Below are positions 1-64,000 of a stretch of 64,000 nt of DNA, piece after piece. Below the pieces are notes generated by a model, which did no database searches, was not told where the DNA came from, and saw only the letters and a program-made list of their open reading frames with translations. A program made the position numbers and the translations under genes. The stretch is from the NCBI RefSeq assembly GCF_028613635.1, contig NZ_JAQRMY010000002.1:558001-622000 (forward strand), read 5' to 3'. Origin of the DNA: Devosia sp. ZB163. Lineage in GTDB: Bacteria > Pseudomonadota > Alphaproteobacteria > Rhizobiales > Devosiaceae. The stretch's first letter is position 1. Each line of letters begins with the position of its first letter.

Positions 1-524
1 GAACCCCGGTGAGCATTGACTTCGCGATCGCGTGGGAAAGCGGACGGTCGGGACGACCTCCTGAGGCCGTCGGATTGCCCAGTAATGTCACGAAGACGCT
101 CTCGTCCGGCAAGACTCTGACGGGGCCATTGGCTAGTCCGGTCGGTAGGCCGGCATAAGTCCGAAAACCGCAACCCCGAGCTGCCGCCTCCATGCGAAGG
201 CTGGAGCCGGAATCTCATCGGTCGGCAGCAGGACGCCATTTGAGCAGCGGCGGGGATGAAGATCGGCGTGCGCTGATTAGTACGAAAGTTCCGCCGTTCT
301 ACTTGGCGACAGGTTCGGAGACACGGTCCAAGAAAATATCCCGGAGGCTGGGTTGAGTCGTCAACCCCGCGGCCCCGGCTGTGTCGAGCCGCCCTATTGT
401 AGGTCCGGTCCTTTGCTGCGCCACGCTCTCGCTCGACGCGGGCCAACCACGCAAGCGCCTCAATCGCTGGGGGCTGCCGCGGACAACAGGACTCGGAAGC
501 TACAGATCGTCGCTTTCTGTCTGA
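1..524. other. Gene-free stretch at window start
   Basis: I see no convincing coding region here. The only open frame of any length (from about 353) runs into the tRNA-Pro gene and resembles no family I know. The DNA could be the flank of a gene outside the window or decayed sequence. Confidence 0.4.
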
Positions 525-601
525 TGGTCGGGGCAGAGTGATTCGAACACTCGACCCCCGGTTCCCAAAACCGGTGCTCTACCAGGCTGAGCTATACCCC
601 G
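525..601 (-). tRNA. tRNA-Pro (anticodon TGG)
   Basis: Read on the minus strand, this folds as a complete 77-nt cloverleaf. The acceptor arm CGGGGTA pairs with TGCCCCG, followed by discriminator A and an encoded CCA. The anticodon arm is CCGGT-TTTGGGA-ACCGG, giving anticodon TGG, and the T arm carries GTTCGAATC. It decodes CCN proline codons. Confidence 0.95.
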
Positions 602-699
602 AACGGGCACTCCGTACCGGCTGTCGCGGGAAAGCGCAAGCGTGGGCCTATCGTGTCGTGCGTGTTGACGTCGGGCGCGTCAGTCCCCATCAACAGGCC

Positions 700-1428
700 A
701 TGACCGATTTGAGCAAACCCTGGCCCTTCGGGCTGTCGCGCCGGAACGCACTGTTCTTCCTCGCCGGCTTCGCCGTCCTGATCGTGCTGCTTCACTTCCT
801 CGACCGGCCGCTGTCGGCCTGGGGCACGGGGCTTCCCCATGATGTGCGCGCCGTCTTCGAGTGGATCACCGAATGGGGGGAGTCGGGCTGGATCCTCATT
901 CCGGCGCTGGTCGCCTGGCTCGTCGCCTGGCTGCTGTCGCTGGTGACGCGGGACAATATCAAGCGGGCGCTGGCCGAAGTGGCGTCCGTCGCCGGCTTCA
1001 TCCTGCTCGGCGTGGGCCTGCCGGGCCTCGCCTCCGCCATTCTGAAGCGCGTCATCGGGCGCGGGCGTCCGGAGACCTGGACGGTCGACAATCCGCTCAG
1101 CTTCCAGTGGTTGAACTGGGGCGCCTACGACTACCAGAGCTTCCCGTCGGGTCACGCGACCACGGCGTTCTCCCTGGCTGCGGTGGTCGCCTTCCTCTGG
1201 CCCCGGGCCTTCTGGCCGGCGATGGCGTGTGCGGCGCTGATCGCGTTCTCGCGCATCGTGGTGGGCGCGCACTACCCCACCGACATCACCGCCGGCGCGG
1301 TGCTCGGCGTTCTGGGCGCCTATGCCGTGCGCGAGCTGTTCGTCGCGCGCGGCTGGCTGTTCACCTCCTCCGATGGCCGCACCGAGCGTCGCCCGCTTGC
1401 GGCCATCACGGGCCTCTTCAGGCGCTGA
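700..1428 (+). CDS. PAP2-family membrane phosphatase
   Basis: A 242-residue integral membrane protein of the PAP2/acid phosphatase family, which hydrolyses phosphate esters of lipids such as phosphatidate or undecaprenyl pyrophosphate. The three family signatures are present in order: KRVIGRGRP from about residue 116, PSGH at about 149-152, and SRIVVGAHYPTD at about 184-195, containing the catalytic histidine and aspartate. Hydrophobic segments lie around and between them. I start at ATG 700 because the frame upstream overlaps the tRNA-Pro gene. The 3' end overlaps the 3' end of convergent metC by 11 bp. The substrate cannot be told from sequence. Confidence 0.85.
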   Translation: MTDLSKPWPFGLSRRNALFFLAGFAVLIVLLHFLDRPLSAWGTGLPHDVRAVFEWITEWGESGWILIPALVAWLVAWLLSLVTRDNIKRALAEVASVAGFILLGVGLPGLASAILKRVIGRGRPETWTVDNPLSFQWLNWGAYDYQSFPSGHATTAFSLAAVVAFLWPRAFWPAMACAALIAFSRIVVGAHYPTDITAGAVLGVLGAYAVRELFVARGWLFTSSDGRTERRPLAAITGLFRR

Positions 1429-2608
1429 TCGAGCCGTAGCGCGCGAGCGCTGCGGCCATGTCGGCCTTGAGGTCGTCGAGACCCTCGAGCCCGACATGCA
1501 CGCGGAAGAGCTGGCCGCGCGCCGTCCACGGCACGGCCGTGCGGATGTTGCTCGGGTTGAACGGGATGCAGAGGCTCTCGTAGCCGCCCCAGGAATAGCC
1601 CATGCCGAAGAGCTGGAAGCCGTTGACCATCGCCGCCACGGCGTCGCGGTTGCGCGGCTTCAGCCGGAAGGTGAAGAGGCTGCCCGAGCCGGTGAAATCG
1701 CGCTTCCAGATCGCGTGGTCGGGGCTGTCGGGAAGGGCAGGGTGGTACACCTCCTCCACCTCCGGCTGCCCGGCGAGCCACCTGGCGAACTCCACCGAGG
1801 TTTCGTTGTGGTGCTTCATGCGCACCCCGAGTGTCCGCATGCCACGCAGGGTGAGGTAGGCGTCGTCGGGCGAGATGGTGACGCCGAAGATGCGGTGCGT
1901 TCGCTTCAGCCGGGGCCACAGCTTCTCGTTGGCCGAGACCGTCCCCACCATGGCGTCCGAATGGCCGACGAACATCTTGGTCGCCGCGTGCATGACGATG
2001 TCGGCGCCCATCTCGAGCGGCCGGTGATAGAGCGGCGTTGCCCAGGAGTTGTCGACGATCACCGTGATGTCGCGCGCATGCGCCGCTGCCGCGATGGCAG
2101 GCAGGTCCTGCATCTCGAAGGTCAGCGATCCCGGGCTCTCGACGAAGATCGCCCGCGTCTTGTCGGTGAACAGCTCGGCTACGCCGGCGCCGATCCGGGG
2201 ATCGTAGTAGCGCGTGGTTATTCCGAGCTTGGCCAGCCCTTCCGTCGCGAAGGTGCGCGTCGGCTCATACGCGGAGTCGGTCACCAGCAGCTCGTCGCCG
2301 GCGGACAGTGCGCTCAGCAGCGCGGTCGACACCGCCGACAGCCCCGACGGCGCGAGGACGGTTCCGGCTGCGCCCTCGAGCTCGCTCACGAGGTCGGCCA
2401 GCGCCAGCACAGTGGGGTTGTCGTTGCGCCCGTAGCGGTACGGCGCCTTGTAGTTCTCGAGCTCGTCGAGCGTCTCGAACAGGATCGTCGAGCCTCGGAA
2501 CACCGGCATGTTCACATAGCCGAGGTGATCCCGCGAGGCGCGCCCACTATGCGTGAGAATGGTCTCTGGGGACGCGGAAGCGCCGCTTTCGCGGTCTTTT
2601 TTGGTCAT
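1418..2608 (-). CDS. metC: Cystathionine beta-lyase
   Basis: A PLP-dependent Cys/Met-metabolism enzyme of 396 residues, the normal length. It cleaves cystathionine to homocysteine, pyruvate and ammonia in methionine synthesis. The pyridoxal-binding lysine lies in HAATKMFVGHSD (about K211), with the preceding VDNSWATPLYHRP segment typical of the family and the YGR motif at about 58-61. It faces away from the aapJQMP transporter genes, an arrangement known from rhizobia. The start ATG follows CTGAGATGACCAAA-like sequence with a weak ribosome site. Cystathionine gamma-synthase is the main alternative, but overall motifs favour MetC. Confidence 0.88.
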   Translation of the reverse strand: MTKKDRESGASASPETILTHSGRASRDHLGYVNMPVFRGSTILFETLDELENYKAPYRYGRNDNPTVLALADLVSELEGAAGTVLAPSGLSAVSTALLSALSAGDELLVTDSAYEPTRTFATEGLAKLGITTRYYDPRIGAGVAELFTDKTRAIFVESPGSLTFEMQDLPAIAAAAHARDITVIVDNSWATPLYHRPLEMGADIVMHAATKMFVGHSDAMVGTVSANEKLWPRLKRTHRIFGVTISPDDAYLTLRGMRTLGVRMKHHNETSVEFARWLAGQPEVEEVYHPALPDSPDHAIWKRDFTGSGSLFTFRLKPRNRDAVAAMVNGFQLFGMGYSWGGYESLCIPFNPSNIRTAVPWTARGQLFRVHVGLEGLDDLKADMAAALARYGSISA

Positions 2609-2826
2609 CTCAGGCTCTGCCTAAATCAACGTCAGGAGGGATAGTTGAACAAAAAACAGTCAGTCTTGCTGCCCCATTTCGGCCATGGAGCTTGACGCAA
2701 CCGTCAATTGCCGCTTCGATGCTACCAGCATCACACCCGCCGTCAAAGGCGGAGGTGCCGCCGGCAAGCAGGGCTGGGGCCGCGCTTCCCGGACGAAACA
2801 GGGTCAGGAAACAAGGTATAACACCA

Positions 2827-3858
2827 ATGATCAAATCGCTTCTTTCGGTCGCGCTCGCGGCGGGCCTCGGCCTTTCCGCGTCCGCAGCCTACGCACAGAC
2901 GGCGGCTTCGCCCACCCTCGATGCGATCAAGGCAAAGGGCTACGTGCAGTGTGGTGTGACCGGCGGCGTGCCGGGCTTCTCGGCGCCGGACTCGAACAAC
3001 GTGTGGTCGGGCCTCGAGGTCGACTACTGCCGTGCACTCGCCGCGGCGATCTTCAACAACCCCGACTCCGTGCGCTACACGCCGCTGACCTCGCAGGAGC
3101 GCTTCACCGCGCTCAGCGCCGGCGAGATCGACGTGCTCTCGCGCACCACGACCTGGACCATGAGCCGCGACACGCAGCTCGGCATCAAGTTCATCGGCAC
3201 GATGTTCTATGACGGCCAGGGCTTCATGGTCCGCAAGGCCGACAACATCGCCTCGGCTCTCGATCTGAGCGGCGCCGCCGTCTGCATCGAGTCCGGCACC
3301 ACGACCGAGCTGAACGCGGCCGACTACTTCGCCGCCAACAACCTCGAGTTCAACACTGTGGTGTTCGTGGACCAGGACGAGGTGGTGAAGGCCTACGAAG
3401 ACGGCCGTTGCGACGTCTACACCACGGACTCCTCCGCGCTCGCCGCCGAGCGTTCGAAGTTCGCCAACCCGGATGATCACATCATTCTGCCCGAGATCAT
3501 CTCCAAGGAGCCGCTCGGCCCGGTGGTTCGCCAGGGTGACGATGGCTGGTTCAACATCGCTCGCTGGACCTACTTCGCGCTGCTCGAGGCCGAGGAACTG
3601 GGCGTCACCCAGGCCAACGTCGACGACATGCTGGCCTCCGACAACCCGGCCATCAAGCGCCTGCTCGGCGTTGAAGGCGACTTCGGTACCCCCATCGGGC
3701 TGACCAAGGACTGGGCCTACCAGATCATCAAGGCACTGGGTAACTACGGCGAGATCTACGATCGCCACGTCGGCCCGGATACCCCGATCGGGCTCGCCCG
3801 CGGCCTGAACGCCCTCTGGAAAGACGGCGGTATCCAGTACTCGCCGCCGATCCGTTAA
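2827..3858 (+). CDS. aapJ: General L-amino acid ABC transporter, substrate-binding protein
   Basis: Periplasmic binding protein of 343 residues for the broad-specificity amino-acid importer AapJQMP. Residues 1-22 form a signal peptide ending in ASAAYAQ. The mature part starts with the family's TLDAIKAKGYVQCG, followed by SRTTTWTMSRDT and CIESGTTTE, which line the ligand cleft in this class. I chose ATG 2827 because the open frame upstream encodes no signal peptide and AAGG sits about ten bases before this ATG. A strong hairpin separates it from aapQ, as is common when the binding protein must be made in excess. Confidence 0.92.
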   Translation: MIKSLLSVALAAGLGLSASAAYAQTAASPTLDAIKAKGYVQCGVTGGVPGFSAPDSNNVWSGLEVDYCRALAAAIFNNPDSVRYTPLTSQERFTALSAGEIDVLSRTTTWTMSRDTQLGIKFIGTMFYDGQGFMVRKADNIASALDLSGAAVCIESGTTTELNAADYFAANNLEFNTVVFVDQDEVVKAYEDGRCDVYTTDSSALAAERSKFANPDDHIILPEIISKEPLGPVVRQGDDGWFNIARWTYFALLEAEELGVTQANVDDMLASDNPAIKRLLGVEGDFGTPIGLTKDWAYQIIKALGNYGEIYDRHVGPDTPIGLARGLNALWKDGGIQYSPPIR

Positions 3859-3872
3859 GGACGGTTCGAATA

Positions 3873-3903
3873 ACAGCCCGGCGTTGCGTCAGCGCCGGGC
3901 TGT
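3873..3903 (+). terminator. Intercistronic hairpin after aapJ
   Basis: A perfect 11-bp stem (ACAGCCCGGCG with CGCCGGGCTGT) closes a 9-nt loop 14 nt after the aapJ stop. No T-run follows, so it probably protects the aapJ message or causes partial termination before aapQMP. Confidence 0.6.
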
Positions 3904-3983
3904 CCGATTCAGCGGCAATGGCTTGGCGGAGCCATGGCCGACTGTGCTAGACTCTTCTCCTGGGCAGAGGAGATGCATGACCC

Positions 3984-5174
3984 ATGGCATCCTTCGACTC
4001 GGCGCAACCGGCGCCGCAGAGGACCTTCTCCCTCAACGACCCCGTTGTACGGGGCGTCATCTACCAGATCGTCGTTGCGGCACTGGTGATCCTGTTCCTG
4101 GTCTGGATCATCAACAACACGGCAATCAACCTCAGGGCGCAGAACAAGACGTCCGGCTTCGACTTCCTCTGGAAGACCGCCGGCTTCGACATCAGCTTCT
4201 CGCTGTTCCCCTTCGACCGGACCTCCTTCTACTGGGAGGCGTTCCTCGTCGGCTTGACCAACACCATTCTCGTGGCCGTGATCGGCATCGTGCTGGCCAC
4301 CTTTCTCGGCTTCACCATCGGCATCGCGCGGCTGAGCTCGAACTACCTGATCTCACGGCTCGCGACGGTGTACGTCGAGACCATCCGCAACATCCCGCTG
4401 CTGCTGCAGCTGTTCTTCTGGTACTTCGCGGTGCTGAAGACCATGCCGGCGGTGCGCAATTCCATCCAGCTTCCGCTGGACACCTTCATCAACCAGCGCG
4501 GCCTGTTCGTTCCCAAGCCCATCTTCGATGACCAGTTCATCTTCGTGCTCGCCGCCCTCGTGGTGGCGGTCATCGGATGGATCGCACTTGGCCGCTGGGC
4601 CAAGGCGCGGCTGGAGCGCACCGGCGAGCGCTTCCCGGTGTTCTGGGCCGGTCTTGGCGCTTCGATAGTGCTGGTCGCGATCGTCTGGTTCGCTTCGGGC
4701 GCGTCGTTGGCCTTCGATCCGCCGGTGCTCAACCGCTTCAACTTCAAGGGCGGCCTCGAGCTGCCGCCCGAGCTCGTGGCGCTGGCACTGGGCCTCACCA
4801 TCTACACCGCCTCGTTCATCGCCGAGAACGTGCGCGCCGGCATCCAGTCGGTGAGCTACGGGCAGACCGAGGCCGCCCAGTCGCTCGGCCTCAAGGAGAA
4901 TGACCGGCTGCGGCTGGTGATCGTCCCGCAGGCCATGCGCGTGATCATTCCGCCGCTCACCAGCCAGTACCTGAACCTGACCAAGAACTCCTCGCTCGGT
5001 GCCGCCATCGGCTACCCCGAGCTGGTCAACGTGTTCACCGGCACGACGCTCAACCAGACCGGCCGCGCCATCGAGGTGATCTCGCTGACCATGCTGGTCT
5101 ACCTGATCCTGTCGCTCGGCACCTCGGCGCTGATGAACTGGTACAACGCCCGCGTGGCGCTGGTGGAACGCTAG
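3984..5174 (+). CDS. aapQ: General L-amino acid ABC transporter, permease
   Basis: Inner-membrane permease of 396 residues of the polar amino-acid ABC importer family. It opens with one membrane helix (about 25-45), then a periplasmic stretch and the transport domain. The EAA loop that contacts the ATPase is visible in the C-terminal part as EAAQSLGLKENDRLRLVIVPQ. The start follows GAGGAG at about 3966. It lies between aapJ and aapM, with a six-base gap to aapM, and is expected to pair with AapM as a heterodimer. Confidence 0.9.
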   Translation: MASFDSAQPAPQRTFSLNDPVVRGVIYQIVVAALVILFLVWIINNTAINLRAQNKTSGFDFLWKTAGFDISFSLFPFDRTSFYWEAFLVGLTNTILVAVIGIVLATFLGFTIGIARLSSNYLISRLATVYVETIRNIPLLLQLFFWYFAVLKTMPAVRNSIQLPLDTFINQRGLFVPKPIFDDQFIFVLAALVVAVIGWIALGRWAKARLERTGERFPVFWAGLGASIVLVAIVWFASGASLAFDPPVLNRFNFKGGLELPPELVALALGLTIYTASFIAENVRAGIQSVSYGQTEAAQSLGLKENDRLRLVIVPQAMRVIIPPLTSQYLNLTKNSSLGAAIGYPELVNVFTGTTLNQTGRAIEVISLTMLVYLILSLGTSALMNWYNARVALVER

Positions 5175-5180
5175 GAGCCG

Positions 5181-6308
5181 ATGATGACAGACATTGCCTT
5201 CGTCCGTTCCGAGATTGCGCCGGCCATGCCGGCTCCGCGTCGCGTCACGGGTATCCTCGCCTGGTTGCAGAAGAACCTGTTCTCGAGCGTCACCGACTCG
5301 ATCCTCACGATCCTGGCGGTGCTGTTCCTGCTGTGGCTGCTGCCCAACCTCTATGGCTTCCTCATCGGCCGCGCCGTACCGCCCGGCGGTACGGTGGAGC
5401 AGTGCCGCGTCGAGAACGTCGGCGCCTGCTGGGCCTATGTCGCCAGCGAGATCGAGTTCTTCATCTACGGCTTCTATCCGATGGCCGAGTACTGGCGGCC
5501 CAACATCGTGTTCGCGATGCTGGCGCTGCTGGGCCTCCCGCTGCTGATCCCGAAGTTCCCTTTCAAGATCGCAAACGCGGTCCTGTTCTTCGTGGTCTTC
5601 CCGATCGCCTCGGTGATCCTGCTGTCCGGCGGCATGTTCGGGCTGAAATACGTGCCGACCGAGCAGTGGGGCGGGCTCCTCGTCACGCTGATCATCTCGG
5701 TGGTCGGGATCTGTACGGCCCTGCCGCTCGGCATCCTGCTGGCCCTCGGCCGGCAGTCGAAGCTCCCCATCATCAAGACCCTGTGCGTCTGCTTCATCGA
5801 GCTGATCCGTGCGGTGCCGCTGATCACCGTGCTGTTCATGGCCTCGATCATGCTGCCGCTGTTCATGCCGCAGGGCATGACGGTCGACAAACTGCTCCGG
5901 GCGCTCGTGGGTGTCACGCTGTTCTCGTCGGCCTACATGGCCGAGGTGGTGCGCGGCGGCATGCAGGCGATCGGTCGCGGCCAGTACGAGGCGGCGTCCG
6001 CGCTCGGGCTGGGCTACTGGAAGCGGATGGGCTTCGTCATCCTGCCGCAGGCGCTCAAGCACGTTATCCCCGGCATCGTGGGCAACTTCATCTCGCTCTT
6101 CAAAGATACCTCGCTTGTCTACATAGTGGGCATGAAGGATCTGCTCGAGGCGGTGAAGACCAAGAACGATGCCATCGAGTGGGCGGCGCCTACCCAGGCC
6201 ATCAGCGGCTACATCTTCGCCGCTGCCGTGTTCTGGATCTTCTGTTTCTCGATCTCCCGATACTCCCGCTACTGGGAGCGCCGGCTCAATACAGGCCACA
6301 AGAGGTAG
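5181..6308 (+). CDS. aapM: General L-amino acid ABC transporter, permease
   Basis: Second inner-membrane permease of the Aap importer, 375 residues. After an N-terminal membrane helix it has a Cys-containing periplasmic segment (EQCRVENVGACWAYV) and then the canonical permease domain with EAA loop EAASALGLGYWKRMGFVILPQ split around residue 270. It starts six bases after aapQ and ends three bases before aapP, so the three genes are one transcription unit. Two adjacent ATGs (5181, 5184) are possible starts. Confidence 0.9.
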   Translation: MMTDIAFVRSEIAPAMPAPRRVTGILAWLQKNLFSSVTDSILTILAVLFLLWLLPNLYGFLIGRAVPPGGTVEQCRVENVGACWAYVASEIEFFIYGFYPMAEYWRPNIVFAMLALLGLPLLIPKFPFKIANAVLFFVVFPIASVILLSGGMFGLKYVPTEQWGGLLVTLIISVVGICTALPLGILLALGRQSKLPIIKTLCVCFIELIRAVPLITVLFMASIMLPLFMPQGMTVDKLLRALVGVTLFSSAYMAEVVRGGMQAIGRGQYEAASALGLGYWKRMGFVILPQALKHVIPGIVGNFISLFKDTSLVYIVGMKDLLEAVKTKNDAIEWAAPTQAISGYIFAAAVFWIFCFSISRYSRYWERRLNTGHKR

Positions 6309-6311
6309 CCT

Positions 6312-7112
<801 letters not shown>

Positions 7113-7119
7113 CGCGACA

Positions 7120-7150
7120 CTCCGCCCTCTCCTCGGAGGGGAGGGCGGAG
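7120..7150. repeat. GC-rich palindrome, CCCTCTCC family
   Basis: A 14-bp near-perfect hairpin (arms 7120-7133 and 7137-7150, loop CGG) lies directly after aapP. Its core CCCTCTCC/GGAGGGG is shared with palindromes at 8333-8401 and 59887-59985. It may act as a terminator; it has no T-run. Confidence 0.6.
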
Positions 7151-7258
7151 ACGCGCCGCATCCGCCCAAATTCGGCTGCGCGACAACGCCGCCTTGACCC
7201 CACCATGGCTGATCTGGATATTGCGCGCCGAGGGCGAGCAGGAGCAGCAAGATTGACC

Positions 7259-8308
7259 ATGGCGGTTGCGGCCGTTTGGCGGAGCCTCGTCCGCATCATC
7301 ACATGCCTGGCGGTCCTGGCGCCCGCGATCGCATTGGCACAGAAGGCGGAACCGGCTGGCCCGACGCTGCAGGCGATCCGCGACCGCGGCCACGTGATCT
7401 GTGCGACCGTCGACCCTATCCCGGGCTTTGCCCAGCCCGGCGCCGACGGGCGCTGGACCGGCTTCGACGTCGATTTCTGCCGCGCCGTCGCGGTGGCGAT
7501 CTTCAACGATGCCAGCAAGATGGAATTCGTGACGCTCTCGGGCGACAGCCGTTTCGCCCAGTTGCAGACCGGCAGCATCGACCTGATCGCTCGCAACGCG
7601 CCCTGGACCATGCGCCGCGACACCAGCTACGGCGTACGCTACGTCGCCAACTCGTTCTACGACGGTCAGGCGATCATGGTGCCGCAGTCGCTGGGCGTCG
7701 TTTCGGCCTACGAACTCGAGGACGTCACGGTCTGCATCCTCGATGAGCCCGAGCAACTGGCCAACCTGCGCGAATTCTTCTTCGGCACGCAGGCTACCTA
7801 TGACGAGGTGCTCTACGAAGACCGCGAGGATCTGGCGGTGGCCTATCACAACGGCCTCTGCAACGCCGTCTCGGCCCCGGCCAGCTTCCTCAACGCGGTG
7901 CGGCGCAGCCTGTCCGAGCCCTCGACCCACCGCATCCTGCCCGAGCGCATCTCCAAGGACTCCTTCGGTCCGGTGGTGCGCGAGGGCGATGACCAGTGGT
8001 TCGACATCGTCGAGTGGACGCTGTTCGCGCTGATCAACGCCGAGGAATCGGGGGTCACGTCGGCCAACATCGAATCCCTCGCCGCCGCCAAGACGCACCG
8101 CATCCGCCGGCTGCTCGGCCTTGAAGGCACGTTCGGGCCCTCGATCGGGCTCGACCGCCTGTTCATTGCCAATGTCATCAGGGCCGTGGGCAACTACGGC
8201 GAGATCTTCGAGCGCAACTTCGGGCCCGCTACCGGCGCCGCCGTGGTTCGGGGACAGAATGCGCTGTGGAGCAATGGCGGCCTGATCTGGGCGCCGCCGA
8301 TCGAGTAG
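7259..8308 (+). CDS. AapJ-like amino-acid binding protein (orphan paralogue)
   Basis: A 349-residue periplasmic binding protein clearly paralogous to AapJ over its whole length: TLQAIRDRGHVICATVD, ARNAPWTMRRDT, ISKDSFGPVVREGDD and the C-terminal NYGEIFERNFGP all have AapJ counterparts. I start at ATG 7259 because it gives a clean signal peptide ending in AIALAQ and AGGAG lies upstream at 7240-7244; ATG 7205 is possible. The AapJ segment CIESGTTTE is replaced by CILDEPEQL, so ligand preference probably differs. There is no permease or ATPase of its own beside it, so it may feed the AapQMP complex. Confidence 0.8.
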   Translation: MAVAAVWRSLVRIITCLAVLAPAIALAQKAEPAGPTLQAIRDRGHVICATVDPIPGFAQPGADGRWTGFDVDFCRAVAVAIFNDASKMEFVTLSGDSRFAQLQTGSIDLIARNAPWTMRRDTSYGVRYVANSFYDGQAIMVPQSLGVVSAYELEDVTVCILDEPEQLANLREFFFGTQATYDEVLYEDREDLAVAYHNGLCNAVSAPASFLNAVRRSLSEPSTHRILPERISKDSFGPVVREGDDQWFDIVEWTLFALINAEESGVTSANIESLAAAKTHRIRRLLGLEGTFGPSIGLDRLFIANVIRAVGNYGEIFERNFGPATGAAVVRGQNALWSNGGLIWAPPIE

Positions 8309-8332
8309 GGCTGCAACTTCCCCTCACCCTGA

Positions 8333-8401
8333 CCCTCTCCCCAGAGGGGAGAGGGGACGCGGTTTGCACCGCCGGTGCCATCACCCCCTCTGGGGAGAGG
8401 G
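8333..8401. repeat. Paired GC-rich palindromes between convergent genes
   Basis: CCCTCTCCCCAGAGGGG occurs at 8333-8349 and as an exact inverted copy at 8385-8401. The first copy also extends into a perfect 10-bp hairpin with loop AGA. The pair sits between the convergent ends of the binding-protein gene and the AlaX-like gene, a likely bidirectional terminator or repetitive extragenic element. Confidence 0.7.
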
Positions 8402-8440
8402 CAGGAGTAAGGGGCTGTCGCGAGCCGCGCGGGCACCTGA

Positions 8441-9151
8441 CTACCCGAACAGCACCGAGACCCGGCGGTTGATGGCGCCCTTCTTCTCGATCTTGCCGAG
8501 GCGCAGGGGGCCGATCTCGCTGGTGTTCCGGACGTGCGTGCCGCCGCAGGGCTGCAGGTCGATGTCGCCGATGCGGACCAGCCGGACGCGGCCCTGGCCA
8601 ACCGGTGGCTTGACGTTCATCGACTTGATGAGGCCGGGGTTGGCCGCGAGCTCTTCGTCGCTGATCCACTCCGCCGAGACGGCGTGGCCAGCGTTCACCA
8701 GATCGTTGAGCTTGCTCTCGATCTCGTCCGCGTCAGGTGCGTCGGGCAGGTTGAAATCGACCCGCCCCTTGTCCTCGGCCACCGAGGCGCCGGTGATCGG
8801 GTAGGGCAGCACGACAGTCACGAGGTGCAGCGCCGTGTGCATGCGCATCAGCTTGTGCCGGCGCTCCCAGTCGAGATGCGCGATCACCTCTTCGCCCGCG
8901 GCCAGCGGTGGCTGGCCCTCGGCCGCCAAGTGCACGATCGCCGTCTTGTCGCCATCCGGATGAATGGTGCCCGCGAGGTTGATGAACGAGCCGTCGGCGC
9001 GCTCCAGCCGTCCGGTGTCGCCGGGCTGGCCGCCCGATGTCGCATAGAAGATCGTCCGGTCGAGCACGATCCCGCCCTCGGGCGTGATCGCCGCCACCAG
9101 CGTCGGCAGCGAGCGGACATAGCTGTCCTCTCGAAAGATGAATTCAGTCAC
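8441..9151 (-). CDS. Alanyl-tRNA editing protein (AlaX type)
   Basis: Free-standing homologue of the AlaRS editing domain, 236 residues, which hydrolyses Ser- or Gly-tRNA(Ala). The zinc-binding residues are visible as HTALH (H105, H109) and CGGTH (C202, H206). An N-terminal beta-barrel-like part with YATSGGQPGD precedes them, typical of the AlaX-M class. It starts with GTG at 9151, and this codon overlaps the cysK stop as GTGA, so the two genes are translationally coupled. Why a tRNA-editing enzyme is tied to cysteine synthesis is unclear. Confidence 0.88.
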   Translation of the reverse strand: MTEFIFREDSYVRSLPTLVAAITPEGGIVLDRTIFYATSGGQPGDTGRLERADGSFINLAGTIHPDGDKTAIVHLAAEGQPPLAAGEEVIAHLDWERRHKLMRMHTALHLVTVVLPYPITGASVAEDKGRVDFNLPDAPDADEIESKLNDLVNAGHAVSAEWISDEELAANPGLIKSMNVKPPVGQGRVRLVRIGDIDLQPCGGTHVRNTSEIGPLRLGKIEKKGAINRRVSVLFG

Positions 9152-10200
9152 GCAACAGGCTCCGCCTCAACGACTGCGTGCCAGTCTATGGGCGTCCCGG
9201 GCTCAAGCCAATGCGGCACCGGCAGGTTCTTCGAGCGCAGGAATTCCGGGTTGAACAGCTTGCTCTGATAGCGGTTGCCGTAGTCGGCGAGGATGGTGAC
9301 GATGGTCTTGCCCGGGCCGAGGTCGCGCGCCAGCCGCACGGCGCCGGCGACGTTGATGCCGGACGAGCCGCCGAGGCAGAGCCCCTCGTGCTCGAGCAGG
9401 TCGAAGACGTAGGGCAGGGCCTCGCTGTCGGGGATCTGGTAGGCCCGGTCCACCACGACGCCCTCGAGGTTGGCCGTGATCCGGCCCTGGCCGATACCCT
9501 CGGTGATCGAGTTGCCGGAGCTCCTGAGCTCGCCTGTGGTGTAGTAGCTGAACAGCGCCGCGCCCTCGGGATCGGCGAGGCCGATCTGGATGTCCGGGTT
9601 CTTCGCCTTGAGCGCCATCGAGATGCCGCCCAGCGTGCCGCCCGAGCCGACGGCGCAGATGAAGCCGTCGATCTTGCCGCCGGTCTGCTCCCAGATTTCC
9701 GGGCCGGTGGTCTCGATGTGGGACTGCCGGTTGGCGACGTTGTCGAACTGGTTGGCCCAGATGGCGCCGCCGGGCAACTCGCGGGCGAGCTTTTCGGCGA
9801 GGCGGCCCGAGAGCTTCACGTAGTTGTTCGGGTTCTTGTAGGGCTTGGCGGGAACCTGGATCAGCTCGGCGCCGAGCAGGGTCAGCGCGTCCTTCTTTTC
9901 CTGGCTCTGCGTCTCGGGGATGACGATGACCGACTTGTAACCGAGCGCGTTGGCAACCATCGAGAGGCCGATGCCGGTGTTGCCGGCAGTGCCCTCGACG
10001 ATGGTGCCGCCCTTGCGAAGCAGGCCCCTGCGCTCGGCATCGCGGACGATGAACAGCGCGGCGCGGTCTTTCACCGACTGGCCGGGGTTCAGGAACTCCG
10101 CCTTGCCCCAGATCTCGCAGCCCGTCGCGTCGGACACACGGTTGAGCCGGATCAACGGCGTGTTGCCGATGGCGGAGATAACGTCGCGGTGGTTGGTCAT
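9148..10200 (-). CDS. cysK: Cysteine synthase A (O-acetylserine sulfhydrylase)
   Basis: PLP enzyme of 350 residues that makes cysteine from O-acetylserine and sulfide. The pyridoxal lysine is K44 in PGQSVKDRAA, the substrate loop reads EGTAGNTGIGL, and the phosphate-binding loop GSGGTLGG lies near the middle, with GGSSGIN in the C-terminal third. It is somewhat longer than the usual 310-320 residues because of a C-terminal tail of about 25 residues. It is divergent from cysD across a 302-bp region and coupled to the AlaX-like gene downstream. Confidence 0.9.
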   Translation of the reverse strand: MTNHRDVISAIGNTPLIRLNRVSDATGCEIWGKAEFLNPGQSVKDRAALFIVRDAERRGLLRKGGTIVEGTAGNTGIGLSMVANALGYKSVIVIPETQSQEKKDALTLLGAELIQVPAKPYKNPNNYVKLSGRLAEKLARELPGGAIWANQFDNVANRQSHIETTGPEIWEQTGGKIDGFICAVGSGGTLGGISMALKAKNPDIQIGLADPEGAALFSYYTTGELRSSGNSITEGIGQGRITANLEGVVVDRAYQIPDSEALPYVFDLLEHEGLCLGGSSGINVAGAVRLARDLGPGKTIVTILADYGNRYQSKLFNPEFLRSKNLPVPHWLEPGTPIDWHAVVEAEPVA

Positions 10201-10502
10201 GGGATCAAGGGCTTAGGGGAAGGATGGGGCAAAGTAGGGGGCACCAGCCGGCATGCCAAGAGATACGGCGCGGATTGGGTAACGCGTGCCGCCGCTTAGC
10301 AGAAATAGATTTTCGTTTGCGCGCGCCTCCCAGTGCTGCCGTTTCCACTGTGACGATCGGGCGACAAGCTCCACCTTTTTCGGATCGGGTCCGCGCAAAC
10401 CAGTGGAATAGTTGACTGATTTAGTAGTCTGTACGCGCTTGCCGGGTAGGCAGAGGACGCGTTATTTCACAGCTCCCAAGCAATACTCTTACCCCAGCGC
10501 AA
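10201..10502. promoter_or_regulatory. Divergent control region cysK / cysD
   Basis: The 302 bp between the starts of cysK (minus) and cysD (plus) must hold promoters for both. A TTGACT hexamer lies at 10412-10417 before cysD, but I see no convincing -10 partner, operator or riboswitch. It is notably AT-richer around 10405-10435. Confidence 0.4.
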
Positions 10503-11420
10503 ATGACCAATTCCGGCCCGCGTGGGCTCAGCCACCTGAAGTCCCTCGAGTCCGAGAGCATCGAGATTTTCCGCGAAGTCGCGGCAAGTTTCGAGCGCCC
10601 GGTGATGATGTATTCGATCGGCAAGGACTCCTCGGTCCTGCTGCATCTGGCCCGCAAGGCCTTCTACCCCAGCCGGATTCCGTTCCCGCTGCTCCACATC
10701 GACACGACGTGGAAGTTCAGGGAAATGATCGCCTTCCGCGACCGGATGGCGAAGGAGCACGGCTTCGAGCTGCTGGTGCACACCAACCCCGAGGGGCTGG
10801 CGGCCAACGTCAATCCGTTCGACCACGGCTCGTCGCGCTATACCGACATCATGAAGACGCAGGCGCTGCGCCAGGCCCTGAACGCGGGCGGCTACGATGC
10901 CGCGATCGGCGGGGCCCGCCGCGACGAGGAGAAATCGCGCGCCAAGGAGCGCATCTTCTCGCACCGCAACGCCCAGCATGCGTGGGACCCCAAGAACCAG
11001 CGCCCCGAACTCTGGCGCATCTTCAACACCCGGCTGGCACCGGGCGAGAGCATGCGCGTGTTCCCGCTGTCGAACTGGACCGAGCTCGACATCTGGACCT
11101 ACATCTATTCCGAGGGCATCGAGATCACGCCGCTCTACTTCGCACGGCCGCGGCCGGTGGTGGAGCGCTCCGGCACGCTGATCATGGTCGATGACGAGCG
11201 CTACCGGCTCGAGCCCGGCGAGAAGCCGCGCGAGGAGATGGTGAGGTTCCGCACCCTGGGCTGCTACCCGCTCACCGGCGCCATCCGCTCCGATGCCGCC
11301 GATCTGCCTTCGATCATCATGGAAATGCAGGCTTCCCGCACCTCGGAACGCGAGGGACGGCTGATCGACAGCGACCAGGCCGGCTCGATGGAAAAGAAGA
11401 AGCAGGAAGGGTACTTCTGA
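10503..11420 (+). CDS. cysD: Sulfate adenylyltransferase subunit 2
   Basis: Catalytic ATP-pyrophosphatase subunit of ATP sulfurylase, 305 residues, making adenosine phosphosulfate from sulfate and ATP in the cytoplasm. The PP-loop reads [13 protein letters not shown] (about 37-49). Other family marks are [15 protein letters not shown] and the C-terminal RTSEREGR and GYF ending. It overlaps cysN/C by one base (TGATG), so the subunits are made together. Confidence 0.94.
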
Positions 11421-13336
11421 TGGCCAGCGTATCCATGACCGCCCCCACCGCCGAAACCGCCCTCGATCTCTGGCTGGCCGAGCAGACCGACAAGGGCCTG
11501 CTGCGCTTTCTCACTTGCGGCTCGGTGGACGACGGCAAGTCGACGCTGATCGGCCGGCTGCTCTACGATAGCCAGCTGATCCTAGACGACCAGCTCGCCT
11601 CGCTCCGCAAGGAAAGCCGCAACCGCACGACCGGCGACGAGGGCATCGACTTCTCGCTGCTGGTCGACGGGCTGACGGCCGAGCGCGAACAGGGCATCAC
11701 CATCGACGTCGCCTACCGGTTCTTCTCGACCGACAAGCGCAAGTTCATCGTCGCCGACACCCCGGGCCACGAGCAGTACACCCGCAACATGGCGACCGGC
11801 GCCTCGAATGCCGATCTCGCCATCGTGCTGATCGATGCGCGCAAGGGCGTGCTCACCCAGACGCGCCGGCACAGCTTCATCCTCAGCCTCATCGGCGTCA
11901 AGCACGTGGTGCTGGCGGTCAACAAGATCGACCTCGTCGGCTACGACGCCACCGTCTTCCACGCCATCGAGGCCGAGTACCGCGCCTTTGCCAAGGACCT
12001 CGGCTTCGAAAGCCTTGTCGCGATCCCGGTTTCGGCGCTCAGGGGTGACAACATCCTCGCCGCCAGCGAACACATGCCGTGGTATCACGGCCCGCAGCTC
12101 GTGCCTTATCTCGAGACCATCGAGGTCGGGAGCGACCGCATCGAGAGGCCGTTCCGCTTCCCGGTGCAGTGGGTGAACCGTCCCAATCTCGACTTCCGCG
12201 GCTTCTCGGGCACCGTCTCGGCGGGTTCGGTCAAGGTCGGCGACGACATTCTCGTCGCTGCCTCGCGCAAGCCAGCGACCATCACGCGTATCGTCACCAT
12301 GGACGGCGACCAGCAGCGCGCCATCGCCGGCGAAGCCGTGACACTGGTGCTCGACCGCGAGGTCGACATCTCGCGCGGCGATGTGCTGGTGCATCCCGGC
12401 GAGACGCCTGACTATTCCAACCAGTTCCAGGCGCGCCTCGTCTGGATGAACGACGAGCAGGCCATTCCGGGCCGCTCGTATCTGCTCAAGCTGGGCGCGC
12501 AGCTGGTTCCGGCCTCGATCACCGACCTCAAGTTCCGCACCAACGTCAACACGCTCGAGGAGAGCGCGGCCAAGACGCTGGAGCTGAACGAAGTCGGCAC
12601 GGTCACTATCGCCACCGACAAGCCGATCGCCTTCGACAGCTATGGCGACAATGCACTGTCGGGCAGCTTCATCCTGATCGATCGCATCTCCAACGCCACG
12701 CTCGGCGCCGGCGTGATCGATTTCGGCCTGCGCCGCGCCCAGAACCTGAGCTACCAGAGCTTCGACGTGAACCGGAAGGTGCGCGCCGAGATGAAGGGGC
12801 AGACGCCGCAGATCGTCTGGTTCACCGGGCTATCGGGCTCGGGCAAGTCGACCGTGGCGAACCTCATCGAGAAGCGCCTGACCTCCGAGGGCCGGCACGC
12901 CTACATCCTCGATGGCGACAATGTCCGCCACGGGCTCAACAAGGACCTCGGCTTCACCGACGAGGCGCGCGTGGAGAACATCCGTCGCGTGTCCGAGGTG
13001 GCGCGGCTGATGGCCGATGCCGGGCTGATCGTCATCGTCTCGTTCATCTCGCCCTTCCGCAACGAGCGTCGGCTGGCGCGCGAGATCGCCGGCGACGTGA
13101 AGTTCACCGAGGTGTTCGTCAACACGCCGCTCGAGGTCTGCGAGGCCCGCGATCCCAAGGGGCTGTATGCCAAGGCCCGGCGCGGCGAGATCGAGAACTT
13201 CACCGGCATCTCGAGCCCGTACGAAGCGCCGGAGAAGCCGGACATCGTGCTGCACGGCGCCCTGCAGGACCCCCTCCAGATGGCCGACGAGCTCTTCGCC
13301 AAAGTGTTCGAGTGGGACACGGGGTACTCGATCTAG
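11420..13336 (+). CDS. cysNC: Fused sulfate adenylyltransferase subunit 1 / adenylylsulfate kinase
   Basis: A 638-residue fusion giving PAPS from APS. The N-terminal GTPase CysN has G1 GSVDDGKST at 34-42, DTPGHEQYTRNM and NKIDLV, followed by two beta-barrel domains. The C-terminal APS kinase starts at about 460, with P-loop GLSGSGKST at 470-478, DGDNVRHGLNKDLGF and the SFISPFR segment. The CysN/C fusion (NodQ-like) is common in Hyphomicrobiales. It is translationally coupled to cysD. Confidence 0.94.
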   Translation: MASVSMTAPTAETALDLWLAEQTDKGLLRFLTCGSVDDGKSTLIGRLLYDSQLILDDQLASLRKESRNRTTGDEGIDFSLLVDGLTAEREQGITIDVAYRFFSTDKRKFIVADTPGHEQYTRNMATGASNADLAIVLIDARKGVLTQTRRHSFILSLIGVKHVVLAVNKIDLVGYDATVFHAIEAEYRAFAKDLGFESLVAIPVSALRGDNILAASEHMPWYHGPQLVPYLETIEVGSDRIERPFRFPVQWVNRPNLDFRGFSGTVSAGSVKVGDDILVAASRKPATITRIVTMDGDQQRAIAGEAVTLVLDREVDISRGDVLVHPGETPDYSNQFQARLVWMNDEQAIPGRSYLLKLGAQLVPASITDLKFRTNVNTLEESAAKTLELNEVGTVTIATDKPIAFDSYGDNALSGSFILIDRISNATLGAGVIDFGLRRAQNLSYQSFDVNRKVRAEMKGQTPQIVWFTGLSGSGKSTVANLIEKRLTSEGRHAYILDGDNVRHGLNKDLGFTDEARVENIRRVSEVARLMADAGLIVIVSFISPFRNERRLAREIAGDVKFTEVFVNTPLEVCEARDPKGLYAKARRGEIENFTGISSPYEAPEKPDIVLHGALQDPLQMADELFAKVFEWDTGYSI

Positions 13337-13389
13337 GGGCTGCTTGCGCTGCACGCCTAGTTGCGGGGCCGGCTGATGCCGCTGCATTC

Positions 13390-13419
13390 CACTGGGTTCC
13401 CGCTTTCGCGGGAATGACG
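13390..13419 (+). repeat. 30-bp inverted repeat, left copy
   Basis: Begins CACTGGGTTCCCGC and ends GCGGGAATGACG; it is an exact reverse complement of 13787-13816. The core is a hairpin with a 7-bp stem TTCCCGC/GCGGGAA and a GAAA tetraloop when read on the minus strand. This ATTCCCGC-type palindrome resembles repeats scattered through many proteobacterial genomes. Confidence 0.9.
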
Positions 13420-13459
13420 GCGGTGGTGGTCTGGACGGCGGCGGAGTTGGTGCGTGCCG

Positions 13460-13753
13460 TCAGGTGAAGAGGGTCGGGTAGAGGTCTTTCCAGCTAGCGT
13501 TCGTCTTCTCGATCGGTTCGATCTTCCAGGCCCGGTTCCATTTCTTCAGCTGCTTCTCTCGGGTGATGGCTGACTCGGCGGTGCCGCGCTGTTCGAACCA
13601 GACGAGCCGATGGACGCCGTACTTGCTGGTAAAGCCGGGCACGAGGGCCTCCCTGTGGATGTAGACCCGCCCCACGAGGTCGCTGGTGACCCCAATGTAG
13701 ATCGTGCCGCCCATTTTGCTGGCCAATATGTAAACGTGGAAATCCTTGTCCAT
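13460..13753 (-). CDS. GIY-YIG nuclease-like protein
   Basis: A 97-residue single-domain GIY-YIG protein. VYIL at about 8-11 and YIG at about 19-21 are the motif pair, followed by a conserved Arg/His stretch (LVGRVYIHR) and the candidate metal-binding Glu in REKQLKKWNR. This is the small UvrC-like or YhbQ-like class whose function is uncertain. It is bounded by an exact 30-bp inverted repeat, 41 bp beyond its stop and 34 bp before its start, which suggests a mobile or repeat-associated unit. ATG start. Confidence 0.85.
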   Translation of the reverse strand: MDKDFHVYILASKMGGTIYIGVTSDLVGRVYIHREALVPGFTSKYGVHRLVWFEQRGTAESAITREKQLKKWNRAWKIEPIEKTNASWKDLYPTLFT

Positions 13754-13786
13754 CGGGGCCCTCGTCGGGGCCTAACCTAGCCACGA

Positions 13787-13816
13787 CGTCATTCCCGCGA
13801 AAGCGGGAACCCAGTG
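13787..13816 (-). repeat. 30-bp inverted repeat, right copy
   Basis: Exact reverse complement of 13390-13419, with the same GAAA-loop hairpin. It lies just upstream of the GIY-YIG start, so any transcript of that gene begins near or in it. Confidence 0.9.
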
Positions 13817-13959
13817 CCGAGCGCTCGGCATGCCCCTGATCCCGGCCCGCTTCCCTGCAGAGATGGACCTCTCGTGAGGACCACTGGATAGTCCGTCCCA
13901 TTCGCTGGCGCTGCGTACAAATCGATGCAACAATGCTGTTGGGTTGATCGGTTTTCTTC

Positions 13960-15477
13960 ATGCGCAACGTGCTTCGCCTTGGGTTTTGGCTGCTGCTCCT
14001 GTGGATGCCGGCCGGGCTGGCGTACGCGTCTTTTGATGACTCGCGAACCTGGTTCGAGCGCCTGTCCGACGCGGAGCGGACGGCGACTCAGGCGGACCTG
14101 ATCCTGCTCGGCCACTACCAGCATCTGGTCGATGGCCGGTTCGGCCAGGGGACGTTCGACGCGATCGCGGCCTTCCAGAAGAGCCAGGGCAAGTCGGGGA
14201 CCGGGGTGCTCTCCGATCCGGAGCGCAATGCCCTGCGGGACGCGGCGAGCAAGGTCGACAGCCGGCTCGGCATCGAACTGGTGAGCGACACCATGGCCCG
14301 GGTCGCCATGATGATCCCGGTTGGCCTGCTCTCGATCCGCAACCCGACCGATGTCGGCACCTCCTATGTCAGCGCCGATGGCGAGATTTCGCTCGAGACG
14401 ATGCACGCCTCGCTCGCCGCGCAGTCGTTCGAGGAACTGTTCGCCGTCATGACGAGCCCGGATCCGGAGCGGATCGTCACCTATCGCAACTTCGGCACGA
14501 GCCGCTTCGTCGTCTCCGGCCAGATCGGCGACTACTCGTTCTATACGATGTTCGTGAATGCCGACGGCGAGGCCATCGGCTACTCGCTGGCCTGGGGCAA
14601 GACCTACGAGGAGGAGGGGCCGATCGCCTCGGTCTACATCGCCTCGCATTTCACGCCGATCGGCAGCCTGCCCCCGCCGCTCGAGGTGCGCAAGGCGCAG
14701 GGCGGTGCGGGACCGGCGCCTGCCGCGTTCCGGCTGCCCAAGGACAATCCCGACCTGATCGTCTTCAGCGCCGATGTCACCGATGACAGCGCGACCGAAT
14801 TCGAGAATGCGCTCGCGAAGCGGCCAAATGCGAAGATCCTTGTGCTCAACAGCGCCGGCGGTTCCGTCGACGCCGCCGTGGAGATGGCCCGCGAGGTTCA
14901 CCGCCGGGGCATGAAGACCTACGTCCCCGCGGACATGGGCTGCTACTCGGCCTGCGCCTACATCTTCCTCGGCGGCTCGGACCGGCAGGTCGATGGCGAA
15001 CTGGGCGTGCACCAGATCTCGGCGGAGGTCGCCGACCTGGTGATGGCCCAGAATGCGCTGGGCGATGTGCTCGATGCGCTGCAGATCTTCGGCGTCCACC
15101 AGCAGGTGATTTCGCACATGCTGCGCACGCCGCCCGATGACATGTACGTCTTCACGGCCACCGAACTCGATGAGTTCGGCATCCTGAGCGGGGACAGGAT
15201 CGAGATCGCGGTTTCCCTGGACGACAAGGCGCAGCCGGCCAGCGGTGGCACGGTCTATGTCGAGCTTTCAAAGCTCACCGACGCCGACGCTGCGGAGCGC
15301 TCGCGGGAGTATGCGGCTGATCGCTGGGACGTGCTGTTCGGAGGGATCGAGCCGGAGGTCGAAACCTCCGGCGAGATCTATCGGGTGCGGCTGCCGACCG
15401 CTTCCCTCGAACGGGCCAGTGAAATCTGCGCCGCCATCAAGGCCGACGGCGGCGGTTGTTACGTGGCCGGCAGCTGA
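13960..15477 (+). CDS. Secreted peptidoglycan-binding / ClpP-like / SPOR protein
   Basis: A 505-residue protein with a signal peptide (about 1-23, ending GLAYAS). Residues about 35-95 look like a peptidoglycan-binding domain (GRFGQGTFDAIAAFQ). Residues about 265-400 resemble the periplasmic ClpP/SppA-like COG3904 family, with LNSAGGSVD and the candidate nucleophile Ser330 in GCYSACAYIF. The last 75 residues read like a SPOR domain (IYRVRLPTASLERASEIC). It therefore probably acts at the cell wall, perhaps as a serine protease near the septum, but the catalytic assignment is inference. Its stop is three bases from that of the convergent next gene. Confidence 0.75.
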   Translation: MRNVLRLGFWLLLLWMPAGLAYASFDDSRTWFERLSDAERTATQADLILLGHYQHLVDGRFGQGTFDAIAAFQKSQGKSGTGVLSDPERNALRDAASKVDSRLGIELVSDTMARVAMMIPVGLLSIRNPTDVGTSYVSADGEISLETMHASLAAQSFEELFAVMTSPDPERIVTYRNFGTSRFVVSGQIGDYSFYTMFVNADGEAIGYSLAWGKTYEEEGPIASVYIASHFTPIGSLPPPLEVRKAQGGAGPAPAAFRLPKDNPDLIVFSADVTDDSATEFENALAKRPNAKILVLNSAGGSVDAAVEMAREVHRRGMKTYVPADMGCYSACAYIFLGGSDRQVDGELGVHQISAEVADLVMAQNALGDVLDALQIFGVHQQVISHMLRTPPDDMYVFTATELDEFGILSGDRIEIAVSLDDKAQPASGGTVYVELSKLTDADAAERSREYAADRWDVLFGGIEPEVETSGEIYRVRLPTASLERASEICAAIKADGGGCYVAGS

Positions 15478-15480
15478 CGA

Positions 15481-15813
15481 TCAGCTCGGTATCGGGCACT
15501 CGGACGACTGACGCCCGAACTCGGGATATTCCCATTCGCAATCCGGCTCGCGTGGCGGCGGACGGACGCCGTCGCCGGTCGGGGCGAGCGACTTGAGTTC
15601 GTACTGTCCGCTCCCACCGCAGACGGGATCGGCATTGAAGGCCGGGATATCAGTCCACAGCAGCTTCTTGCAGTGGAAGTACTCTTCGATATGCGCCTTC
15701 TGCTTGTCCGAAAGGCCGGAAAAGGCAGTGGCGGCGGTGGCGGAGAGGGAGATGCTGGCGGCAACAGCCAGCGATGCCACGCCCAGGAGACGCAGCAGAT
15801 CGGATCTACGCAT
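15481..15813 (-). CDS. Small secreted Cys-containing protein, unknown function
   Basis: A 110-residue protein with a signal peptide (about 1-30, ending SATAATAFS). The mature part has four cysteines (HCKK, VCGG, DCEW, ECPI) that could form two disulfides, and a Pro-rich middle. I recognise no family. It is convergent with the SPOR-domain gene and stands alone. Confidence 0.6.
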   Translation of the reverse strand: MRRSDLLRLLGVASLAVAASISLSATAATAFSGLSDKQKAHIEEYFHCKKLLWTDIPAFNADPVCGGSGQYELKSLAPTGDGVRPPPREPDCEWEYPEFGRQSSECPIPS

Positions 15814-16006
15814 TTACTTGCTCCAGTATCGGCCGGTCCCCAAGACGGCCCGGCATGTTGCGACGCGCCGGCAACCGCTTGGTTACCAAACCGGAAACCG
15901 GCGTGGTTACCAAAACACTAACGGAACCAATGGGCAAGCGTCCCGCAGCGGCGACCTGCTGCCGTGGTTAAGGCGGGAACGCGTAGGAGAGGGGAGTCGC
16001 GGGCAG

Positions 16007-16036
16007 AAAAATGCCCCCGGCAAAGTGACCGGGGGC
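16007..16036 (-). terminator. Rho-independent terminator of the outer-membrane protein gene
   Basis: On the minus strand an 8-bp GC stem (GCCCCCGG with CCGGGGGC) closes an 8-nt loop and is followed by ATTTTT. It starts 19 nt after the stop of the gene at 16055-16864. Confidence 0.88.
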
Positions 16037-16054
16037 CAGTGCTCGCTTCGCAGG

Positions 16055-16864
16055 CTAGAACTGGAAGTTGATACCGGCACGAACCACGTGGAACGCGACG
16101 TCACTGTCAGCGGTGAAGTCGATCCCGTAGTCGTCGAAGTTGATGATCTCTTCCGACCCGAGGTCGGTGAAGAGATATTCGGTCTTGAACGTGATGTTGT
16201 CGGTCAGCGCATACTCGACACCGGCGCCGATCGTCCAACCGAAGCGATCGTTCTCGACTTCGTTGTCGATTCCGATCTCGTCGAAGATGTCTACGTTATT
16301 GTAGCTGGCGTTGACCGAGGATGTGGTGCGGCCCCAGGCGACACCGCCGGTGCCGTAGACCATGAACCGATCGTTCACCCAGCCGGCGCGGCCGCGCAGG
16401 GTCGCGAACCAGTCGAGGCTGGTTCCGATGTCCGCATCGAAGCTGTCGTTCCCGGAGTCGACGTTGATCGAGACGCGCCCGTCGATGCTGGACCCCTGGA
16501 TGTCGCCTTCGATACCGAACAGGAAGTTCTCGTCGAACTGCCAGTTGTAGCCGCCCTGGATACCGCCGACGAAGCCGCCGGCCGTGATATCCGCGCTACC
16601 CGACAACGCATACTCAGAGTAGCAATCGTTGTTGTAGTCGCCTTCTCCTTCCCCTTCATCGAGGACGATCTGGGGATAGTAGTGGCACAGATCGAACGGG
16701 TGCTTGAATTCGCCGCCGCCATAGCCCCCGTTAACACCGACGTAGAAACCGCTCCAATCGTAGATCGGCGCGACATAGACCGGCTCGACAATTGGTAGAT
16801 CAGCCGCAACTGCGCTCGTGGTGAGCAGGCAGGCAGCCCCGAGTAGTAAAAGACGTCCCTTCAT
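16055..16864 (-). CDS. Outer-membrane beta-barrel protein (Omp25/OmpA-like)
   Basis: A 269-residue barrel protein of the Omp25/Omp31 type typical of Hyphomicrobiales. A signal peptide ends at AVAADLP, and the mature start YDWSGFYVGVNGGYGGG is a hallmark of the family. Alternating amphipathic strands follow and the last residue is Phe (AGINFQF), the outer-membrane targeting signature. I chose ATG 16864 because GGAGG lies eight bases upstream. An acidic insert with GEGEGDYNNDC probably forms a surface loop. At this size it is an 8-stranded barrel, too small to be the AlgE porin of the nearby polysaccharide genes. Confidence 0.87.
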   Translation of the reverse strand: MKGRLLLLGAACLLTTSAVAADLPIVEPVYVAPIYDWSGFYVGVNGGYGGGEFKHPFDLCHYYPQIVLDEGEGEGDYNNDCYSEYALSGSADITAGGFVGGIQGGYNWQFDENFLFGIEGDIQGSSIDGRVSINVDSGNDSFDADIGTSLDWFATLRGRAGWVNDRFMVYGTGGVAWGRTTSSVNASYNNVDIFDEIGIDNEVENDRFGWTIGAGVEYALTDNITFKTEYLFTDLGSEEIINFDDYGIDFTADSDVAFHVVRAGINFQF

Positions 16865-17200
16865 TTCATACCTCCGAAGTGGGCCGCTTCCTGACCCCAT
16901 GCCTATCGGAAGTTAGGCGACGTTTTGCGCCGAGTCTTTAACGTGGCGGCACTTCAGCAGAGGTGTTGCAGTAGTGACAAAGAAGTGGCAAGTGTACACT
17001 ACCGTACTGCAGCGTAATACGAGTCTGAAAGACAATGAGAATTACAGTTGTGGCGCAGAAAAAAGCGACAGCAATGCTGCTGTGGATTGCGCGGTTTACG
17101 GCGCAAAGTTGATGAACGTCCAATTTACGCCAATATTTGCGCAATTTGTGACGATCCGTGGCGGAGTTGTGGCGGGCGTTAGAAAGCGTACGGAGATTGC
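16865..17200. promoter_or_regulatory. AT-richer upstream region of the outer-membrane protein gene
   Basis: About 330 bp, visibly richer in A and T than the surroundings between 16935 and 17180. It should hold the promoter of the minus-strand barrel gene. Short open frames exist on both strands, but none has a ribosome site or recognisable product. Confidence 0.35.
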
Positions 17201-17518
17201 TTACGCCTTGTCGGGGGCGCTTTCGGCCGCGACCGGGGTGTCTTCAGCGTCGAGATCCGTGGCTTTCACGCCATGATCCATGCCCCAGTCTAGGGTCTCG
17301 AGCTTGAGGGTATCGAACAGCGCGTCGGTGCTGACCGAGCGGCCATCGAGCTTGCTGAGGACGGAAGAGAAACGCGCGCCAAGATCGGCGGGAGCTTCGA
17401 CGGCAGTTACGGGGACCACGGCAGTTGCGCTTTCACCAAGGGAGCGACGGAGCCGGGCATGCCCCCGGCGTTGCGGGTGCGGAGCTACTGCAGGATCTTG
17501 GGATTGCTTCTTACGCAA
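17201..17518 (-). CDS. Possible small protein, unknown
   Basis: A 105-residue frame whose second half has codon use like the neighbouring genes (GC-rich third positions) and an acidic C-terminus (DLDAEDTPVAAESAPDKA). The first 30 residues are basic and may not be translated; a later start is possible. I see no signal peptide, membrane segment or known family. It may be a real orphan gene or chance. Confidence 0.35.
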   Translation of the reverse strand: MRKKQSQDPAVAPHPQRRGHARLRRSLGESATAVVPVTAVEAPADLGARFSSVLSKLDGRSVSTDALFDTLKLETLDWGMDHGVKATDLDAEDTPVAAESAPDKA

Positions 17519-17621
17519 AGTACAATTTCGCTTTCGTTCGGAAAGCGCGCTGTATGTGAAGCAACAGCTTCAGCGCAGGTTTCTACCGCGCTTATGTGAG
17601 TACCGACCTGAACCGCGAATG

Positions 17622-17656
17622 AAAAGCGCCGCCGACCCGATTAGGGCAGGCGGCGC
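17622..17656 (-). terminator. Terminator of the alginate-type operon
   Basis: On the minus strand, GGCGCCGCC and its partner GGCGGCGC form an 8-bp GC stem around a 15-nt loop, followed at once by TTTTC. It begins about 20 nt after the algL-like stop and marks the end of the 16-kb operon. Confidence 0.75.
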
Positions 17657-17675
17657 CTCAATTCGGCCGGAAGGG

Positions 17676-18725
17676 TTAACCGGATACTGCCGGAAGCCGG
17701 GAAATCCAGTCCCCGATCCGGGTAAGGTTGCCGCCGAGCTTGGCATGGCCAAGCGGTCTCAGCCCGTCGACGAGCTCGTCCAGCGCCGGGTCCGGCTGGT
17801 GGCGGAGCAGGGGCTCCACCCAGGCGAGCATGAAGGGCTCGACTTCCTGCTTGCCGGTCTGGAACGTCTGCTCGACGCCGTTGATCTTCTGGACGATCGA
17901 CGGGTCGGCGAGGGCGGCCAGGCTGAAGCCGGCGATGCGCGCGAGGTTTCCGTCACAGGCGGCATATCCGTCATAGCCGGTGGCCTTGAGCAGGTCGGCC
18001 GTGACCACCAGCGGCGCGGTGGCATGGAGCTGGTAGTTCAGCGCCTTGTCGGCCCGGTTCATTTCGAGCGGCAGGCTGCCATCCGGGGCGGCCTGGCAGG
18101 CGACGAGCTCGAAGCTCTCCCTTGCCCAGTCGAGCGACGCAGCGTCGCCGTCGAGGCGGCCGATGGCTGCCGAAGCCAGCCCGGCCCAGGCGCGGAGGTT
18201 GTTGCGGCTGGCATTGCGCGGTGCCTCGGTGTCGAAGAACGCCCGCATGTCGGCGCCCGCATCGGAAAGCCAGTCGACCACCCGGGCACGCTTGACGGGA
18301 TCGAGCGCTCCCACGGTTTCGGCCTGGAGCAGCGCGATGGCTATGCCGGCATAGCGCGCCGGGATGGCGAGCTCGACATTGGCCGTCTCTAGGTTGGTCA
18401 GCGCCCCGGCGGCGGCCCACTGATCGAGCCAGTCTAGGACGCAGGACGCCCGGTTCGCGTCGGCGTTCACGAGCGCCGTGTTCGCCATCTTCATCAGCTC
18501 GCCGATGAACTTCTCGACCGGCTGCAGGGCCTTGTCGACGTCGGCGTTCGAAGTCTCGTCGATGTCGGAGCGGGTCTTGCTGTCGTCGGTGTAGCGCGAA
18601 CCGAAGCTGACGGCGATCACCGGCGAGGGGACCTCGGGGCAGGCGAAGGGTTTCTCCTCGGCGCGGGGAGCCGTCGCGCAGAGGAGAAGCGTCATCGCCA
18701 TCGCGATGCCAAAAGGAGTGTGCAT
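17676..18725 (-). CDS. algL: AlgL-like protein with altered active site
   Basis: A 349-residue periplasmic (signal peptide about 1-22) member of the alginate lyase AlgL family. In Pseudomonas AlgL degrades stray polymer in the periplasm. Family marks are FACPEVPSP, the SCVLDWLDQWAAAGALTN segment and DWARESFELVA. Where AlgL has the NNHSYW active site this protein has NNLRAW (175-180), so the catalytic His is Leu. In the RALxYHxYAL region it reads KALNYQLHA, so the usual Arg and second Tyr are Lys and His. It is probably not an active lyase. The start follows the algK-like stop by one base. Confidence 0.78.
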   Translation of the reverse strand: MHTPFGIAMAMTLLLCATAPRAEEKPFACPEVPSPVIAVSFGSRYTDDSKTRSDIDETSNADVDKALQPVEKFIGELMKMANTALVNADANRASCVLDWLDQWAAAGALTNLETANVELAIPARYAGIAIALLQAETVGALDPVKRARVVDWLSDAGADMRAFFDTEAPRNASRNNLRAWAGLASAAIGRLDGDAASLDWARESFELVACQAAPDGSLPLEMNRADKALNYQLHATAPLVVTADLLKATGYDGYAACDGNLARIAGFSLAALADPSIVQKINGVEQTFQTGKQEVEPFMLAWVEPLLRHQPDPALDELVDGLRPLGHAKLGGNLTRIGDWISRLPAVSG

Positions 18726-18726
18726 C

Positions 18727-21456
18727 TCAGTTCTCGACTGCCATTGATGTCAGGAGCTGCTGCGCCTCGGTGTTGCCGAGCCCGGCCGCGTCTTTCAGCA
18801 GCACCGTGGCCTGCTGGATCGAAGGCTCGATGCCGATGCCCATGGCGTAGGCCTTGGCGAGTTCGACCATGGCCGGCGCGTCGCCCGCCTCAGCCGCCCG
18901 CTTCAGCCATGAGCTGGCATCACGCGCCTCGGTCACGGTCGTGCCCGTCTGGCGCAGGTAGAGCGCCAGTTCGCGCATCGCCACGGCATCGCCCGAGGCG
19001 GCAGCGGCGGCATAGCGGGCCGACCAGTCGACCTCGTCCATCACCGCGGTCATGATCGCCGGAGGGGCTTTGAGTACCTTCTCGCGGATCTTGCTGAGGT
19101 CGGCGACCGGCGCGTCGTCGATCATGCGCTTGAACATCGCCACCGCCTTGGTGGGCGCGTAGTCCTCGCTGTCGGGGTCGGCATAGATCTTCACCAGCCG
19201 GCTTACCGCCGTGTCGTCGCCCAGTGCCACCGCCTGGTCGAACAGCTCGACGGCGGTCTTGGCCCGCTCCTCGCCGCCCATCGCCATGTAGCGGTCGGCG
19301 ATCGCCGTGTGGCGCCAGCCGTCGTCGCCCGCGAGCCGCAGGCTGACCTCGAGCCAGTGCTCGGTCTCGGCGTCGTCTGCCGTGGCAACGAAGGCGCCAG
19401 CCAGCTTGATCGTGTTCTCGAAGGTGCAATCCACTACGCTGGCGGCGCGGTACAGGTAGTCGTGCCGCTGCGCCTCGTCCTTGGTGTTGGACGCGGCAAA
19501 GATCAGCGCGTCCGCGTCGCCGCGATCCTCGATGGCCTGATGGTACTGCGCCAGGAGGTCGGCGTCGGTGACGCCCTCGGACTGCATGATCGGCAGCAGG
19601 CGGAGGATGGCCTCGCCGGAGCCCATCTGCGCTGCTTCGGTCAGGTAGCCGATGGCTTCCGTCCGCCGCTCCGCATCGCTGGGGAAGTAGTCCAGCAGCA
19701 CCGAGCCGAGATCTACGGCCGCACGCGGCAGACCCTCTTCACGGGCCCGCTTCAGAGCGGCGATGGTTTCCTCGATCACCTCGGGCGTGGGGGTGACGGT
19801 CAGGCGGTGCCGTGCCAGAGCGTCGACGGTCGCCGGCACCGGGTCGATGCGGGACTGCCAGAACGCCAGCATCTCGGGGCTGGCGCCGTTGCGCCCGAGA
19901 TAATCGAAATAGTAGGCCACCGAGTTCGGTCGACCGTAGAGCGCATGGGTCTGGAGCTTGGCCAGCGAGATCGGATCGGCACTCGGATCGAGCGCGCCGA
20001 TGTCGTCGGAATCCATGAACTCGGTCGAGTTGCCCGCTGCGTCTTCGGTGCGCTGCCAGAAGCCGGCGAGGCGCATATCCGCACCCTCCGGCGCACGGCA
20101 GAGGTAGGCCTGCCGCAGGTCGGTCATCGGGTCGATTTTGCCGGCATTGGTCACGGCGAAGCCGAGCAGTTCGGTCGCCCGCTCGAACAGGCCCGGCTCG
20201 TCGCGATGACGCAGCAGGATGAAGGCCAGTTCCTGCGCGGAGTCGGCGTCTTCGAGCGCCACGCCCTTTTCGAGCAGCGCCTTGGCCTCGGCTTCTCCGG
20301 CCCAGCGGCCCTTGTCGGTCAGCACGAGCTTGGCGAGCTTGGAGAATGCCCAGCCCGGCGGCTGCGACATGCCGACGAGCTCGGTGAGGCGCGCCTGGTA
20401 GGCCTGCTTCTTTTCCGGGATCGACTGCTCCTTCTCGAGCAGCGTCACCAGCCGGAACAGCGCGTTGCGGCTGCCGAGGTCGGACGCTTGGGCATAGAGC
20501 GCCTCGGCCCTGTTCTTGTCTTCTGGTACGAGAGCGCCGGCTTCGTAGAGCTTGCCCAATTCCACCTGCGCCGCGGCGACGCTGCGGTCCGATGCGAGGT
20601 TCAGGTACTTCAGCAGGCTGTCGTTGTTCTTGACGATCAGCTCGCTCTCGAGGTGGAGCTGCGCCACTTTCCAGGCCGCACTGGCGTCACCGAGATCGGC
20701 GGCGAGCCGCAGCCACTGCTCGGAGATGTTGTGGTCCTGCTTGACCACGAGGCCCTTGGAATACTCGCGGGCGATGCGGCCGATGCGGTCGCAGATGTCG
20801 GCGTCGAGCTTGCCCACGAGCGCGCCGAACGCCATCGTCACGGCGAGCTTGGGATCGAGCTCCCAGCCCGGCACCTGTTCGCCGTCGATGTTCATCGAGG
20901 CGAGGCGGAGCAGGGCATCGGCATTGCCGCCCATGGCCGCGCGGGTGAGGTAGCCGAGACCCTTCTCGCGGTCCTTCTTCACCACCAGCCCGTCGATGTA
21001 GAGCGTCGAGAGCAGGTTGAGCGCCTTGGGCGCGAGGCTGTCGGCATTGGTCTCCAGCCCTGCGATGACGCCGGTGTCGCGCAGCTGCGGCACCTTGCCG
21101 GCCTTGAGGTAGAGGTTGATCCGGTCGATCGAGGTGTCCGGCACCTTGGGCGCCGGCATCTTGCCAACGATCGCCAGCATCTTGTCGACCAGCTCGAAGT
21201 TGCCGGTCGGGTTGAGGTCGCGCAGGCGCCGCGCGTCGCGCAGCACCAGCTCCGGATCGCCCTCGGGCACGGAAGCTCCGTCCCACGCCTGCCAGCGCGC
21301 CACCACGTCGGGATCGGCCTTCTTGGCAACGCAGACTTCCTGCGCCGGGATCTCCGGCGGCAGGAAGGTCACATCGACAGGCGCCGCGACAGCGGCAGAC
21401 ACGAGACCTGAGCCGAGCAGCAGGGCAGTGGCGAGGCGGGGGACGAATGAGGGCAT
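18727..21456 (-). CDS. algK: AlgK-like Sel1/TPR periplasmic protein, very long
   Basis: A 909-residue secreted protein (signal peptide about 1-24, SAAVAAPVD) built almost wholly of helical Sel1/TPR-like repeats: GYLTRAAMGGNADALLRLA, LRLAADLGDASAAWKVAQL, LKRAAEAGDAPAMVELAKAY and others. AlgK of Pseudomonas is a repeat lipoprotein of about 475 residues that holds the export complex and AlgE porin. This one is nearly twice as long and has no lipobox, so it would not be lipid-anchored. Its place between algF and algL, plus its architecture, supports the AlgK assignment; the homology itself is weaker than for AlgD or Alg8. Confidence 0.65.
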   Translation of the reverse strand: MPSFVPRLATALLLGSGLVSAAVAAPVDVTFLPPEIPAQEVCVAKKADPDVVARWQAWDGASVPEGDPELVLRDARRLRDLNPTGNFELVDKMLAIVGKMPAPKVPDTSIDRINLYLKAGKVPQLRDTGVIAGLETNADSLAPKALNLLSTLYIDGLVVKKDREKGLGYLTRAAMGGNADALLRLASMNIDGEQVPGWELDPKLAVTMAFGALVGKLDADICDRIGRIAREYSKGLVVKQDHNISEQWLRLAADLGDASAAWKVAQLHLESELIVKNNDSLLKYLNLASDRSVAAAQVELGKLYEAGALVPEDKNRAEALYAQASDLGSRNALFRLVTLLEKEQSIPEKKQAYQARLTELVGMSQPPGWAFSKLAKLVLTDKGRWAGEAEAKALLEKGVALEDADSAQELAFILLRHRDEPGLFERATELLGFAVTNAGKIDPMTDLRQAYLCRAPEGADMRLAGFWQRTEDAAGNSTEFMDSDDIGALDPSADPISLAKLQTHALYGRPNSVAYYFDYLGRNGASPEMLAFWQSRIDPVPATVDALARHRLTVTPTPEVIEETIAALKRAREEGLPRAAVDLGSVLLDYFPSDAERRTEAIGYLTEAAQMGSGEAILRLLPIMQSEGVTDADLLAQYHQAIEDRGDADALIFAASNTKDEAQRHDYLYRAASVVDCTFENTIKLAGAFVATADDAETEHWLEVSLRLAGDDGWRHTAIADRYMAMGGEERAKTAVELFDQAVALGDDTAVSRLVKIYADPDSEDYAPTKAVAMFKRMIDDAPVADLSKIREKVLKAPPAIMTAVMDEVDWSARYAAAAASGDAVAMRELALYLRQTGTTVTEARDASSWLKRAAEAGDAPAMVELAKAYAMGIGIEPSIQQATVLLKDAAGLGNTEAQQLLTSMAVEN

Positions 21457-21477
21457 CTCAGCCTCCGATTGGCGCGA

Positions 21478-22119
21478 TTACTGCGCGCGGAAGAACGCGT
21501 TCTCGACGGCGGCAGCAGTGTAGGTGCCGTTCGAGCCGGTGAAGACGATGGAGACGCCGCCGCGGCGTTTGAGGTCGAGCGCGGCCACGGTGGCGACTGC
21601 CTCGCCGTCGGCCTGCACTTCGAAATCGAGCGTCAGCGGCGCCTTGAGCGCGACCGACTTGCCGGTGTCGCCAGCCACGGCTTCGATGGCCTTGGTCTTG
21701 GCCGCGGGCACGAACAGGTCGACGCTGGCGAGGTCGGAGAGGTTGTAGAAGTAGACGGTCGCCTTGCTCGGATCGGAGGCCGGATCGTCCTGCAGCACCA
21801 GCGGCTCGCCTTCGACGCTCCAGGCATAGGTGTAGTAGGCGCCGGGCGAGGTGGAGACCGAGCCGGAGACGTCGCCGGCCGAGACCGCGATATCGCCCGG
21901 CTGCACGTTCACATAGGGCGAGAGGCCGTCGGTGATGTCGTCGACAGTCGCGCCGTTGACCACGGCCACCGCGGCACCCGGCACCAGCACGCGCACGAAG
22001 GCGGAGTTCGGATCGACCGGGGCGTCGTACAGCCCGTCATCCTGCGCCATCGCCATCGGCGTGGCGCCGAGCAGCAGCAGGGTGGTCAGTGTGATGAGTT
22101 TGGGGGTTGAGCGCAGCAT
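21478..22119 (-). CDS. algF: Alginate O-acetylation protein AlgF-like
   Basis: A 213-residue periplasmic protein. The signal peptide (about 1-25) ends in AMAQ, and the mature start DGLYDAPVDPNSAFVRVL matches the AlgF hallmark. AlgF works with AlgI, AlgJ and AlgX in acetylating mannuronate residues. Start ATG 22119 is preceded by AAGGAG. The gene lies 13 bases after algX and 21 before algK. The all-beta look of the rest (two domains, ending VENAFFRAQ) fits the family. Confidence 0.8.
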   Translation of the reverse strand: MLRSTPKLITLTTLLLLGATPMAMAQDDGLYDAPVDPNSAFVRVLVPGAAVAVVNGATVDDITDGLSPYVNVQPGDIAVSAGDVSGSVSTSPGAYYTYAWSVEGEPLVLQDDPASDPSKATVYFYNLSDLASVDLFVPAAKTKAIEAVAGDTGKSVALKAPLTLDFEVQADGEAVATVAALDLKRRGGVSIVFTGSNGTYTAAAVENAFFRAQ

Positions 22120-22132
22120 CTGGCTCTCCTTC

Positions 22133-23473
22133 CTAGGTGTTGCACAGGGAGATCGCCGCCTTCTCTTCCGAGAGGCGATCGAACGTGATGGAGACCTTCG
22201 ACAGTTCGAGGCTGTCGAGGGACTCGAGCGGGATGAAGAACCGGCCGGTGCCGCGGAAGCGGTCGCCACGGTGGACTTCACGCGTGAAGGTGCGGCCGTC
22301 GGTGCTCTCGAAGTTGAGCACCACGTCGCGGCTGCCATCGTCACCGGCATCGGCGAGCAGCACCTGGTTCGGCGCGATCGGCGTGCCGGTGAGGTCGGCT
22401 TCGTAGAGGCCCTTCGCCCTGTCGACGACTGGCGCGTTGCCGACCGGCTGGCAGTCGTTGCGGGCCGCGGCGATCAGCTCGGTGAGCGAGCCGGTGCCGA
22501 ACTGGGCGAGGTTGTTGTAGATCGGGTTTTCCCACACGAGGAATTTCGGCCGGTTGGCCTGGAATTCGCGCGAGGTGAGGTACGAGGTGATGGCGCCGAA
22601 CTGGTTGCCGCCGGTGATCGCCATGTTGGCGACCGGCAGGCTCGCGTACTGGGCGAGAAAGCCCGAGAAGTTCGGGACCAGTGCATCGGAGAAGCTGGTG
22701 CCGACCAGCGCGATCTCGTCGTTGGTTGCGCCTTCCTCGGCGCCGCCGCTATCGCCGAAGATATCGAGGCTGGCGTCGGCACTGGCGACTTCCACCGTCT
22801 CGTAGGAGGTGCTGATCACCGGGGGCAGACTCTCGACGCAATAGGCCTGCAGCGTGCGGCGCATGCCGGAGACGGCCAGCTCGGCGCCGGTGGCCCTGGT
22901 CTCGTAGGTGACCGGCGTCACGTCGGCATAGGCCGGCAGCTGCTTGATCGTACCGCCGATGGTCTTTGCGGCGGTTTCGGCGCCGCGCGAGGTCCAGTGG
23001 AAGTCGGACTTGAAGAACGGCGGATCGTTGCCATCGGTGGTGCGGAGCGCCGAAAGCAGGTCGACCGCGATCACACCCTTGGCGTTGAGCCGCGCCACCT
23101 GGTCCTCGTAGACGGCAACCGCGACGTCCTCGTCGAAGCCGAAGAGCCGGGCTTCGTCGGGGAGGAAGGTCGGCAGCGTCACGCTCTTGGTCGGGATCGG
23201 CACGTAGAGCATGGTCGTGCCGTGCGCCTTCAGCGCCTCGGCGAGCTTGCCCATCTGCGTGGTCGTGTCCTCGGTGAACGGATGCTGCATGCGCAGGTCT
23301 GCGAAGATGCGGAAGAAGAACCCGTCGCGGCCTTCGACCGAAGGGAGGGTGGGGTTGTCCTCCAGATGCTTGCAGCCGAAGGCCGAGTTGGCGGCGAGGG
23401 CCGGGCTGGCGGAAAGCAGGGCAGCGAGGGCCGCGCCCAGCAGCAGGGACTTGTTCATGGCCAAGGTCCTCAT
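22133..23473 (-). CDS. algX: Alginate O-acetyltransferase AlgX-like
   Basis: A 446-residue periplasmic SGNH-type acetyltransferase that acetylates the polymer during export. After the signal peptide (to about 28), the Asp/His pair lies in KSDFHWTSRGAE (D157, H159) and the nucleophile in ALVGTSFSD (S260), so the catalytic triad looks intact. The C-terminal 100 residues are beta-rich, as in the carbohydrate-binding part of AlgX. The ATG at 23473 overlaps the stop of the preceding Sel1 gene as ATGA; ATG 23458 with GAGG upstream is an alternative. Confidence 0.82.
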   Translation of the reverse strand: MRTLAMNKSLLLGAALAALLSASPALAANSAFGCKHLEDNPTLPSVEGRDGFFFRIFADLRMQHPFTEDTTTQMGKLAEALKAHGTTMLYVPIPTKSVTLPTFLPDEARLFGFDEDVAVAVYEDQVARLNAKGVIAVDLLSALRTTDGNDPPFFKSDFHWTSRGAETAAKTIGGTIKQLPAYADVTPVTYETRATGAELAVSGMRRTLQAYCVESLPPVISTSYETVEVASADASLDIFGDSGGAEEGATNDEIALVGTSFSDALVPNFSGFLAQYASLPVANMAITGGNQFGAITSYLTSREFQANRPKFLVWENPIYNNLAQFGTGSLTELIAAARNDCQPVGNAPVVDRAKGLYEADLTGTPIAPNQVLLADAGDDGSRDVVLNFESTDGRTFTREVHRGDRFRGTGRFFIPLESLDSLELSKVSITFDRLSEEKAAISLCNT

Positions 23474-24264
23474 TGCAGTGTCTCCGTGGAGGCGGTGAGC
23501 TGTGGGTCGAGCGTGCGGAGGATGTTCTCCGCCATCGTTCGGATGTTGAGGGTTTCGGAGGTGGCGGCGATCCGGAGGTAGCCGCGGGCCTTGTCGATCT
23601 CGTCGGCGTCCGGTGTGCCCGAGAGCAGCTCGAAGGCGAGGTCCAGCGCCGCCTTGCTGTCGCCGGCTTCGGCCGAGGTGACGAGCAGGGTATCGGCGCG
23701 GGCGGGATCGAGCCCCAAGGGCTTGCCCTTGCGGTACATGGCGATGAGCGCGTCCCGGGCCACGGCATCGCCATCGGCGGCCAGCCGCTCGAGCTGCAGC
23801 TGGGCCGAGGCCCGATCCTCGAAGGAGGACAGCACCGCTCCGCCGTTGAGCACCCGGATCAGGGGGCGGAGGGCCGACGAACGGCCGTTCTCGAGCGCAA
23901 GCATGTAGTAGCGGGCAGCCGTGCCGAGCGTCTCGGGATCGTTGTCGGCCTCGATCCGCTTGGCGAGGTAGAACTGGGCGAGGTCGTCGCCGGAGTCGGC
24001 GAGCGTCTCGAGTTCCTTGTAGCTGACCTCCGCGCCGGCGATCACGCGGTTGCGGATCTCCTTCATCGGATCGACCGGCCTGGCCTGGCGGAGCTTCGAC
24101 CCTTTCTGGCCCTGCTTGCAGGGACCCGGCACCATGGGGCCGGAGCGTTCCGAGTCACTCGAGAGCGACGCCGGCACGCGCACCATGCAGGTTGCGCTGA
24201 CCGCCGGCGTTGCGATCGCAACGCCTGTCGCAACGAAGGCTGCGAGCGAGAGCGCGCGGATCAT
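23470..24264 (-). CDS. Sel1-repeat periplasmic protein within the alginate-type operon
   Basis: A 264-residue secreted protein (signal peptide ends AVSATC) with Sel1-like repeats: TLADSGDDLAQFYLAKRI, LERLAADGDAVARDALIA and TSAEAGDSKAALDLAFELL. It has no fixed counterpart in the Pseudomonas alginate operon. The start overlaps the algJ stop as ATGA and its stop overlaps algX the same way, so it is translated with the acetylation genes and may bridge AlgJ or AlgX to the large AlgK-like protein. GAGGAGG precedes the start. Confidence 0.72.
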   Translation of the reverse strand: MIRALSLAAFVATGVAIATPAVSATCMVRVPASLSSDSERSGPMVPGPCKQGQKGSKLRQARPVDPMKEIRNRVIAGAEVSYKELETLADSGDDLAQFYLAKRIEADNDPETLGTAARYYMLALENGRSSALRPLIRVLNGGAVLSSFEDRASAQLQLERLAADGDAVARDALIAMYRKGKPLGLDPARADTLLVTSAEAGDSKAALDLAFELLSGTPDADEIDKARGYLRIAATSETLNIRTMAENILRTLDPQLTASTETLQ

Positions 24265-25367
24265 TCGGTCGCCTCCTCGTTCCAGAGCTTGGTCTGGCCG
24301 AGGTAGCGCACCGGGAACTCCCAGATCACCACTTCGGGCGGGGTGTCGCGCAGCGTGTCGCTCTTGAGCAAGGCGCGCATCGGCGCGATCGGGCCCTTGC
24401 CCTCTTCGGCGAGGTTCAGCACGTCCGAGCCAAGCGCGACCTTGAGGCTTTCGCCGAAGCTCCACTGCGCGTTGGCGCTGTAGCTGGTGCCGGTGAGGAC
24501 GAACGGGATGGAGGAGGGTCCGAAGATGTCGGCGGGCGCGGCCTCATGGGGGGCGATGGCCTCGCGCGGCACGACAGTCTCCGGACCCAGACCGACGAGA
24601 GGTGCCAACCCGCCGGTAACGGTGAACTTCGAGAGGTCGCCTTCGCGCTCGACGGGAGCGGTATCGGCGATGGTGTAGGCGGCATCGCGCCTGCCGAGGG
24701 CTGCCCCCACCGCATCCGCCACCACCTCGGCGCCGAGCGGCGTCCAGTGGGTGTCGGTGGTGAGGAAAAGCGGGCCCTCGGCCTTGGCCTCGAGCAGCGG
24801 GGCGCGGGTCTCGATGCTGCGGATGCCCGCACGGTCGAGGACCGTGAGGAAATCTCCGTAGAGTCGCTCGAGATCGGTCGGGATCGCCGCGTAGCTCACA
24901 TGCTCGCGGTAGATGTCGGCCTTGGCCGGCAGCGGCACGACGACGAGTTCGATGCCCAGCGCCGCCAGCTGGTCGCGGATCGCCGTGACGCCGGCCGCGG
25001 CCTCGGCGAGATCGGGCGTGCGCATCAGCGTCGCCTCGAACTCCTCCTTCGAGAACAGCCAGCCGTCCTCGCCGACTACCACACCCGGACGTCCTTCGCG
25101 GAACGCGAGGTACCGGGCGGCGCCCATCGCGTCGACCGAAGGCAGCCGGTGCGGCATGATCTTCTTGTAGTAGGTGTCGATCTGATGGGCCGCTTCGCCG
25201 CTGAGATAGGCCGAGGCGGTCCTGGGCATCTCGGCGATGTCGCGGCCGAGCCCGGTGACGAACTCGTAGTTGGCGACGACCGCGTAGCCGAGGAACAGCA
25301 CCGGCAGCGCGAAGGCGGGCGCAACCGAGGCGAAGGTCTTGGCGGTGATGTTGGATTCAAAGGTCAT
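24261..25367 (-). CDS. algJ: Alginate O-acetyltransferase AlgJ-like
   Basis: A 368-residue membrane-anchored SGNH acetyltransferase. One hydrophobic segment at about 15-35 anchors it. The Asp/His pair is in TTDTHWTPLGAE (D205, H207) and the serine in LTGTSYSAN (S295), so the triad appears intact. In the known system AlgJ takes acetyl groups from AlgI to the periplasmic side. I chose ATG 25367, eight bases after algI, because the frame upstream is only the shadow of algI. GAGG lies before it. Confidence 0.83.
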   Translation of the reverse strand: MTFESNITAKTFASVAPAFALPVLFLGYAVVANYEFVTGLGRDIAEMPRTASAYLSGEAAHQIDTYYKKIMPHRLPSVDAMGAARYLAFREGRPGVVVGEDGWLFSKEEFEATLMRTPDLAEAAAGVTAIRDQLAALGIELVVVPLPAKADIYREHVSYAAIPTDLERLYGDFLTVLDRAGIRSIETRAPLLEAKAEGPLFLTTDTHWTPLGAEVVADAVGAALGRRDAAYTIADTAPVEREGDLSKFTVTGGLAPLVGLGPETVVPREAIAPHEAAPADIFGPSSIPFVLTGTSYSANAQWSFGESLKVALGSDVLNLAEEGKGPIAPMRALLKSDTLRDTPPEVVIWEFPVRYLGQTKLWNEEATE

Positions 25368-25375
25368 TTCCGGCC

Positions 25376-26806
25376 TCAGAACTGGAAGTAGAGGAAGGGC
25401 GAGTAGGTCTGCTCGGCGAGCCGCATCAGGCAGAAGATCGCCAGCGCACTGAGGGCGCCCGCCTTGACGAGGCTGGTGGCGGCAGCTGTCGCGGTGCCGT
25501 CGGCGTTGACGGTGATCTGCGGCTCCCACAGGTGGCGCATGCGCGGTTCGGCAATACAGATGGCGATCGCGATGGCGAGCATGGTCATCGCCTCGCGGCT
25601 CACCATCCAGGCCACTTCCGGGCGGATGCCGATGCCGTTGAAGCCGAACATGCCGGCGTACATCTGGAACGCCTGGCCCACGTCGGGGGCGCGGAACATC
25701 ACCCAGCCGAGGACGACGGCGACGAAGCAGAGCGGCAGGCTCCACCAGTAGTTCTGCGCGGTCTTGTCGAAGCCGGTGAGCCGCTCGACGACGAGGATGC
25801 CGCCGTGCCAGACGCCCCACAGGATGAAGGTGAAGGCAGCGCCGTGCCACAACCCGCCCAGCAGCATGACGAGGAACAGGTTGATGTAGGTGCGGACCGT
25901 GCCCTTACGATTGCCGCCCAGCGAGATGTAGAGGTAGGTGCGCAGCCACGTGCTGAGCGAGATGTGCCAGCGCCGCCAGAACTCGGTGATCGAGCGGCTG
26001 ATGTAGGGCATGTTGAAGTTCTCGGCGAAGCGGAAGCCGATCATCAGCGCCAGCCCGATCGCCATCGCCGAATAGCCGGCAAAATCGAAGTAGAGCTGCA
26101 TCGTGTAGGCGAGGGCGCCCAGCCAGGACTCGACCACAGTCGGGTTCGGCGCCGAGAACATGGCGTCGGCGAGCGGCGCGACGGGGTCGGCGATCAGCAC
26201 CTTCATGGAGAGGCCGATCAGAAACCGCTGCCAGCCGGCGTTGAACAGCTCCCAGGTGTGCTCGCGCTTCTCGAACTGCGGCGCGAGATCCTTGTAGCGC
26301 AGGATCGGACCGGCCACGAGCTGCGGGAACAGCGCGAGGAAGGCGGCGAAGTCGATGATGTTGCGCGAGACCTTGGCGTCGCCGCGATAGACGTCGACGA
26401 GGTAGCTGATCGAGTGGAAGACGTAGAACGAGATGCCGATCGGCAGCAGCAGCTGCCAGTGGATGCCGAGTGCGTCCGGCGTCGTGCCCCAGAGGGAAGC
26501 GAAGCTGTCGACGAAGAAGTTGAGGTACTTGAACACCCCCAGCACCAGGAGGTGCCCGGTGACGCCGATGGCGACGAACAGTTTTGCGCGCGGGGTGCCC
26601 TGGTACTTCTCGACGAGGATCGAGAAGACGTAGGCCCACAGCGTATTGGCGCACAGCAGCACCAGGAAGTCGAAGCGCCACCAGCCATAGAACAGGTAGG
26701 ACTCGAGCAGCAGCGTCAGGTTCCGGTACTTTGGCGGCGTCAGGTAGTACGCGGCGAGGAAGAGGGGCAGGAACAGGAAAAGGAACGTCTCGGACGAAAA
26801 GACCAT
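25376..26806 (-). CDS. algI: Membrane-bound O-acyltransferase AlgI
   Basis: A 476-residue polytopic MBOAT protein that moves acetyl groups across the inner membrane. The MBOAT motif with the essential histidine is GGLWHGAAF (H321). FPQLVAGPILRY and ISRSITEFWRRWHISLSTW are further strongly conserved blocks. Around ten membrane helices are visible. The ATG overlaps the algG-like stop by one base (TGATG), indicating coupling. Other MBOAT acetylation systems share AlgI, but here the flanking genes make alginate-type acetylation the best reading. Confidence 0.92.
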   Translation of the reverse strand: MVFSSETFLFLFLPLFLAAYYLTPPKYRNLTLLLESYLFYGWWRFDFLVLLCANTLWAYVFSILVEKYQGTPRAKLFVAIGVTGHLLVLGVFKYLNFFVDSFASLWGTTPDALGIHWQLLLPIGISFYVFHSISYLVDVYRGDAKVSRNIIDFAAFLALFPQLVAGPILRYKDLAPQFEKREHTWELFNAGWQRFLIGLSMKVLIADPVAPLADAMFSAPNPTVVESWLGALAYTMQLYFDFAGYSAMAIGLALMIGFRFAENFNMPYISRSITEFWRRWHISLSTWLRTYLYISLGGNRKGTVRTYINLFLVMLLGGLWHGAAFTFILWGVWHGGILVVERLTGFDKTAQNYWWSLPLCFVAVVLGWVMFRAPDVGQAFQMYAGMFGFNGIGIRPEVAWMVSREAMTMLAIAIAICIAEPRMRHLWEPQITVNADGTATAAATSLVKAGALSALAIFCLMRLAEQTYSPFLYFQF

Positions 26807-28326
26807 CAGGCATCTCCCTCGAAGGTACAGCTGGTGGGACGCAGGGCGCCGGTGGGTGTGAGCTTGGCGCCGGCCTTGAGCTGCAGGCCGTCGATGATCG
26901 TCGGCGTGCTGTCGGTGGCGCTGAGGTTGAAGAACCGATCGGTGAACTGCACCAGCTCGCCATCGAGCAGGCGCGGTGCCTGGCCGGTGAAATCGTTCAT
27001 GGCGAACTGCAGCCGCGCCGTGGTCGAGCCCTTGATGCCGACGCGGTTGCCGTCGAGCTCGTTCGACGCGATCTCGATCACCCCGTAATCGGGCTGGTGC
27101 GTCACGCTGATCCCGGCATTGCCGTTGTCGATCAGCCGGTTGGCGCTGACCCTGAGCCCGGCGCTGTCGCGGACCGCGAGGCCCGACTGGGCGTTCTGCA
27201 GCAGGAGGTTCCCGGCGACGTCGATGCAGTCGGCCGAGGTGATGGAGACGCCGGAGCGCTTGCTGCCGGCGATCAGGTTGTCCTCGATCCTGAGGTTGGC
27301 GGCGCCCGCGTCGGCGAAGATGCCATTGAGCCCGGCGTCGATGACGATGTTGCCCGAGACCTCGACCGCGATTGCCCCGCCGGTAACCTTGATGCCGTGG
27401 GTAGCGGGGCCGGCGAGGACGACGTTGCCGCGGGCGGCGATATCCTTGCCGCCGTTGAGCAGCAGCGCGGGGCCGGAGGAGGGGCCGAACACGTTGCCAT
27501 CGACGATTGCCTCGTCGGCATCGACCAGCGCGAGGGAGCCGACATTGTCGAAGCGGCTGTCGCGCACCACCGAGGGCGAGGGGTTGGCGTAGAAGCCGCC
27601 TTCGAGAATGGTGACCCCGGTCAGCGGCGGGAACAGCCCGTACCCGAGATCGGCAAACGTCATCCGCTCGAGCCTGGCGCTGCCCGAGAGCGCGACCACG
27701 ACGAACGGGTTGAAATCCTTGAGGCGCGGGTTGGGTTCGCCCGTTCCGGCGATCCCGGCGGCATTGCCGACGAGGTTCCCCGATGCGAGGAGGAAGGCGC
27801 CGGAGGAGCGATCGAGCAGCAGAGTTTCGCCCGGCTGCAGCGATAGCGTCGCGCCGTTCCACACCGCGATCGGCAGGTGGGCGACATAGCCGGCTTCGGT
27901 CTTGTCGATCAGGCCGGCAAGCCCGGCCGCGGTAACCGTTTCATGGAGCTGCGCGAGGCTGGTGACGCCGGCTTCGACCAGCAGCACTTCCGGCTTCGCC
28001 TGCGCCTGCCGAAGGGCCACGTGATAGTTGGCGCCTGCCTGCAGCGCGAGCTGGCTCAGCACCAGGTCGATCGAGACGACGCTGACCTTCGCCCCGCCGA
28101 GTGCCGGTTCATTGGCAGGTTTCGGCTCGGCTGCCGCATAGCTGAATCCGAGAGGCGCGGCCGCCGACTGGAGGTCGGTGGCAGGACGGCCGGCCTCGAC
28201 CATCGCCGCAAGGGCGGCGACGGTCTTTTCGTAGGCGAGGGTCCGCGCGTAGTCAGCCCCCGTGGCGGCCCAAGGGAGAGAGCATGCCGCGGCGGCAAGA
28301 CCTGCGCAGACCCACGCCCTACGCAT
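26806..28326 (-). CDS. algG: AlgG-like parallel beta-helix protein lacking the DPHD motif
   Basis: A 506-residue periplasmic protein (signal peptide about 1-23) with right-handed beta-helix repeats from about 190 to 440, of the kind found in mannuronan C5-epimerase AlgG, such as RIEDNLIAGSKRSGVSI and RVSANRLIDNGNAGISV. AlgG converts mannuronate to guluronate using a DPHD tetrad. I find no DPHD or close variant; the coil just before THGIKVTG, where the tetrad should lie, reads ALLLNGGKD. It may shield polymer from degradation, a second role of AlgG, without epimerising it. It overlaps algA by eight bases and precedes algI. Confidence 0.7.
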   Translation of the reverse strand: MRRAWVCAGLAAAACSLPWAATGADYARTLAYEKTVAALAAMVEAGRPATDLQSAAAPLGFSYAAAEPKPANEPALGGAKVSVVSIDLVLSQLALQAGANYHVALRQAQAKPEVLLVEAGVTSLAQLHETVTAAGLAGLIDKTEAGYVAHLPIAVWNGATLSLQPGETLLLDRSSGAFLLASGNLVGNAAGIAGTGEPNPRLKDFNPFVVVALSGSARLERMTFADLGYGLFPPLTGVTILEGGFYANPSPSVVRDSRFDNVGSLALVDADEAIVDGNVFGPSSGPALLLNGGKDIAARGNVVLAGPATHGIKVTGGAIAVEVSGNIVIDAGLNGIFADAGAANLRIEDNLIAGSKRSGVSITSADCIDVAGNLLLQNAQSGLAVRDSAGLRVSANRLIDNGNAGISVTHQPDYGVIEIASNELDGNRVGIKGSTTARLQFAMNDFTGQAPRLLDGELVQFTDRFFNLSATDSTPTIIDGLQLKAGAKLTPTGALRPTSCTFEGDA

Positions 28327-29755
28327 GTTCGCGGCTCCCGTCGGCGACCGCTGCGAGTTCCAGCAGCGGTGTGAGGTGCGTCAGGGGGCCGTCCACATGG
28401 CAGGCGACCTCGATGACCTGCATCGGGCCTGTGCCGTCATTGATAACGTCGGCGGTCTGTTCCGGGCCGATCTCGAAGGTGGCGCCGGCGCGGATCTCGC
28501 GGCGGCGACTGCCCATGTGCAGCATGCCGCCACCGGAGGCGACGACCATCAGTCGCCGGAACTCCGAGCCGCTCTCCACTGGCAGCGTCGCGCCGGGGTT
28601 CACTGTGAGATGGCGGAGCATGTAGCCGGCGCCGGAGGCGAGCTTGCCCTGCTTGCCCCAGTCCGTGGCGCCGACCGAGTGGTCCTCGGCCTCGCGGCGG
28701 TTCTGCGCCTTGAGCTGCTCGACGATCGTCTTGACGTTCTGCGACTGGTCGCGCGTCGTCACCAGCAGCGCGTCGTGGGTATCGACCACCACGAGGTTGT
28801 CGACGCCGACCACGGCGACCAGCCGGTCCGAGCCGCGGACATAGGTGTCGCGCGAGTTGACCATCATCACGTCGCCGCTGACGACGTTGTTGTCCTCGGA
28901 CTTCTTGCCGATGGTGTGGAACGCCGCCCAGGCGCCCACGTCGTCCCATTCGACATCGGCCGGCGCCAGCGCGACGGACCTCGACTTCTCGAACACCGCC
29001 CGCTCGGTGGGGAGGCTCTCGGCCGAGCCGAAACTCGCTTCCTCGAGCAGCAGGGCCCCGTCCTCGTTCCGGGCGTTGGCCAGCGAGGCGCTGACGGCGC
29101 CGAAGGTCACCGGATCGAACCGGCGATACTCCTCGATCACCGTGTCGGCCCGCATCAGCGAGATGCCCGAGGCCCAGTAGGCGAGGCCGGTCTCGATCAG
29201 CGACTGCGCGGTCTGCGCGTTGGGCTTTTCGATGAACTTCTCGGCCCGGTGCACGCCGCGATAGTTCGAGAACTCGCCGCCATCGATGATGTAGCCGTAG
29301 CCCGTCTCGTTGTAGCGCGGCTTGATGCCGAACGTGACGATCAGGCCGTCCATCGCCGCCTTGTGCGATTCCCGGATACGCGAGTTGAGGTCGCCCTCGA
29401 TCACGTGGTCGGACGGGCAGATCAGCATCACCGCGTCGGGATCGGTGCGGGCGATCAGCAGCGCTGCAGAGAGCACCGCCGGCCCGGTATTGCGCGCCAC
29501 CGGCTCGGCGATGATCCGCGCATTGCGCTGTACATCGCGAAGCTGGCGACGGACCGTGCCCAGGTGCCCGCTGGCGACCGACACCACGGGATCGTGGAAC
29601 AGTTCGCCCCGGTGCCGCTGCACGGTGGTCTGGAAGAAGGTGATCGAGCCCTCATGGTCGATCGGCTGGAACTGTTTCGGTTGCTGGCTGCGGGACAACG
29701 GCCAAAGCCGCGTACCCACGCCTCCGCAAAGCACGACTGGATGGATGGCGTTCAT
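28319..29755 (-). CDS. algA: Mannose-1-phosphate guanylyltransferase, degenerate isomerase domain
   Basis: A 478-residue AlgA/ManC-type protein producing GDP-mannose. The guanylyltransferase half is intact: CGGVGTRLWPLSRSQQPKQF (about 10-29), FIEKPNAQTAQ and VEWDDVGAWAAF. The C-terminal cupin half normally isomerises fructose-6-phosphate through a zinc site in a QMHHHRAEHW block. Here the aligned segment (about 387-406) reads PGATLPVESGSEFRRLMVV, without histidines, so isomerase activity is probably lost and mannose-6-phosphate must come from another enzyme. It starts one base after alg44. Confidence 0.85.
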   Translation of the reverse strand: MNAIHPVVLCGGVGTRLWPLSRSQQPKQFQPIDHEGSITFFQTTVQRHRGELFHDPVVSVASGHLGTVRRQLRDVQRNARIIAEPVARNTGPAVLSAALLIARTDPDAVMLICPSDHVIEGDLNSRIRESHKAAMDGLIVTFGIKPRYNETGYGYIIDGGEFSNYRGVHRAEKFIEKPNAQTAQSLIETGLAYWASGISLMRADTVIEEYRRFDPVTFGAVSASLANARNEDGALLLEEASFGSAESLPTERAVFEKSRSVALAPADVEWDDVGAWAAFHTIGKKSEDNNVVSGDVMMVNSRDTYVRGSDRLVAVVGVDNLVVVDTHDALLVTTRDQSQNVKTIVEQLKAQNRREAEDHSVGATDWGKQGKLASGAGYMLRHLTVNPGATLPVESGSEFRRLMVVASGGGMLHMGSRRREIRAGATFEIGPEQTADVINDGTGPMQVIEVACHVDGPLTHLTPLLELAAVADGSREHA

Positions 29756-29756
29756 C

Positions 29757-30905
29757 TTAGTGGCCCTCGTTCGCCGGTCCGTTGAAGGAGAAGAACCGTC
29801 CCACCGCCGCCAGCGGGTCGGATTTGATCAGCACGTCGACCGGCGACCCCACGGTGCTCGGGTTGAGCGCAGTGGCCGGCACGAGCGTGACCGGGATTGC
29901 CGTGCCGTCCGTGGCACTCCGCAGCAGTCCCGGCAGTTCCTTGGCATCGAGCGTCGCGGTGGTGACGGCGCCGCTCGGCATGTGCACCTCGGCATGGGCG
30001 CCGGAGGCGAGTGCCCTCAGCCCGTTGCCGTCGACCTTCGAAGAGATGACGACCGGTGCCTCCTTGGGCGCGACGGTCATCACGGTGTCGCCGGCCAGCA
30101 CCGTGGCGCCGCCCTGGGCCGAGCCGGGTGCGACGACGCAGTCGCACGGCATCGATACGGCGAGCACTTCGCCCGAGGTGGTGCGGATGGCGAAGGCGAT
30201 CTCGCCCTTGGTCGCGGCAGGATTGACGAAGTCGAGCTGGCCCGGGCTGATGGCCCTGAGGTCCATGCCATCAAGCGTGATGGTGGAGAGACTGGTGACC
30301 GGCAGCACGAACAGCCGCTCGTAGAGCTTCACGCCAACGAAGCCGACCAGCAGCAGGCCGAGGCCGGCGAAGGCGCCCCAGCGGATGCCGGTCATGATGC
30401 CCTGTGTGGCCGACGGCTTGGCGTTCGGTGCCTCGCTGCGCGCCCTCTCCGGCCTGTCGGCGGTGCGGATCAGCCCGTCGACCCCGACGAGTTCGCCGCC
30501 GACGACGGAGTTGAGGATGTAGCGCAGCTGCGGCAGGTGCGGGCCGGTGGGCTCGAGGAAGCGCAGCGTCACTGTGCCGGCTTCGGGGGAGCCGGCGCCG
30601 ATCGCAGCGTCCACCGGCAGGCTGATGGCGTAGCCGGGGAAGTTGAACACCAGCGTCACCAGCTGCACGCGGCCGTGCAGTTGCGGGTCGATCAGCCCGG
30701 TGGCTTCCGCCCCGACGATGCTGAGCGCGTGGCCCTGGAAGGAGCGGCCGTTGATGATGACGTTGAACGGCAGCCGGATGACCGGGTGTTCGCCGTGCAC
30801 GGCGGGTTCGGCCGCCACCGGGGCAGGCGAGGCGCTTCTCGTGGCTTTTGGTTTGTCGAGTTCTGCATGCGCTTCGGTCATTGCTGGTGAGCCCTCAGTT
30901 GGCAT
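29757..30905 (-). CDS. alg44: Alg44-like PilZ/membrane-fusion protein
   Basis: A 382-residue inner-membrane protein with the order of Pseudomonas Alg44: cytoplasmic PilZ-like domain (about 38-140), one membrane helix (about 177-197) and a periplasmic HlyD-like part with the MPCDC motif (254-256) also found in Alg44. Alg44 activates the polymerase Alg8 when its PilZ domain binds c-di-GMP via RxxxR and DxSxxG. Here the aligned stretches read GEHPV and SIVGAEA, so neither motif is present. It overlaps alg8 by 11 bases. Confidence 0.8.
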   Translation of the reverse strand: MPTEGSPAMTEAHAELDKPKATRSASPAPVAAEPAVHGEHPVIRLPFNVIINGRSFQGHALSIVGAEATGLIDPQLHGRVQLVTLVFNFPGYAISLPVDAAIGAGSPEAGTVTLRFLEPTGPHLPQLRYILNSVVGGELVGVDGLIRTADRPERARSEAPNAKPSATQGIMTGIRWGAFAGLGLLLVGFVGVKLYERLFVLPVTSLSTITLDGMDLRAISPGQLDFVNPAATKGEIAFAIRTTSGEVLAVSMPCDCVVAPGSAQGGATVLAGDTVMTVAPKEAPVVISSKVDGNGLRALASGAHAEVHMPSGAVTTATLDAKELPGLLRSATDGTAIPVTLVPATALNPSTVGSPVDVLIKSDPLAAVGRFFSFNGPANEGH

Positions 30906-32382
30906 GGATCGGGAAGGGGCTGAGGAGCCCCGTGACGAAGATCACTCCGGCGACCAGCAGGCCCAGGGCGAGCACGTGCATGTAGCTGGAGCTGATGGCG
31001 CGGACCCGCCCCGCGCGGCCGGCGCTGTTGTTCACGCTGGTCGCCGACTGGCGGGTCCAGCGCTGGCGGTCGAGGCGGAACATGACCGAGGTCTTGATCG
31101 CGGCGCCGAACAGCTGGCCGAAGTAAAGCAGGAACGGGTAGGTGATCGGGAACGGGCCGCCGAAGCTGGCGAGCAGCCAGCAATAGGCGTAGCGGGTGGC
31201 CATCACCCAGGCGATGTAGGCGACCGCGATCAGCGGATCGACGAACACCGAGAAGAGCACGATGCCGACCGGCGCCGTCAGCGTCGTCCACATCGAGACG
31301 CGCTGGTCGAGGATCGACCACCAGGCGAAGGGTCCGATTCTCGTCGGCGACAGTGCCAGGGCCCGGCCATTGGTGCGCAGCATGTTACCGAACCAGCGGC
31401 GCATCAGCGTGACGGCGCTCTCGATGAAGCCGGGCTTGGGCTGGGTCTCCATCGAGACGCAGGCGACGTCCGGCAGGTAGGCCATCTCGTAGCCGTGCTT
31501 GAGCAGCCAGAACCAGGTCGACTTGTCGTCGCCGGTGAGGAACTTCACCCGGCCCAGGCGCCAGTGATCGATGTAGTCCTGCTCGACCGAAGCGATGAAC
31601 TCGGGGTTGGTGGCGAGATCGGCGCGGAACACCGACATGCGGCCGGTGAGGGTCAGCACGCGGCGGCCGAGCGCCACCGCCGACATCATCATCTGGCGCT
31701 GGGTGAAGCGCAGCTTGAACCAGTCGCGGAACAGCGGGGTGTCGTCGATCTCGGCGCGCTCGTGCGTGGTCAGTGCCCCGACCTTGCCGTTGGCGAAGAA
31801 CGGCGCGGCGCGCTCGACGATGTCCTCGGGGATCTGAGTGTCGCCGTCGATCAGCAGCACGACGTCATCGGCGCTGGGATAGCGGCGGGCGATGGAGCGC
31901 AGCGAGGTGGCGAGCGCGTCGCGCTTGCCGGTGCCGTCGATGCGATCGATGACAACCTCGACGGTGTTGGTGCCGGCGAGAACCTGTGCAGCGACGGCGC
32001 GGATCAGCCGCTCGTCGGCGAGATCGACCACCGAGGCGACGACCGTCGAGCCGCCGGGGGAGCGCCGGGCTGCCAGAAAGATCGAGCGGTAGACGCGCGA
32101 GGTGATCGCGGCCTCGATCTTGTAGCTGGTGGCGAGGAAGAAGGCGTGCGCCGGCCGCCTGGCGGCGTAGAGCGCCTCGGCGGCAGCACGCCGCCGAGGA
32201 TAAGCGATGCGGATGTAGACGTGCGCACGCACGAAGTTGACCAGCGCCCAGCTGTAGCGCCAGAGCCCGATCACCCCGAGGGTGAGGAACACCCCGGCGC
32301 CGCCCGAGAAGGCGGATGCCGGTACGGTGCTGGCGATGGCCGCGGCCGAGAGGACGTAGATGGCGTGCGCAAAGGGGTTCAT
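30895..32382 (-). CDS. alg8: Alginate polymerase glycosyltransferase Alg8
   Basis: A 495-residue inner-membrane GT2 glycosyltransferase, the same length as Pseudomonas Alg8, which polymerises mannuronate from GDP-mannuronate. Two N-terminal helices, a cytoplasmic GT domain with LLIDGD (176-181), FLTGDDKSTWFWLLKHGYEM from 281 and MRRWFGNMLRTNGRAL near 327-342, then several C-terminal helices. These blocks are close to those of known Alg8 and clearly distinguish it from cellulose or hyaluronan synthases. It starts five bases after algD. Confidence 0.92.
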   Translation of the reverse strand: MNPFAHAIYVLSAAAIASTVPASAFSGGAGVFLTLGVIGLWRYSWALVNFVRAHVYIRIAYPRRRAAAEALYAARRPAHAFFLATSYKIEAAITSRVYRSIFLAARRSPGGSTVVASVVDLADERLIRAVAAQVLAGTNTVEVVIDRIDGTGKRDALATSLRSIARRYPSADDVVLLIDGDTQIPEDIVERAAPFFANGKVGALTTHERAEIDDTPLFRDWFKLRFTQRQMMMSAVALGRRVLTLTGRMSVFRADLATNPEFIASVEQDYIDHWRLGRVKFLTGDDKSTWFWLLKHGYEMAYLPDVACVSMETQPKPGFIESAVTLMRRWFGNMLRTNGRALALSPTRIGPFAWWSILDQRVSMWTTLTAPVGIVLFSVFVDPLIAVAYIAWVMATRYAYCWLLASFGGPFPITYPFLLYFGQLFGAAIKTSVMFRLDRQRWTRQSATSVNNSAGRAGRVRAISSSYMHVLALGLLVAGVIFVTGLLSPFPIHAN

Positions 32383-32387
32383 GGCGA

Positions 32388-33707
32388 CTACCAGCAGATG
32401 CCTTCGTAGGTGCCGTTGGAGCGCAGCGAGGCGTTGATGCGCGTCAGGTCGACCAGCGAGCGGTACTCGCTCACCGCGTTGAGCGGCGCGATGGTCTCCT
32501 CGTAGCGGTTGCCCACGAGGATCACATCGGAGGACGAGATCAGGTCCTCGATCCTGCCGACGAGGCGGGCCGGCAGGTCCGGCACCACGTCGTTGCCGCG
32601 ACCCATGGCGCTGACCCCGCCGGCGACGGCCTGCGAGACGTAGGGGTCATAGACGCGGAGCTCGAGGCCCTTGCTGATCAGCCGGCTCGCAAGTTCCGCC
32701 AGCGGGCTTTCGCGCAGGTCGTCAGTACCGGGCTTGAAGGCGATGCCGACGAGGCCCACCGACTTGGCGCCGGAGTTGGCGACCATGGTCTCGGCCCGGT
32801 CGATCTGCGCCGCATTGGCGACCAGCACCGAGTCGAGGAGTGGCGAGGAGACGCCCTTCTTCGCGGCGAGATGCTGTAGCGCACGGACGTCCTTGGGCAG
32901 GCACGAGCCGCCGAAGGCGAAGCCCGGCTTCATGAAGTAGGGCGAGATGTTCACCTTGGTGTCGGCGCAGATGAGCTTCATCACCTGCTGGCCGTCGACG
33001 CCCGAGGCCTTGGCGATGTTGCCGATTTCGTTGGCGAAGGTGACCTTCACGGCGCGCCAGGAATTGGACGCATACTTCACCGCCTCGGCGGTCTTCAGCG
33101 TCACCACGTGCGAAGGCACGGGCATCTCGGCGTTGATGTCCTTGAGGATCTGCGCGGTGCGGTCTTCGAGCGCGCCGAAGACGATCAGGCCCGGATCGTA
33201 ATAGTCGGCGATCGCCGTGCTCTCGCGCAGGAACTCGGGGTAGTAGCCGACGCCGAACCCCTGGCCGGCGACCATGCCGCTCGCTTCCTCGAGCACCGGG
33301 ATGCAGGTCTCGTCCATGGTGCCGGGCACGATGGTCGAGCGGATGATCACCGAATGGAAGCTCTGCTTGTGGCGGATCGCCTGGCCGATGTCGGCGCAGA
33401 CACCCTTCACGTATTTGAGCCCGACGGCGCCGGTCTCGTCGCTCGGCGTGCCGACGCAGACGAAGCTGGCGTCGGTATCGAGCACGGCCTGCTGGCCGTC
33501 GGTGGTGGCACGCAGCCGGCCCGACGCCACGGCGCGGGCGATGATCTCGTCGAGCCCGTTTTCGACAATGGGGGAGAGCCCCGCATTGACGGCGTCGACC
33601 TTTGCCGGATCGAGGTCGACTGCGATCACCTCGTGACCGTCGTCCGCGAGGCAGGCGGCGGACACGACCCCGACATAACCGATTCCAAAGACGCTGATTT
33701 TGGCCAC
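32388..33707 (-). CDS. algD: GDP-mannose 6-dehydrogenase
   Basis: A 439-residue cytoplasmic dehydrogenase oxidising GDP-mannose to GDP-mannuronate, the committed step of alginate synthesis. N-terminal Rossmann motif FGIGYVGVV (7-15), catalytic cysteine C269 in FGGSCLPKDVRAL, and FKPGTDDLRESPL in the C-terminal domain. The last residues, EGICW, match the end of Pseudomonas AlgD, which favours GDP-mannose over UDP-glucose as substrate. It is the first gene of the operon and is preceded by nearly 800 bp without a convincing gene. Confidence 0.94.
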   Translation of the reverse strand: MAKISVFGIGYVGVVSAACLADDGHEVIAVDLDPAKVDAVNAGLSPIVENGLDEIIARAVASGRLRATTDGQQAVLDTDASFVCVGTPSDETGAVGLKYVKGVCADIGQAIRHKQSFHSVIIRSTIVPGTMDETCIPVLEEASGMVAGQGFGVGYYPEFLRESTAIADYYDPGLIVFGALEDRTAQILKDINAEMPVPSHVVTLKTAEAVKYASNSWRAVKVTFANEIGNIAKASGVDGQQVMKLICADTKVNISPYFMKPGFAFGGSCLPKDVRALQHLAAKKGVSSPLLDSVLVANAAQIDRAETMVANSGAKSVGLVGIAFKPGTDDLRESPLAELASRLISKGLELRVYDPYVSQAVAGGVSAMGRGNDVVPDLPARLVGRIEDLISSSDVILVGNRYEETIAPLNAVSEYRSLVDLTRINASLRSNGTYEGICW

Positions 33708-34495
33708 AACAGTTCTCTTTTCCGAAGTGTGAGCAGTATCGTTCTCGCCGAAGGGCGAGTTGTATTGAGTAGCGACGTGTACAGAACAGCGAGCTAGAAG
33801 CTCATTGGCCCCGTTCCGCTAAGTGGGTGCATTCGTACTCTCCACCGCTGGAGTTTCGACGCAGGCACTTAGTTTGCCGGCATTCTTGCCGAGGGACGGA
33901 GATGCTTTCCGTCCGATGCATGAAAGCCTGTTCGTTGGCCCTGAAGCTGAGAAGCAATGGCGATTCATAGGAGCTATGCGTACAGCGCATAGCTTCGCTA
34001 CTTCTCGCATCTGCGACGTTGGGATGAGTGCGTCATCCAATCGCAGGCGGCGCGCGGGCCTGGCGAGGGCGCGGCTTTGTACGACACCGGACGGAAGAGT
34101 GTCCGGATTACGGCAAAACCTTGCCTTGCCTCCATGCTCACGGCCGCGTGATCAAAAACTAGGCAGTTTTTGCTCTTTTGGGGACGTGACATCCGGATGA
34201 CAGCGGCAGCAGCGCTGACCCGATTGGACTCCCGCCCGGCCGGCGCAAAATCTGCTGTTTCCTGCTGTTTCCGGGGATTTAGTTCGAGTCTTTAAGTAAT
34301 CGCACGGGATCCCCGCCGGGATTCGTTAGGTGTTTGTGGGCAGTTGCAGCCCGCACGGGAGCGCCGGGGTTCAGCCGCGCTTTTGCCGTCGTTGAGCGAA
34401 AGGATTCGCATGGGCAGAATCGGAGGGCACCCTTCGGTTCATTGTTGCCTGGCGTCTCACGCGCCAGCGCTTGGGTAAAAGAACGGGTCTATCGA
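33708..34495. promoter_or_regulatory. Long divergent control region upstream of algD
   Basis: About 790 bp between algD (minus) and the receiver-domain gene (plus), with lower GC than the flanks. It contains a 9-bp dyad at 33972-33994 and a tandem TGCTGTTTCC at about 34252-34271. Short frames here have no ribosome sites or known products. The operon promoter should lie in it, but I cannot assign -35/-10 boxes. Confidence 0.5.
33972..33994. promoter_or_regulatory. Operator-like dyad upstream of algD
   Basis: AGCTATGCG, a 5-nt spacer TACAG and CGCATAGCT form a perfect 9-bp inverted repeat 265 bp before the algD start. The form suits a dimeric regulator; which one is unknown. Confidence 0.4.
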
Positions 34496-34918
34496 TTGTC
34501 AGGTACCGGAAGCAGCAGCCGGCCATTGGTCCTCGTTGTCGAGGATGAACCCATGATCATGTTGGGGGCGGTCCAGCTTTTCGAGACGGCGGGGTTCGAG
34601 GCCCTCGTCGCCTTCAGCTCGGACGAAGCCGTCGCGCACCTCGAGGGGCGCGGAGGCATCGTGGTCGCATTCATAGAGTATGACGTGCCAGGCACGCTCG
34701 ACGGCCCGCAACTGGCCGAGACGGTGCGCAACCGCTGGCCCACCGTCGAAATCATCGTCGTCTCGCGCCCACGCATCGGCCACGCGCCGGACCTGCCGCT
34801 CGGGGCGCGCTATTTCGAGAAGCCCTACACGCACTCCGAAATCAACCGCGCTCTCGAAGAGCTCGGGCTGACGGGGGAACTGCCACGCGCCAGGACGAAC
34901 TTGCCGCCGCGCGGGTGA
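34496..34918 (+). CDS. Single-domain receiver protein with Glu at the phospho-acceptor position
   Basis: A CheY-like receiver domain of about 140 residues without an output domain. The acidic pocket VVEDEP (E16, D17, E18), the conserved Ser90 and Lys109 (YFEKP) are present. The expected phospho-acceptor Asp in FTDxxMPG is replaced by Glu61 (AFIEYDVPG). No ATG is available near the domain. I chose TTG 34496; the frame is open from TTG 34334, so a longer N-terminus is possible. It is transcribed away from algD and could regulate it. Confidence 0.7.
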   Translation: MSGTGSSSRPLVLVVEDEPMIMLGAVQLFETAGFEALVAFSSDEAVAHLEGRGGIVVAFIEYDVPGTLDGPQLAETVRNRWPTVEIIVVSRPRIGHAPDLPLGARYFEKPYTHSEINRALEELGLTGELPRARTNLPPRG

Positions 34919-34966
34919 CAACGTTAGCGAGACTGCGAGCCGAGGCTCCGGCCCGGCTCGCTCCCG

Positions 34967-36085
34967 CTATGGGAATGGCGCGAGGAAGCTGTCGGGCAGG
35001 GGGACCCGGTTCTTGTTGACCACTGTCACCGGGCGCGCTTCGAATACGACCTCGCCCGGCTTGTACAGGAAGGCCCCGTCCTTGCCGACCAGCGAGCCCA
35101 TCGAGAACTTTCGCGCCGCCTCCCACTCCCCGTCGGCCGCCACGAAATCGGTGAACAGCACGATCTGCTCGTCATTGGAGCGCATGTAGTCGAGCAGGGG
35201 AATCGCGTCGCCAAGCGCGTCGCGCCGGCCGACCCAGTCGACGCAGCGGCGGAACATCTTGGGGTCGAAGCACTTCGAGCGGAAGGCGCCCGAAGAGTTG
35301 TCGTCCCGGTCGCCGTCGCGCATGGACGCAGTCGTCCAGAGTTCGGGTTCGAAATCGCGCAGCTGGCTCGAGACATTGTTCCTGAGGGGCGACTTGCGTT
35401 CGCCGCCCGTGCCGTGACCGGCGAACAGTTCCGTCAGCCGCCGCATCTCGTCGATCGCCATGCTGCCGTAGAAGGAGCAGAAGGCGAAGCCGCGGGCGAG
35501 CGCATGATCGTTGAGGACGATCTCCTGCCCGTTCCTCGTGACCGTGACGTAGCCGACGACCCGGCCATAGACGTCCACCGCACCATTGATGCTGTCGGCG
35601 AGGATCTTGAGCTTGGCGTCTACGAGAACCTCGGGGTTGGCGGAATCGAAGGCGCCGACGCCGAGGGCCGTCCGGAGGCCGGTCGCGAACTGGTCGGTGC
35701 ACAGCTTGCCGTAGGGCTGCCGGTGCGACTTCTGCCGGGTGACGTGCTTGGCGATCCACCTTGCATAGTCGCCATCGAACATGCCTTCCCGGAAGTTCGA
35801 GGCGTAGTGCGTTTCCGGAGCATCGATGCCTTGCAGGCGCACCGACAGGTACTTCCCGCCGGAATTGCGCATGATCGAGCGGAATCGTTCCTCGCCGGGG
35901 CGGTTGTCGTCGGGCTGGAAGGTCCCGCCTTCGGTGAAATACGCCGCCACGTTGACCGGCGCAGTGTCGGAGACGTAGGTGGCGGTGGTCAGGTCGGGGA
36001 TGAACTGCAACGTGTCGACATCGGACTCGCCATGCGGCCAGTACTGGAAGATGTCGACCTTGCCGGAGATTTCTACGAACCCCAT
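34967..36085 (-). CDS. Staphylococcal-nuclease-like protein
   Basis: A 372-residue protein without a signal peptide. Its centre resembles the SNase/thermonuclease fold: VRLQGIDAPETH (82-93) matches the RLxxIDAPE motif, and VDVYGRVVGYVTV plus LNDHALARGFAF match later SNase blocks. The C-terminal 150 residues (from about 230) are of no family I know and include the CFDPKMFRRCVDWVGR segment. Most SNases are shorter and exported, so this is an unusual cytoplasmic, extended form. ATG 36085 is preceded by AGGAGC. Confidence 0.6.
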   Translation of the reverse strand: MGFVEISGKVDIFQYWPHGESDVDTLQFIPDLTTATYVSDTAPVNVAAYFTEGGTFQPDDNRPGEERFRSIMRNSGGKYLSVRLQGIDAPETHYASNFREGMFDGDYARWIAKHVTRQKSHRQPYGKLCTDQFATGLRTALGVGAFDSANPEVLVDAKLKILADSINGAVDVYGRVVGYVTVTRNGQEIVLNDHALARGFAFCSFYGSMAIDEMRRLTELFAGHGTGGERKSPLRNNVSSQLRDFEPELWTTASMRDGDRDDNSSGAFRSKCFDPKMFRRCVDWVGRRDALGDAIPLLDYMRSNDEQIVLFTDFVAADGEWEAARKFSMGSLVGKDGAFLYKPGEVVFEARPVTVVNKNRVPLPDSFLAPFP

Positions 36086-36328
36086 GCAATGCTCCTGATA
36101 TTGTTCCTGGCGCGACCAAGGACTTCCAACAAAGTCCGGTCGGCGCAAAAAACTACGCATCCCCGCGAAGGGACGATTTTCAAGGCACTAGGATTGGATA
36201 AGGATGCACGGTTACTTTGAGGTCGAAAGTAACCGATTTCGCTGCCGCTGCAATAGCTGACGATGCACATGATCCCCAACCGCGGCGCAAAGCAGCGTCG
36301 CGCAGCAATCAAGCAAATGAGGGGGAAT

Positions 36329-36404
36329 TGGCTCCGCGAGTAGGACTCGAACCTACGACCCAGCGGTTAACAGCCGCTTGCTCTACCAACTGAGCTATCG
36401 CGGA
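36329..36404 (-). tRNA. tRNA-Asn (anticodon GTT)
   Basis: Complete 76-nt cloverleaf on the minus strand. Acceptor TCCGCGA pairs with TCGCGGA, discriminator G, encoded CCA. The anticodon arm AGCGG-CTGTTAA-CCGCT gives GTT, and the T arm carries GTTCGAGTC. Confidence 0.96.
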
Positions 36405-36471
36405 ACACGGAGCACCTTGTGCAAGGCAGCGCCCGTGTAGCGGGTTTGGTTTCCTTTGCCAAGCACGAATT

Positions 36472-37119
36472 TCACGCTGGCGGAACTCTGTCCAAAACAG
36501 CGGCGCGGCGCTGCATTTCATCGAGCTCGGCCGGGGTGTTGATGTTGGCGAACGGGTCGCCGCGGGATGCGGCCGGCCACTCGAGTGTGACCGAGTTCAC
36601 GCGCGCCGCCAGCGACTTCAGGCTCCGCGGCGCGGTGCCGGCGAGCACCTGCCGGGGCAGGTCGAGAAAGCTCCGCACCCGCCACACCGAGTTGGTGGGG
36701 TAGAGCTGCCCCTCATACGCGGCCAGTGCAGCGTCGGCCGTTCCCAGGGCTCCGACGAGCCGCTCCACATAGTCGGGCGGGAGGAAGGGCGCATCGACAG
36801 CGGCGCACACGACAAGGTCGGGTGGAGTGGGCTCGGACGCCAGGAAGCTCAGGGCGCCGGCAAAGCCGGCGAGGGGGCCGCCGTAGTCGGTGGGCAGGTC
36901 GGGCACCGGCTGCATTCCTTTGCCGAGGTGCAACTTGTCGGGAGCGATTCCCCCATGGGCCACGAGCAGCTGGTCGCAGCCTTCGAAGCGCGCTGCCACG
37001 CGGTCGAGCAGGCGCACGCCGCCCACGACGAGTTCCGATTTGATCGCGCCACCGAGCCGCTCGCCGCGACCCCCGGCCAGGATGAGCCCGGTTATCCGGG
37101 GGCGTTCTGGTGTCTGCAT
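36472..37119 (-). CDS. mobA: Molybdenum cofactor guanylyltransferase
   Basis: A 215-residue nucleotidyltransferase of the MobA family, which joins GMP to molybdopterin to make the guanine dinucleotide cofactor. The signature GLILAGGRGERLGGAIK lies at 11-27, with the lysine at its end. VCAAVDAPFLPPDY carries the metal-binding Asp, and the C-terminus has the family's DPFANINTPAEL. No other cofactor genes adjoin it in this window. Confidence 0.85.
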   Translation of the reverse strand: MQTPERPRITGLILAGGRGERLGGAIKSELVVGGVRLLDRVAARFEGCDQLLVAHGGIAPDKLHLGKGMQPVPDLPTDYGGPLAGFAGALSFLASEPTPPDLVVCAAVDAPFLPPDYVERLVGALGTADAALAAYEGQLYPTNSVWRVRSFLDLPRQVLAGTAPRSLKSLAARVNSVTLEWPAASRGDPFANINTPAELDEMQRRAAVLDRVPPA

Positions 37120-37213
37120 TGCAGCACCTCATCCCGGCAGCGGTGGCGGGTCAAGACGGTTCAGCGGCCGGCGGCGCCAGGAGAGCGCTCGGCTCTCCCG
37201 GCGGCGCTGGAGC

Positions 37214-37816
37214 TCAGTGCTTGTGGTGCTCGCAGGTTACTGCGGAGTTGAACGGCTCGAGGTCGCCCCTCGGGTTTTCCCGCATGACCCAGACGTGCTG
37301 GTCGTAATGCGGCATGAAGCCATGGGCCTCGTCGCCGGGTGTCGCGGGATCGTCGGACATGAAATCCCACAGCCGCCCGGAGAACTCCGGCGGCTCCTTG
37401 TTGCCGGCGGCCTCCCACGACTTGACGAAGACGAGGTTCTCGACGCCGACCAGCTGCAGGCTTCCGTCTGCCTGCGGCTCGTAGATCAGAATCGCGGGCT
37501 TGCTCCAGTCGGTATAGGTGCTCTCGCCATCCACGCGGGGGGCGGTGGCCGTGATCTTGAGCAGGCCGGGATTGAGATAGTGGATGCCCATGGCGCCATA
37601 CTCGGCAGGGAACCCGGCCATCTCGGCAGTCACGCAGTGACCGGACGGATCGGGGATGTATCCGTCGGCGAGCGCGGCGTTCACGTCCTGGTATTTCTCG
37701 ACGGCGCCGCGCACCGACGCAACGTCGGACGCCTGGTCGGCGCGCGCGATTCCCGCGGCGGCGACGCACAAGACCACCAGCGCCGAAGCGCTGAGCTTCC
37801 AAACTGCTGTAGACAT
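37214..37816 (-). CDS. Conserved secreted protein, unknown function
   Basis: A 200-residue protein with a signal peptide (about 1-26, ending GIARADQ). The mature part contains SGHCVTAEMAGFPAEYGAMGIHYLNPGL in two blocks, PHYDQHVWVMRENPRG and a C-terminal CEHHKH. The His and Cys residues could bind metal. I recall similar exported proteins in rhizobia but no known role. ATG 37816 is preceded by AGGAGG, a strong ribosome site. The open frame upstream lacks one. Confidence 0.7.
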   Translation of the reverse strand: MSTAVWKLSASALVVLCVAAAGIARADQASDVASVRGAVEKYQDVNAALADGYIPDPSGHCVTAEMAGFPAEYGAMGIHYLNPGLLKITATAPRVDGESTYTDWSKPAILIYEPQADGSLQLVGVENLVFVKSWEAAGNKEPPEFSGRLWDFMSDDPATPGDEAHGFMPHYDQHVWVMRENPRGDLEPFNSAVTCEHHKH

Positions 37817-38305
37817 CCAGTACCTCCTGTTGAATTCGGAGGCAGCGACGGTTCGTCTGGGCGTTTGACCCCTGTCCATGCGCAGTGTTCCGCCTGTCGG
37901 CGGATCGTCAGAAACAGCTCGTTCCGGGCATGGATGCCCTGCCGACGCTTCGCTTTCCTCCACACTTGGCAGGTCTGAGCGAGTGCAATTCCAGCAGCAC
38001 AGAGTTGGGGTTGCACCAGGTCAAACCACCAATCGCGGCAGCCTAGAGCGGGCCCGGGTTGCGGTCAATCTCGGCAGGCGAACGCCCGGAGAGAGACACC
38101 GCCGGCGCTCCGATAGTTTGAGTCAAATGTCACAGTACCTATTGAGTAGTCGCCACGGTCTGAAATAGGGTCGAGCTTGCGACTAATACTTCCGGTGGCC
38201 TGACATTTGAGCCGCCCGCCTCGCATAGCCTCTCATCTCTACAGACTGCACCCAGGTAACTCACCCAACAGCCCGACATTGCGTCGGGTCCCGAAGGAGT
38301 TTGCG
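37817..38305. promoter_or_regulatory. Divergent control region with nested inverted repeats
   Basis: 489 bp between two divergent genes for secreted proteins. At 38123-38132 and 38201-38210 lie exact inverted arms TCAAATGTCA/TGACATTTGA. Inside them, TAGTCGC (38147-38153) pairs with GCGACTA (38179-38185). This is 95-180 bp before the GTG of the downstream operon and looks like an operator cluster or a structured leader. Confidence 0.5.
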
Positions 38306-40681
38306 GTGTATTCACGTGCGCTTCTCGTCGCCCTGTTCGCAGTTGTGACCGCAATGGTCACGCAGTCGTTCGCCGCGCCGCTTGTCTTACCACCACCTCC
38401 GGCCACGGCCGACGAGGCGTGGGACACATTTGACGCCAGGTCCGAGATTGCGATCAGGTACGGCGCGTGCGGCCGCGAGGTGGACTACGCCACGATCCGG
38501 CAGAAGATGAGCGAGGAGGACTACGACAAGCAGGGCGAGAACCTGACCGGCATCCTGATCGCCAAGGTCGCCTGGCTCACCGAGGACAGGTTCCGGGGCA
38601 CCCCGTGCACCTTCAAGCGATCGGTCGCCCGGCCGAGGGCTGCGGATGGCACCCCGCTCCAGTTGGACGCGGACTTCATCGTGGCGCATCTGGGCTGGTG
38701 GCAGGATTCCCGGGCCCCGACGGGATGCTCATACCCGACGAGCCGGATCAATCTCACCGACGAGAAACTCGACATAGCGGTCGTCGTCGAGCCCGATTGC
38801 CTGCGCAGGCAGGTCAACGAGGCCATCCGCTCGATGGTCAAGAATCGGCAGATGGGGACGCCTCTGCCGTGCTTCGCCGGTTTTCACGCGCATGAGGGAG
38901 ACTGGGACGTCAACGTGCGCGAGCTCGTTCGCCTTTTCTACATGGGCACGCAGCCGCGCCGGGAGGTGCTCGAGCAGGCCACGATCGACTACATGTACGA
39001 GAACCTGCTGTCGGCGCGCGGGCCCGTTTCGGACGCCAGCTACTCGGTGATCAGCGACTGCGACGATCCCGCCGGCGATGAGCTTGGCAGCCCGGAGGAT
39101 TTCGCCGATCGGGAGTACTGGTACCGCGAGGTGCTGGGAGCCATCGGAGACTTCTTCAAGTGGCTGGCCGAGCTTCCGATCAAGATCGGCGTGCTGGCCA
39201 TTGCCGGTGCCGGCAGCGTGGCAGCGGCCCCGTTCCTGATCGCCGACGGCACTGATCCGGTCGAACTGCTCGAGCCGCATAGCGATCTCAGAATCCCCGA
39301 GACGGAGAACCACCGTCTCATGATCGAGACCTCCAGGTACCTGACCAACGCCAAGATCCTCGTCGACCTCAGGCGGATGGACCACGACAACATCGACGAG
39401 ATCGAAGAGGAGCAGGCTGGGGTCCGGGACTGGCTACTTAAGCGGCTGAACGAGATCGCGAGTTCCGACTTCGACGAGTACAACGCGCGGCCCTACACGC
39501 GGTACAGCCTGAACGCGATCCTGAACCTCTACGATTTCGCCTGCGATCCGACGATCCTCGTCGACAACACGTGCAACGACAGCGCCCTCAAGACGGCGAG
39601 CCAGATCGTGCTGGATCTCTCCGGCGCCAAGTTCGCGGCCTCCAGCAACCGGGGACGTCGCGAGCCGCCGTTCCGCCGGTTGTCGGGCAGCGACAATGTC
39701 GGCCCCTACGAGATGGTGCAGAACGCGGACCATGAGGTGACCCGCGCTGCAATGTACGCAGGGCAGTCGCAACTGGTGCCCTGGGGGTTCGACGAGCTCG
39801 GCGTGGGCAACATGATCTACGCTGCCGTCAGCTCATACCGGTGGCCCAAGGTCGTCCTGAACGTCGCCATCGAGCGCAGCGCCACGTTCTCGCAGTCGGT
39901 CCTGCACGCCGGCGTCGAGCAGTATTTCCAGTCTCCGGCCTTCACGATGAGCCTGGGAGGCGTGCCGCGACCCGCAGCACTTCGCGCCTGGGGGTACGAG
40001 CTTGGCGAGGACCGCGGCATCGCCATGCCGACCACGATCATCCCGACGATCAGGGGCATCCAGCCGGGAGAGTTCTTCACCATCGAGGGGACCGGCACGG
40101 AGGAGGATCGTGCCCAGAACATGTGCGGGTTCGAGGGCTTCATCTGCGGCACCAATCCAAGTTGGCCGACCCAGTTCGATGCCTGCACCACGCGCGAGGA
40201 AAGGCTGATCAGCGGCGAAAAGCTCAAGTTCATGCGGTCGGTCGGCTGCGTTCCGGAGGGGCCGCACTTCTATGCCGCCTTCATGAGCCGGCCTTGCGAC
40301 GATGAATTCTGCGAGGAGGGCGAGACCTATGGAATGATCGAGGTCGTCCCTGCCGCGGCGACCGATGCGGCGCTGCCGGACCCCGTGTTCGATGCGTTCA
40401 AGAACTCGCGGCGGGCAAGCCTGCGCGCCTCAGTGCCGGACGACGATGGTTTCGGGTCGTATCTGGACGATTCCGGGCGGACGATCCGCTACCGCATCCA
40501 TGAAGACGGCTCCTACCTAGCGAGCGTGAACGGAGCTTCGGTTGCTCCGTCCCAGACCCAGGGGGCGGTCGTCACCCGGGCCAGCAACGGCACCGTGACG
40601 ATCACGAGCCCGACCTATCCGAAATCCATCACCATCAACGTGTCGCGCTGGAACCTGCCGGTGAGGGGCGAAACACCATGA
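38306..40681 (+). CDS. Large secreted protein, unknown function
   Basis: A 791-residue protein with a signal peptide (about 1-23, MVTQSFAAP) starting at GTG 38306, six bases or so after AAGGAG. It has many cysteines, a short hydrophobic stretch near 305-325, and around residue 350 the segment IPETENHRLMIETSRYLTN, which I associate with helical toroid-like proteins found scattered in bacteria. Later blocks include GFDELGVGNMIY and AFTMSLGG. I cannot name a family or an active site. Its stop overlaps the next start as ATGA, so it is coupled to a beta-helix protein. Confidence 0.7.
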   Translation: MYSRALLVALFAVVTAMVTQSFAAPLVLPPPPATADEAWDTFDARSEIAIRYGACGREVDYATIRQKMSEEDYDKQGENLTGILIAKVAWLTEDRFRGTPCTFKRSVARPRAADGTPLQLDADFIVAHLGWWQDSRAPTGCSYPTSRINLTDEKLDIAVVVEPDCLRRQVNEAIRSMVKNRQMGTPLPCFAGFHAHEGDWDVNVRELVRLFYMGTQPRREVLEQATIDYMYENLLSARGPVSDASYSVISDCDDPAGDELGSPEDFADREYWYREVLGAIGDFFKWLAELPIKIGVLAIAGAGSVAAAPFLIADGTDPVELLEPHSDLRIPETENHRLMIETSRYLTNAKILVDLRRMDHDNIDEIEEEQAGVRDWLLKRLNEIASSDFDEYNARPYTRYSLNAILNLYDFACDPTILVDNTCNDSALKTASQIVLDLSGAKFAASSNRGRREPPFRRLSGSDNVGPYEMVQNADHEVTRAAMYAGQSQLVPWGFDELGVGNMIYAAVSSYRWPKVVLNVAIERSATFSQSVLHAGVEQYFQSPAFTMSLGGVPRPAALRAWGYELGEDRGIAMPTTIIPTIRGIQPGEFFTIEGTGTEEDRAQNMCGFEGFICGTNPSWPTQFDACTTREERLISGEKLKFMRSVGCVPEGPHFYAAFMSRPCDDEFCEEGETYGMIEVVPAAATDAALPDPVFDAFKNSRRASLRASVPDDDGFGSYLDDSGRTIRYRIHEDGSYLASVNGASVAPSQTQGAVVTRASNGTVTITSPTYPKSITINVSRWNLPVRGETP

Positions 40682-42246
40682 TCCGCTCGTTTCTCGTTGC
40701 CTTGGCCCTTTCGCTGCTGCCGGTCGGCGCCCAGGCGCAGACCTACGTCGATCGCTGCAGGTCGGATGTCGAACCCGGCGGGATGAACCTGGCCACTGCC
40801 CTGGCGGTCAGCCGCGACATCATCATCGACTGTCCGCGCGGCAGTTCGATCAGAATTACCCAGGGCTATCGGTTGCCACCGGGCGTCAGCATCGAAGGGC
40901 AGGGGACCACCCTGGATGCTCATGGGCTTCAAGGGACCATCTTCTACGTGCCGCAAGGCGACTTCTCCGCCCAGAACCTGACGATCCAGAATGCGAAGCG
41001 CTGGCGCTCGCAACTCGGGCGGTTGGCCTCGGTGCTGCTGGTACAGGGCAACGCTACTCTGGAAGATGTCGAGCTGGTCGCCAACGAGGCGCCCGTGGAG
41101 GTCGGCGGGACGGTCACGGTGATCCGGGGGGCGTTTCTCGGGAACGCCTCGACCGCCCTCTATGCTCGTTCCGAAGCGATCATCCGCGACACCCGGTTCC
41201 TCGGCAACGGCACCGGCCTCGTCATGCGATCAGGGACGGTAACGAAGAGCGTCTTCTCTCGGAACACCAACGCCGGACTACGCATCTCCCACGCGACCGA
41301 CGACGTGACGATCACGGGCGCGACGTTCACGTCGAACGAGGGCGGCGGAGCGGTGCAACTGTCGCAACGGGCCGGAACGGAGGGAGTTCTCATCACTATT
41401 CGTCGAAGCCGCTTCGAGAACAACGTGAACACGAGCGGGGGCGGAGCGATCACCATCTACGACAGCACCGCCACCGCTTCGTCCGTGGCGCGGCCGATCC
41501 TGATGCGCATGCCTCCGGCGCGCTTTCTCGTCGCCTACTCGCAGTTCATCCGCAACCAGGGAACGCAGGCGGGCGCGATCGAGGCTGACCTGTCCTACAG
41601 CGACGGATTGCAGGTCGTCGGCGGGATATTCGTCAGCAACGTCTCGTCGTCGGTGGGGGGAGCGATAGCGGCAAAGGGCAGGGGGATGCTCGTCGAGCAC
41701 AGCCTGTTCCGCGGCAACGACGCACCGCGCGGCGCCGCGATCTACGCCGACTACCCGGACGGCGACTCGCGCTGGATCGTCTCGAACAGCCTTTTCGCCG
41801 GGAACTCGACCACCGACGGGGGCATAATCCAGGCCAATCCCGTCGAGCTCTACAACGTCACCATCGCCCGCAACACCGGAATTGGAGTGGTGTCCGACTT
41901 CCATGGTCCCGCGAGCCCGGCAACCAAGCTCGCCAACACCATCATTTCCGAGAACAGCACCGGCAACTGTCGGGGCGTGCCTCGGGCGGCATTCGAAGGG
42001 TCGAACCTCGTCTTCGGGATCGTCGATTGCGGCGGTGCTTCCGAACTCGATCCGATGCTCGACAGCATGTTCGTGCCGGCGCTGGGCAGTCCCGTGCTGG
42101 CGATGGGCGACATCGACACCTGCCGGTCGGCCCCGGTTTCGAGGAACGACATCGTCTTTCAGTCGCGTGCGACTGGCGACCGCTGCGCCCTTGGAGCCTT
42201 CGAACGTCCCCCGCATCGGCGCGCGCCGGATATCCTGGAACGGTAG
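40678..42246 (+). CDS. Secreted parallel beta-helix protein
   Basis: A 522-residue protein with a signal peptide (about 1-20, VGAQAQ). From about 60 to 420 it shows the repeating pattern of a right-handed parallel beta-helix (pectate-lyase-like): RNTNAGLRISHATDDVTI, FTSNEGGGAVQLS, FRGNDAPRGAAIYAD, SNSLFAGNSTTDGGI. The C-terminal end resembles the tail of right-handed helix proteins with a CALGAFE motif, seen in surface or secreted proteins of environmental bacteria. No catalytic residues can be assigned. It lies between two other genes for exported proteins in one operon. Confidence 0.75.
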   Translation: MIRSFLVALALSLLPVGAQAQTYVDRCRSDVEPGGMNLATALAVSRDIIIDCPRGSSIRITQGYRLPPGVSIEGQGTTLDAHGLQGTIFYVPQGDFSAQNLTIQNAKRWRSQLGRLASVLLVQGNATLEDVELVANEAPVEVGGTVTVIRGAFLGNASTALYARSEAIIRDTRFLGNGTGLVMRSGTVTKSVFSRNTNAGLRISHATDDVTITGATFTSNEGGGAVQLSQRAGTEGVLITIRRSRFENNVNTSGGGAITIYDSTATASSVARPILMRMPPARFLVAYSQFIRNQGTQAGAIEADLSYSDGLQVVGGIFVSNVSSSVGGAIAAKGRGMLVEHSLFRGNDAPRGAAIYADYPDGDSRWIVSNSLFAGNSTTDGGIIQANPVELYNVTIARNTGIGVVSDFHGPASPATKLANTIISENSTGNCRGVPRAAFEGSNLVFGIVDCGGASELDPMLDSMFVPALGSPVLAMGDIDTCRSAPVSRNDIVFQSRATGDRCALGAFERPPHRRAPDILER

Positions 42247-42256
42247 GAGCCCAGCC

Positions 42257-42838
42257 ATGAAGCGACTCATACTCCTGTCGGTGCTGCTCCTCGCCCTGCC
42301 GGGTGATGCTCTGGCCGAGGACCTGAAGGACCTGCTGGTCGCCGCCATGAAGGCCAGTGAGCAGCAGCCCAGTCAGCAGGCCCGCCTGACCTTCGTGAGG
42401 GACGGCGGCGAGGTCGAGTACGTGATCGAGCGCGTGCAGCCTGACCGCCTGCACATGACCAGCAGCAACGGCTCTGCCGGCTCGGAAACCTTCGTCATCG
42501 GCGACGAGGTCTATCAGCGGACTGAGGCCGGCTGGGTTCGCTCGTATGCCGCACAGGCGCCCGCCGTGTTCTCGGTGGCGGCGCTGTTCGATGACGGGCT
42601 GCAGAACGTGATCGAACTCGACCCCGTGGTGGCTGGAGGCCGGCAGCGCGTGTTCTCGGCGGAGATCGACTGGTACACGGCGCGAAACCACAATTCAGGC
42701 ACCATCGAGGTGTGGATCGAAGAGGCCACGAGCCTGCCGAGCCGCATGTCGTTCGCGGGCACTTGTGGATCGGTGCGTTGCGAGTTCGTGCAGACGATGG
42801 CCTATGATGCATCGGTTGTGATCGAGGCCCCCGACTAG
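42257..42838 (+). CDS. Secreted LolA/RseB-like protein, unknown
   Basis: A 193-residue protein with signal peptide (about 1-20, GDALAE). The sequence, mostly beta with a single helix near the mature start and a pattern like ETFVIGDEVYQRTEAGWVRS and GTIEVWIEEATSLPSRM, suggests the open barrel fold of LolA, LolB or RseB, which bind lipid or peptide ligands. One disulfide is possible (TCGSVRC). It starts ten bases after the beta-helix gene and ends the three-gene operon. Confidence 0.6.
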   Translation: MKRLILLSVLLLALPGDALAEDLKDLLVAAMKASEQQPSQQARLTFVRDGGEVEYVIERVQPDRLHMTSSNGSAGSETFVIGDEVYQRTEAGWVRSYAAQAPAVFSVAALFDDGLQNVIELDPVVAGGRQRVFSAEIDWYTARNHNSGTIEVWIEEATSLPSRMSFAGTCGSVRCEFVQTMAYDASVVIEAPD

Positions 42839-42987
42839 CGGGCTATCTCCCGTGCCGCTGCCCTCGGCGCCCCGATTTTCGAGAGTGAGTTCCGACGCTT
42901 AGCGGAGTTTCTTCAGAAAGCGGCCGTCGACCGGGCGCGTTCAGCTTGCGTAAAGCGTTGCCGTGCCATATGAACCCCGCGCGTTGA

Positions 42988-43061
42988 GGCCACGTGGCGG
43001 AGTGGTTACGCAGCGGATTGCAAATCCGTGTATTCCGGTTCGATTCCGGACGTGGCCTCCA
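42988..43061 (+). tRNA. tRNA-Cys (anticodon GCA)
   Basis: 74-nt cloverleaf. GGCCACG pairs with CGTGGCC, discriminator T, encoded CCA. The anticodon arm GCGGA-TTGCAAA-TCCGT gives GCA, and the T arm carries GGTTCGATTCC. Confidence 0.95.
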
Positions 43062-43168
43062 TTCCCCTCTTTCGAAATATGTCTGTGTCGCGCCGAAGGC
43101 GCGTCCTTGATGCCCATGTGGGGCGGCGCTATGCACCTGCCAGTCGCTTCCAACCGTGAGGAGTTGAG

Positions 43169-43825
43169 ATGGCTGTCGATTTCGCCGCTGCCCGCCTGAA
43201 GATGGTCGACAACCAGTTGCGCACCAGCAACGTGACCGACCACCGGGTCCTCGCCGCCATCGGTGAAGTGCCGCGCGAGCTGTTCGTTCCTGCCAATCGT
43301 GCTGCGCTCGCCTATGCCGATGTCGTCCATCATCTGGGTGGCGATCGCTACCTCGCGGCGCCTGCTCCCTTCGCAAAGCTCCTGCAGCTCGCCGAGATCA
43401 CCGAGGCCGACCGGATTCTCGATGTGGGAGCGGGGACGGGGTATTCCACCGCGGTGCTGTCGCAACTCGGCTCCGAGGTGACTGCGCTTGAGCCCGATAC
43501 CGCGCTCGCCGAGCGCGCCGAGTCGAATCTCAGGGAACTGGGCGTGACCAATGCGACGGTTGCCGTGGGGCCGCTGAACGGCTCGAGCCTGCTGCATTCC
43601 CATTTCGACGTCGTGGTGGTCGAAGGTGAGGTGCGCAGCGAGCCGACCGAGCTGACCTACCTGCTGCGCGACGGCGGCCGGCTGGTCGTCGTGATCGCCG
43701 GCAACGGCCCGGGCGTTGCCCACGTGTTCGTCAAGTCGGGCGGGGAAGTGGCGGGGCGCAGCGAATTCAATGCCAGTCTTCCACCGCTGACTGCACCGCC
43801 CCGTCTGGAAACCTTCGTGTTCTAG
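43169..43825 (+). CDS. pcm: Protein-L-isoaspartate O-methyltransferase
   Basis: A 218-residue SAM-dependent methyltransferase that marks isoaspartyl residues for repair. The N-terminal MVDNQLRTSNVTD segment and the SAM-binding ILDVGAGTGYSTAVL (83-97) are typical of this family in alphaproteobacteria, where the protein is shorter at some loops than in E. coli. GAGGAGTTGAG lies upstream of the ATG. It stands upstream of a TolC-like gene, a pairing common in this order. Confidence 0.87.
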   Translation: MAVDFAAARLKMVDNQLRTSNVTDHRVLAAIGEVPRELFVPANRAALAYADVVHHLGGDRYLAAPAPFAKLLQLAEITEADRILDVGAGTGYSTAVLSQLGSEVTALEPDTALAERAESNLRELGVTNATVAVGPLNGSSLLHSHFDVVVVEGEVRSEPTELTYLLRDGGRLVVVIAGNGPGVAHVFVKSGGEVAGRSEFNASLPPLTAPPRLETFVF

Positions 43826-43835
43826 CGATAGGAAA

Positions 43836-43907
43836 TACGTACTGACCCGCGGTCGGTCGGTGTTGCCGTCCGACCACGGACCCAAAGATTTCAAAGGCTA
43901 GTACGTA
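43836..43907. promoter_or_regulatory. Inverted repeat upstream of the tolC-like gene
   Basis: TACGTACT at 43836-43843 and AGTACGTA at 43900-43907 are exact inverted arms, enclosing a second pair GGTCGG/CCGACC. They lie 74 bp before the start of the TolC-like gene and may be an operator or the end structure of pcm. Confidence 0.35.
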
Positions 43908-43980
43908 ACAACCATTGAGTTGCGCAGTTGTGCCGCCCATGTGGCCGGCATATCGTCGGTAGGGCGTCGGAGGTTTGAAT

Positions 43981-45363
43981 ATGGGTTACCTGGGGGCAAT
44001 GCGGGCGGGCGCCCTTGCCATAGCCTTAAGTCTGGTGCCGGCGGCGGCACAGGCGGAGACGCTGAGTTCAGCGCTCACGAGTGCCTACCTGAACAATCCC
44101 GAGATCATGTCGGCATTGCTCAACGTCAAGGCGACGGCCGAGAACATCGCGCTCGCCAAGTCGGCCAAGCTACCTTCGATAGGAGTTTCAGGCACTTTCG
44201 GTGGATCGTGGACGGCGCCGCAGGGCGGTGACGTTTTCACTGCGCTCGGCTCGACTGCTGGGATCAACTACAGCCAGACGCTGTTCGACAACTTCAAGAC
44301 CGAAGCCGATATCGAGCAGGCGCGGGCCGGGACCGAGCTGTCGAAATACGCGCTGCGCAATGTCGAGCAGAACATCCTGTTCTCCGTGGTGCAGGCCTAC
44401 TACGCGGTAATTCGCGATACGCAGCTGGTGCAGCTGCGGCAGGACAACATGGCGTTCTACGATGCGCAGTTGACCTCCGCTGAGGATCGCCTGCGGCTCG
44501 GCGAGGGCACCAAGATCGACGTGTCCCAGGCGCAGACCCGCCAGATCGCGGGCGTCGCGCTCTATCAGTCGGCCATCGCCTCGCTGCAGACGAGCCAGGC
44601 AAGCTACGAGCGCTATGTGGGCCACAAGCCCAGGAACCTGGTTTACGACTTCAACTTCGGCAAATCGCTCCCGACATCGATTGACGCCGGCATCGCCTCG
44701 GCCGAAGACCGTCACCCGGCGCTTCTCGCCGCCCGCGCGGCCATCCGCGTGGCGCAGGCCGGCTCGGACGCCGCCAGCGCCGCGTTCGGTCCTACTCTCA
44801 GCCTGATTGGAAGCATCGAGACGAGCATCGCGTACGCCAGCGAACGAAATCTGCAACCGGCAGGCACGGCTAGCGACCTCACCGGGTCCGCACAGCTTCG
44901 GCTCTCGGTCCCGCTCTATTCGGGAGGCGCGCTCAGTGCCAGCCTGCGCAAGGCCAACATCCAGCAGATCCAGAGCGAAGTCGATGCGCTGGGCGCCTTC
45001 GACACGGTCAAGGAAGCAGTGATCTCCTCGTGGTCGACGCTGCAGAACGCCATCTCGCAGATCCAGTCGGCGGAAGCCGCGGTGGCGTCGGCCGAGCTGG
45101 TCGTCGAAGGCACCATTCAGGAACGCGACGTCGGCCAGAAGACCACCCTCGACGTGCTGAACGCCCAGGCCGAATACTCGACGGCACGCGAGGCGCTGAT
45201 TTCCGCCCGGACGACGCGCATGGTTGCGGCCTTCGCGCTGCTCGCCGCCTCGGGCCGGCTCTCGCCGGACGTGCTGGGCCTCAACATCCCCGTGCACTCG
45301 GCCGATGGCTACATCGCGACGGTCGAGGATGTGTGGCTCGAGCTCAGGGCCCTCGACGAATAA
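43981..45363 (+). CDS. tolC: TolC-family outer-membrane efflux protein
   Basis: A 460-residue outer-membrane channel protein of type I secretion or efflux. The signal peptide (about 1-22) ends in AAAQAE, followed by TLSSALTSAYLNNPEI, the hallmark start of the TolC family. Two similar halves with long helices follow, e.g. LGEGTKIDVSQAQTRQIA and QERDVGQKTTLDVLNAQAEY, which are equivalent positions in the internal repeat. GGAGG lies seven bases before ATG 43981. No partner transporter adjoins it. A clear terminator follows. Confidence 0.88.
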   Translation: MGYLGAMRAGALAIALSLVPAAAQAETLSSALTSAYLNNPEIMSALLNVKATAENIALAKSAKLPSIGVSGTFGGSWTAPQGGDVFTALGSTAGINYSQTLFDNFKTEADIEQARAGTELSKYALRNVEQNILFSVVQAYYAVIRDTQLVQLRQDNMAFYDAQLTSAEDRLRLGEGTKIDVSQAQTRQIAGVALYQSAIASLQTSQASYERYVGHKPRNLVYDFNFGKSLPTSIDAGIASAEDRHPALLAARAAIRVAQAGSDAASAAFGPTLSLIGSIETSIAYASERNLQPAGTASDLTGSAQLRLSVPLYSGGALSASLRKANIQQIQSEVDALGAFDTVKEAVISSWSTLQNAISQIQSAEAAVASAELVVEGTIQERDVGQKTTLDVLNAQAEYSTAREALISARTTRMVAAFALLAASGRLSPDVLGLNIPVHSADGYIATVEDVWLELRALDE

Positions 45364-45427
45364 GCTCTGGACGCGACCCTGGCCTCGATAGACCAGGCGT
45401 TTCGGGCCAAATACTCTCCTCATTGAA

Positions 45428-45459
45428 GCCGCGGCGCGAGTCTCGCGTCGCGGCTTTTT
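45428..45459 (+). terminator. Rho-independent terminator of the tolC-like gene
   Basis: GCCGCGGCGCGA and TCGCGTCGCGGC form a stem with one mismatch and a 3-nt loop, followed by TTTTT, about 65 nt after the stop. Confidence 0.9.
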
Positions 45460-45502
45460 CACGCGGGCGCCGTTGGGGCGGTCCCGCCTTGGGGGAGAAG
45501 TC

Positions 45503-45880
45503 ATGAAGTCACTACCGTTCTGGTTCATTGCCGTCGGCGTACTGCTGGGCTTCGCGGGCATGTTGTGGGGCCTGCAGATGGCCATCACGCAGGATCACAC
45601 GCTGTCGCCGGGCCACGCGCATAACAACCTGGTCGGCTTCGTGCTGATGATCATCTACGGCGTCTACTACAAGCTGGTGCCGGTGGCGGCCGGTAGCCGG
45701 CTGGCGCTGGCTCACTTCATACTGGCGCTCATCGGGGCGCTGACCATGGGCGCCGGGGTGGCCATGGCGACTTCGGGGCAGGGCGAGTGGCTGGCCCAGA
45801 TCGCGTCCATCGCCACGATCCTGGGCATGGCGGTCTTCGTCTACACCGTCTTCCGCAACCGCGCGGCGCTGACGGTGTAG
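45503..45880 (+). CDS. Small membrane protein, oxidase subunit I-like
   Basis: A 125-residue protein with four predicted membrane helices (about 5-25, 40-60, 70-90, 98-118). The motif SPGHAHNNLVGF at about 35-46 with two histidines recalls small proteins annotated as cytochrome oxidase subunit I-like, which would be short relatives of heme-copper oxidases. It is too small to be an oxidase by itself. GGGGGAGAAG lies before ATG 45503. Function unknown. Confidence 0.65.
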   Translation: MKSLPFWFIAVGVLLGFAGMLWGLQMAITQDHTLSPGHAHNNLVGFVLMIIYGVYYKLVPVAAGSRLALAHFILALIGALTMGAGVAMATSGQGEWLAQIASIATILGMAVFVYTVFRNRAALTV

Positions 45881-45897
45881 TCAAGCAGCAACGTCAA

Positions 45898-45929
45898 CGT
45901 CTTCCCCCGGATTTCCCTGGGGGAAGACG
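45898..45929. terminator. Strong hairpin after the membrane protein gene
   Basis: CGTCTTCCCCC and GGGGGAAGACG form a perfect 11-bp stem with a 10-nt loop, 18 nt after the stop. There is no T-run, so factor-independent termination is uncertain. Confidence 0.55.
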
Positions 45930-46057
45930 GCAGCGCGAATTTACCTCCGATTCACAAACTGCGAGCGCTTGGACTAGATTGGTCGAAGCCGATTCGGTCT
46001 TTTCGTCGAATCCGGCCAATCAGCGGCCGCGTATCTGGCGGGTAATGTGAGGCAGTG

Positions 46058-46759
46058 ATGAACAAGCCGGCGCCCAAAGAGCCTTCGATGGACGAGATCC
46101 TCTCGTCGATCCGGCAGATCATTGCCGACGACGATGCGGGGGCCGCGCCAAAGAAGCCGGCGGCGGCCACGCCTGCTCCGGCGCCTGCCCGCAGCTTCAT
46201 GCCGCAGCCCGCCCCGCTGCGCCCGTCCCAGCCGGAACCCGAGCCAGAGCCCGAGCCGCTGGCGCTTTCGCCCGAGCAGATCCTGCGCGACACCGCGGCG
46301 GAAGACAGCGCCAAGCCGGGCCTCAGCTATTCCGAGCTCCTCGGCTCGGCACCTGCTACCGATTTCGATGCGGCCTCGCTCATCGATCCGGACGATATCG
46401 CGTTCGACGTGGAGCCTGAGCCCGAGGCCGTCCCGGTGTTCTCACCGCCGCCGCGCGCCGCCGCCCCCGCTTTTGAACGGCCGGCGCCGCGCCCCGTGGC
46501 GCAGGCGGCTCCGATGCCCGATCCGATGCTGTCGGCCGATATCGCCGAGGAACTGCTTGAGCCGGCCACACAATCGGCCGTGCAGAGCACCTTCGCCAAG
46601 CTGTCGGGCATGCAGAGCATCGGCACGGGCATCACGCTCGAGGACATGATGCGTGAGATGCTCCGGCCCATGCTGAAGGAATGGCTGGACGAGAACCTGC
46701 CCGCCGTCGTCGAGCGCATGGTGGAAAAGGAAATCTCGCGGGTATCGCGCGGGAAGTAG
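46058..46759 (+). CDS. popZ: Cell-pole organising protein PopZ (DUF2497)
   Basis: A 233-residue acidic protein. The N-terminal helix EPSMDEILSSIRQIIADD is the PopZ hallmark, then a long Pro/Glu/Ala-rich disordered part (about 30-165), and a conserved C-terminal oligomerisation region ending LEDMMREMLRPMLKEWLDENLP and VERMVEKEISRVSRG. PopZ forms polar condensates that anchor ParB-parS and other factors in Caulobacter. It lies directly upstream of valS, as in other alphaproteobacteria. GTG 46055 could be used instead of ATG 46058. Confidence 0.9.
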   Translation: MNKPAPKEPSMDEILSSIRQIIADDDAGAAPKKPAAATPAPAPARSFMPQPAPLRPSQPEPEPEPEPLALSPEQILRDTAAEDSAKPGLSYSELLGSAPATDFDAASLIDPDDIAFDVEPEPEAVPVFSPPPRAAAPAFERPAPRPVAQAAPMPDPMLSADIAEELLEPATQSAVQSTFAKLSGMQSIGTGITLEDMMREMLRPMLKEWLDENLPAVVERMVEKEISRVSRGK

Positions 46760-47010
46760 GGGCGCTGACCGGACAGTGCTCCGGTGCGTTTCCGGTCGCG
46801 ATCGAGATGACATGGATGGGATCCGCAGGTCTTTGGCGTTCCCGCTGTGCCGGTCCGCCTCGGCGCTCAGCCTTGCCTGCCGCAGGCAGGCTCCCCACAT
46901 CGGCGTGTTGACTTTCGCCACCCGCCTTTGCTTTAGCACTAATTGTCGAATTCTGGCTCGCCCGGCGCCTCTGGCGCGGACTGGTGGGCCGTTGCCGTTG
47001 GAAACCACCG

Positions 47011-49857
47011 ATGCTTGAGAAGAACTACGAACCGGCCTCTGTCGAGACCCGTATCTACGAAGAGTGGCAGGAGGCTGGTGCGTTCAAGGCCGGGGCAGGG
47101 GCCAAGCCCGGCGCGGAGACCTTCTCCATCGTCATTCCGCCGCCCAACGTCACGGGCTCGCTCCATATCGGGCACGCGCTCAACAACACGATCCAGGACA
47201 TCCTGATCCGCTTCGAGCGCATGCGCGGCAAGGACGTGCTGTGGCAGCCCGGCACCGACCACGCCGGCATCGCCACCCAGATGATCGTCGAGCGCCAGCT
47301 GATGCAGCGCCAGGAACCGTCCCGCCGCGAGATGGGGCGCGAGAAGTTCCTCGAGCGCGTGTGGGAATGGAAGGCCGAATCCGGCGGCACGATCCTCAAC
47401 CAGCTGAAGCGCCTGGGCGCATCGGCCGATTGGTCGCGCGAGCGCTTCACCATGGACGAGGGCCTTTCCGAGGCCGTCCGCAAGGTGTTCGTGACGCTTT
47501 ACGAGAAGGGCCTCATCTATCGCGCGAAGCGCCTGGTTAACTGGCACCCCGGCCTCGAGACCGCGATCTCCGACCTCGAGGTCGAGAACATCGAGACCAA
47601 CGGCAAGATGTGGCACCTGCGCTACCCCATCGAGGGCAGCGAGGAAACCATCACCGTCGCCACCACGCGTCCGGAGACCATGCTGGGCGACGTCGCCGTC
47701 GCCGTGCACCCGGAGGACGAGCGCTACAAGCACCTCATCGGCAAGCACGTCATCCTGCCGCTCGTCGGCCGGCGCATCCCCATCATCGGTGACGAGTATG
47801 CCGATCCCGAGCTCGGCTCGGGCGCTGTGAAGATCACCCCGGCGCACGACTTCAACGACTTCGAGGTCGGCCAGCGCCACGGGCTCAAGCCCATCAACAT
47901 CTTCACCACGACGGCCAAGCTGAACAATTCCGTCCCCGAGGCCTATCGCGGGCTCGACCGGTTCGACGCGCGCACCAGGATCGTCGCCGAGCTCGAGGAA
48001 TCGGGCGTGCTCGTCTGGGTGGACGAGAAGAAGATCATGGTCCCCTACGACGAGAAGTCGAAGCAGATCGTGATCGAGCCGTTCCTGACGGACCAGTGGT
48101 TCGTGAAGGCCGAGGTGCTGGCCGAGCCGGCGCTCGCCTCGGTGAAGGAGGGCCGGACCAAGTTCGTGCCCAGGCAGTACGAGAACACCTATTACGCCTG
48201 GATGGAGAACATCAAACCCTGGTGCATCTCGCGCCAGCTGTGGTGGGGCCATCAGATTCCGGCCTGGTACGGTCCCCGGCTGAGCACCGATCCCGACTTC
48301 AACAATCGCGAGGCGGGGCCGAAGTGCTTCGTCGCCGACAGCGAGGCGGACGCGGTCAAGCTCGCGCAAGCCTACTACGGCAGCCGCAAGATCGAGGTCT
48401 ACGCCGGTGGCGCCACTGCGCCCGACTATGCCAAGGCGTTCAATGGCTTCGAAGCCACGCAGCGCGACCGGCTCAATGCCGACACCTGGAACGCGCGCAA
48501 GCACAAGGACCCGTTCGCCGAGCTCAGTGACAGCAAGGTGCCGCTGCACCGCGACGAAGACGTGCTCGACACGTGGTTCTCGTCGGCGCTGTGGCCGTTC
48601 TCGACCATGGGCTGGCCGAACCAGACCCCCGAGCTGGCCAAGTACTATCCGACCGATGTGCTGGTCACCGGCTTCGACATCATCTTCTTCTGGGTTGCCC
48701 GCATGATGATGATGGGGCTCGAGTTCACCGGCACCGAGCCCTTCCACACCGTCTACATGCACGCCCTGGTCCGCGACGAGAAGGGCCAGAAGATGAGCAA
48801 GACCAAGGGGAACGTCATCGACCCCCTGAACCTCATCGACGAGTACGGCGCCGACGCCACGCGCTTCACGCTGGCCGCCATGGCCGCGCAGGGCCGCGAC
48901 ATGCGCCTCGCCATTGCGCGTGTCGAGGGCTACCGGAATTTCGTGACCAAGCTCTGGAACGCTGCGCGCTTCCTCGAGATGAACGGCTGCGTCCGCGTCG
49001 AGGCCTATGACCCGCGCGCCAACACGCTGGCGCTCAACCGCTGGATCGTGGGCTCGACCGCCCGTGCCGCCGCGGCTATCACGGCAGCCATCACGGACTA
49101 CAAGTTCAACGAAGCCGCCAACGCGGCCTACGACTTCGTCTGGGGCACGTTCTGCGACTGGTACATCGAGCTGGCCAAGCCCGTGTTCACCGGGGAGGAC
49201 CAGGGGGCCAAGGCCGAGACACAGGCGACAGCGGCATTCGTGCTCGACCAGATCCTGAAGCTCTTGCACCCGTTCATGCCCTTCGTCACCGAGGAGCTGT
49301 GGGCCGAGACCGGCAAGGCGGGCCCGGCGCGCGAGAAGCTGCTGATCATCTCCGAGTGGCCCGAGCTGGCCGGCCTCGAGGATGTCGATGCGCAGGCCGA
49401 GCTCGATTGGCTGGTGGCGCTGATCTCCGGCATCCGCTCGGTGCGCCAGGAGATGAACGTTCCGGCCGGCGCCAAGATCAAGCTGCTGGTGGTCGGGGCA
49501 GGGGAGGAGACCGGCACCCGCGTCGAGGCCAACCTGAGCGCGCTGACCCGTCTCGCCCGCCTCGAGGGCGTCGACTACACCTCGGACGTGCCGCGCGACT
49601 CGGCCCAACTGATCCTCAGCGAGGCGACCTTCGTGCTGCCGCTCGCCGGCGTCATCGATCTCGATGCCGAGCGTGGCAGGCTGAAGCGCGACATTGCCAA
49701 GGAACAGTCCGAGATCGACAAGATCGACAAGAAGCTCGGCAACGAGCAGTTCCTTGCCAAGGCCGCCGAAGAGGTGATCGAGGAGCAGCGGACGCGCCGT
49801 GCCGAAGCCGAGGACAAGGTCAAGCGCCTCACCGAAGCGCTCTCGCGCCTGAGCTAA
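47011..49857 (+). CDS. valS: Valyl-tRNA synthetase
   Basis: A 948-residue class I aminoacyl-tRNA synthetase. HIGH motif LHIGH at 51-55 inside PPNVTGSLHIGHALN, the editing domain in the middle with TTRPETMLGDVAVAVHP, and KMSKT at 594-598 in GQKMSKTKGNVIDP. The C-terminal 70 residues are a coiled coil (LKRDIAKEQSEIDKIDKKL), as usual for ValRS. ATG 47011 gives the standard N-terminus LEKNYEPASVE. The frame upstream has no homology. Confidence 0.97.
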   Translation: MLEKNYEPASVETRIYEEWQEAGAFKAGAGAKPGAETFSIVIPPPNVTGSLHIGHALNNTIQDILIRFERMRGKDVLWQPGTDHAGIATQMIVERQLMQRQEPSRREMGREKFLERVWEWKAESGGTILNQLKRLGASADWSRERFTMDEGLSEAVRKVFVTLYEKGLIYRAKRLVNWHPGLETAISDLEVENIETNGKMWHLRYPIEGSEETITVATTRPETMLGDVAVAVHPEDERYKHLIGKHVILPLVGRRIPIIGDEYADPELGSGAVKITPAHDFNDFEVGQRHGLKPINIFTTTAKLNNSVPEAYRGLDRFDARTRIVAELEESGVLVWVDEKKIMVPYDEKSKQIVIEPFLTDQWFVKAEVLAEPALASVKEGRTKFVPRQYENTYYAWMENIKPWCISRQLWWGHQIPAWYGPRLSTDPDFNNREAGPKCFVADSEADAVKLAQAYYGSRKIEVYAGGATAPDYAKAFNGFEATQRDRLNADTWNARKHKDPFAELSDSKVPLHRDEDVLDTWFSSALWPFSTMGWPNQTPELAKYYPTDVLVTGFDIIFFWVARMMMMGLEFTGTEPFHTVYMHALVRDEKGQKMSKTKGNVIDPLNLIDEYGADATRFTLAAMAAQGRDMRLAIARVEGYRNFVTKLWNAARFLEMNGCVRVEAYDPRANTLALNRWIVGSTARAAAAITAAITDYKFNEAANAAYDFVWGTFCDWYIELAKPVFTGEDQGAKAETQATAAFVLDQILKLLHPFMPFVTEELWAETGKAGPAREKLLIISEWPELAGLEDVDAQAELDWLVALISGIRSVRQEMNVPAGAKIKLLVVGAGEETGTRVEANLSALTRLARLEGVDYTSDVPRDSAQLILSEATFVLPLAGVIDLDAERGRLKRDIAKEQSEIDKIDKKLGNEQFLAKAAEEVIEEQRTRRAEAEDKVKRLTEALSRLS

Positions 49858-49871
49858 AGGGAAAATCTACC

Positions 49872-50832
49872 ATGCCGGCCAGCAGTCAGCGTCCGCCGGT
49901 GAAGGATTGGCTGACCATCGTGCAGTTCGATGGTCGCGGCGGCGTTCGTCAGCTCGAGGAGGCCGAGGAGGCCGACTTCGTCACGTTGCAGCGTGGCTTC
50001 GCGCTCATTTCCGGTAACGCGCGCGCGCCTGAGTTCAAGGTCTGGCTCAAGAAGCAGGTCGGCGATTTCGTCGCCGATCTGATCACCCTGCCGACGACGC
50101 GGACGCGCTGCACCATTCTCGATGACCGGGCGCTGGTGGTGCTTCGTGTCGCCCGCCCGGGGGCCGAGCCGGAGGATGTCGGTCGCCAGCTCCTCAGCAT
50201 GTGGATCGAGAAGGGGCGGGTAATCATCGCCTCTGAACTCAACATCATCGAGCTGCTCGGCATTTCAGCCTGGCAGCAGACCCATCACGCACCGGTATCG
50301 CCAGCCGACCTCGTCGCCCGCCTCGCGCTGCGCGCTGCCGACCGCATCGAACCGCTCATCGAGCGGCTGGGAAACAGCCTCGATACGGTCGAGGAAGAGC
50401 TGATCGTCAGCCGCAACCACGGCTCGCGCAACCGGCTGGCCCAGCTGCGCCGTACGCTGATCAACATGCGCCGGCTGATCTGGCCGCAGCGGGATGCGCT
50501 CACGACGCTGGAAATCGAGGACCTGTCCTTGGGAGGCGGCCTCGCGCACGGCCCGCCTGGGCGACGAGATGCAGACGCTCTCCGAGCGCGCCGTGCTGGT
50601 CCATGAACAGCTGCTGGACACCCGCGCCGAGCAGATGAACCGCAACATGCTGGTGCTCGCGGCGGCCACCGTGGTGCTGATGCCGCTGACCGTCATCAGC
50701 GGCCTTCTCGGCATGAACGTCGCGGGCATTCCCTTCCACGACAGCCCCTACGCGTTCTGGATCGTGACGCTCGCGCTGGCTGTCCTTGGCGGGGCCATCT
50801 ACCTCTTCATGCGCCGCCAAAAGTGGATGTAA
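49872..50832 (+). pseudogene. CorA/ZntB-type metal transporter, frameshifted
   Basis: The coding sequence of a CorA/ZntB divalent-cation channel of about 320 residues, interrupted by a single-base shift. The N-terminal cytoplasmic part (MPASSQRPPVKDWLTIVQF to EIEDLS) is in one frame. After about 50530 the reading passes to the next frame, WEAASRTARLGDEMQTLSER, and continues to two membrane helices with the GMN selectivity motif (LLGMN). Dropping one base from CCTT at 50527-50530 restores a continuous frame to the TAA at 50832. It could be a true mutation, a read error or a rare programmed shift. Confidence 0.85.
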
Positions 50833-50857
50833 CGGGCTGAGGATTTCAGGCCCGTTT
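50831..50857 (+). terminator. Weak terminator after the CorA/ZntB gene
   Basis: AACGGGC and GCCCGTT form a 7-bp stem around a 12-nt loop, followed by a short T stretch, overlapping the stop codon region. Confidence 0.45.
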
Positions 50858-51166
50858 GCTGGTCCGGCGAGGCCCCGGCGGCCCCTATGCTGAACGCCCT
50901 CTGAATTCCTCGTGACGTTTTTGCAACAGCAAGTTTGAATCCCGTTTGCCTCTAGTTGCGATCAACGTTTTGCTGAAGAACCCCGCCACATTCTGACCCT
51001 AAAAGAAGACGAGGACAGGGGGCGGTCAGGTCGCAACTGGACGGAACCATTTCAGGTGCCGTGCCACGCCAAAAGCGTCTTTCCCGGATCTTGTGCCCCG
51101 TCGGGCCTGAGTCACGACGCCTCTACAGGCGCCGCGGGCTTTGGGTCGGACACGCAGGTAAGAAGA
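50858..51166. promoter_or_regulatory. Upstream region of ilvD
   Basis: About 310 bp without a gene, AT-richer at 50915-50995. It should hold the ilvD promoter. I looked for a leader peptide with branched-chain codons and an attenuator and found neither. Confidence 0.35.
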
Positions 51167-52891
51167 ATGGCATCGAACTACGTCGATAAGTCGCGCCTTC
51201 CTTCGAGGCATGTGACCGAGGGCCCGGAACGGGCTCCCCATCGGTCGTACCTCTATGCGATGGGCCTGACGAGCGAGCAGATCCACCAGCCGCTGGTGGG
51301 TGTTGCGACGGCGTGGAACGAAGCTGCCCCCTGCAACATCTCGCTGGCCCGCCAGGCGCAGGCCGTGAAGAAGGGCGTTGCCGCCAATCGCGGCACCCCG
51401 CGCGAGTTCACCACCATCACCGTGACCGACGGCATCGCCATGGGCCATGCCGGCATGAAGTCCTCGCTGGCATCGCGCGACGTGATCGCCGATTCGGTCG
51501 AGCTCACCATGCGTGGCCACTCGTATGACGCGCTGGTTGCCATGGCCGGCTGCGACAAGTCGCTGCCGGGCATGATGATGGCGATGATCCGCCTCAACGT
51601 GCCGTCGATCTTCATCTATGGCGGCTCGATCCTCCCGGGCCGCTTCCGTGGTCGCGATGTCGTGGTCCAGGACCTGTTCGAGGCTGTCGGCCTCCATTCG
51701 GTCGGCAAGATGGACGACGAGACCCTCGACGAGCTCGAACGCGTTGCCTGTCCGACGGCCGGCTCGTGCGGCGGCCAGTACACTGCCAACACCATGGCCA
51801 TGGTCGCCGAGGCGATCGGGCTGGCGCTGCCTTACAGCTGTGGCGCTCCGGCCCCCTACGAAATCCGTGACGCGCTCTGCGCCGCCGCCGGCGAGCAGGT
51901 GATGGAACTGCTCAAGGTGCAGCTCCGCCCGCGCGATATCGCCACCCGCAGGGCGTTCGAGAACGCCGCCATGACCGTCGCCGCCACGGGCGGCTCGACC
52001 AATGCCGCACTGCATCTGCCGGCGATGGCGCATGAAGCCGGGATCGACTTCGACCTGTTCGACGTCGGTGAGATCTTCAAGAAGACCCCCTATATCGGCA
52101 ACCTCAAGCCGGGCGGGCAGTACGTCGCCAAGGACCTGTTCGAAGCCGGCGGCATCCCGCTGGTGATGAAGGCGCTGCTCGACGGCGGATACCTGCACGG
52201 CGACTGCATGACAGTCACCGGCAAGACCGTGGCCGAGAACCTCGCCAACGTGAAGTTCAACACCGAGCAGGACGTGATCCGCTCGACGTCCAACCCGATC
52301 TCGCCGACCGGCGGCGTGGTGTCCCTCAGGGGTAACCTCGCGCCGGACGGGGCGATCGTGAAGGTGGCCGGGCTGAAGACCCTGCGCTTCGTCGGTCCGG
52401 CGCGCGTCTTCGACAATGAAGAGGCGTGCTTCGAGGCCGTCGAGAAGCGCACCTACAAGGAAGGCGACGTGCTCGTCATCCGCTACGAGGGTCCCAAGGG
52501 CGGCCCGGGCATGCGCGAGATGCTGTCGACGACGGCGGCGCTCTACGGCCAGGGCATGGGCGACAAGGTTGCGCTCATCACCGACGGCCGCTTCTCGGGC
52601 GCCACGCGCGGCTTCTGCATCGGCCATGTCGGCCCGGAGGCAGCCATCGGCGGCCCCATCGCCCTCATCGAGGACGGCGACATCATTACGCTCGACGCGA
52701 CGACCGGAGAGATTTCCGTCGACGTGTCCGACGACGAGCTTGCCCAGCGCAAGGCCAAGTGGGCCCCGCGCGAAACCGAGTATGGCTCGGGCGCCATCTG
52801 GAAGTATGCCCAACTGGTGGGGCCGGCACGCTATGGCGCGCTGACCAACCCAGGTGCAAAGGGCGAGAAGGAGCAGTATGCGGACATTTAG
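51167..52891 (+). CDS. ilvD: Dihydroxy-acid dehydratase
   Basis: A 574-residue iron-sulfur dehydratase of valine, leucine and isoleucine synthesis. Cluster cysteines are C56 (APCNIS), C129 (GCDKSLPGMMM) and the CPTAGSCGGQYTANTMA block near 195-210. The C-terminal part has TDGRFSGATRGFCIGHVGPEAA. The length is of the 570-residue class. It ends 14 bases inside the ExoR-like gene. Confidence 0.94.
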   Translation: MASNYVDKSRLPSRHVTEGPERAPHRSYLYAMGLTSEQIHQPLVGVATAWNEAAPCNISLARQAQAVKKGVAANRGTPREFTTITVTDGIAMGHAGMKSSLASRDVIADSVELTMRGHSYDALVAMAGCDKSLPGMMMAMIRLNVPSIFIYGGSILPGRFRGRDVVVQDLFEAVGLHSVGKMDDETLDELERVACPTAGSCGGQYTANTMAMVAEAIGLALPYSCGAPAPYEIRDALCAAAGEQVMELLKVQLRPRDIATRRAFENAAMTVAATGGSTNAALHLPAMAHEAGIDFDLFDVGEIFKKTPYIGNLKPGGQYVAKDLFEAGGIPLVMKALLDGGYLHGDCMTVTGKTVAENLANVKFNTEQDVIRSTSNPISPTGGVVSLRGNLAPDGAIVKVAGLKTLRFVGPARVFDNEEACFEAVEKRTYKEGDVLVIRYEGPKGGPGMREMLSTTAALYGQGMGDKVALITDGRFSGATRGFCIGHVGPEAAIGGPIALIEDGDIITLDATTGEISVDVSDDELAQRKAKWAPRETEYGSGAIWKYAQLVGPARYGALTNPGAKGEKEQYADI

Positions 52892-53726
52892 GGCTGGAGC
52901 CCTTGTTTCCGTTGCAGTGGGTTTTGTGCTCGCCATGGCGACTGCAAGCGGACCTGCTGCCGCACAGGTGAGCGGCGTCCTGCCGTCCCTGCCGGCCGCG
53001 CCGGAAACGGCCGCCGACGCTGCACTAGCAATGGCCAACCAGCTCGATGGTGCCGGTGGCGGCATCTCGAGCAAGGACCTGATCGCTGCGCTCGAGGATG
53101 CGGCGCTGGCCGGCCAGCCGATGGCGCTGTTCCAGCTAGGTCTCATGTACGAGACCGGCGAAGGCGTCGGCAAGGATCCGGTCAAGGCTTTCGGCTACTT
53201 CAGCCAGATCGCCGACGAGCATGCCGACACGGCCCCCAGGGGCGTCGAGGCCGACATCGTCGCGCAGTCGTTCCTCAAGGTCGGCGAGTACTACCGCACC
53301 GGCCTTCCGGAGGCCGGCATCCCGAAGAACGAGGCCTACTCGAACAAGCTGATCATGCACGCGGCGTCCTACTTCGGCGATGCCGACGCGCAGTACAAGG
53401 TTGGCGAACTCTATCTCGATGATGCCGAACTCGGCGCCAACCCGCTCCAGAGCGCGCGCTGGCTCAACCTCGCGGCCCGCAAGGGGCATGCAGGGGCCCA
53501 GGCCAAGCTCGGCAGCATGCTCTTCAATGGCGAGGGCATCGATGGGGACAAGGTCGAGGGCCTGATGTGGCTCACCGTTGCCTCGCGCCGCTCCGCCGGC
53601 ACGATCGACGAGAGCTGGATCGGCGACCTGCTCAACAACGCCATGTCCGTGGCATCGCCCGAGCAGCGCAAGCGTGCCGTTGAACTGGCCGATTCGCTCG
53701 GCGCCCGGTTCGGCGGCCAGCACTAG
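52878..53726 (+). CDS. exoR: ExoR-like Sel1-repeat periplasmic regulator
   Basis: A 282-residue secreted protein (signal peptide about 1-29, GPAAAQ) with Sel1-like repeats: DAALAGQPMALFQLGLMYETGEGV, SYFGDADAQYKVGELYLDD, LAARKGHAGAQAKLGSMLFNGEGI. Length and layout match ExoR of rhizobia, which restrains the ExoS-ChvI system and exopolysaccharide production from the periplasm. Other Sel1 proteins look alike, so this is tentative. The start overlaps ilvD by 14 bases after GAGAAGGAG. Its presence is notable given the polysaccharide locus at 17-34 kb. Confidence 0.6.
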   Translation: MRTFRAGALVSVAVGFVLAMATASGPAAAQVSGVLPSLPAAPETAADAALAMANQLDGAGGGISSKDLIAALEDAALAGQPMALFQLGLMYETGEGVGKDPVKAFGYFSQIADEHADTAPRGVEADIVAQSFLKVGEYYRTGLPEAGIPKNEAYSNKLIMHAASYFGDADAQYKVGELYLDDAELGANPLQSARWLNLAARKGHAGAQAKLGSMLFNGEGIDGDKVEGLMWLTVASRRSAGTIDESWIGDLLNNAMSVASPEQRKRAVELADSLGARFGGQH

Positions 53727-53852
53727 CCTGCTACCTTCGAGGTGGCTGATGGTGTCGTCGGGCTTGGCTCGGCGAAGAGCCGTCGCGCGTTGGCGCGGCG
53801 TAGGGACCAAGCCAGGCTGATCCACCCGAACTGTGAAACGACCCTAGCCAAT

Positions 53853-53879
53853 GTCGTGCCGGCCTGTCACCGGCACGAC
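53853..53879. terminator. Hairpin between convergent exoR-like gene and parC
   Basis: GTCGTGCCGG and CCGGCACGAC form a perfect 10-bp stem with a 7-nt loop in the 162-bp gap between the two convergent genes. Probably a shared transcription end. Confidence 0.6.
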
Positions 53880-53888
53880 TGAGAGGTT

Positions 53889-56165
53889 TTACCCCACGAA
53901 CCTGTTGTTGCGCGGGAAGCCGGTCGGCGGTTGGCGTCCGGCGTCGGCGCGGTTGCCGATCCACTCCCCCAGCTCGTCCATCGTCTTGGTGTAGGTCCGG
54001 CCCGAGGAATCCGTCCAGGTGAGGCCGGTCGAGGTCGGGAAGGTCTTGAGGTCGCTCAGGCCGCCGTCTTTGTACTTCTGCAGGCGGACACCCTTGCCGC
54101 GGCCCATCTCGGGTAGCTGCTCGAGCGGGAACACCACCATCTTGCGGTTCTCGCCGATGACCGCGACCATGTCGCCATCCACCGGCACGATCAGCCGCGC
54201 TTCCTCGGTATCGGAGACGTTGAGCACCTGCTTGCCCTTGCGGGTGTTGGCGATCAGTTCGTCCTCGGCAACGATGAAGCCGTCGCCCTTGCGCGAGGCG
54301 ATGACGCGCTTGCGGCCGGGGCGGTAGACGAAGAGGTCGACCAGGTCGTGGCCTTCCTCGATATCGACCATCAGCCGTACCGGCTCGCCCTGGCTGCGGC
54401 CGCCAGGGAGGCGGTCGCCGGAGAGGGTGAAGACCTTGCCGCCCGTCGAGAGCAGCAGCAGCTTGTCCGTCGTCTGGGCGTGGATGAACAGCTTCAGCCG
54501 GTCGCCGGTCTTGAAGCCCTTCTCGTCGATGTCGCTCGTGTGGCCCTTCATCGAACGGATCCAGCCCTTCTCGGAGAGGATCACGGTGATGGGCTCGCGC
54601 TCGATCATCTGGGTCGCCACTTCCTCGTGGTCGATGTCCAGTGCTTCGGCGAAATCGGTCTTGCGACCCCACAACGGGTGCCGGGTGACCCCGTCCTTCT
54701 CGAACTTCGGATAGGCCTTCTTGAGGTCGCCGATCTGCTTGGCGATCTCGCCCCACTGCTTCTTGTCCGACGCGATCAGGGCGTTGAGGTGCGCCTGCTC
54801 ATCGCTGAGGTTCTTGTGCTCGGTGCGGAGCTCGATCTCCTCGAGCTTGCGCAGCGACCGGAGCCGCATGTTGAGGATAGCCTCGGCCTGGACGTCCGTC
54901 AGGCTGAAGGTCGCCATCAACGACGCCTTGGCATCGTCCTCCTCGCGGATGATGCGGATCACCTCGTCGAGGTTGAGGTAGGCAACGATGTAGCCGTCGA
55001 GCACCTCGAGGCGGCGGGCGATCTCGGCCAGCCGGTTGTTGGTGCGGCGCACCAGCACGTCCTTGCGGTGCTCGAGCCAGGCGACGATCGCCTCCTTGAG
55101 GCCCATCACCCGCGGCACGACCCCACGGTCGAGGACGTTCATGTTGAGCGAGACGCGCTGCTCGAGATCGGAAAGCTTGAACAGCTGCTCCATCAGGATG
55201 GCCGGATCGACCGTGCCGGCCCGCGGCTCGATGACCAGCCGGACGTCGTCGGCGCTCTCGTCGCGGATGTCCTTGAGCAGCGGCAACTTCTTCGCGAGCA
55301 GCAGCTCGGCGATCTTTTCGACGAGCTTGGACTTCTGCACCCCATAGGGGATCTCGGTGACGACGATCTGGTAGACGCCGCGTCCCTTGTCCTCGCGCTC
55401 CCAGCGGGCGCGCAGGCGGAACGAGCCGCGGCCGGTCTCATAGGAATTGAGGATGGACGCCTGGCTTTCGACCAGGATGCCGCCGGTCGGGAAATCCGGA
55501 CCGGGAATATGGTGCATCAGGTCGGCCGTCGTGGTGTCGTCACGACCGTGGTTGATGAGGTGCAGCGCCGCGTCGCAGATCTCGTGGACGTTGTGCGGCG
55601 GGATCGAGGTCGCCATGCCGACGGCGATGCCGGTCGAGCCGTTCGCTAGCAGGTTCGGGAAGTTCGCCGGCAGTACCGAGGGTTCCTCGGTGGCGCCGTC
55701 ATAGGTCGGCTTGAAGTCGACTGCGTTCTCGCTGATGCCCTCGAGCAGGCGCTGCGCCACCTCGGTCATGCGCGCTTCGGTGTAGCGGTAGGCCGCCGCT
55801 CCGTCGCCGTCGATATTGCCGAAGTTCCCCTGGCCGTCCACCAGCGGGTAGCGCATGGCAAAGTCCTGCGCCAGGCGGACCATGGCGTCGTAGATCGACT
55901 GGTCGCCGTGCGGGTGGAAGCTACCGATCACGTCGCCGACGACCTTGGCCGACTTCTTGTAGGCGCCGCCCGGATCGAGCCGCAGCAGCCGCATGGCGTG
56001 GAGAATCCGGCGGTGCACCGGCTTCAGGCCGTCGCGGGCATCGGGCAGGGCGCGCTGCGTGATGGTGGAAAGGGCGTAGGAGAGATAGCGCTCTTCGAGC
56101 GCATGCTTCAGATCGACGACCTCGGTTTTCTCGCCTTCCGGCGGCAGGGTCTTGTCGTCGCTCAT
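53889..56165 (-). CDS. parC: DNA topoisomerase IV subunit A
   Basis: A 758-residue type IIA topoisomerase subunit that decatenates replicated chromosomes with ParE. The N-terminal [28 protein letters not shown] block, [24 protein letters not shown] and the catalytic tyrosine Y128 in YRYTEARM are clear. The C-terminal beta-pinwheel lacks the GyrA box, supporting ParC over GyrA. It is preceded on the same strand by nothing within the window. Confidence 0.93.
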
Positions 56166-56260
56166 GGGGTGCTGGGGTTCTTGCGAATCATTTTCGCACT
56201 ATAGCGACATGCCTCGCGGCTGGGGGCGCAGCGTGGCCGCACCCCCAGTGATTCTGCCAC

Positions 56261-56917
56261 TCAGAGGCGGCACTCGTGCAGCTGACCGTCGAAGCCGAGA
56301 AACGTATTGGTATCGGCGTCGTACGACTGATAGCGGGCGTCGCAGCGCGCCGCCTTGTCCTCGTCGATGGTCAGGGCTCTGTTCACCGCGTTGCCTTCAA
56401 ACGGGACAGCCCTGTTCATGTAGCCTCCACGGGTGACTGTCTCGCTGTTCACGGTGTCCGCATCCAGAGTTTCGTCCTCGAGGGCTTCGTCCGGCCCTAT
56501 GCCCGGGCCGGCGACCACGATCGGCGCACCCTGGACAACGGCGGGTCCGGGCATCGGATCGCCCCCCCAGCGGTTGAAGTACCGGTCGCCCGGATCGATT
56601 GCGTATGTGGGGTCTTCGACCACGAGTGGCCTGTAGACCACCGCGTCGTCACTTCCGAGCCCATAGTTCCAGCGGTTGGAATAGCGTGAGGGGTCCGGGT
56701 AGGCGCCGCCCCACATGTTGAGGTAGCCGTCATGCTCCTCGCACAGATTGAAGTCGATGCAGGCAAGGCCCGTCTCTGGGCCGTTCGTCAGGCCCGGTTC
56801 GAAGTAGTATCCGGTACTCGGGCCGCCGGAGACGTACTGGGCCAGGGCCGGGGTAGTCGAAATTGCCGTCATGCCGACGACAGTCGCCGCCGCAGCGGCA
56901 AGGGCGAGCTTGAGCAT
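56261..56917 (-). CDS. BA14K-like secreted protein, copy A
   Basis: A 218-residue protein with a signal peptide (ending TPALAQ). The C-terminal 30 residues, ARCDARYQSYDADTNTFLGF and GQLHECRL, are the BA14K signature known from the Brucella immunoreactive lectin-like protein. The middle is rich in Tyr, Trp, Gly and Pro (GYLNMWGGAYPD). It pairs with the related gene 200 bp upstream, and the two share similar sequence just upstream of their starts (TTCTCCCTTTCTTGGGT type on the plus strand). Confidence 0.75.
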   Translation of the reverse strand: MLKLALAAAAATVVGMTAISTTPALAQYVSGGPSTGYYFEPGLTNGPETGLACIDFNLCEEHDGYLNMWGGAYPDPSRYSNRWNYGLGSDDAVVYRPLVVEDPTYAIDPGDRYFNRWGGDPMPGPAVVQGAPIVVAGPGIGPDEALEDETLDADTVNSETVTRGGYMNRAVPFEGNAVNRALTIDEDKAARCDARYQSYDADTNTFLGFDGQLHECRL

Positions 56918-57120
56918 CGTCCTTCTCCCTTTCTTGGGTCATGTCGTGAGGCGATGGGCAAACCCGTCGGTTGCAGCAATGGTTGCTAGAAAAACGCTCC
57001 AAAAACGAGGTTCATCGCCTCATTTCTGCTTGAAAGACGGTTTCCCGGCCGCGCCCGGATGGGCCGGCCATGCTCTCGGTGGGGGATGCAGCAGGGGCAG
57101 CATCCCCCATGCTTGGGCAC

Positions 57121-57675
57121 CTAGAGACGGCAGACGTGGAACTGGCCGTCGAAGCCGAGGAACATGTCGGTCTGCGGGTTGTAGGACCGATAGCGCGCCT
57201 GGCAGCGAAGGACGTGGTTGCTGTCGACGACGATGACCTGCTGGTTGACGTAGTTGTCGTCATAGCTGTTCGCCAGGGCAGCGCCTGCTGCAAAGCCGAG
57301 TATCCCGGCTCCCAGTCCCCAGCCCCACGGGCGGTAGTTCCAGTTGTTCCAATACCGTCCGCGGTTCCAGTACCGGCCACCGTTCCAGTTGTTCCAGTAG
57401 CGGCCGCCGCCCCAGTTGCTCCAGCGGTTACCCCACCGGTTGCCGTTCCAGTTGTTCCAGTACCGGCCGCCGCCACCCCAGGCGCCAAAGTTGCGGCCGC
57501 GGTTGAAGTTCATGTAGCGACCACCGCCGCCCCAGTTGCTCATGTGGCCGAAGTTGCCTCCTCCACCAAAGCTGCGACCGCCGCCGCCGCCAAAGCGTTG
57601 AGCATCGGCAGGTGTAGAAGTCGCCAGAACGCCGACGACAGCAGCCGCACATGCGGCAAGGGCGAGCTTTTGCAT
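57121..57675 (-). CDS. BA14K-like secreted protein, copy B, Gly/Asn/Trp repeat
   Basis: A 184-residue protein with a signal peptide (about 1-25, TPADAQ). Residues about 28-118 are a low-complexity array of GGGRYWNNWNGxRW type repeats. A short hydrophobic segment follows (GAGILGFAAGAALANS), and then the BA14K C-terminus RCQARYRSYNPQTDMFLGF. Probably a surface-exposed protein. It is paralogous to the gene at 56261 in its ends but not in its middle. Confidence 0.75.
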   Translation of the reverse strand: MQKLALAACAAAVVGVLATSTPADAQRFGGGGGRSFGGGGNFGHMSNWGGGGRYMNFNRGRNFGAWGGGGRYWNNWNGNRWGNRWSNWGGGRYWNNWNGGRYWNRGRYWNNWNYRPWGWGLGAGILGFAAGAALANSYDDNYVNQQVIVVDSNHVLRCQARYRSYNPQTDMFLGFDGQFHVCRL

Positions 57676-57790
57676 CGTCCTTCTCCCTTCTTGGGTTATG
57701 TCGTGAGGCCGTTGGCCAAACCCTGCGACAGGCGCTTTGGTTGCCTGCCGCGCGAGAAATGTGGATCACTGGTGCGAAGGAGTACGAACC

Positions 57791-58270
57791 GTGCTGCGTC
57801 TCATCCTCGTCCGGCATGCCAAGTCAGCATGGGACAGCCCCGATCTGGCAGATTTCGATCGTCCCCTGGCGCCGCGCGGACGGCGGGCGGCGGCGTGGAT
57901 AGGTGAGACTGTGCGTGCCGAGGGCTGGTTGCCGACCCAGATCCTCTGCTCGCCGGCCACCCGCACCCGCGAGACCCTGACCCTGTCCGGCATCGAAGCT
58001 GATCAGCTGGACTTCGAGCGGCGGGTCTACGACCTGCGCGACGAGCACTACTTGGACCTGATCCGCGAGCGCGGGAAGGCGCGCACCCTCATGCTGGTTG
58101 GACACAACATGGCGATCTCGGCAACGGCAGAGCTCCTGACAGGCGGAGTTGGACCTGGTCCGATGGCGACCGGCGCCATCGTGGTTCTCGACTTCGACGC
58201 CAATGACTGGGCAGGCGTGGAGACGGGGAGCGGCCGCCTGATCGCATCGAGAAGACCGCCAAAGGACTAG
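57791..58270 (+). CDS. SixA-like histidine phosphatase
   Basis: A 159-residue member of the phosphoglycerate-mutase-like histidine phosphatase family. The catalytic RHA motif is at 8-10 (LVRHAKSAWDSP), CSPATRTRET has the second arginine, and MLVGHNMAI the second histidine. E. coli SixA dephosphorylates phosphohistidine on NPr or ArcB. The start is GTG 57791, preceded by AAGGAG. Substrate not inferable. Confidence 0.82.
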   Translation: MLRLILVRHAKSAWDSPDLADFDRPLAPRGRRAAAWIGETVRAEGWLPTQILCSPATRTRETLTLSGIEADQLDFERRVYDLRDEHYLDLIRERGKARTLMLVGHNMAISATAELLTGGVGPGPMATGAIVVLDFDANDWAGVETGSGRLIASRRPPKD

Positions 58271-58319
58271 GGGACGCCGGGGCAGGGGCTTTTCTCGTCC
58301 GGCCAAGTCTGCGATAACG

Positions 58320-58400
58320 GCACCGTTCGCGCGACTGGCGAGATCAGATGGGGCACCATCGGGGAACGCGAACGAGAAGCTGCCGCTCGCCTGGGCACCC
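58320..58400 (+). ncRNA. ZTP (pfl) riboswitch upstream of glyA
   Basis: A classic pfl-motif aptamer that senses the purine intermediates ZMP/ZTP. P1 is CGTTCGCG (58324-58331) with CGCGAACG (58367-58374). Inside are CGACTGGCGAG and a small hairpin ATGGGGCACCAT followed by CGGGGAA. The 3' part is GCCGCTCGCCTGGGCA. GGCGAG (58337-58342) pairs with CTCGCC (58386-58391) as the pseudoknot. It ends about 140 nt before glyA, which makes one-carbon units for purine synthesis, so ZTP should raise glyA expression. The expression platform is not clear. Confidence 0.88.
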
Positions 58401-58542
58401 GTCGCAACCTCATGGGAGCCCGTATGAACCCTACATCCCGCAGTAACCGCCAGGCTGTCGCCAGCTTGGAATCGCCGGAGCCGGCGTGCTACACGCAGCC
58501 CGGCCCACACGCCACTTACCTCTTCTGCTCCGGGAGACGCCA

Positions 58543-59847
58543 ATGAGCGCCGCCGCGAACCTTCCGCTCTTTCCGCGCTTCTTTTCCAACACGCTGGCCG
58601 AGACCGATCCCGAGATCGCCGAGGCCATCCAGCTCGAACTCGGTCGCCAGCAGCACGAGATCGAGCTGATCGCGTCCGAGAACATCGTGTCCAAGGCCGT
58701 GCTCGAGGCCCAGGGCTCGATCATGACCAACAAGTACGCCGAGGGTTACCCGGGCAAGCGCTACTACGGCGGCTGCCAGTACGTGGACATCGCCGAGAAC
58801 CTCGCGATCGAGCGCGCCAAGCAGCTGTTCGGCTCGAACTTCGCCAACGTCCAGCCCAATTCGGGCTCGCAGATGAACCAGGCCGTGTTCCTCGCGCTGC
58901 TGCAGCCGGGCGATACCTTCATGGGCCTCGACCTGAACTCGGGCGGTCACCTGACCCACGGCTCGCCGGTCAACATGAGCGGCAAGTGGTTCAACGTCAT
59001 CTCCTACGGCGTGCGCCGTGACGACAACCTGCTCGACATGGACGATGTCGCGGCCAAGGCCCGCGAGCACAAGCCCAAGCTGATCCTCGCCGGCGGCACG
59101 GCCTATTCGCGCGTCTGGGACTGGGCGAAGTTCCGCGAGATCGCCGACGAGATCGGCGCCTATCTGATGGTCGACATGGCTCACATCGCCGGCCTCGTCG
59201 CCGGTGGTGTGCATCCCTCGCCGGTGCCGCATGCGCATGTGGTGACGACGACCACCCACAAGTCGCTCCGCGGCCCGCGCGGCGGCATGATCCTCAGCAA
59301 CGACGAGGACATCGCCAAGAAGATCAACTCGGCCGTGTTCCCGGGCCTCCAGGGCGGGCCGCTGATGCACGTCATCGCCGCCAAGGCCGTGGCGTTCAAG
59401 GAAGCGCTGCAGCCCGAGTTCAAGGCCTATGCTCAGCAGGTCGTCTCGAACGCCCGCACGCTGGCCGCGACGCTGGTGGAGAACGGCCTCGACGTCGTCT
59501 CGGGCGGTACCGACAACCACCTGATGCTGGTCGACCTTCGCAAGAAGAATGCGACCGGCAAGCGGGCGGAAGCCGGCCTGGGTCGCGCCTTCATCACCTG
59601 CAACAAGAACGGCATCCCGTTCGATCCGGAAAAGCCGTTCGTCACCTCGGGTGTCCGTCTCGGCACGCCGGCGGCGACCAGCCGTGGCTTCGGCGAAGCG
59701 GAATTCCGTGAGATCGGCAAGCTGATCGTCGAGGTTCTTGATGGCCTGCGTGAAGCCAATTCGGACGAGGGCAACGCCGCAGTGGAAGCCGCCGTGCGCG
59801 AGAAGGTGAAAGCCCTCACCGCCCGCTTCCCGATCTACGCCGACTGA
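58543..59847 (+). CDS. glyA: Serine hydroxymethyltransferase
   Basis: A 434-residue PLP enzyme converting serine and tetrahydrofolate to glycine and methylene-THF. The lysine K240 lies in [14 protein letters not shown], with [12 protein letters not shown] near the N-terminus and [18 protein letters not shown] following. ATG 58543 follows GGGAG and gives the usual N-terminus. The gene is under a ZTP riboswitch. Confidence 0.97.
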
Positions 59848-59886
59848 GGCCATGGGCTCGATCAGGTCCTCGCTGTCGTCTGCGGC

Positions 59887-59985
59887 CTCCCTCCCCCTTG
59901 AGGGGAGGGCCGGGGAGGGGGTAGTGCGGTTCATGAACCGATGGACCCCCACCCCCAACCCCTCCCCTCAAGGGGGAGGGGAGCC
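59887..59985. repeat. Inverted GC-rich palindromes with a central dyad
   Basis: Two near-identical arms of about 35 nt in opposite orientation (core CCCCCTTGAGGGGAGG at 59893-59908 and its inverse at about 59962-59977) flank a perfect 14-nt palindrome CGGTTCATGAACCG at 59927-59940. The arms belong to the CCCTC-rich family also seen at 7120 and 8333. It lies between glyA and nrdR. Confidence 0.7.
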
Positions 59986-60027
59986 GACCGCTGCCCGGCC
60001 CTGGACCTGTTCGAGGATGTACCTCTG

Positions 60028-60507
60028 ATGCGCTGTCCCTATTGCGGAAACGACGATACGCAGGTCAAGGACAGCCGGCCGACCGAGGACTCCAACGCCA
60101 TTCGCCGCCGCAGGATCTGCAATGCCTGCGGCGGCCGCTTCACCACCTTTGAGCGCGTGCAGCTGCGCGAGCTGCTGGTGGTGAAGAAATCCGGCCGCAA
60201 GGTGCCGTTCGACCGCGACAAGCTCGAGCGGTCGGTGAATACGGCGCTGCGCAAGCGGGATGTCGAACCCGAGCGCGTCGAGCGCATGATCTCGGGCGTC
60301 GTCCGTCAGCTCGAAAGCCTCGGCGAATCCGAGGTTACCTCCGACCAGATCGGGGAGTTCGTGATGGAGGGCCTCAAGGGGCTCGACGATGTCGCATTTG
60401 TGCGCTTCGCCTCCGTTTACAAGAACTTCTCGGCGGCCGATGATTTCCGGTCGTTCCTGACTGAACTCGGGAACGACGAGCGGAGCAAACCCAACCGCGA
60501 CGATTGA
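60028..60507 (+). CDS. nrdR: Ribonucleotide reductase repressor NrdR
   Basis: A 159-residue zinc-ribbon/ATP-cone repressor. Zinc cysteines are C3, C6, C31 and C34 ([23 protein letters not shown]). The ATP-cone starts at about 46 with [20 protein letters not shown]. It senses dATP/ATP and represses nrd operons. ATG 60028 gives the invariant N-terminus. Following glyA is a usual alphaproteobacterial order. Confidence 0.95.
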
Positions 60508-60590
60508 GATTGCGGTCCTTGAGCCTGCTGGACTAAATCTGCGGGCCGAACATTGCGCCACTCGAGCGCGTAACAGAACGTCCTTTATAT

Positions 60591-61091
60591 ATGTCCCAGC
60601 CTAAGCCGCGCGATCCTTCTGCTCCCCGTCCCGCCAACCAGCGTGGAGCGGCAAGGCTGGCGGCCGTCCAGGCCCTGTACCAGATGGATGTGGGCCGGCA
60701 GACGCTCGAGGATACGCTGGCCCAGTTCAGCGCCATCCATGTCGGCCGCGAGATCGAGGGCGAGGAATATCTGCCGGCCGATGCGGACTTCTTCCGCCAG
60801 ATCGTCTCCGGCGTGATCAAGTCCCAGCTGCAGATCGACCCGGCGGTGGACACCGCGCTGGTCGACACCTGGCCGATGGGCCGGATCGACGCCACGCTCC
60901 GCGCTATCCTCCGCGCCGCGACTTTCGAGTTGCTGAAGCGCCGGGATATCCCGGCGCGGGTCGTGATCACCGAGTATGTCGACGTCGCCAAGGCCTTCTA
61001 CGAGGACGAGGCGCCACGGATGGTCAACGCCGTGCTCGACCAGGTGGCCAAGACCGCGGGGCGCGACAACGACCCGGCCAAGACCAGGTAG
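60591..61091 (+). CDS. nusB: Transcription antitermination factor NusB
   Basis: A 166-residue all-helical protein that, with NusE, binds boxA RNA in rRNA antitermination. NQRGAARLAAVQALYQMDVG at about 16-35 is the family's N-terminal signature and the C-terminal ITEYVDVAKAFYEDEAPRMV the second. The ribH gene that often precedes nusB in related genomes is not here. Confidence 0.9.
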   Translation: MSQPKPRDPSAPRPANQRGAARLAAVQALYQMDVGRQTLEDTLAQFSAIHVGREIEGEEYLPADADFFRQIVSGVIKSQLQIDPAVDTALVDTWPMGRIDATLRAILRAATFELLKRRDIPARVVITEYVDVAKAFYEDEAPRMVNAVLDQVAKTAGRDNDPAKTR

Positions 61092-61093
61092 CC

Positions 61094-62311
61094 ATGATGC
61101 ACGGGCGCGCTGGCACCAGCACTGGGTCGCCCGTCCGGAACATTGGCCTGCTCGCCGTCGCCCAGGCAATCATGGGTTCGAACCAGGCGATCCTGATGTC
61201 GATCGCCTCGCTTACGGCTGCCGGCATGGTCGCCGACAAGGCCTTCGCCACCGTACCGGTATCGCTGATGATCATCGGCACGGCCCTCGCAACGGGGCCG
61301 GCCGCCTGGCTCATCCACTCGTGGGGCAGGCGGAATGGACTCGCCCTTGGCGCCGCCATCGCCATACCCGCTGCGCTGGTTGCCGCCTTTGCCGCATGGA
61401 TGGGCTGGTTCGTGCTGTTCTGCGTGGCGCTCGCCGCGCTGGGTGCGCCGGCCGCCTTCGCCAACCAGTATCGTTTCGCGGCGGCGGACAGCGTGCCGGA
61501 AGGGCTCAAGTCCCGCGCCATCTCGTGGGTGCTCTTCGGTGGCGTGGTGTCCGGATTCCTCGGGCCACAGCTCAGCGCCCACACCAAGGACTGGTTCCCG
61601 GGCCACGAGTTCACCGCCACCTACCTGGTGATGGCGGGGCTTGCGATCGTTGCCATCGGCGTCCTCTGGCTCACGCGACTGGCGCCGACGGTGCAGCAAG
61701 CCGAGGGCCGCAAGGCCGGGCGCTCGCTGCCGGTTCTGCTGCGGGACAGGAGCATCTGGGTGCCGATGCTGGCTGCGGCGGCGTCCTACTCGCTGATGGT
61801 GCTGGTGATGGTCGCGGCGCCGCTCGCCATGGTCTACGTGTGCGGGCACACCAGCGAGGACGCGGCCTTCGCCATCCAGTGGCACATCGTCTCGATGTTC
61901 GCGCCGAGCTTCATCACTGGCGCGGTGATCACGCGACTCGGGGCGCCGATGACGGCGGCCATCGGCCTGCTCGCCATCCTCGCGGCAGCGGCGGTGAACC
62001 TCAACGGTATCAGCACGCTCCACTTCAACATTTCGCTGATTCTGCTGGGGGTTGGCTGGAACTTCGGGTTCATCGCCTCAACCGCCATGCTGTCCATCGC
62101 CTACCGCCCCGAAGAGGCGGCGCGGGTGCAGGGACTGAACGAGCAGGTGGTGTTCGGCGTGATGGCCGTGGCCTCGATCGCCTCGGGCGTGCTGCTGCAG
62201 GTGGTGGGGTGGCAGACGATCAACCTGCTGGCGATCGTCGTCGCTACGGCCGCCATCCTGGCACTGGCCTGGGGCAGCCTGGGGCCGAGCAGGTCAGCGG
62301 AGCTGACCTGA
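61094..62311 (+). CDS. Major facilitator superfamily transporter
   Basis: A 405-residue membrane protein with about 12 helices in two halves, a cytoplasmic loop in the middle (about 200-215, QQAEGRKAGRS), and the MFS-type short basic loop HSWGRRNG between helices 2 and 3. QYRFAAADSVPEGLKSRAIS resembles loops of drug/solute transporters of this order. It starts two bases after nusB. The substrate is unknown. ATG 61097 is an alternative start. Confidence 0.8.
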   Translation: MMHGRAGTSTGSPVRNIGLLAVAQAIMGSNQAILMSIASLTAAGMVADKAFATVPVSLMIIGTALATGPAAWLIHSWGRRNGLALGAAIAIPAALVAAFAAWMGWFVLFCVALAALGAPAAFANQYRFAAADSVPEGLKSRAISWVLFGGVVSGFLGPQLSAHTKDWFPGHEFTATYLVMAGLAIVAIGVLWLTRLAPTVQQAEGRKAGRSLPVLLRDRSIWVPMLAAAASYSLMVLVMVAAPLAMVYVCGHTSEDAAFAIQWHIVSMFAPSFITGAVITRLGAPMTAAIGLLAILAAAAVNLNGISTLHFNISLILLGVGWNFGFIASTAMLSIAYRPEEAARVQGLNEQVVFGVMAVASIASGVLLQVVGWQTINLLAIVVATAAILALAWGSLGPSRSAELT

Positions 62312-62374
62312 CAAGTCGCGAAATCTGAACGAAGCTTGCTGCGATCCTGAACGGCGTCTGGCGCCGTTCGGGCG

Positions 62375-62824
62375 CTAGATCGAGCTGAGGATCGATTCGA
62401 GGAAGGTGCGGTCCTGGCCGTAGGACGGGGTGCGGCGGCTCTCGATGTTGAACATCTTGCCGTCCTTGATCCCGAGCCGCTCGGTGTCGACGACCTTGTT
62501 CTTCTTGTCGAAGTAGACGACGAGCAGGGTGCGCTCCTTGTTCAGCTCCATGCCGAACGCGGTCTGCTGCACCTTCTCACCCAGGTAGTACCAGGCGGTC
62601 TCGGATGCGAAGTTGTTGGTGACCTGCGGCGACCCCAGCACGGCAGTGACGAGCGCGGCGCTCTGGCCGACGCGAATCTGCGCCACCGCGTCTTCCGAGA
62701 TCGTGTAGCCGCGTTGCTTCTGCTGCGTCAGGCTCATGCCGCTCGAGCAGGCCGACAGCGTCAGCCCCAGCACCACGGCGGCACTGATCGGGAGGAGGCG
62801 GTTTGTGAAGCTGCGCAGAGGCAT
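62375..62824 (-). CDS. bamE: Outer-membrane assembly lipoprotein BamE
   Basis: A 149-residue lipoprotein of the SmpA/OmlA family, a part of the BAM complex that inserts beta-barrels. The lipobox is LTLSAC with lipidated C26. The BamE domain follows: IRVGQSAALVTAVLGSPQ and TAWYYLGEK. ATG 62824 is used; the base triplet before it is TTG. It is convergent with the MFS gene and divergent from the bc1 chaperone gene, as in many alphaproteobacteria. Confidence 0.9.
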   Translation of the reverse strand: MPLRSFTNRLLPISAAVVLGLTLSACSSGMSLTQQKQRGYTISEDAVAQIRVGQSAALVTAVLGSPQVTNNFASETAWYYLGEKVQQTAFGMELNKERTLLVVYFDKKNKVVDTERLGIKDGKMFNIESRRTPSYGQDRTFLESILSSI

Positions 62825-62985
62825 CAATTTGACTTTCCCGATCCCTGTCTACTATTAGCTCGGCCTTGGCCGGGCGGGCACTGTTTAGCTGTCAAAGGCG
62901 CCCAATGGCAAGCTGGCTAGGTCGACGACCTTGAACCCTTCCACACCGGCAGAAGCTTGTACCGCACAAACGCGGAGTGCCACTG

Positions 62986-63510
62986 ATGATATTGAACTTG
63001 TTCAGAAAAAAACCGGCCTCGGACGCCCTTTATTCGGTCTACCGAGCCATTGTGGCGCAATCCCGGCAGCCCGTCTTCTACGCCGAGTGGGGCGTTCCGG
63101 ACACGGTGACGGGCCGCTTCGACATGATCTCGCTGCACATGGCGCTGCTGTTCCGCCGCCTGCGGGACGACAAGGCCACGACCGATTTCAGCCAGGCGCT
63201 GTTCGACCTGTTCTTCAAGGACATGGACCGAAACCTGCGTGAAATGGGCGTCACGGACCTCGGCGTGCCCAAGAAGGTGCGCAAGATGACCGAGATCTTC
63301 TATGCGCTGATGACCGGCATCAACGAGGCGATCGACCGCGGTGACCGGGCAGGGGTGGAAGCCGTGCTCAAGCGCAACATCCTCGCCGACGCCGACAACG
63401 CCCGCCCCGCGGAACTGGCGGCATATCTCTTCGTTCAGTCCGAAAACCTGGCCGGCCAGCCGCTCGAGGCGATCACCGGCGGCAAGCTCGAAATGGCGGC
63501 AGCGGCATGA
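62986..63510 (+). CDS. Ubiquinol-cytochrome c chaperone family protein
   Basis: A 174-residue relative of mitochondrial CBP3/UQCC1, which helps assemble cytochrome bc1. The family segment MISLHMALLFRRLRD is followed by LFDLFFKDMDRNLREMGVTDLGV and the VPKKVRKMTEIFYALM block. ATG 62986 is preceded by GGAG; a GTG nine bases earlier is possible. It overlaps the next gene as ATGA. Confidence 0.87.
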   Translation: MILNLFRKKPASDALYSVYRAIVAQSRQPVFYAEWGVPDTVTGRFDMISLHMALLFRRLRDDKATTDFSQALFDLFFKDMDRNLREMGVTDLGVPKKVRKMTEIFYALMTGINEAIDRGDRAGVEAVLKRNILADADNARPAELAAYLFVQSENLAGQPLEAITGGKLEMAAAA

Positions 63511-64000
63511 GTGCTCACCCCAGTACCTTCAGAATCGCCGATGCGAGCATCCGGCTCGATTCGATGCCGTCGGCCGGCAGGGACCTCGAATTCACCGTTG
63601 GCCCCGAGGAGCGGCTCGCGATTGCCGATGCGATCGGCATCACGGCCTTGGAAAAACTCGAGGTCAAGCTGCACGCGGTGCGCTTCAAGGGCGGTATCCG
63701 CGTGGCCGGGCGGCTCTGGGCGACCACCGTGCAGCCCAGCGTGATTTCGCTCGAGCCGGTGACGCAGGAGATCGAGGAAAGCGTCGATCGCATCTTCCTG
63801 CCCGGTGGCGAGAAGGAGTATGCCGGGCCTGCGGACGCCGAGATCTTCGTCGATCTTGAAGGCGACGACCTGCCGGACCATTTCGAAGGCAACGAAGCCG
63901 ATCTCTCGGCCCTGATCATGGAGACGGTCGCGCTGGCCCTGGAGCCCTATCCCAAGCTGCCCGGCGAAAGCCTGGGAGCAATTGGCGATGATGGCGACAC
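63507..64000 (+). CDS. yceD: YceD/DUF177 family protein, partial at window end
   Basis: The first 164 codons of a DUF177 (YceD) protein, open to the window edge. It resembles the family whose members affect 23S rRNA accumulation and lie near rpmF or plsX. Visible blocks are LEKLEVKLHAVRFKGGIRVAGRL in two pieces, LEPVTQEIEESVDRIFLPG and the acidic DLEGDDLPDHFEGNEADLSALIMETVAL region. The ATG overlaps the stop of the bc1 chaperone gene. In related genomes plsX and fabH follow. Confidence 0.82.
   Translation, partial: MSAHPSTFRIADASIRLDSMPSAGRDLEFTVGPEERLAIADAIGITALEKLEVKLHAVRFKGGIRVAGRLWATTVQPSVISLEPVTQEIEESVDRIFLPGGEKEYAGPADAEIFVDLEGDDLPDHFEGNEADLSALIMETVALALEPYPKLPGESLGAIGDDGD

Follow-up and report, generated by a model that had tools for sequence, protein, structure and literature searches.

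What polymer would be made by an alginate-type operon in which the polymerase and acetylation proteins keep their catalytic residues, and the counterparts of AlgG, AlgL and Alg44 are without key residues of their own? The question is raised by a twelve-gene cluster of Devosia sp. ZB163, which lies within the 64,000-nucleotide stretch of DNA analysed here (the window). Comparison of sequences suggests that the window probably directs the synthesis of an O-acetylated mannuronan without guluronate, with AlgG acting as a non-catalytic guide, Alg44 not serving as a c-di-GMP switch, and no recognised AlgE.

Organisation of the operon

32388..33707, minus strand: AlgD, GDP-mannose 6-dehydrogenase, 439 aa; GGSCLPK (Cys269) and C-terminal EGICW; match to 1mfz over residues 3-439
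30895..32382, minus strand: Alg8, GT2 polymannuronate polymerase, 495 aa; DGD, TGDDKS and RRWFGNMLR retained
29757..30905, minus strand: Alg44-like co-polymerase, 382 aa; HlyD-like C-terminal region, N-terminal region without RxxxR
30768..30794, minus strand: GEHPVIRLP, aligned at the place of canonical Alg44 RQHARVKIP
28319..29755, minus strand: AlgA, mannose-1-phosphate guanylyltransferase/mannose-6-phosphate isomerase, 478 aa; TIGR01479 378.7 bits, cut-off 372.95
26806..28326, minus strand: AlgG-like putative pseudo-epimerase, 506 aa; signal peptide (by eye), right-handed beta-helix
27448..27474, minus strand: GPALLLNGG, aligned at the place of epimerase YGIDPHDRS
25376..26806, minus strand: AlgI, MBOAT O-acetyltransferase, 476 aa; Pfam MBOAT
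24261..25367, minus strand: AlgJ, SGNH-like acetyltransferase, 368 aa; DTHW and GTSYS kept, Pfam match on a 529 aa open reading frame containing AlgJ
23470..24264, minus strand: 264 aa protein, a conserved neighbour with a signal peptide (by eye)
22133..23473, minus strand: AlgX, acetyltransferase, 446 aa; DFHW and GTSFS kept
21478..22119, minus strand: AlgF, 213 aa; PF11182 41 bits, cut-off 34.4
18727..21456, minus strand: AlgK-like Sel1-repeat scaffold, 909 aa; all-helical model (pLDDT 88.0), no beta-barrel, no lipobox seen by eye
17676..18725, minus strand: AlgL-like PL5 protein, 349 aa; PF05426 104.8 bits
18186..18203, minus strand: NNLRAW, aligned at the place of active PL5 NNHxYW (catalytic His to Leu)
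17622..17656, minus strand: probable terminator, read from the sequence; GC-rich hairpin GCGCCGCC...GGCGGCGC, then TTTT

The twelve open reading frames occupy positions 17676-33707 of the minus strand, with AlgD (GTG start at 33707) first and AlgL (stop at 17676) last. At six of the eleven junctions the genes stand 1 to 21 bases apart, and at the other five they overlap by 1 to 11 bases, in agreement with the tight packing (gaps of 21 bases or less, or overlaps) described in the first-pass annotation; the terminator it placed at the end of the operon corresponds to the GC-rich hairpin and T run at about 17656-17622, and its remark that the gene order is unlike that of Pseudomonas is borne out by comparison with canonical operons. 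None of the twelve frames is interrupted, each gene has a dN/dS below 1, and the identical order recurs in Devosia relatives and in one other family of the order. Rates of evolution are higher for AlgL and the 264 aa protein than for most other genes of the operon.

Pfam and NCBIfam matches were obtained for an AlgD-type dehydrogenase, GT2, GMP-PMI, ALGX domains (AlgJ and AlgX), AlgF, PL5 lyase and MBOAT, and the identities of AlgD, Alg8, AlgA, AlgI, AlgJ, AlgX and AlgF are firm. Most of the gene names proposed earlier stand. The labels AlgK-like and AlgG-like are weak by sequence, the latter protein scoring 41.8 bits against an NCBIfam equivalog cut-off of 700, but its predicted fold then confirmed it as AlgG. 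The 264 aa protein had been called a Sel1 protein; searched against Pfam at E 0.01 it gave no match. The description of the operon as a complete alginate operon has to be given up, as an AlgE match is absent genome-wide and AlgG, AlgL and Alg44 are without key residues.

With regard to precursor supply, AlgD retains the Cys269 and EGICW on which its naming had been based and scores 447 bits against the GDP-mannose dehydrogenase 1mfz, compared with 252 for the best UDP-glucose dehydrogenase, a best match to the latter class being the outcome that would have spoken against the name. Judged by firm homology, AlgA and AlgD, together with a phosphomannomutase from another genomic locus, would supply GDP-mannuronate, which Alg8 with Alg44 would polymerise to beta-1,4-mannuronan and move into the periplasm. 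The earlier assignment of Alg8 is upheld by its catalytic motifs, its GT2 match and 41-44% identity to gammaproteobacterial Alg8, and that of AlgI by its MBOAT match and two WHG motifs. The catalytic residues of AlgX and AlgJ (Asp-x-His and Ser) are present in the window's operon, and AlgI, AlgJ, AlgX and AlgF may together O-acetylate the mannuronan. The acetylated mannuronate polymer proposed at first pass is thus what the gene identities would predict.

Altered residues across an alphaproteobacterial clade

The operon belongs to one alphaproteobacterial operon clade, here named type A, which is found in Devosia, Rhizobiaceae and Rhodobacterales and is marked by losses of functional residues. 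The motifs concerned (RxxxR in Alg44, DPHD in AlgG and NNH in AlgL) are kept in gammaproteobacterial operons and in a second alphaproteobacterial group, type B, which is the sister group of type A in an Alg8 tree of 53 rows. This tree comprised seven type B rows, three gammaproteobacterial rows, 19 of the 53 A1, 17 of the 24 A2 and seven new rows; the six type A rows that had no subclass and two outgroup-like ones were not included. The genome scan took the best 80 of at least 555 relatives, and the counts describe this best-matching part of the family. Genome repeats (L046, L047, L096, L124), stretch L036, the partial locus L044 and the non-Alg8-like L035 and L037 were dropped before counting, and bacterium CCMM004 enters as two loci (L095, L100). 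The first-pass annotation mentioned neither the residue losses nor membership of a widespread clade. In the distant locus L186 (genome G642) DPHD and RxxxR were absent by regular expression.

For DPHD the type A count was 0 of 73; six DPHD strings met in a six-frame reading of type A loci were unlike YGIDPHDRSH and were judged to be chance. None of the 67 aligned type A rows has the epimerase-site Tyr, the His of DPHD or the Arg that comes after it, and no ionisable residue is invariant. Other site residues are scattered (the later His in 17 rows, the SRE Arg in 5, and of the two DPHD Asp residues the second in 7 and the first in 1) and D445, an Asp outside the DPHD motif, is nearly invariant, so by sequence a changed AlgG active site could still be accommodated. 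It is proposed that AlgG is a non-catalytic beta-helix which, with AlgX and the Sel1-repeat protein, would guide and protect the chain; guluronate would then not be made. A search of the Devosia genome with the AlgG model NF038177 matched this AlgG alone. The polymer might still be a substrate for a C5-epimerase from a different family.

AlgL retains the Arg and Tyr of the PL5 active site, and its His is replaced by Leu. NNH occurs in none of 53 type A AlgL sequences; the altered site is common to all 53 and carries a conserved new motif, NLRAW. This substitution is no proof of an inactive lyase, since P. aeruginosa AlgL H202A, whose activity was undetectable in vitro, is reported to behave as wild type in cells (PMC8829089). 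The protein may still act as a lyase, slowly or in an altered way, or may serve for binding.

No PilZ domain was matched by Pfam in Alg44, the HlyD_3 match is below its cut-off, and RxxxR, the c-di-GMP motif, is absent from all 74 type A Alg44 sequences. Type A Alg44 would therefore no longer bind c-di-GMP through this motif, which makes transcriptional control more likely, and indirect c-di-GMP control may also operate. As P. aeruginosa Alg44 mutants unable to bind c-di-GMP are reported to make no alginate (PMC8461298), type A systems would need another means of activating Alg8.

AlgI, AlgJ and AlgF have been lost twice within type A. Where they are lost (A2), the catalytic His of AlgX is present in 0 of 24 alignment rows, against 51 of 51 elsewhere, which fits a loss of catalysis with the structure retained; 23 of these 24 rows still have the Asp of DxH, a point on the other side. 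Three loci need separate mention: in the type B AlgX of L034 Asp and His are present and Ser is misaligned, in L058 AlgX is cut short, and in L092 AlgI was split or merged in picking open reading frames.

The export route

The AlgK-like protein is mainly a Sel1-repeat match, with 28.8 bits to NCBIfam AlgK (cut-off 700); the AlgK structure 7ula matched it at E 7e-4, last of 19 matches, and the rows listed by Foldseek for its model were Sel1 and other helical-repeat proteins. A hidden barrel in this protein was rejected, the model being without any strand of three or more residues. The AlgE porin model (PF13372), which a divergent porin would escape, gave no match in the whole genome at E 0.001. 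The idea that AlgE is merely undetectable in alphaproteobacteria is weakened by a sample of 337 alphaproteobacterial genomes, 57 of which score above the PF13372 cut-off. The same was found in six of the 20 sampled that have an Alg8-like gene (Devosia sp. ZB163 excluded): in four the match is on another contig, and the remaining two, G751 and G846, carry it within 10 kb of Alg8. At the G751 locus DPHD, NNH and DxHW are intact, and Alg44 is without RxxxR by simple regular expression; in G846 RxxxR of Alg44 and DxHW of AlgX are present, and neither AlgG nor AlgL was recovered. Without a recognised AlgE, the chain would cross the outer membrane by another route or stay in the periplasm.

Alternative readings and known systems

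It is possible that the window holds an ordinary alginate operon whose AlgG, AlgL and Alg44 have diverged strongly yet still function, their catalytic or ligand residues having moved, and in which an unrecognised porin replaces AlgE. Gene content and the retained residues of polymerase and acetylation proteins speak for this, as do the Arg and Tyr of AlgL, a motif, NLRAW, that is new and conserved instead of drifting, and the one nearly invariant Asp of AlgG. We nevertheless consider it unlikely: Tyr, DPHD His and following Arg are missing from 67 of 67 type A AlgG rows with no ionisable residue invariant, and AlgX has also lost its His in lineages without AlgI, AlgJ and AlgF. Still less probable is that AlgD and Alg8 homologues were recruited for a different uronic-acid polymer, the change of substrate having cost AlgG and AlgL their alginate residues. 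The clade-wide alteration of AlgL, and the concentration of AlgG, AlgL and Alg44 changes in one clade, would suit such a history, whereas the Cys and EGICW of AlgD, its far closer match to GDP-mannose than UDP-glucose dehydrogenase, an AlgA above the GMP/PMI cut-off and the resemblance of Alg8 to the Pseudomonas type point away from it. That the operon is a degenerating relic might be suspected from the several lost motifs and from the patchy occurrence of Alg8 (11 of 61 genomes searched, that of Devosia sp. ZB163 included), but we regard this as highly improbable; it was rejected on dN/dS and on a gene order conserved across families, and all frames are open and the losses are common to a clade that retains the genes.

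Beyond the guluronate-free O-acetylated mannuronan proposed for the window, we suggest more tentatively, and with slightly less than even confidence, that pure mannuronan is the native product of a large clade of alphaproteobacteria. Its modifying proteins would have been turned stepwise into a non-catalytic conduit, with AlgG silent throughout, AlgL altered and AlgX silent twice where acetylation was lost; Alg44 would provide no c-di-GMP switch, and the polymer would be exported without AlgE or retained in the periplasm. The distinction between enzymatic and structural need for AlgG, AlgX and AlgL has so far been argued from Pseudomonas mutants. Evolution appears to have split the two roles, as these proteins stay under selection after losing active residues, the AlgX His lost in both lineages without AlgI, AlgJ and AlgF being part of that apparent separation. 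Natural mannuronan producers are predicted and a sharp question is posed, namely how the outer membrane is crossed without a recognisable AlgE; both points are approachable in named strains such as Devosia sp. Root413D1 and Marinovum algicola FF3.

No published description of this variant was found in the open-access literature, a scope that leaves most subscription journals outside. With the canonical operon of Pseudomonas and Azotobacter (L140, L141, L144) the window shares homologues of AlgD, Alg8, Alg44, AlgG, AlgX, AlgL, AlgI, AlgJ, AlgF and AlgA in one operon and, in L140 and L141, a helical-repeat protein in the AlgK position. It differs in gene order, in having no AlgE, in the altered residues of Alg44, AlgG and AlgL, in an extra 264 aa protein, and in a 909 aa Sel1 protein without visible lipobox where canonical AlgK has about 465-500 aa. 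Type B operons (L034, L042/L124, L043, L115, L116, L123, L125, L142) likewise encode long Sel1-repeat proteins and gave no AlgE match over cut-off in the six loci searched (two from one species); unlike type A they keep RxxxR (7 of 8 rows), DPHD (DAHD or DSHD in Microvirga) and NNH, and their AlgG, with a long N-terminal part, has 790-1691 aa.

One reported alphaproteobacterial genome has five alginate genes, algE among them (PMC9238374). A survey describes divergent alginate operons lacking algKE or modification loci, with examples in deep-sea bacteria (PMC7112194); the word alphaproteobacteria is absent from its main text, and its passages on these operons describe no catalytic-residue loss. 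According to a 2015 review, mannuronan-producing organisms were not known in nature, and mannuronan is secreted by epimerase-defective laboratory algG mutants (PMC4444821). Type A would share with these mutants an AlgG that is present but non-catalytic and, as predicted here, a guluronate-free polymer, while being natural and clade-wide, with no recognised AlgE and an Alg44 without RxxxR. This suggests that nature may make the one-sugar alginate known only from laboratory mutants.

Operon layout and clade membership

The first-pass annotation had described twelve minus-strand genes, and all of these are present, following one another from 33707 to 17676 with gaps of 21 bases or less or short overlaps. 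Their order is algD-alg8-alg44-algA-algG-algI-algJ-(264 aa protein)-algX-algF-algK-like-algL-like, and a GC-rich hairpin and a T run close the operon. Three PGM/PMM matches lie outside the operon in the same genome. The operon and other genes of the window are as follows.

17676-33707, minus strand: the twelve-gene alg operon
16055-16900, minus strand: outer-membrane beta-barrel protein of 281 aa (OMP_b-brl match of 64 bits), encoded downstream of the terminator that closes the operon
10503-13336, plus strand: PAPS-reductase-domain protein, then a fused EF-Tu-like GTPase/APS kinase; the two look like an ordinary sulfate assimilation pair
38207-42246, plus strand: 824 aa ORF with no Pfam match at E 0.001, overlapping the 5' end of the gene for a beta-helix protein of 522 aa

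The 281 aa beta-barrel protein was considered as an exporter and set aside, because relatives of it are found near some Devosia operons only.

Alg8 loci were taken from a species-genome scan (the best 80 of at least 555 relatives), in which the locus records carry names from Rhodobacterales and Rhizobiales groups, and gene orders were mapped over these and over loci from other searches. Three groups were named. Type A1 has the window-like order D-8-44-A-G-I-J-264aa-X-F-K-L, type A2 the same order without I, J and F, and type B a long AlgG and other Sel1 proteins. The non-redundant set of loci comprises 54 A1, 24 A2, 6 unclassified A and 7 B. Type A formed a single clade with support of 100/100 in a careful Alg8 tree of 53 rows, and appeared as one change in a tree of 95 rows. 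In 42 of 99 stretches (38 A1, 4 unclassified A) a gene from a single sequence cluster is located close to algD, mostly directly upstream; the only member of the cluster that was scanned is a LuxR-type regulator, and the window has no gene of this cluster.

Comparison of the window with four Devosia relatives gave dN/dS below 1 for all twelve genes, including AlgG (0.15-0.44) and AlgL (0.21-0.29), with the highest values in the 264 aa protein (0.34-0.62). The genes of the operon are kept by selection.

Catalytic and regulatory sites in AlgG, Alg44 and AlgL

In AlgG of the window GPALLLNGG stands at the site of YGIDPHDRS, and the downstream SREV stretch is also gone. The His of DPHD is probably the proton abstractor, with participation of Tyr and Arg, according to PMC4444821. 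DPHD, or DAHD/DSHD in its place, is missing from every type A AlgG with a length of 450 aa or more (73 proteins), whereas all six type B proteins have the motif. Judged by the columns of an alignment, the Tyr and the His are both there in 9/9 references and 7/7 type B rows, and neither is found in any of 67 type A rows; stray site residues in those 67 are the second Asp (7), the first Asp (1), the later His (17) and the SRE Arg (5). Among 60 type A AlgGs, 15 columns are invariant and contain solely Gly, Phe, Leu, Asn, Gln, Pro and Cys, while the nearly invariant columns include one Asp, D445. This conservation is as expected of a structural beta-helix, though an altered active site is an alternative. 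The fold of AlgG, which we count among our observations, is a predicted one. Type B AlgGs, for example that at L116:12638-16378, have a long N-terminal part before the beta-helix, helical and repeat-like by eye, and the longest ORF has 1691 aa (locus L043).

Alg44 of the window has GEHPVIRLP in place of RQHARVKIP, with no RxxxR and no PilZ match. RxxxR was found in 0/74 type A, 7/8 type B and 3/3 gammaproteobacterial sequences. This motif binds c-di-GMP, and non-binding mutants of P. aeruginosa make no alginate (PMC8461298); type A would therefore need other activation. Three loci of one family (L184, L187 and L192; f232) carry Alg8-like and Alg44-like genes with RxxxR by regular expression and no other recognised alg genes within 20 kb, and are perhaps concerned with a different c-di-GMP-controlled polymer. 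At a distant Alg8 locus, L186, AlgG lacks DPHD and Alg44 fails the RxxxR expression, which may represent losses that occurred in parallel with those of type A.

In AlgL of the window NNLRAW replaces NNHxYW, so that the catalytic His is Leu; Arg and Tyr are kept. NNH is absent from all 30 type A AlgLs but present in 5/5 of type B. It is likewise absent from the AlgL found directly past the operon stretch in 23 further A1 genomes, and NLR is found in 23/23; two of these genomes contain, between them, three additional PL5 matches with NNH intact, which serve as an internal control. We call the window AlgL altered, not dead, because P. aeruginosa AlgL H202A, with undetectable activity in vitro, behaves like wild type in cells (PMC8829089). 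Two Rhizobium genomes have extra PL5 lyase genes with NNH intact (L176, L177, L178) in addition to the copy in the type A operon.

The AlgG, AlgL and Alg44 losses are the mark of one clade, type A.

Acetylation genes and the outer-membrane porin

Type A2 is a second, independent step with two origins, in Rhodobacterales and in Martelella. AlgX retains Asp, His and Ser in all 51 A1 proteins examined; in 24 A2 proteins His is found in none, Asp in 23 and Ser at the aligned column in two. Of 14 A2 genomes, 13 yielded no AlgI at any location; the exception has an A1 operon as well, and AlgI was found in 3/3 A1 control genomes. In the exception, Rhodobacteraceae bacterium CCMM004 (L095, L100), the A2 AlgX is without His despite AlgI from the other operon. 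A2 AlgX is nevertheless present, so its retention outlasts the catalytic His. This agrees with the deletions reported in PMC9734138, in which secretion was unaffected by loss of AlgI, J or F and compromised by loss of AlgX.

The AlgE porin (PF13372) has no match in the window's genome at E 0.001. Searched genome-wide, one of 38 other type A genomes (G615; 50.6 and 37.3 bits) exceeded the cut-off, as did none of six type B handles, two of which are one species, and both gammaproteobacterial controls. Members occur in 57 of 337 sampled alphaproteobacteria. In two alphaproteobacterial genomes (G751, G846), which the tree places in neither type A nor type B, the porin lies within 10 kb of Alg8. 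Some alphaproteobacterial alg loci therefore do have AlgE, and those of type A do not belong to them.

Proposed pathway and relation to known alginate operons

Beside what was observed, namely gene content, motif losses, the predicted AlgG fold, the clade-wide pattern and selection, a pathway can be proposed. AlgA, AlgD and a phosphomannomutase would supply GDP-mannuronate, and Alg8/Alg44 would polymerise it without the RxxxR switch. The polymer would be acetylated by AlgI/J/F/X and may be guided by AlgG, AlgX and the Sel1 protein, and guluronate would not be made.

Searches of an open-access library gave no description of catalytic residues lost together throughout a clade in this way. Atypical operons that lost algKE are mentioned in a survey (PMC7112194), so the absence of AlgE has precedent. 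The window operon resembles the alginate operon family in its precursor, polymerase and acetylation modules, but differs from it at the c-di-GMP and epimerase sites, both of which are lost, and in having no recognised AlgE.
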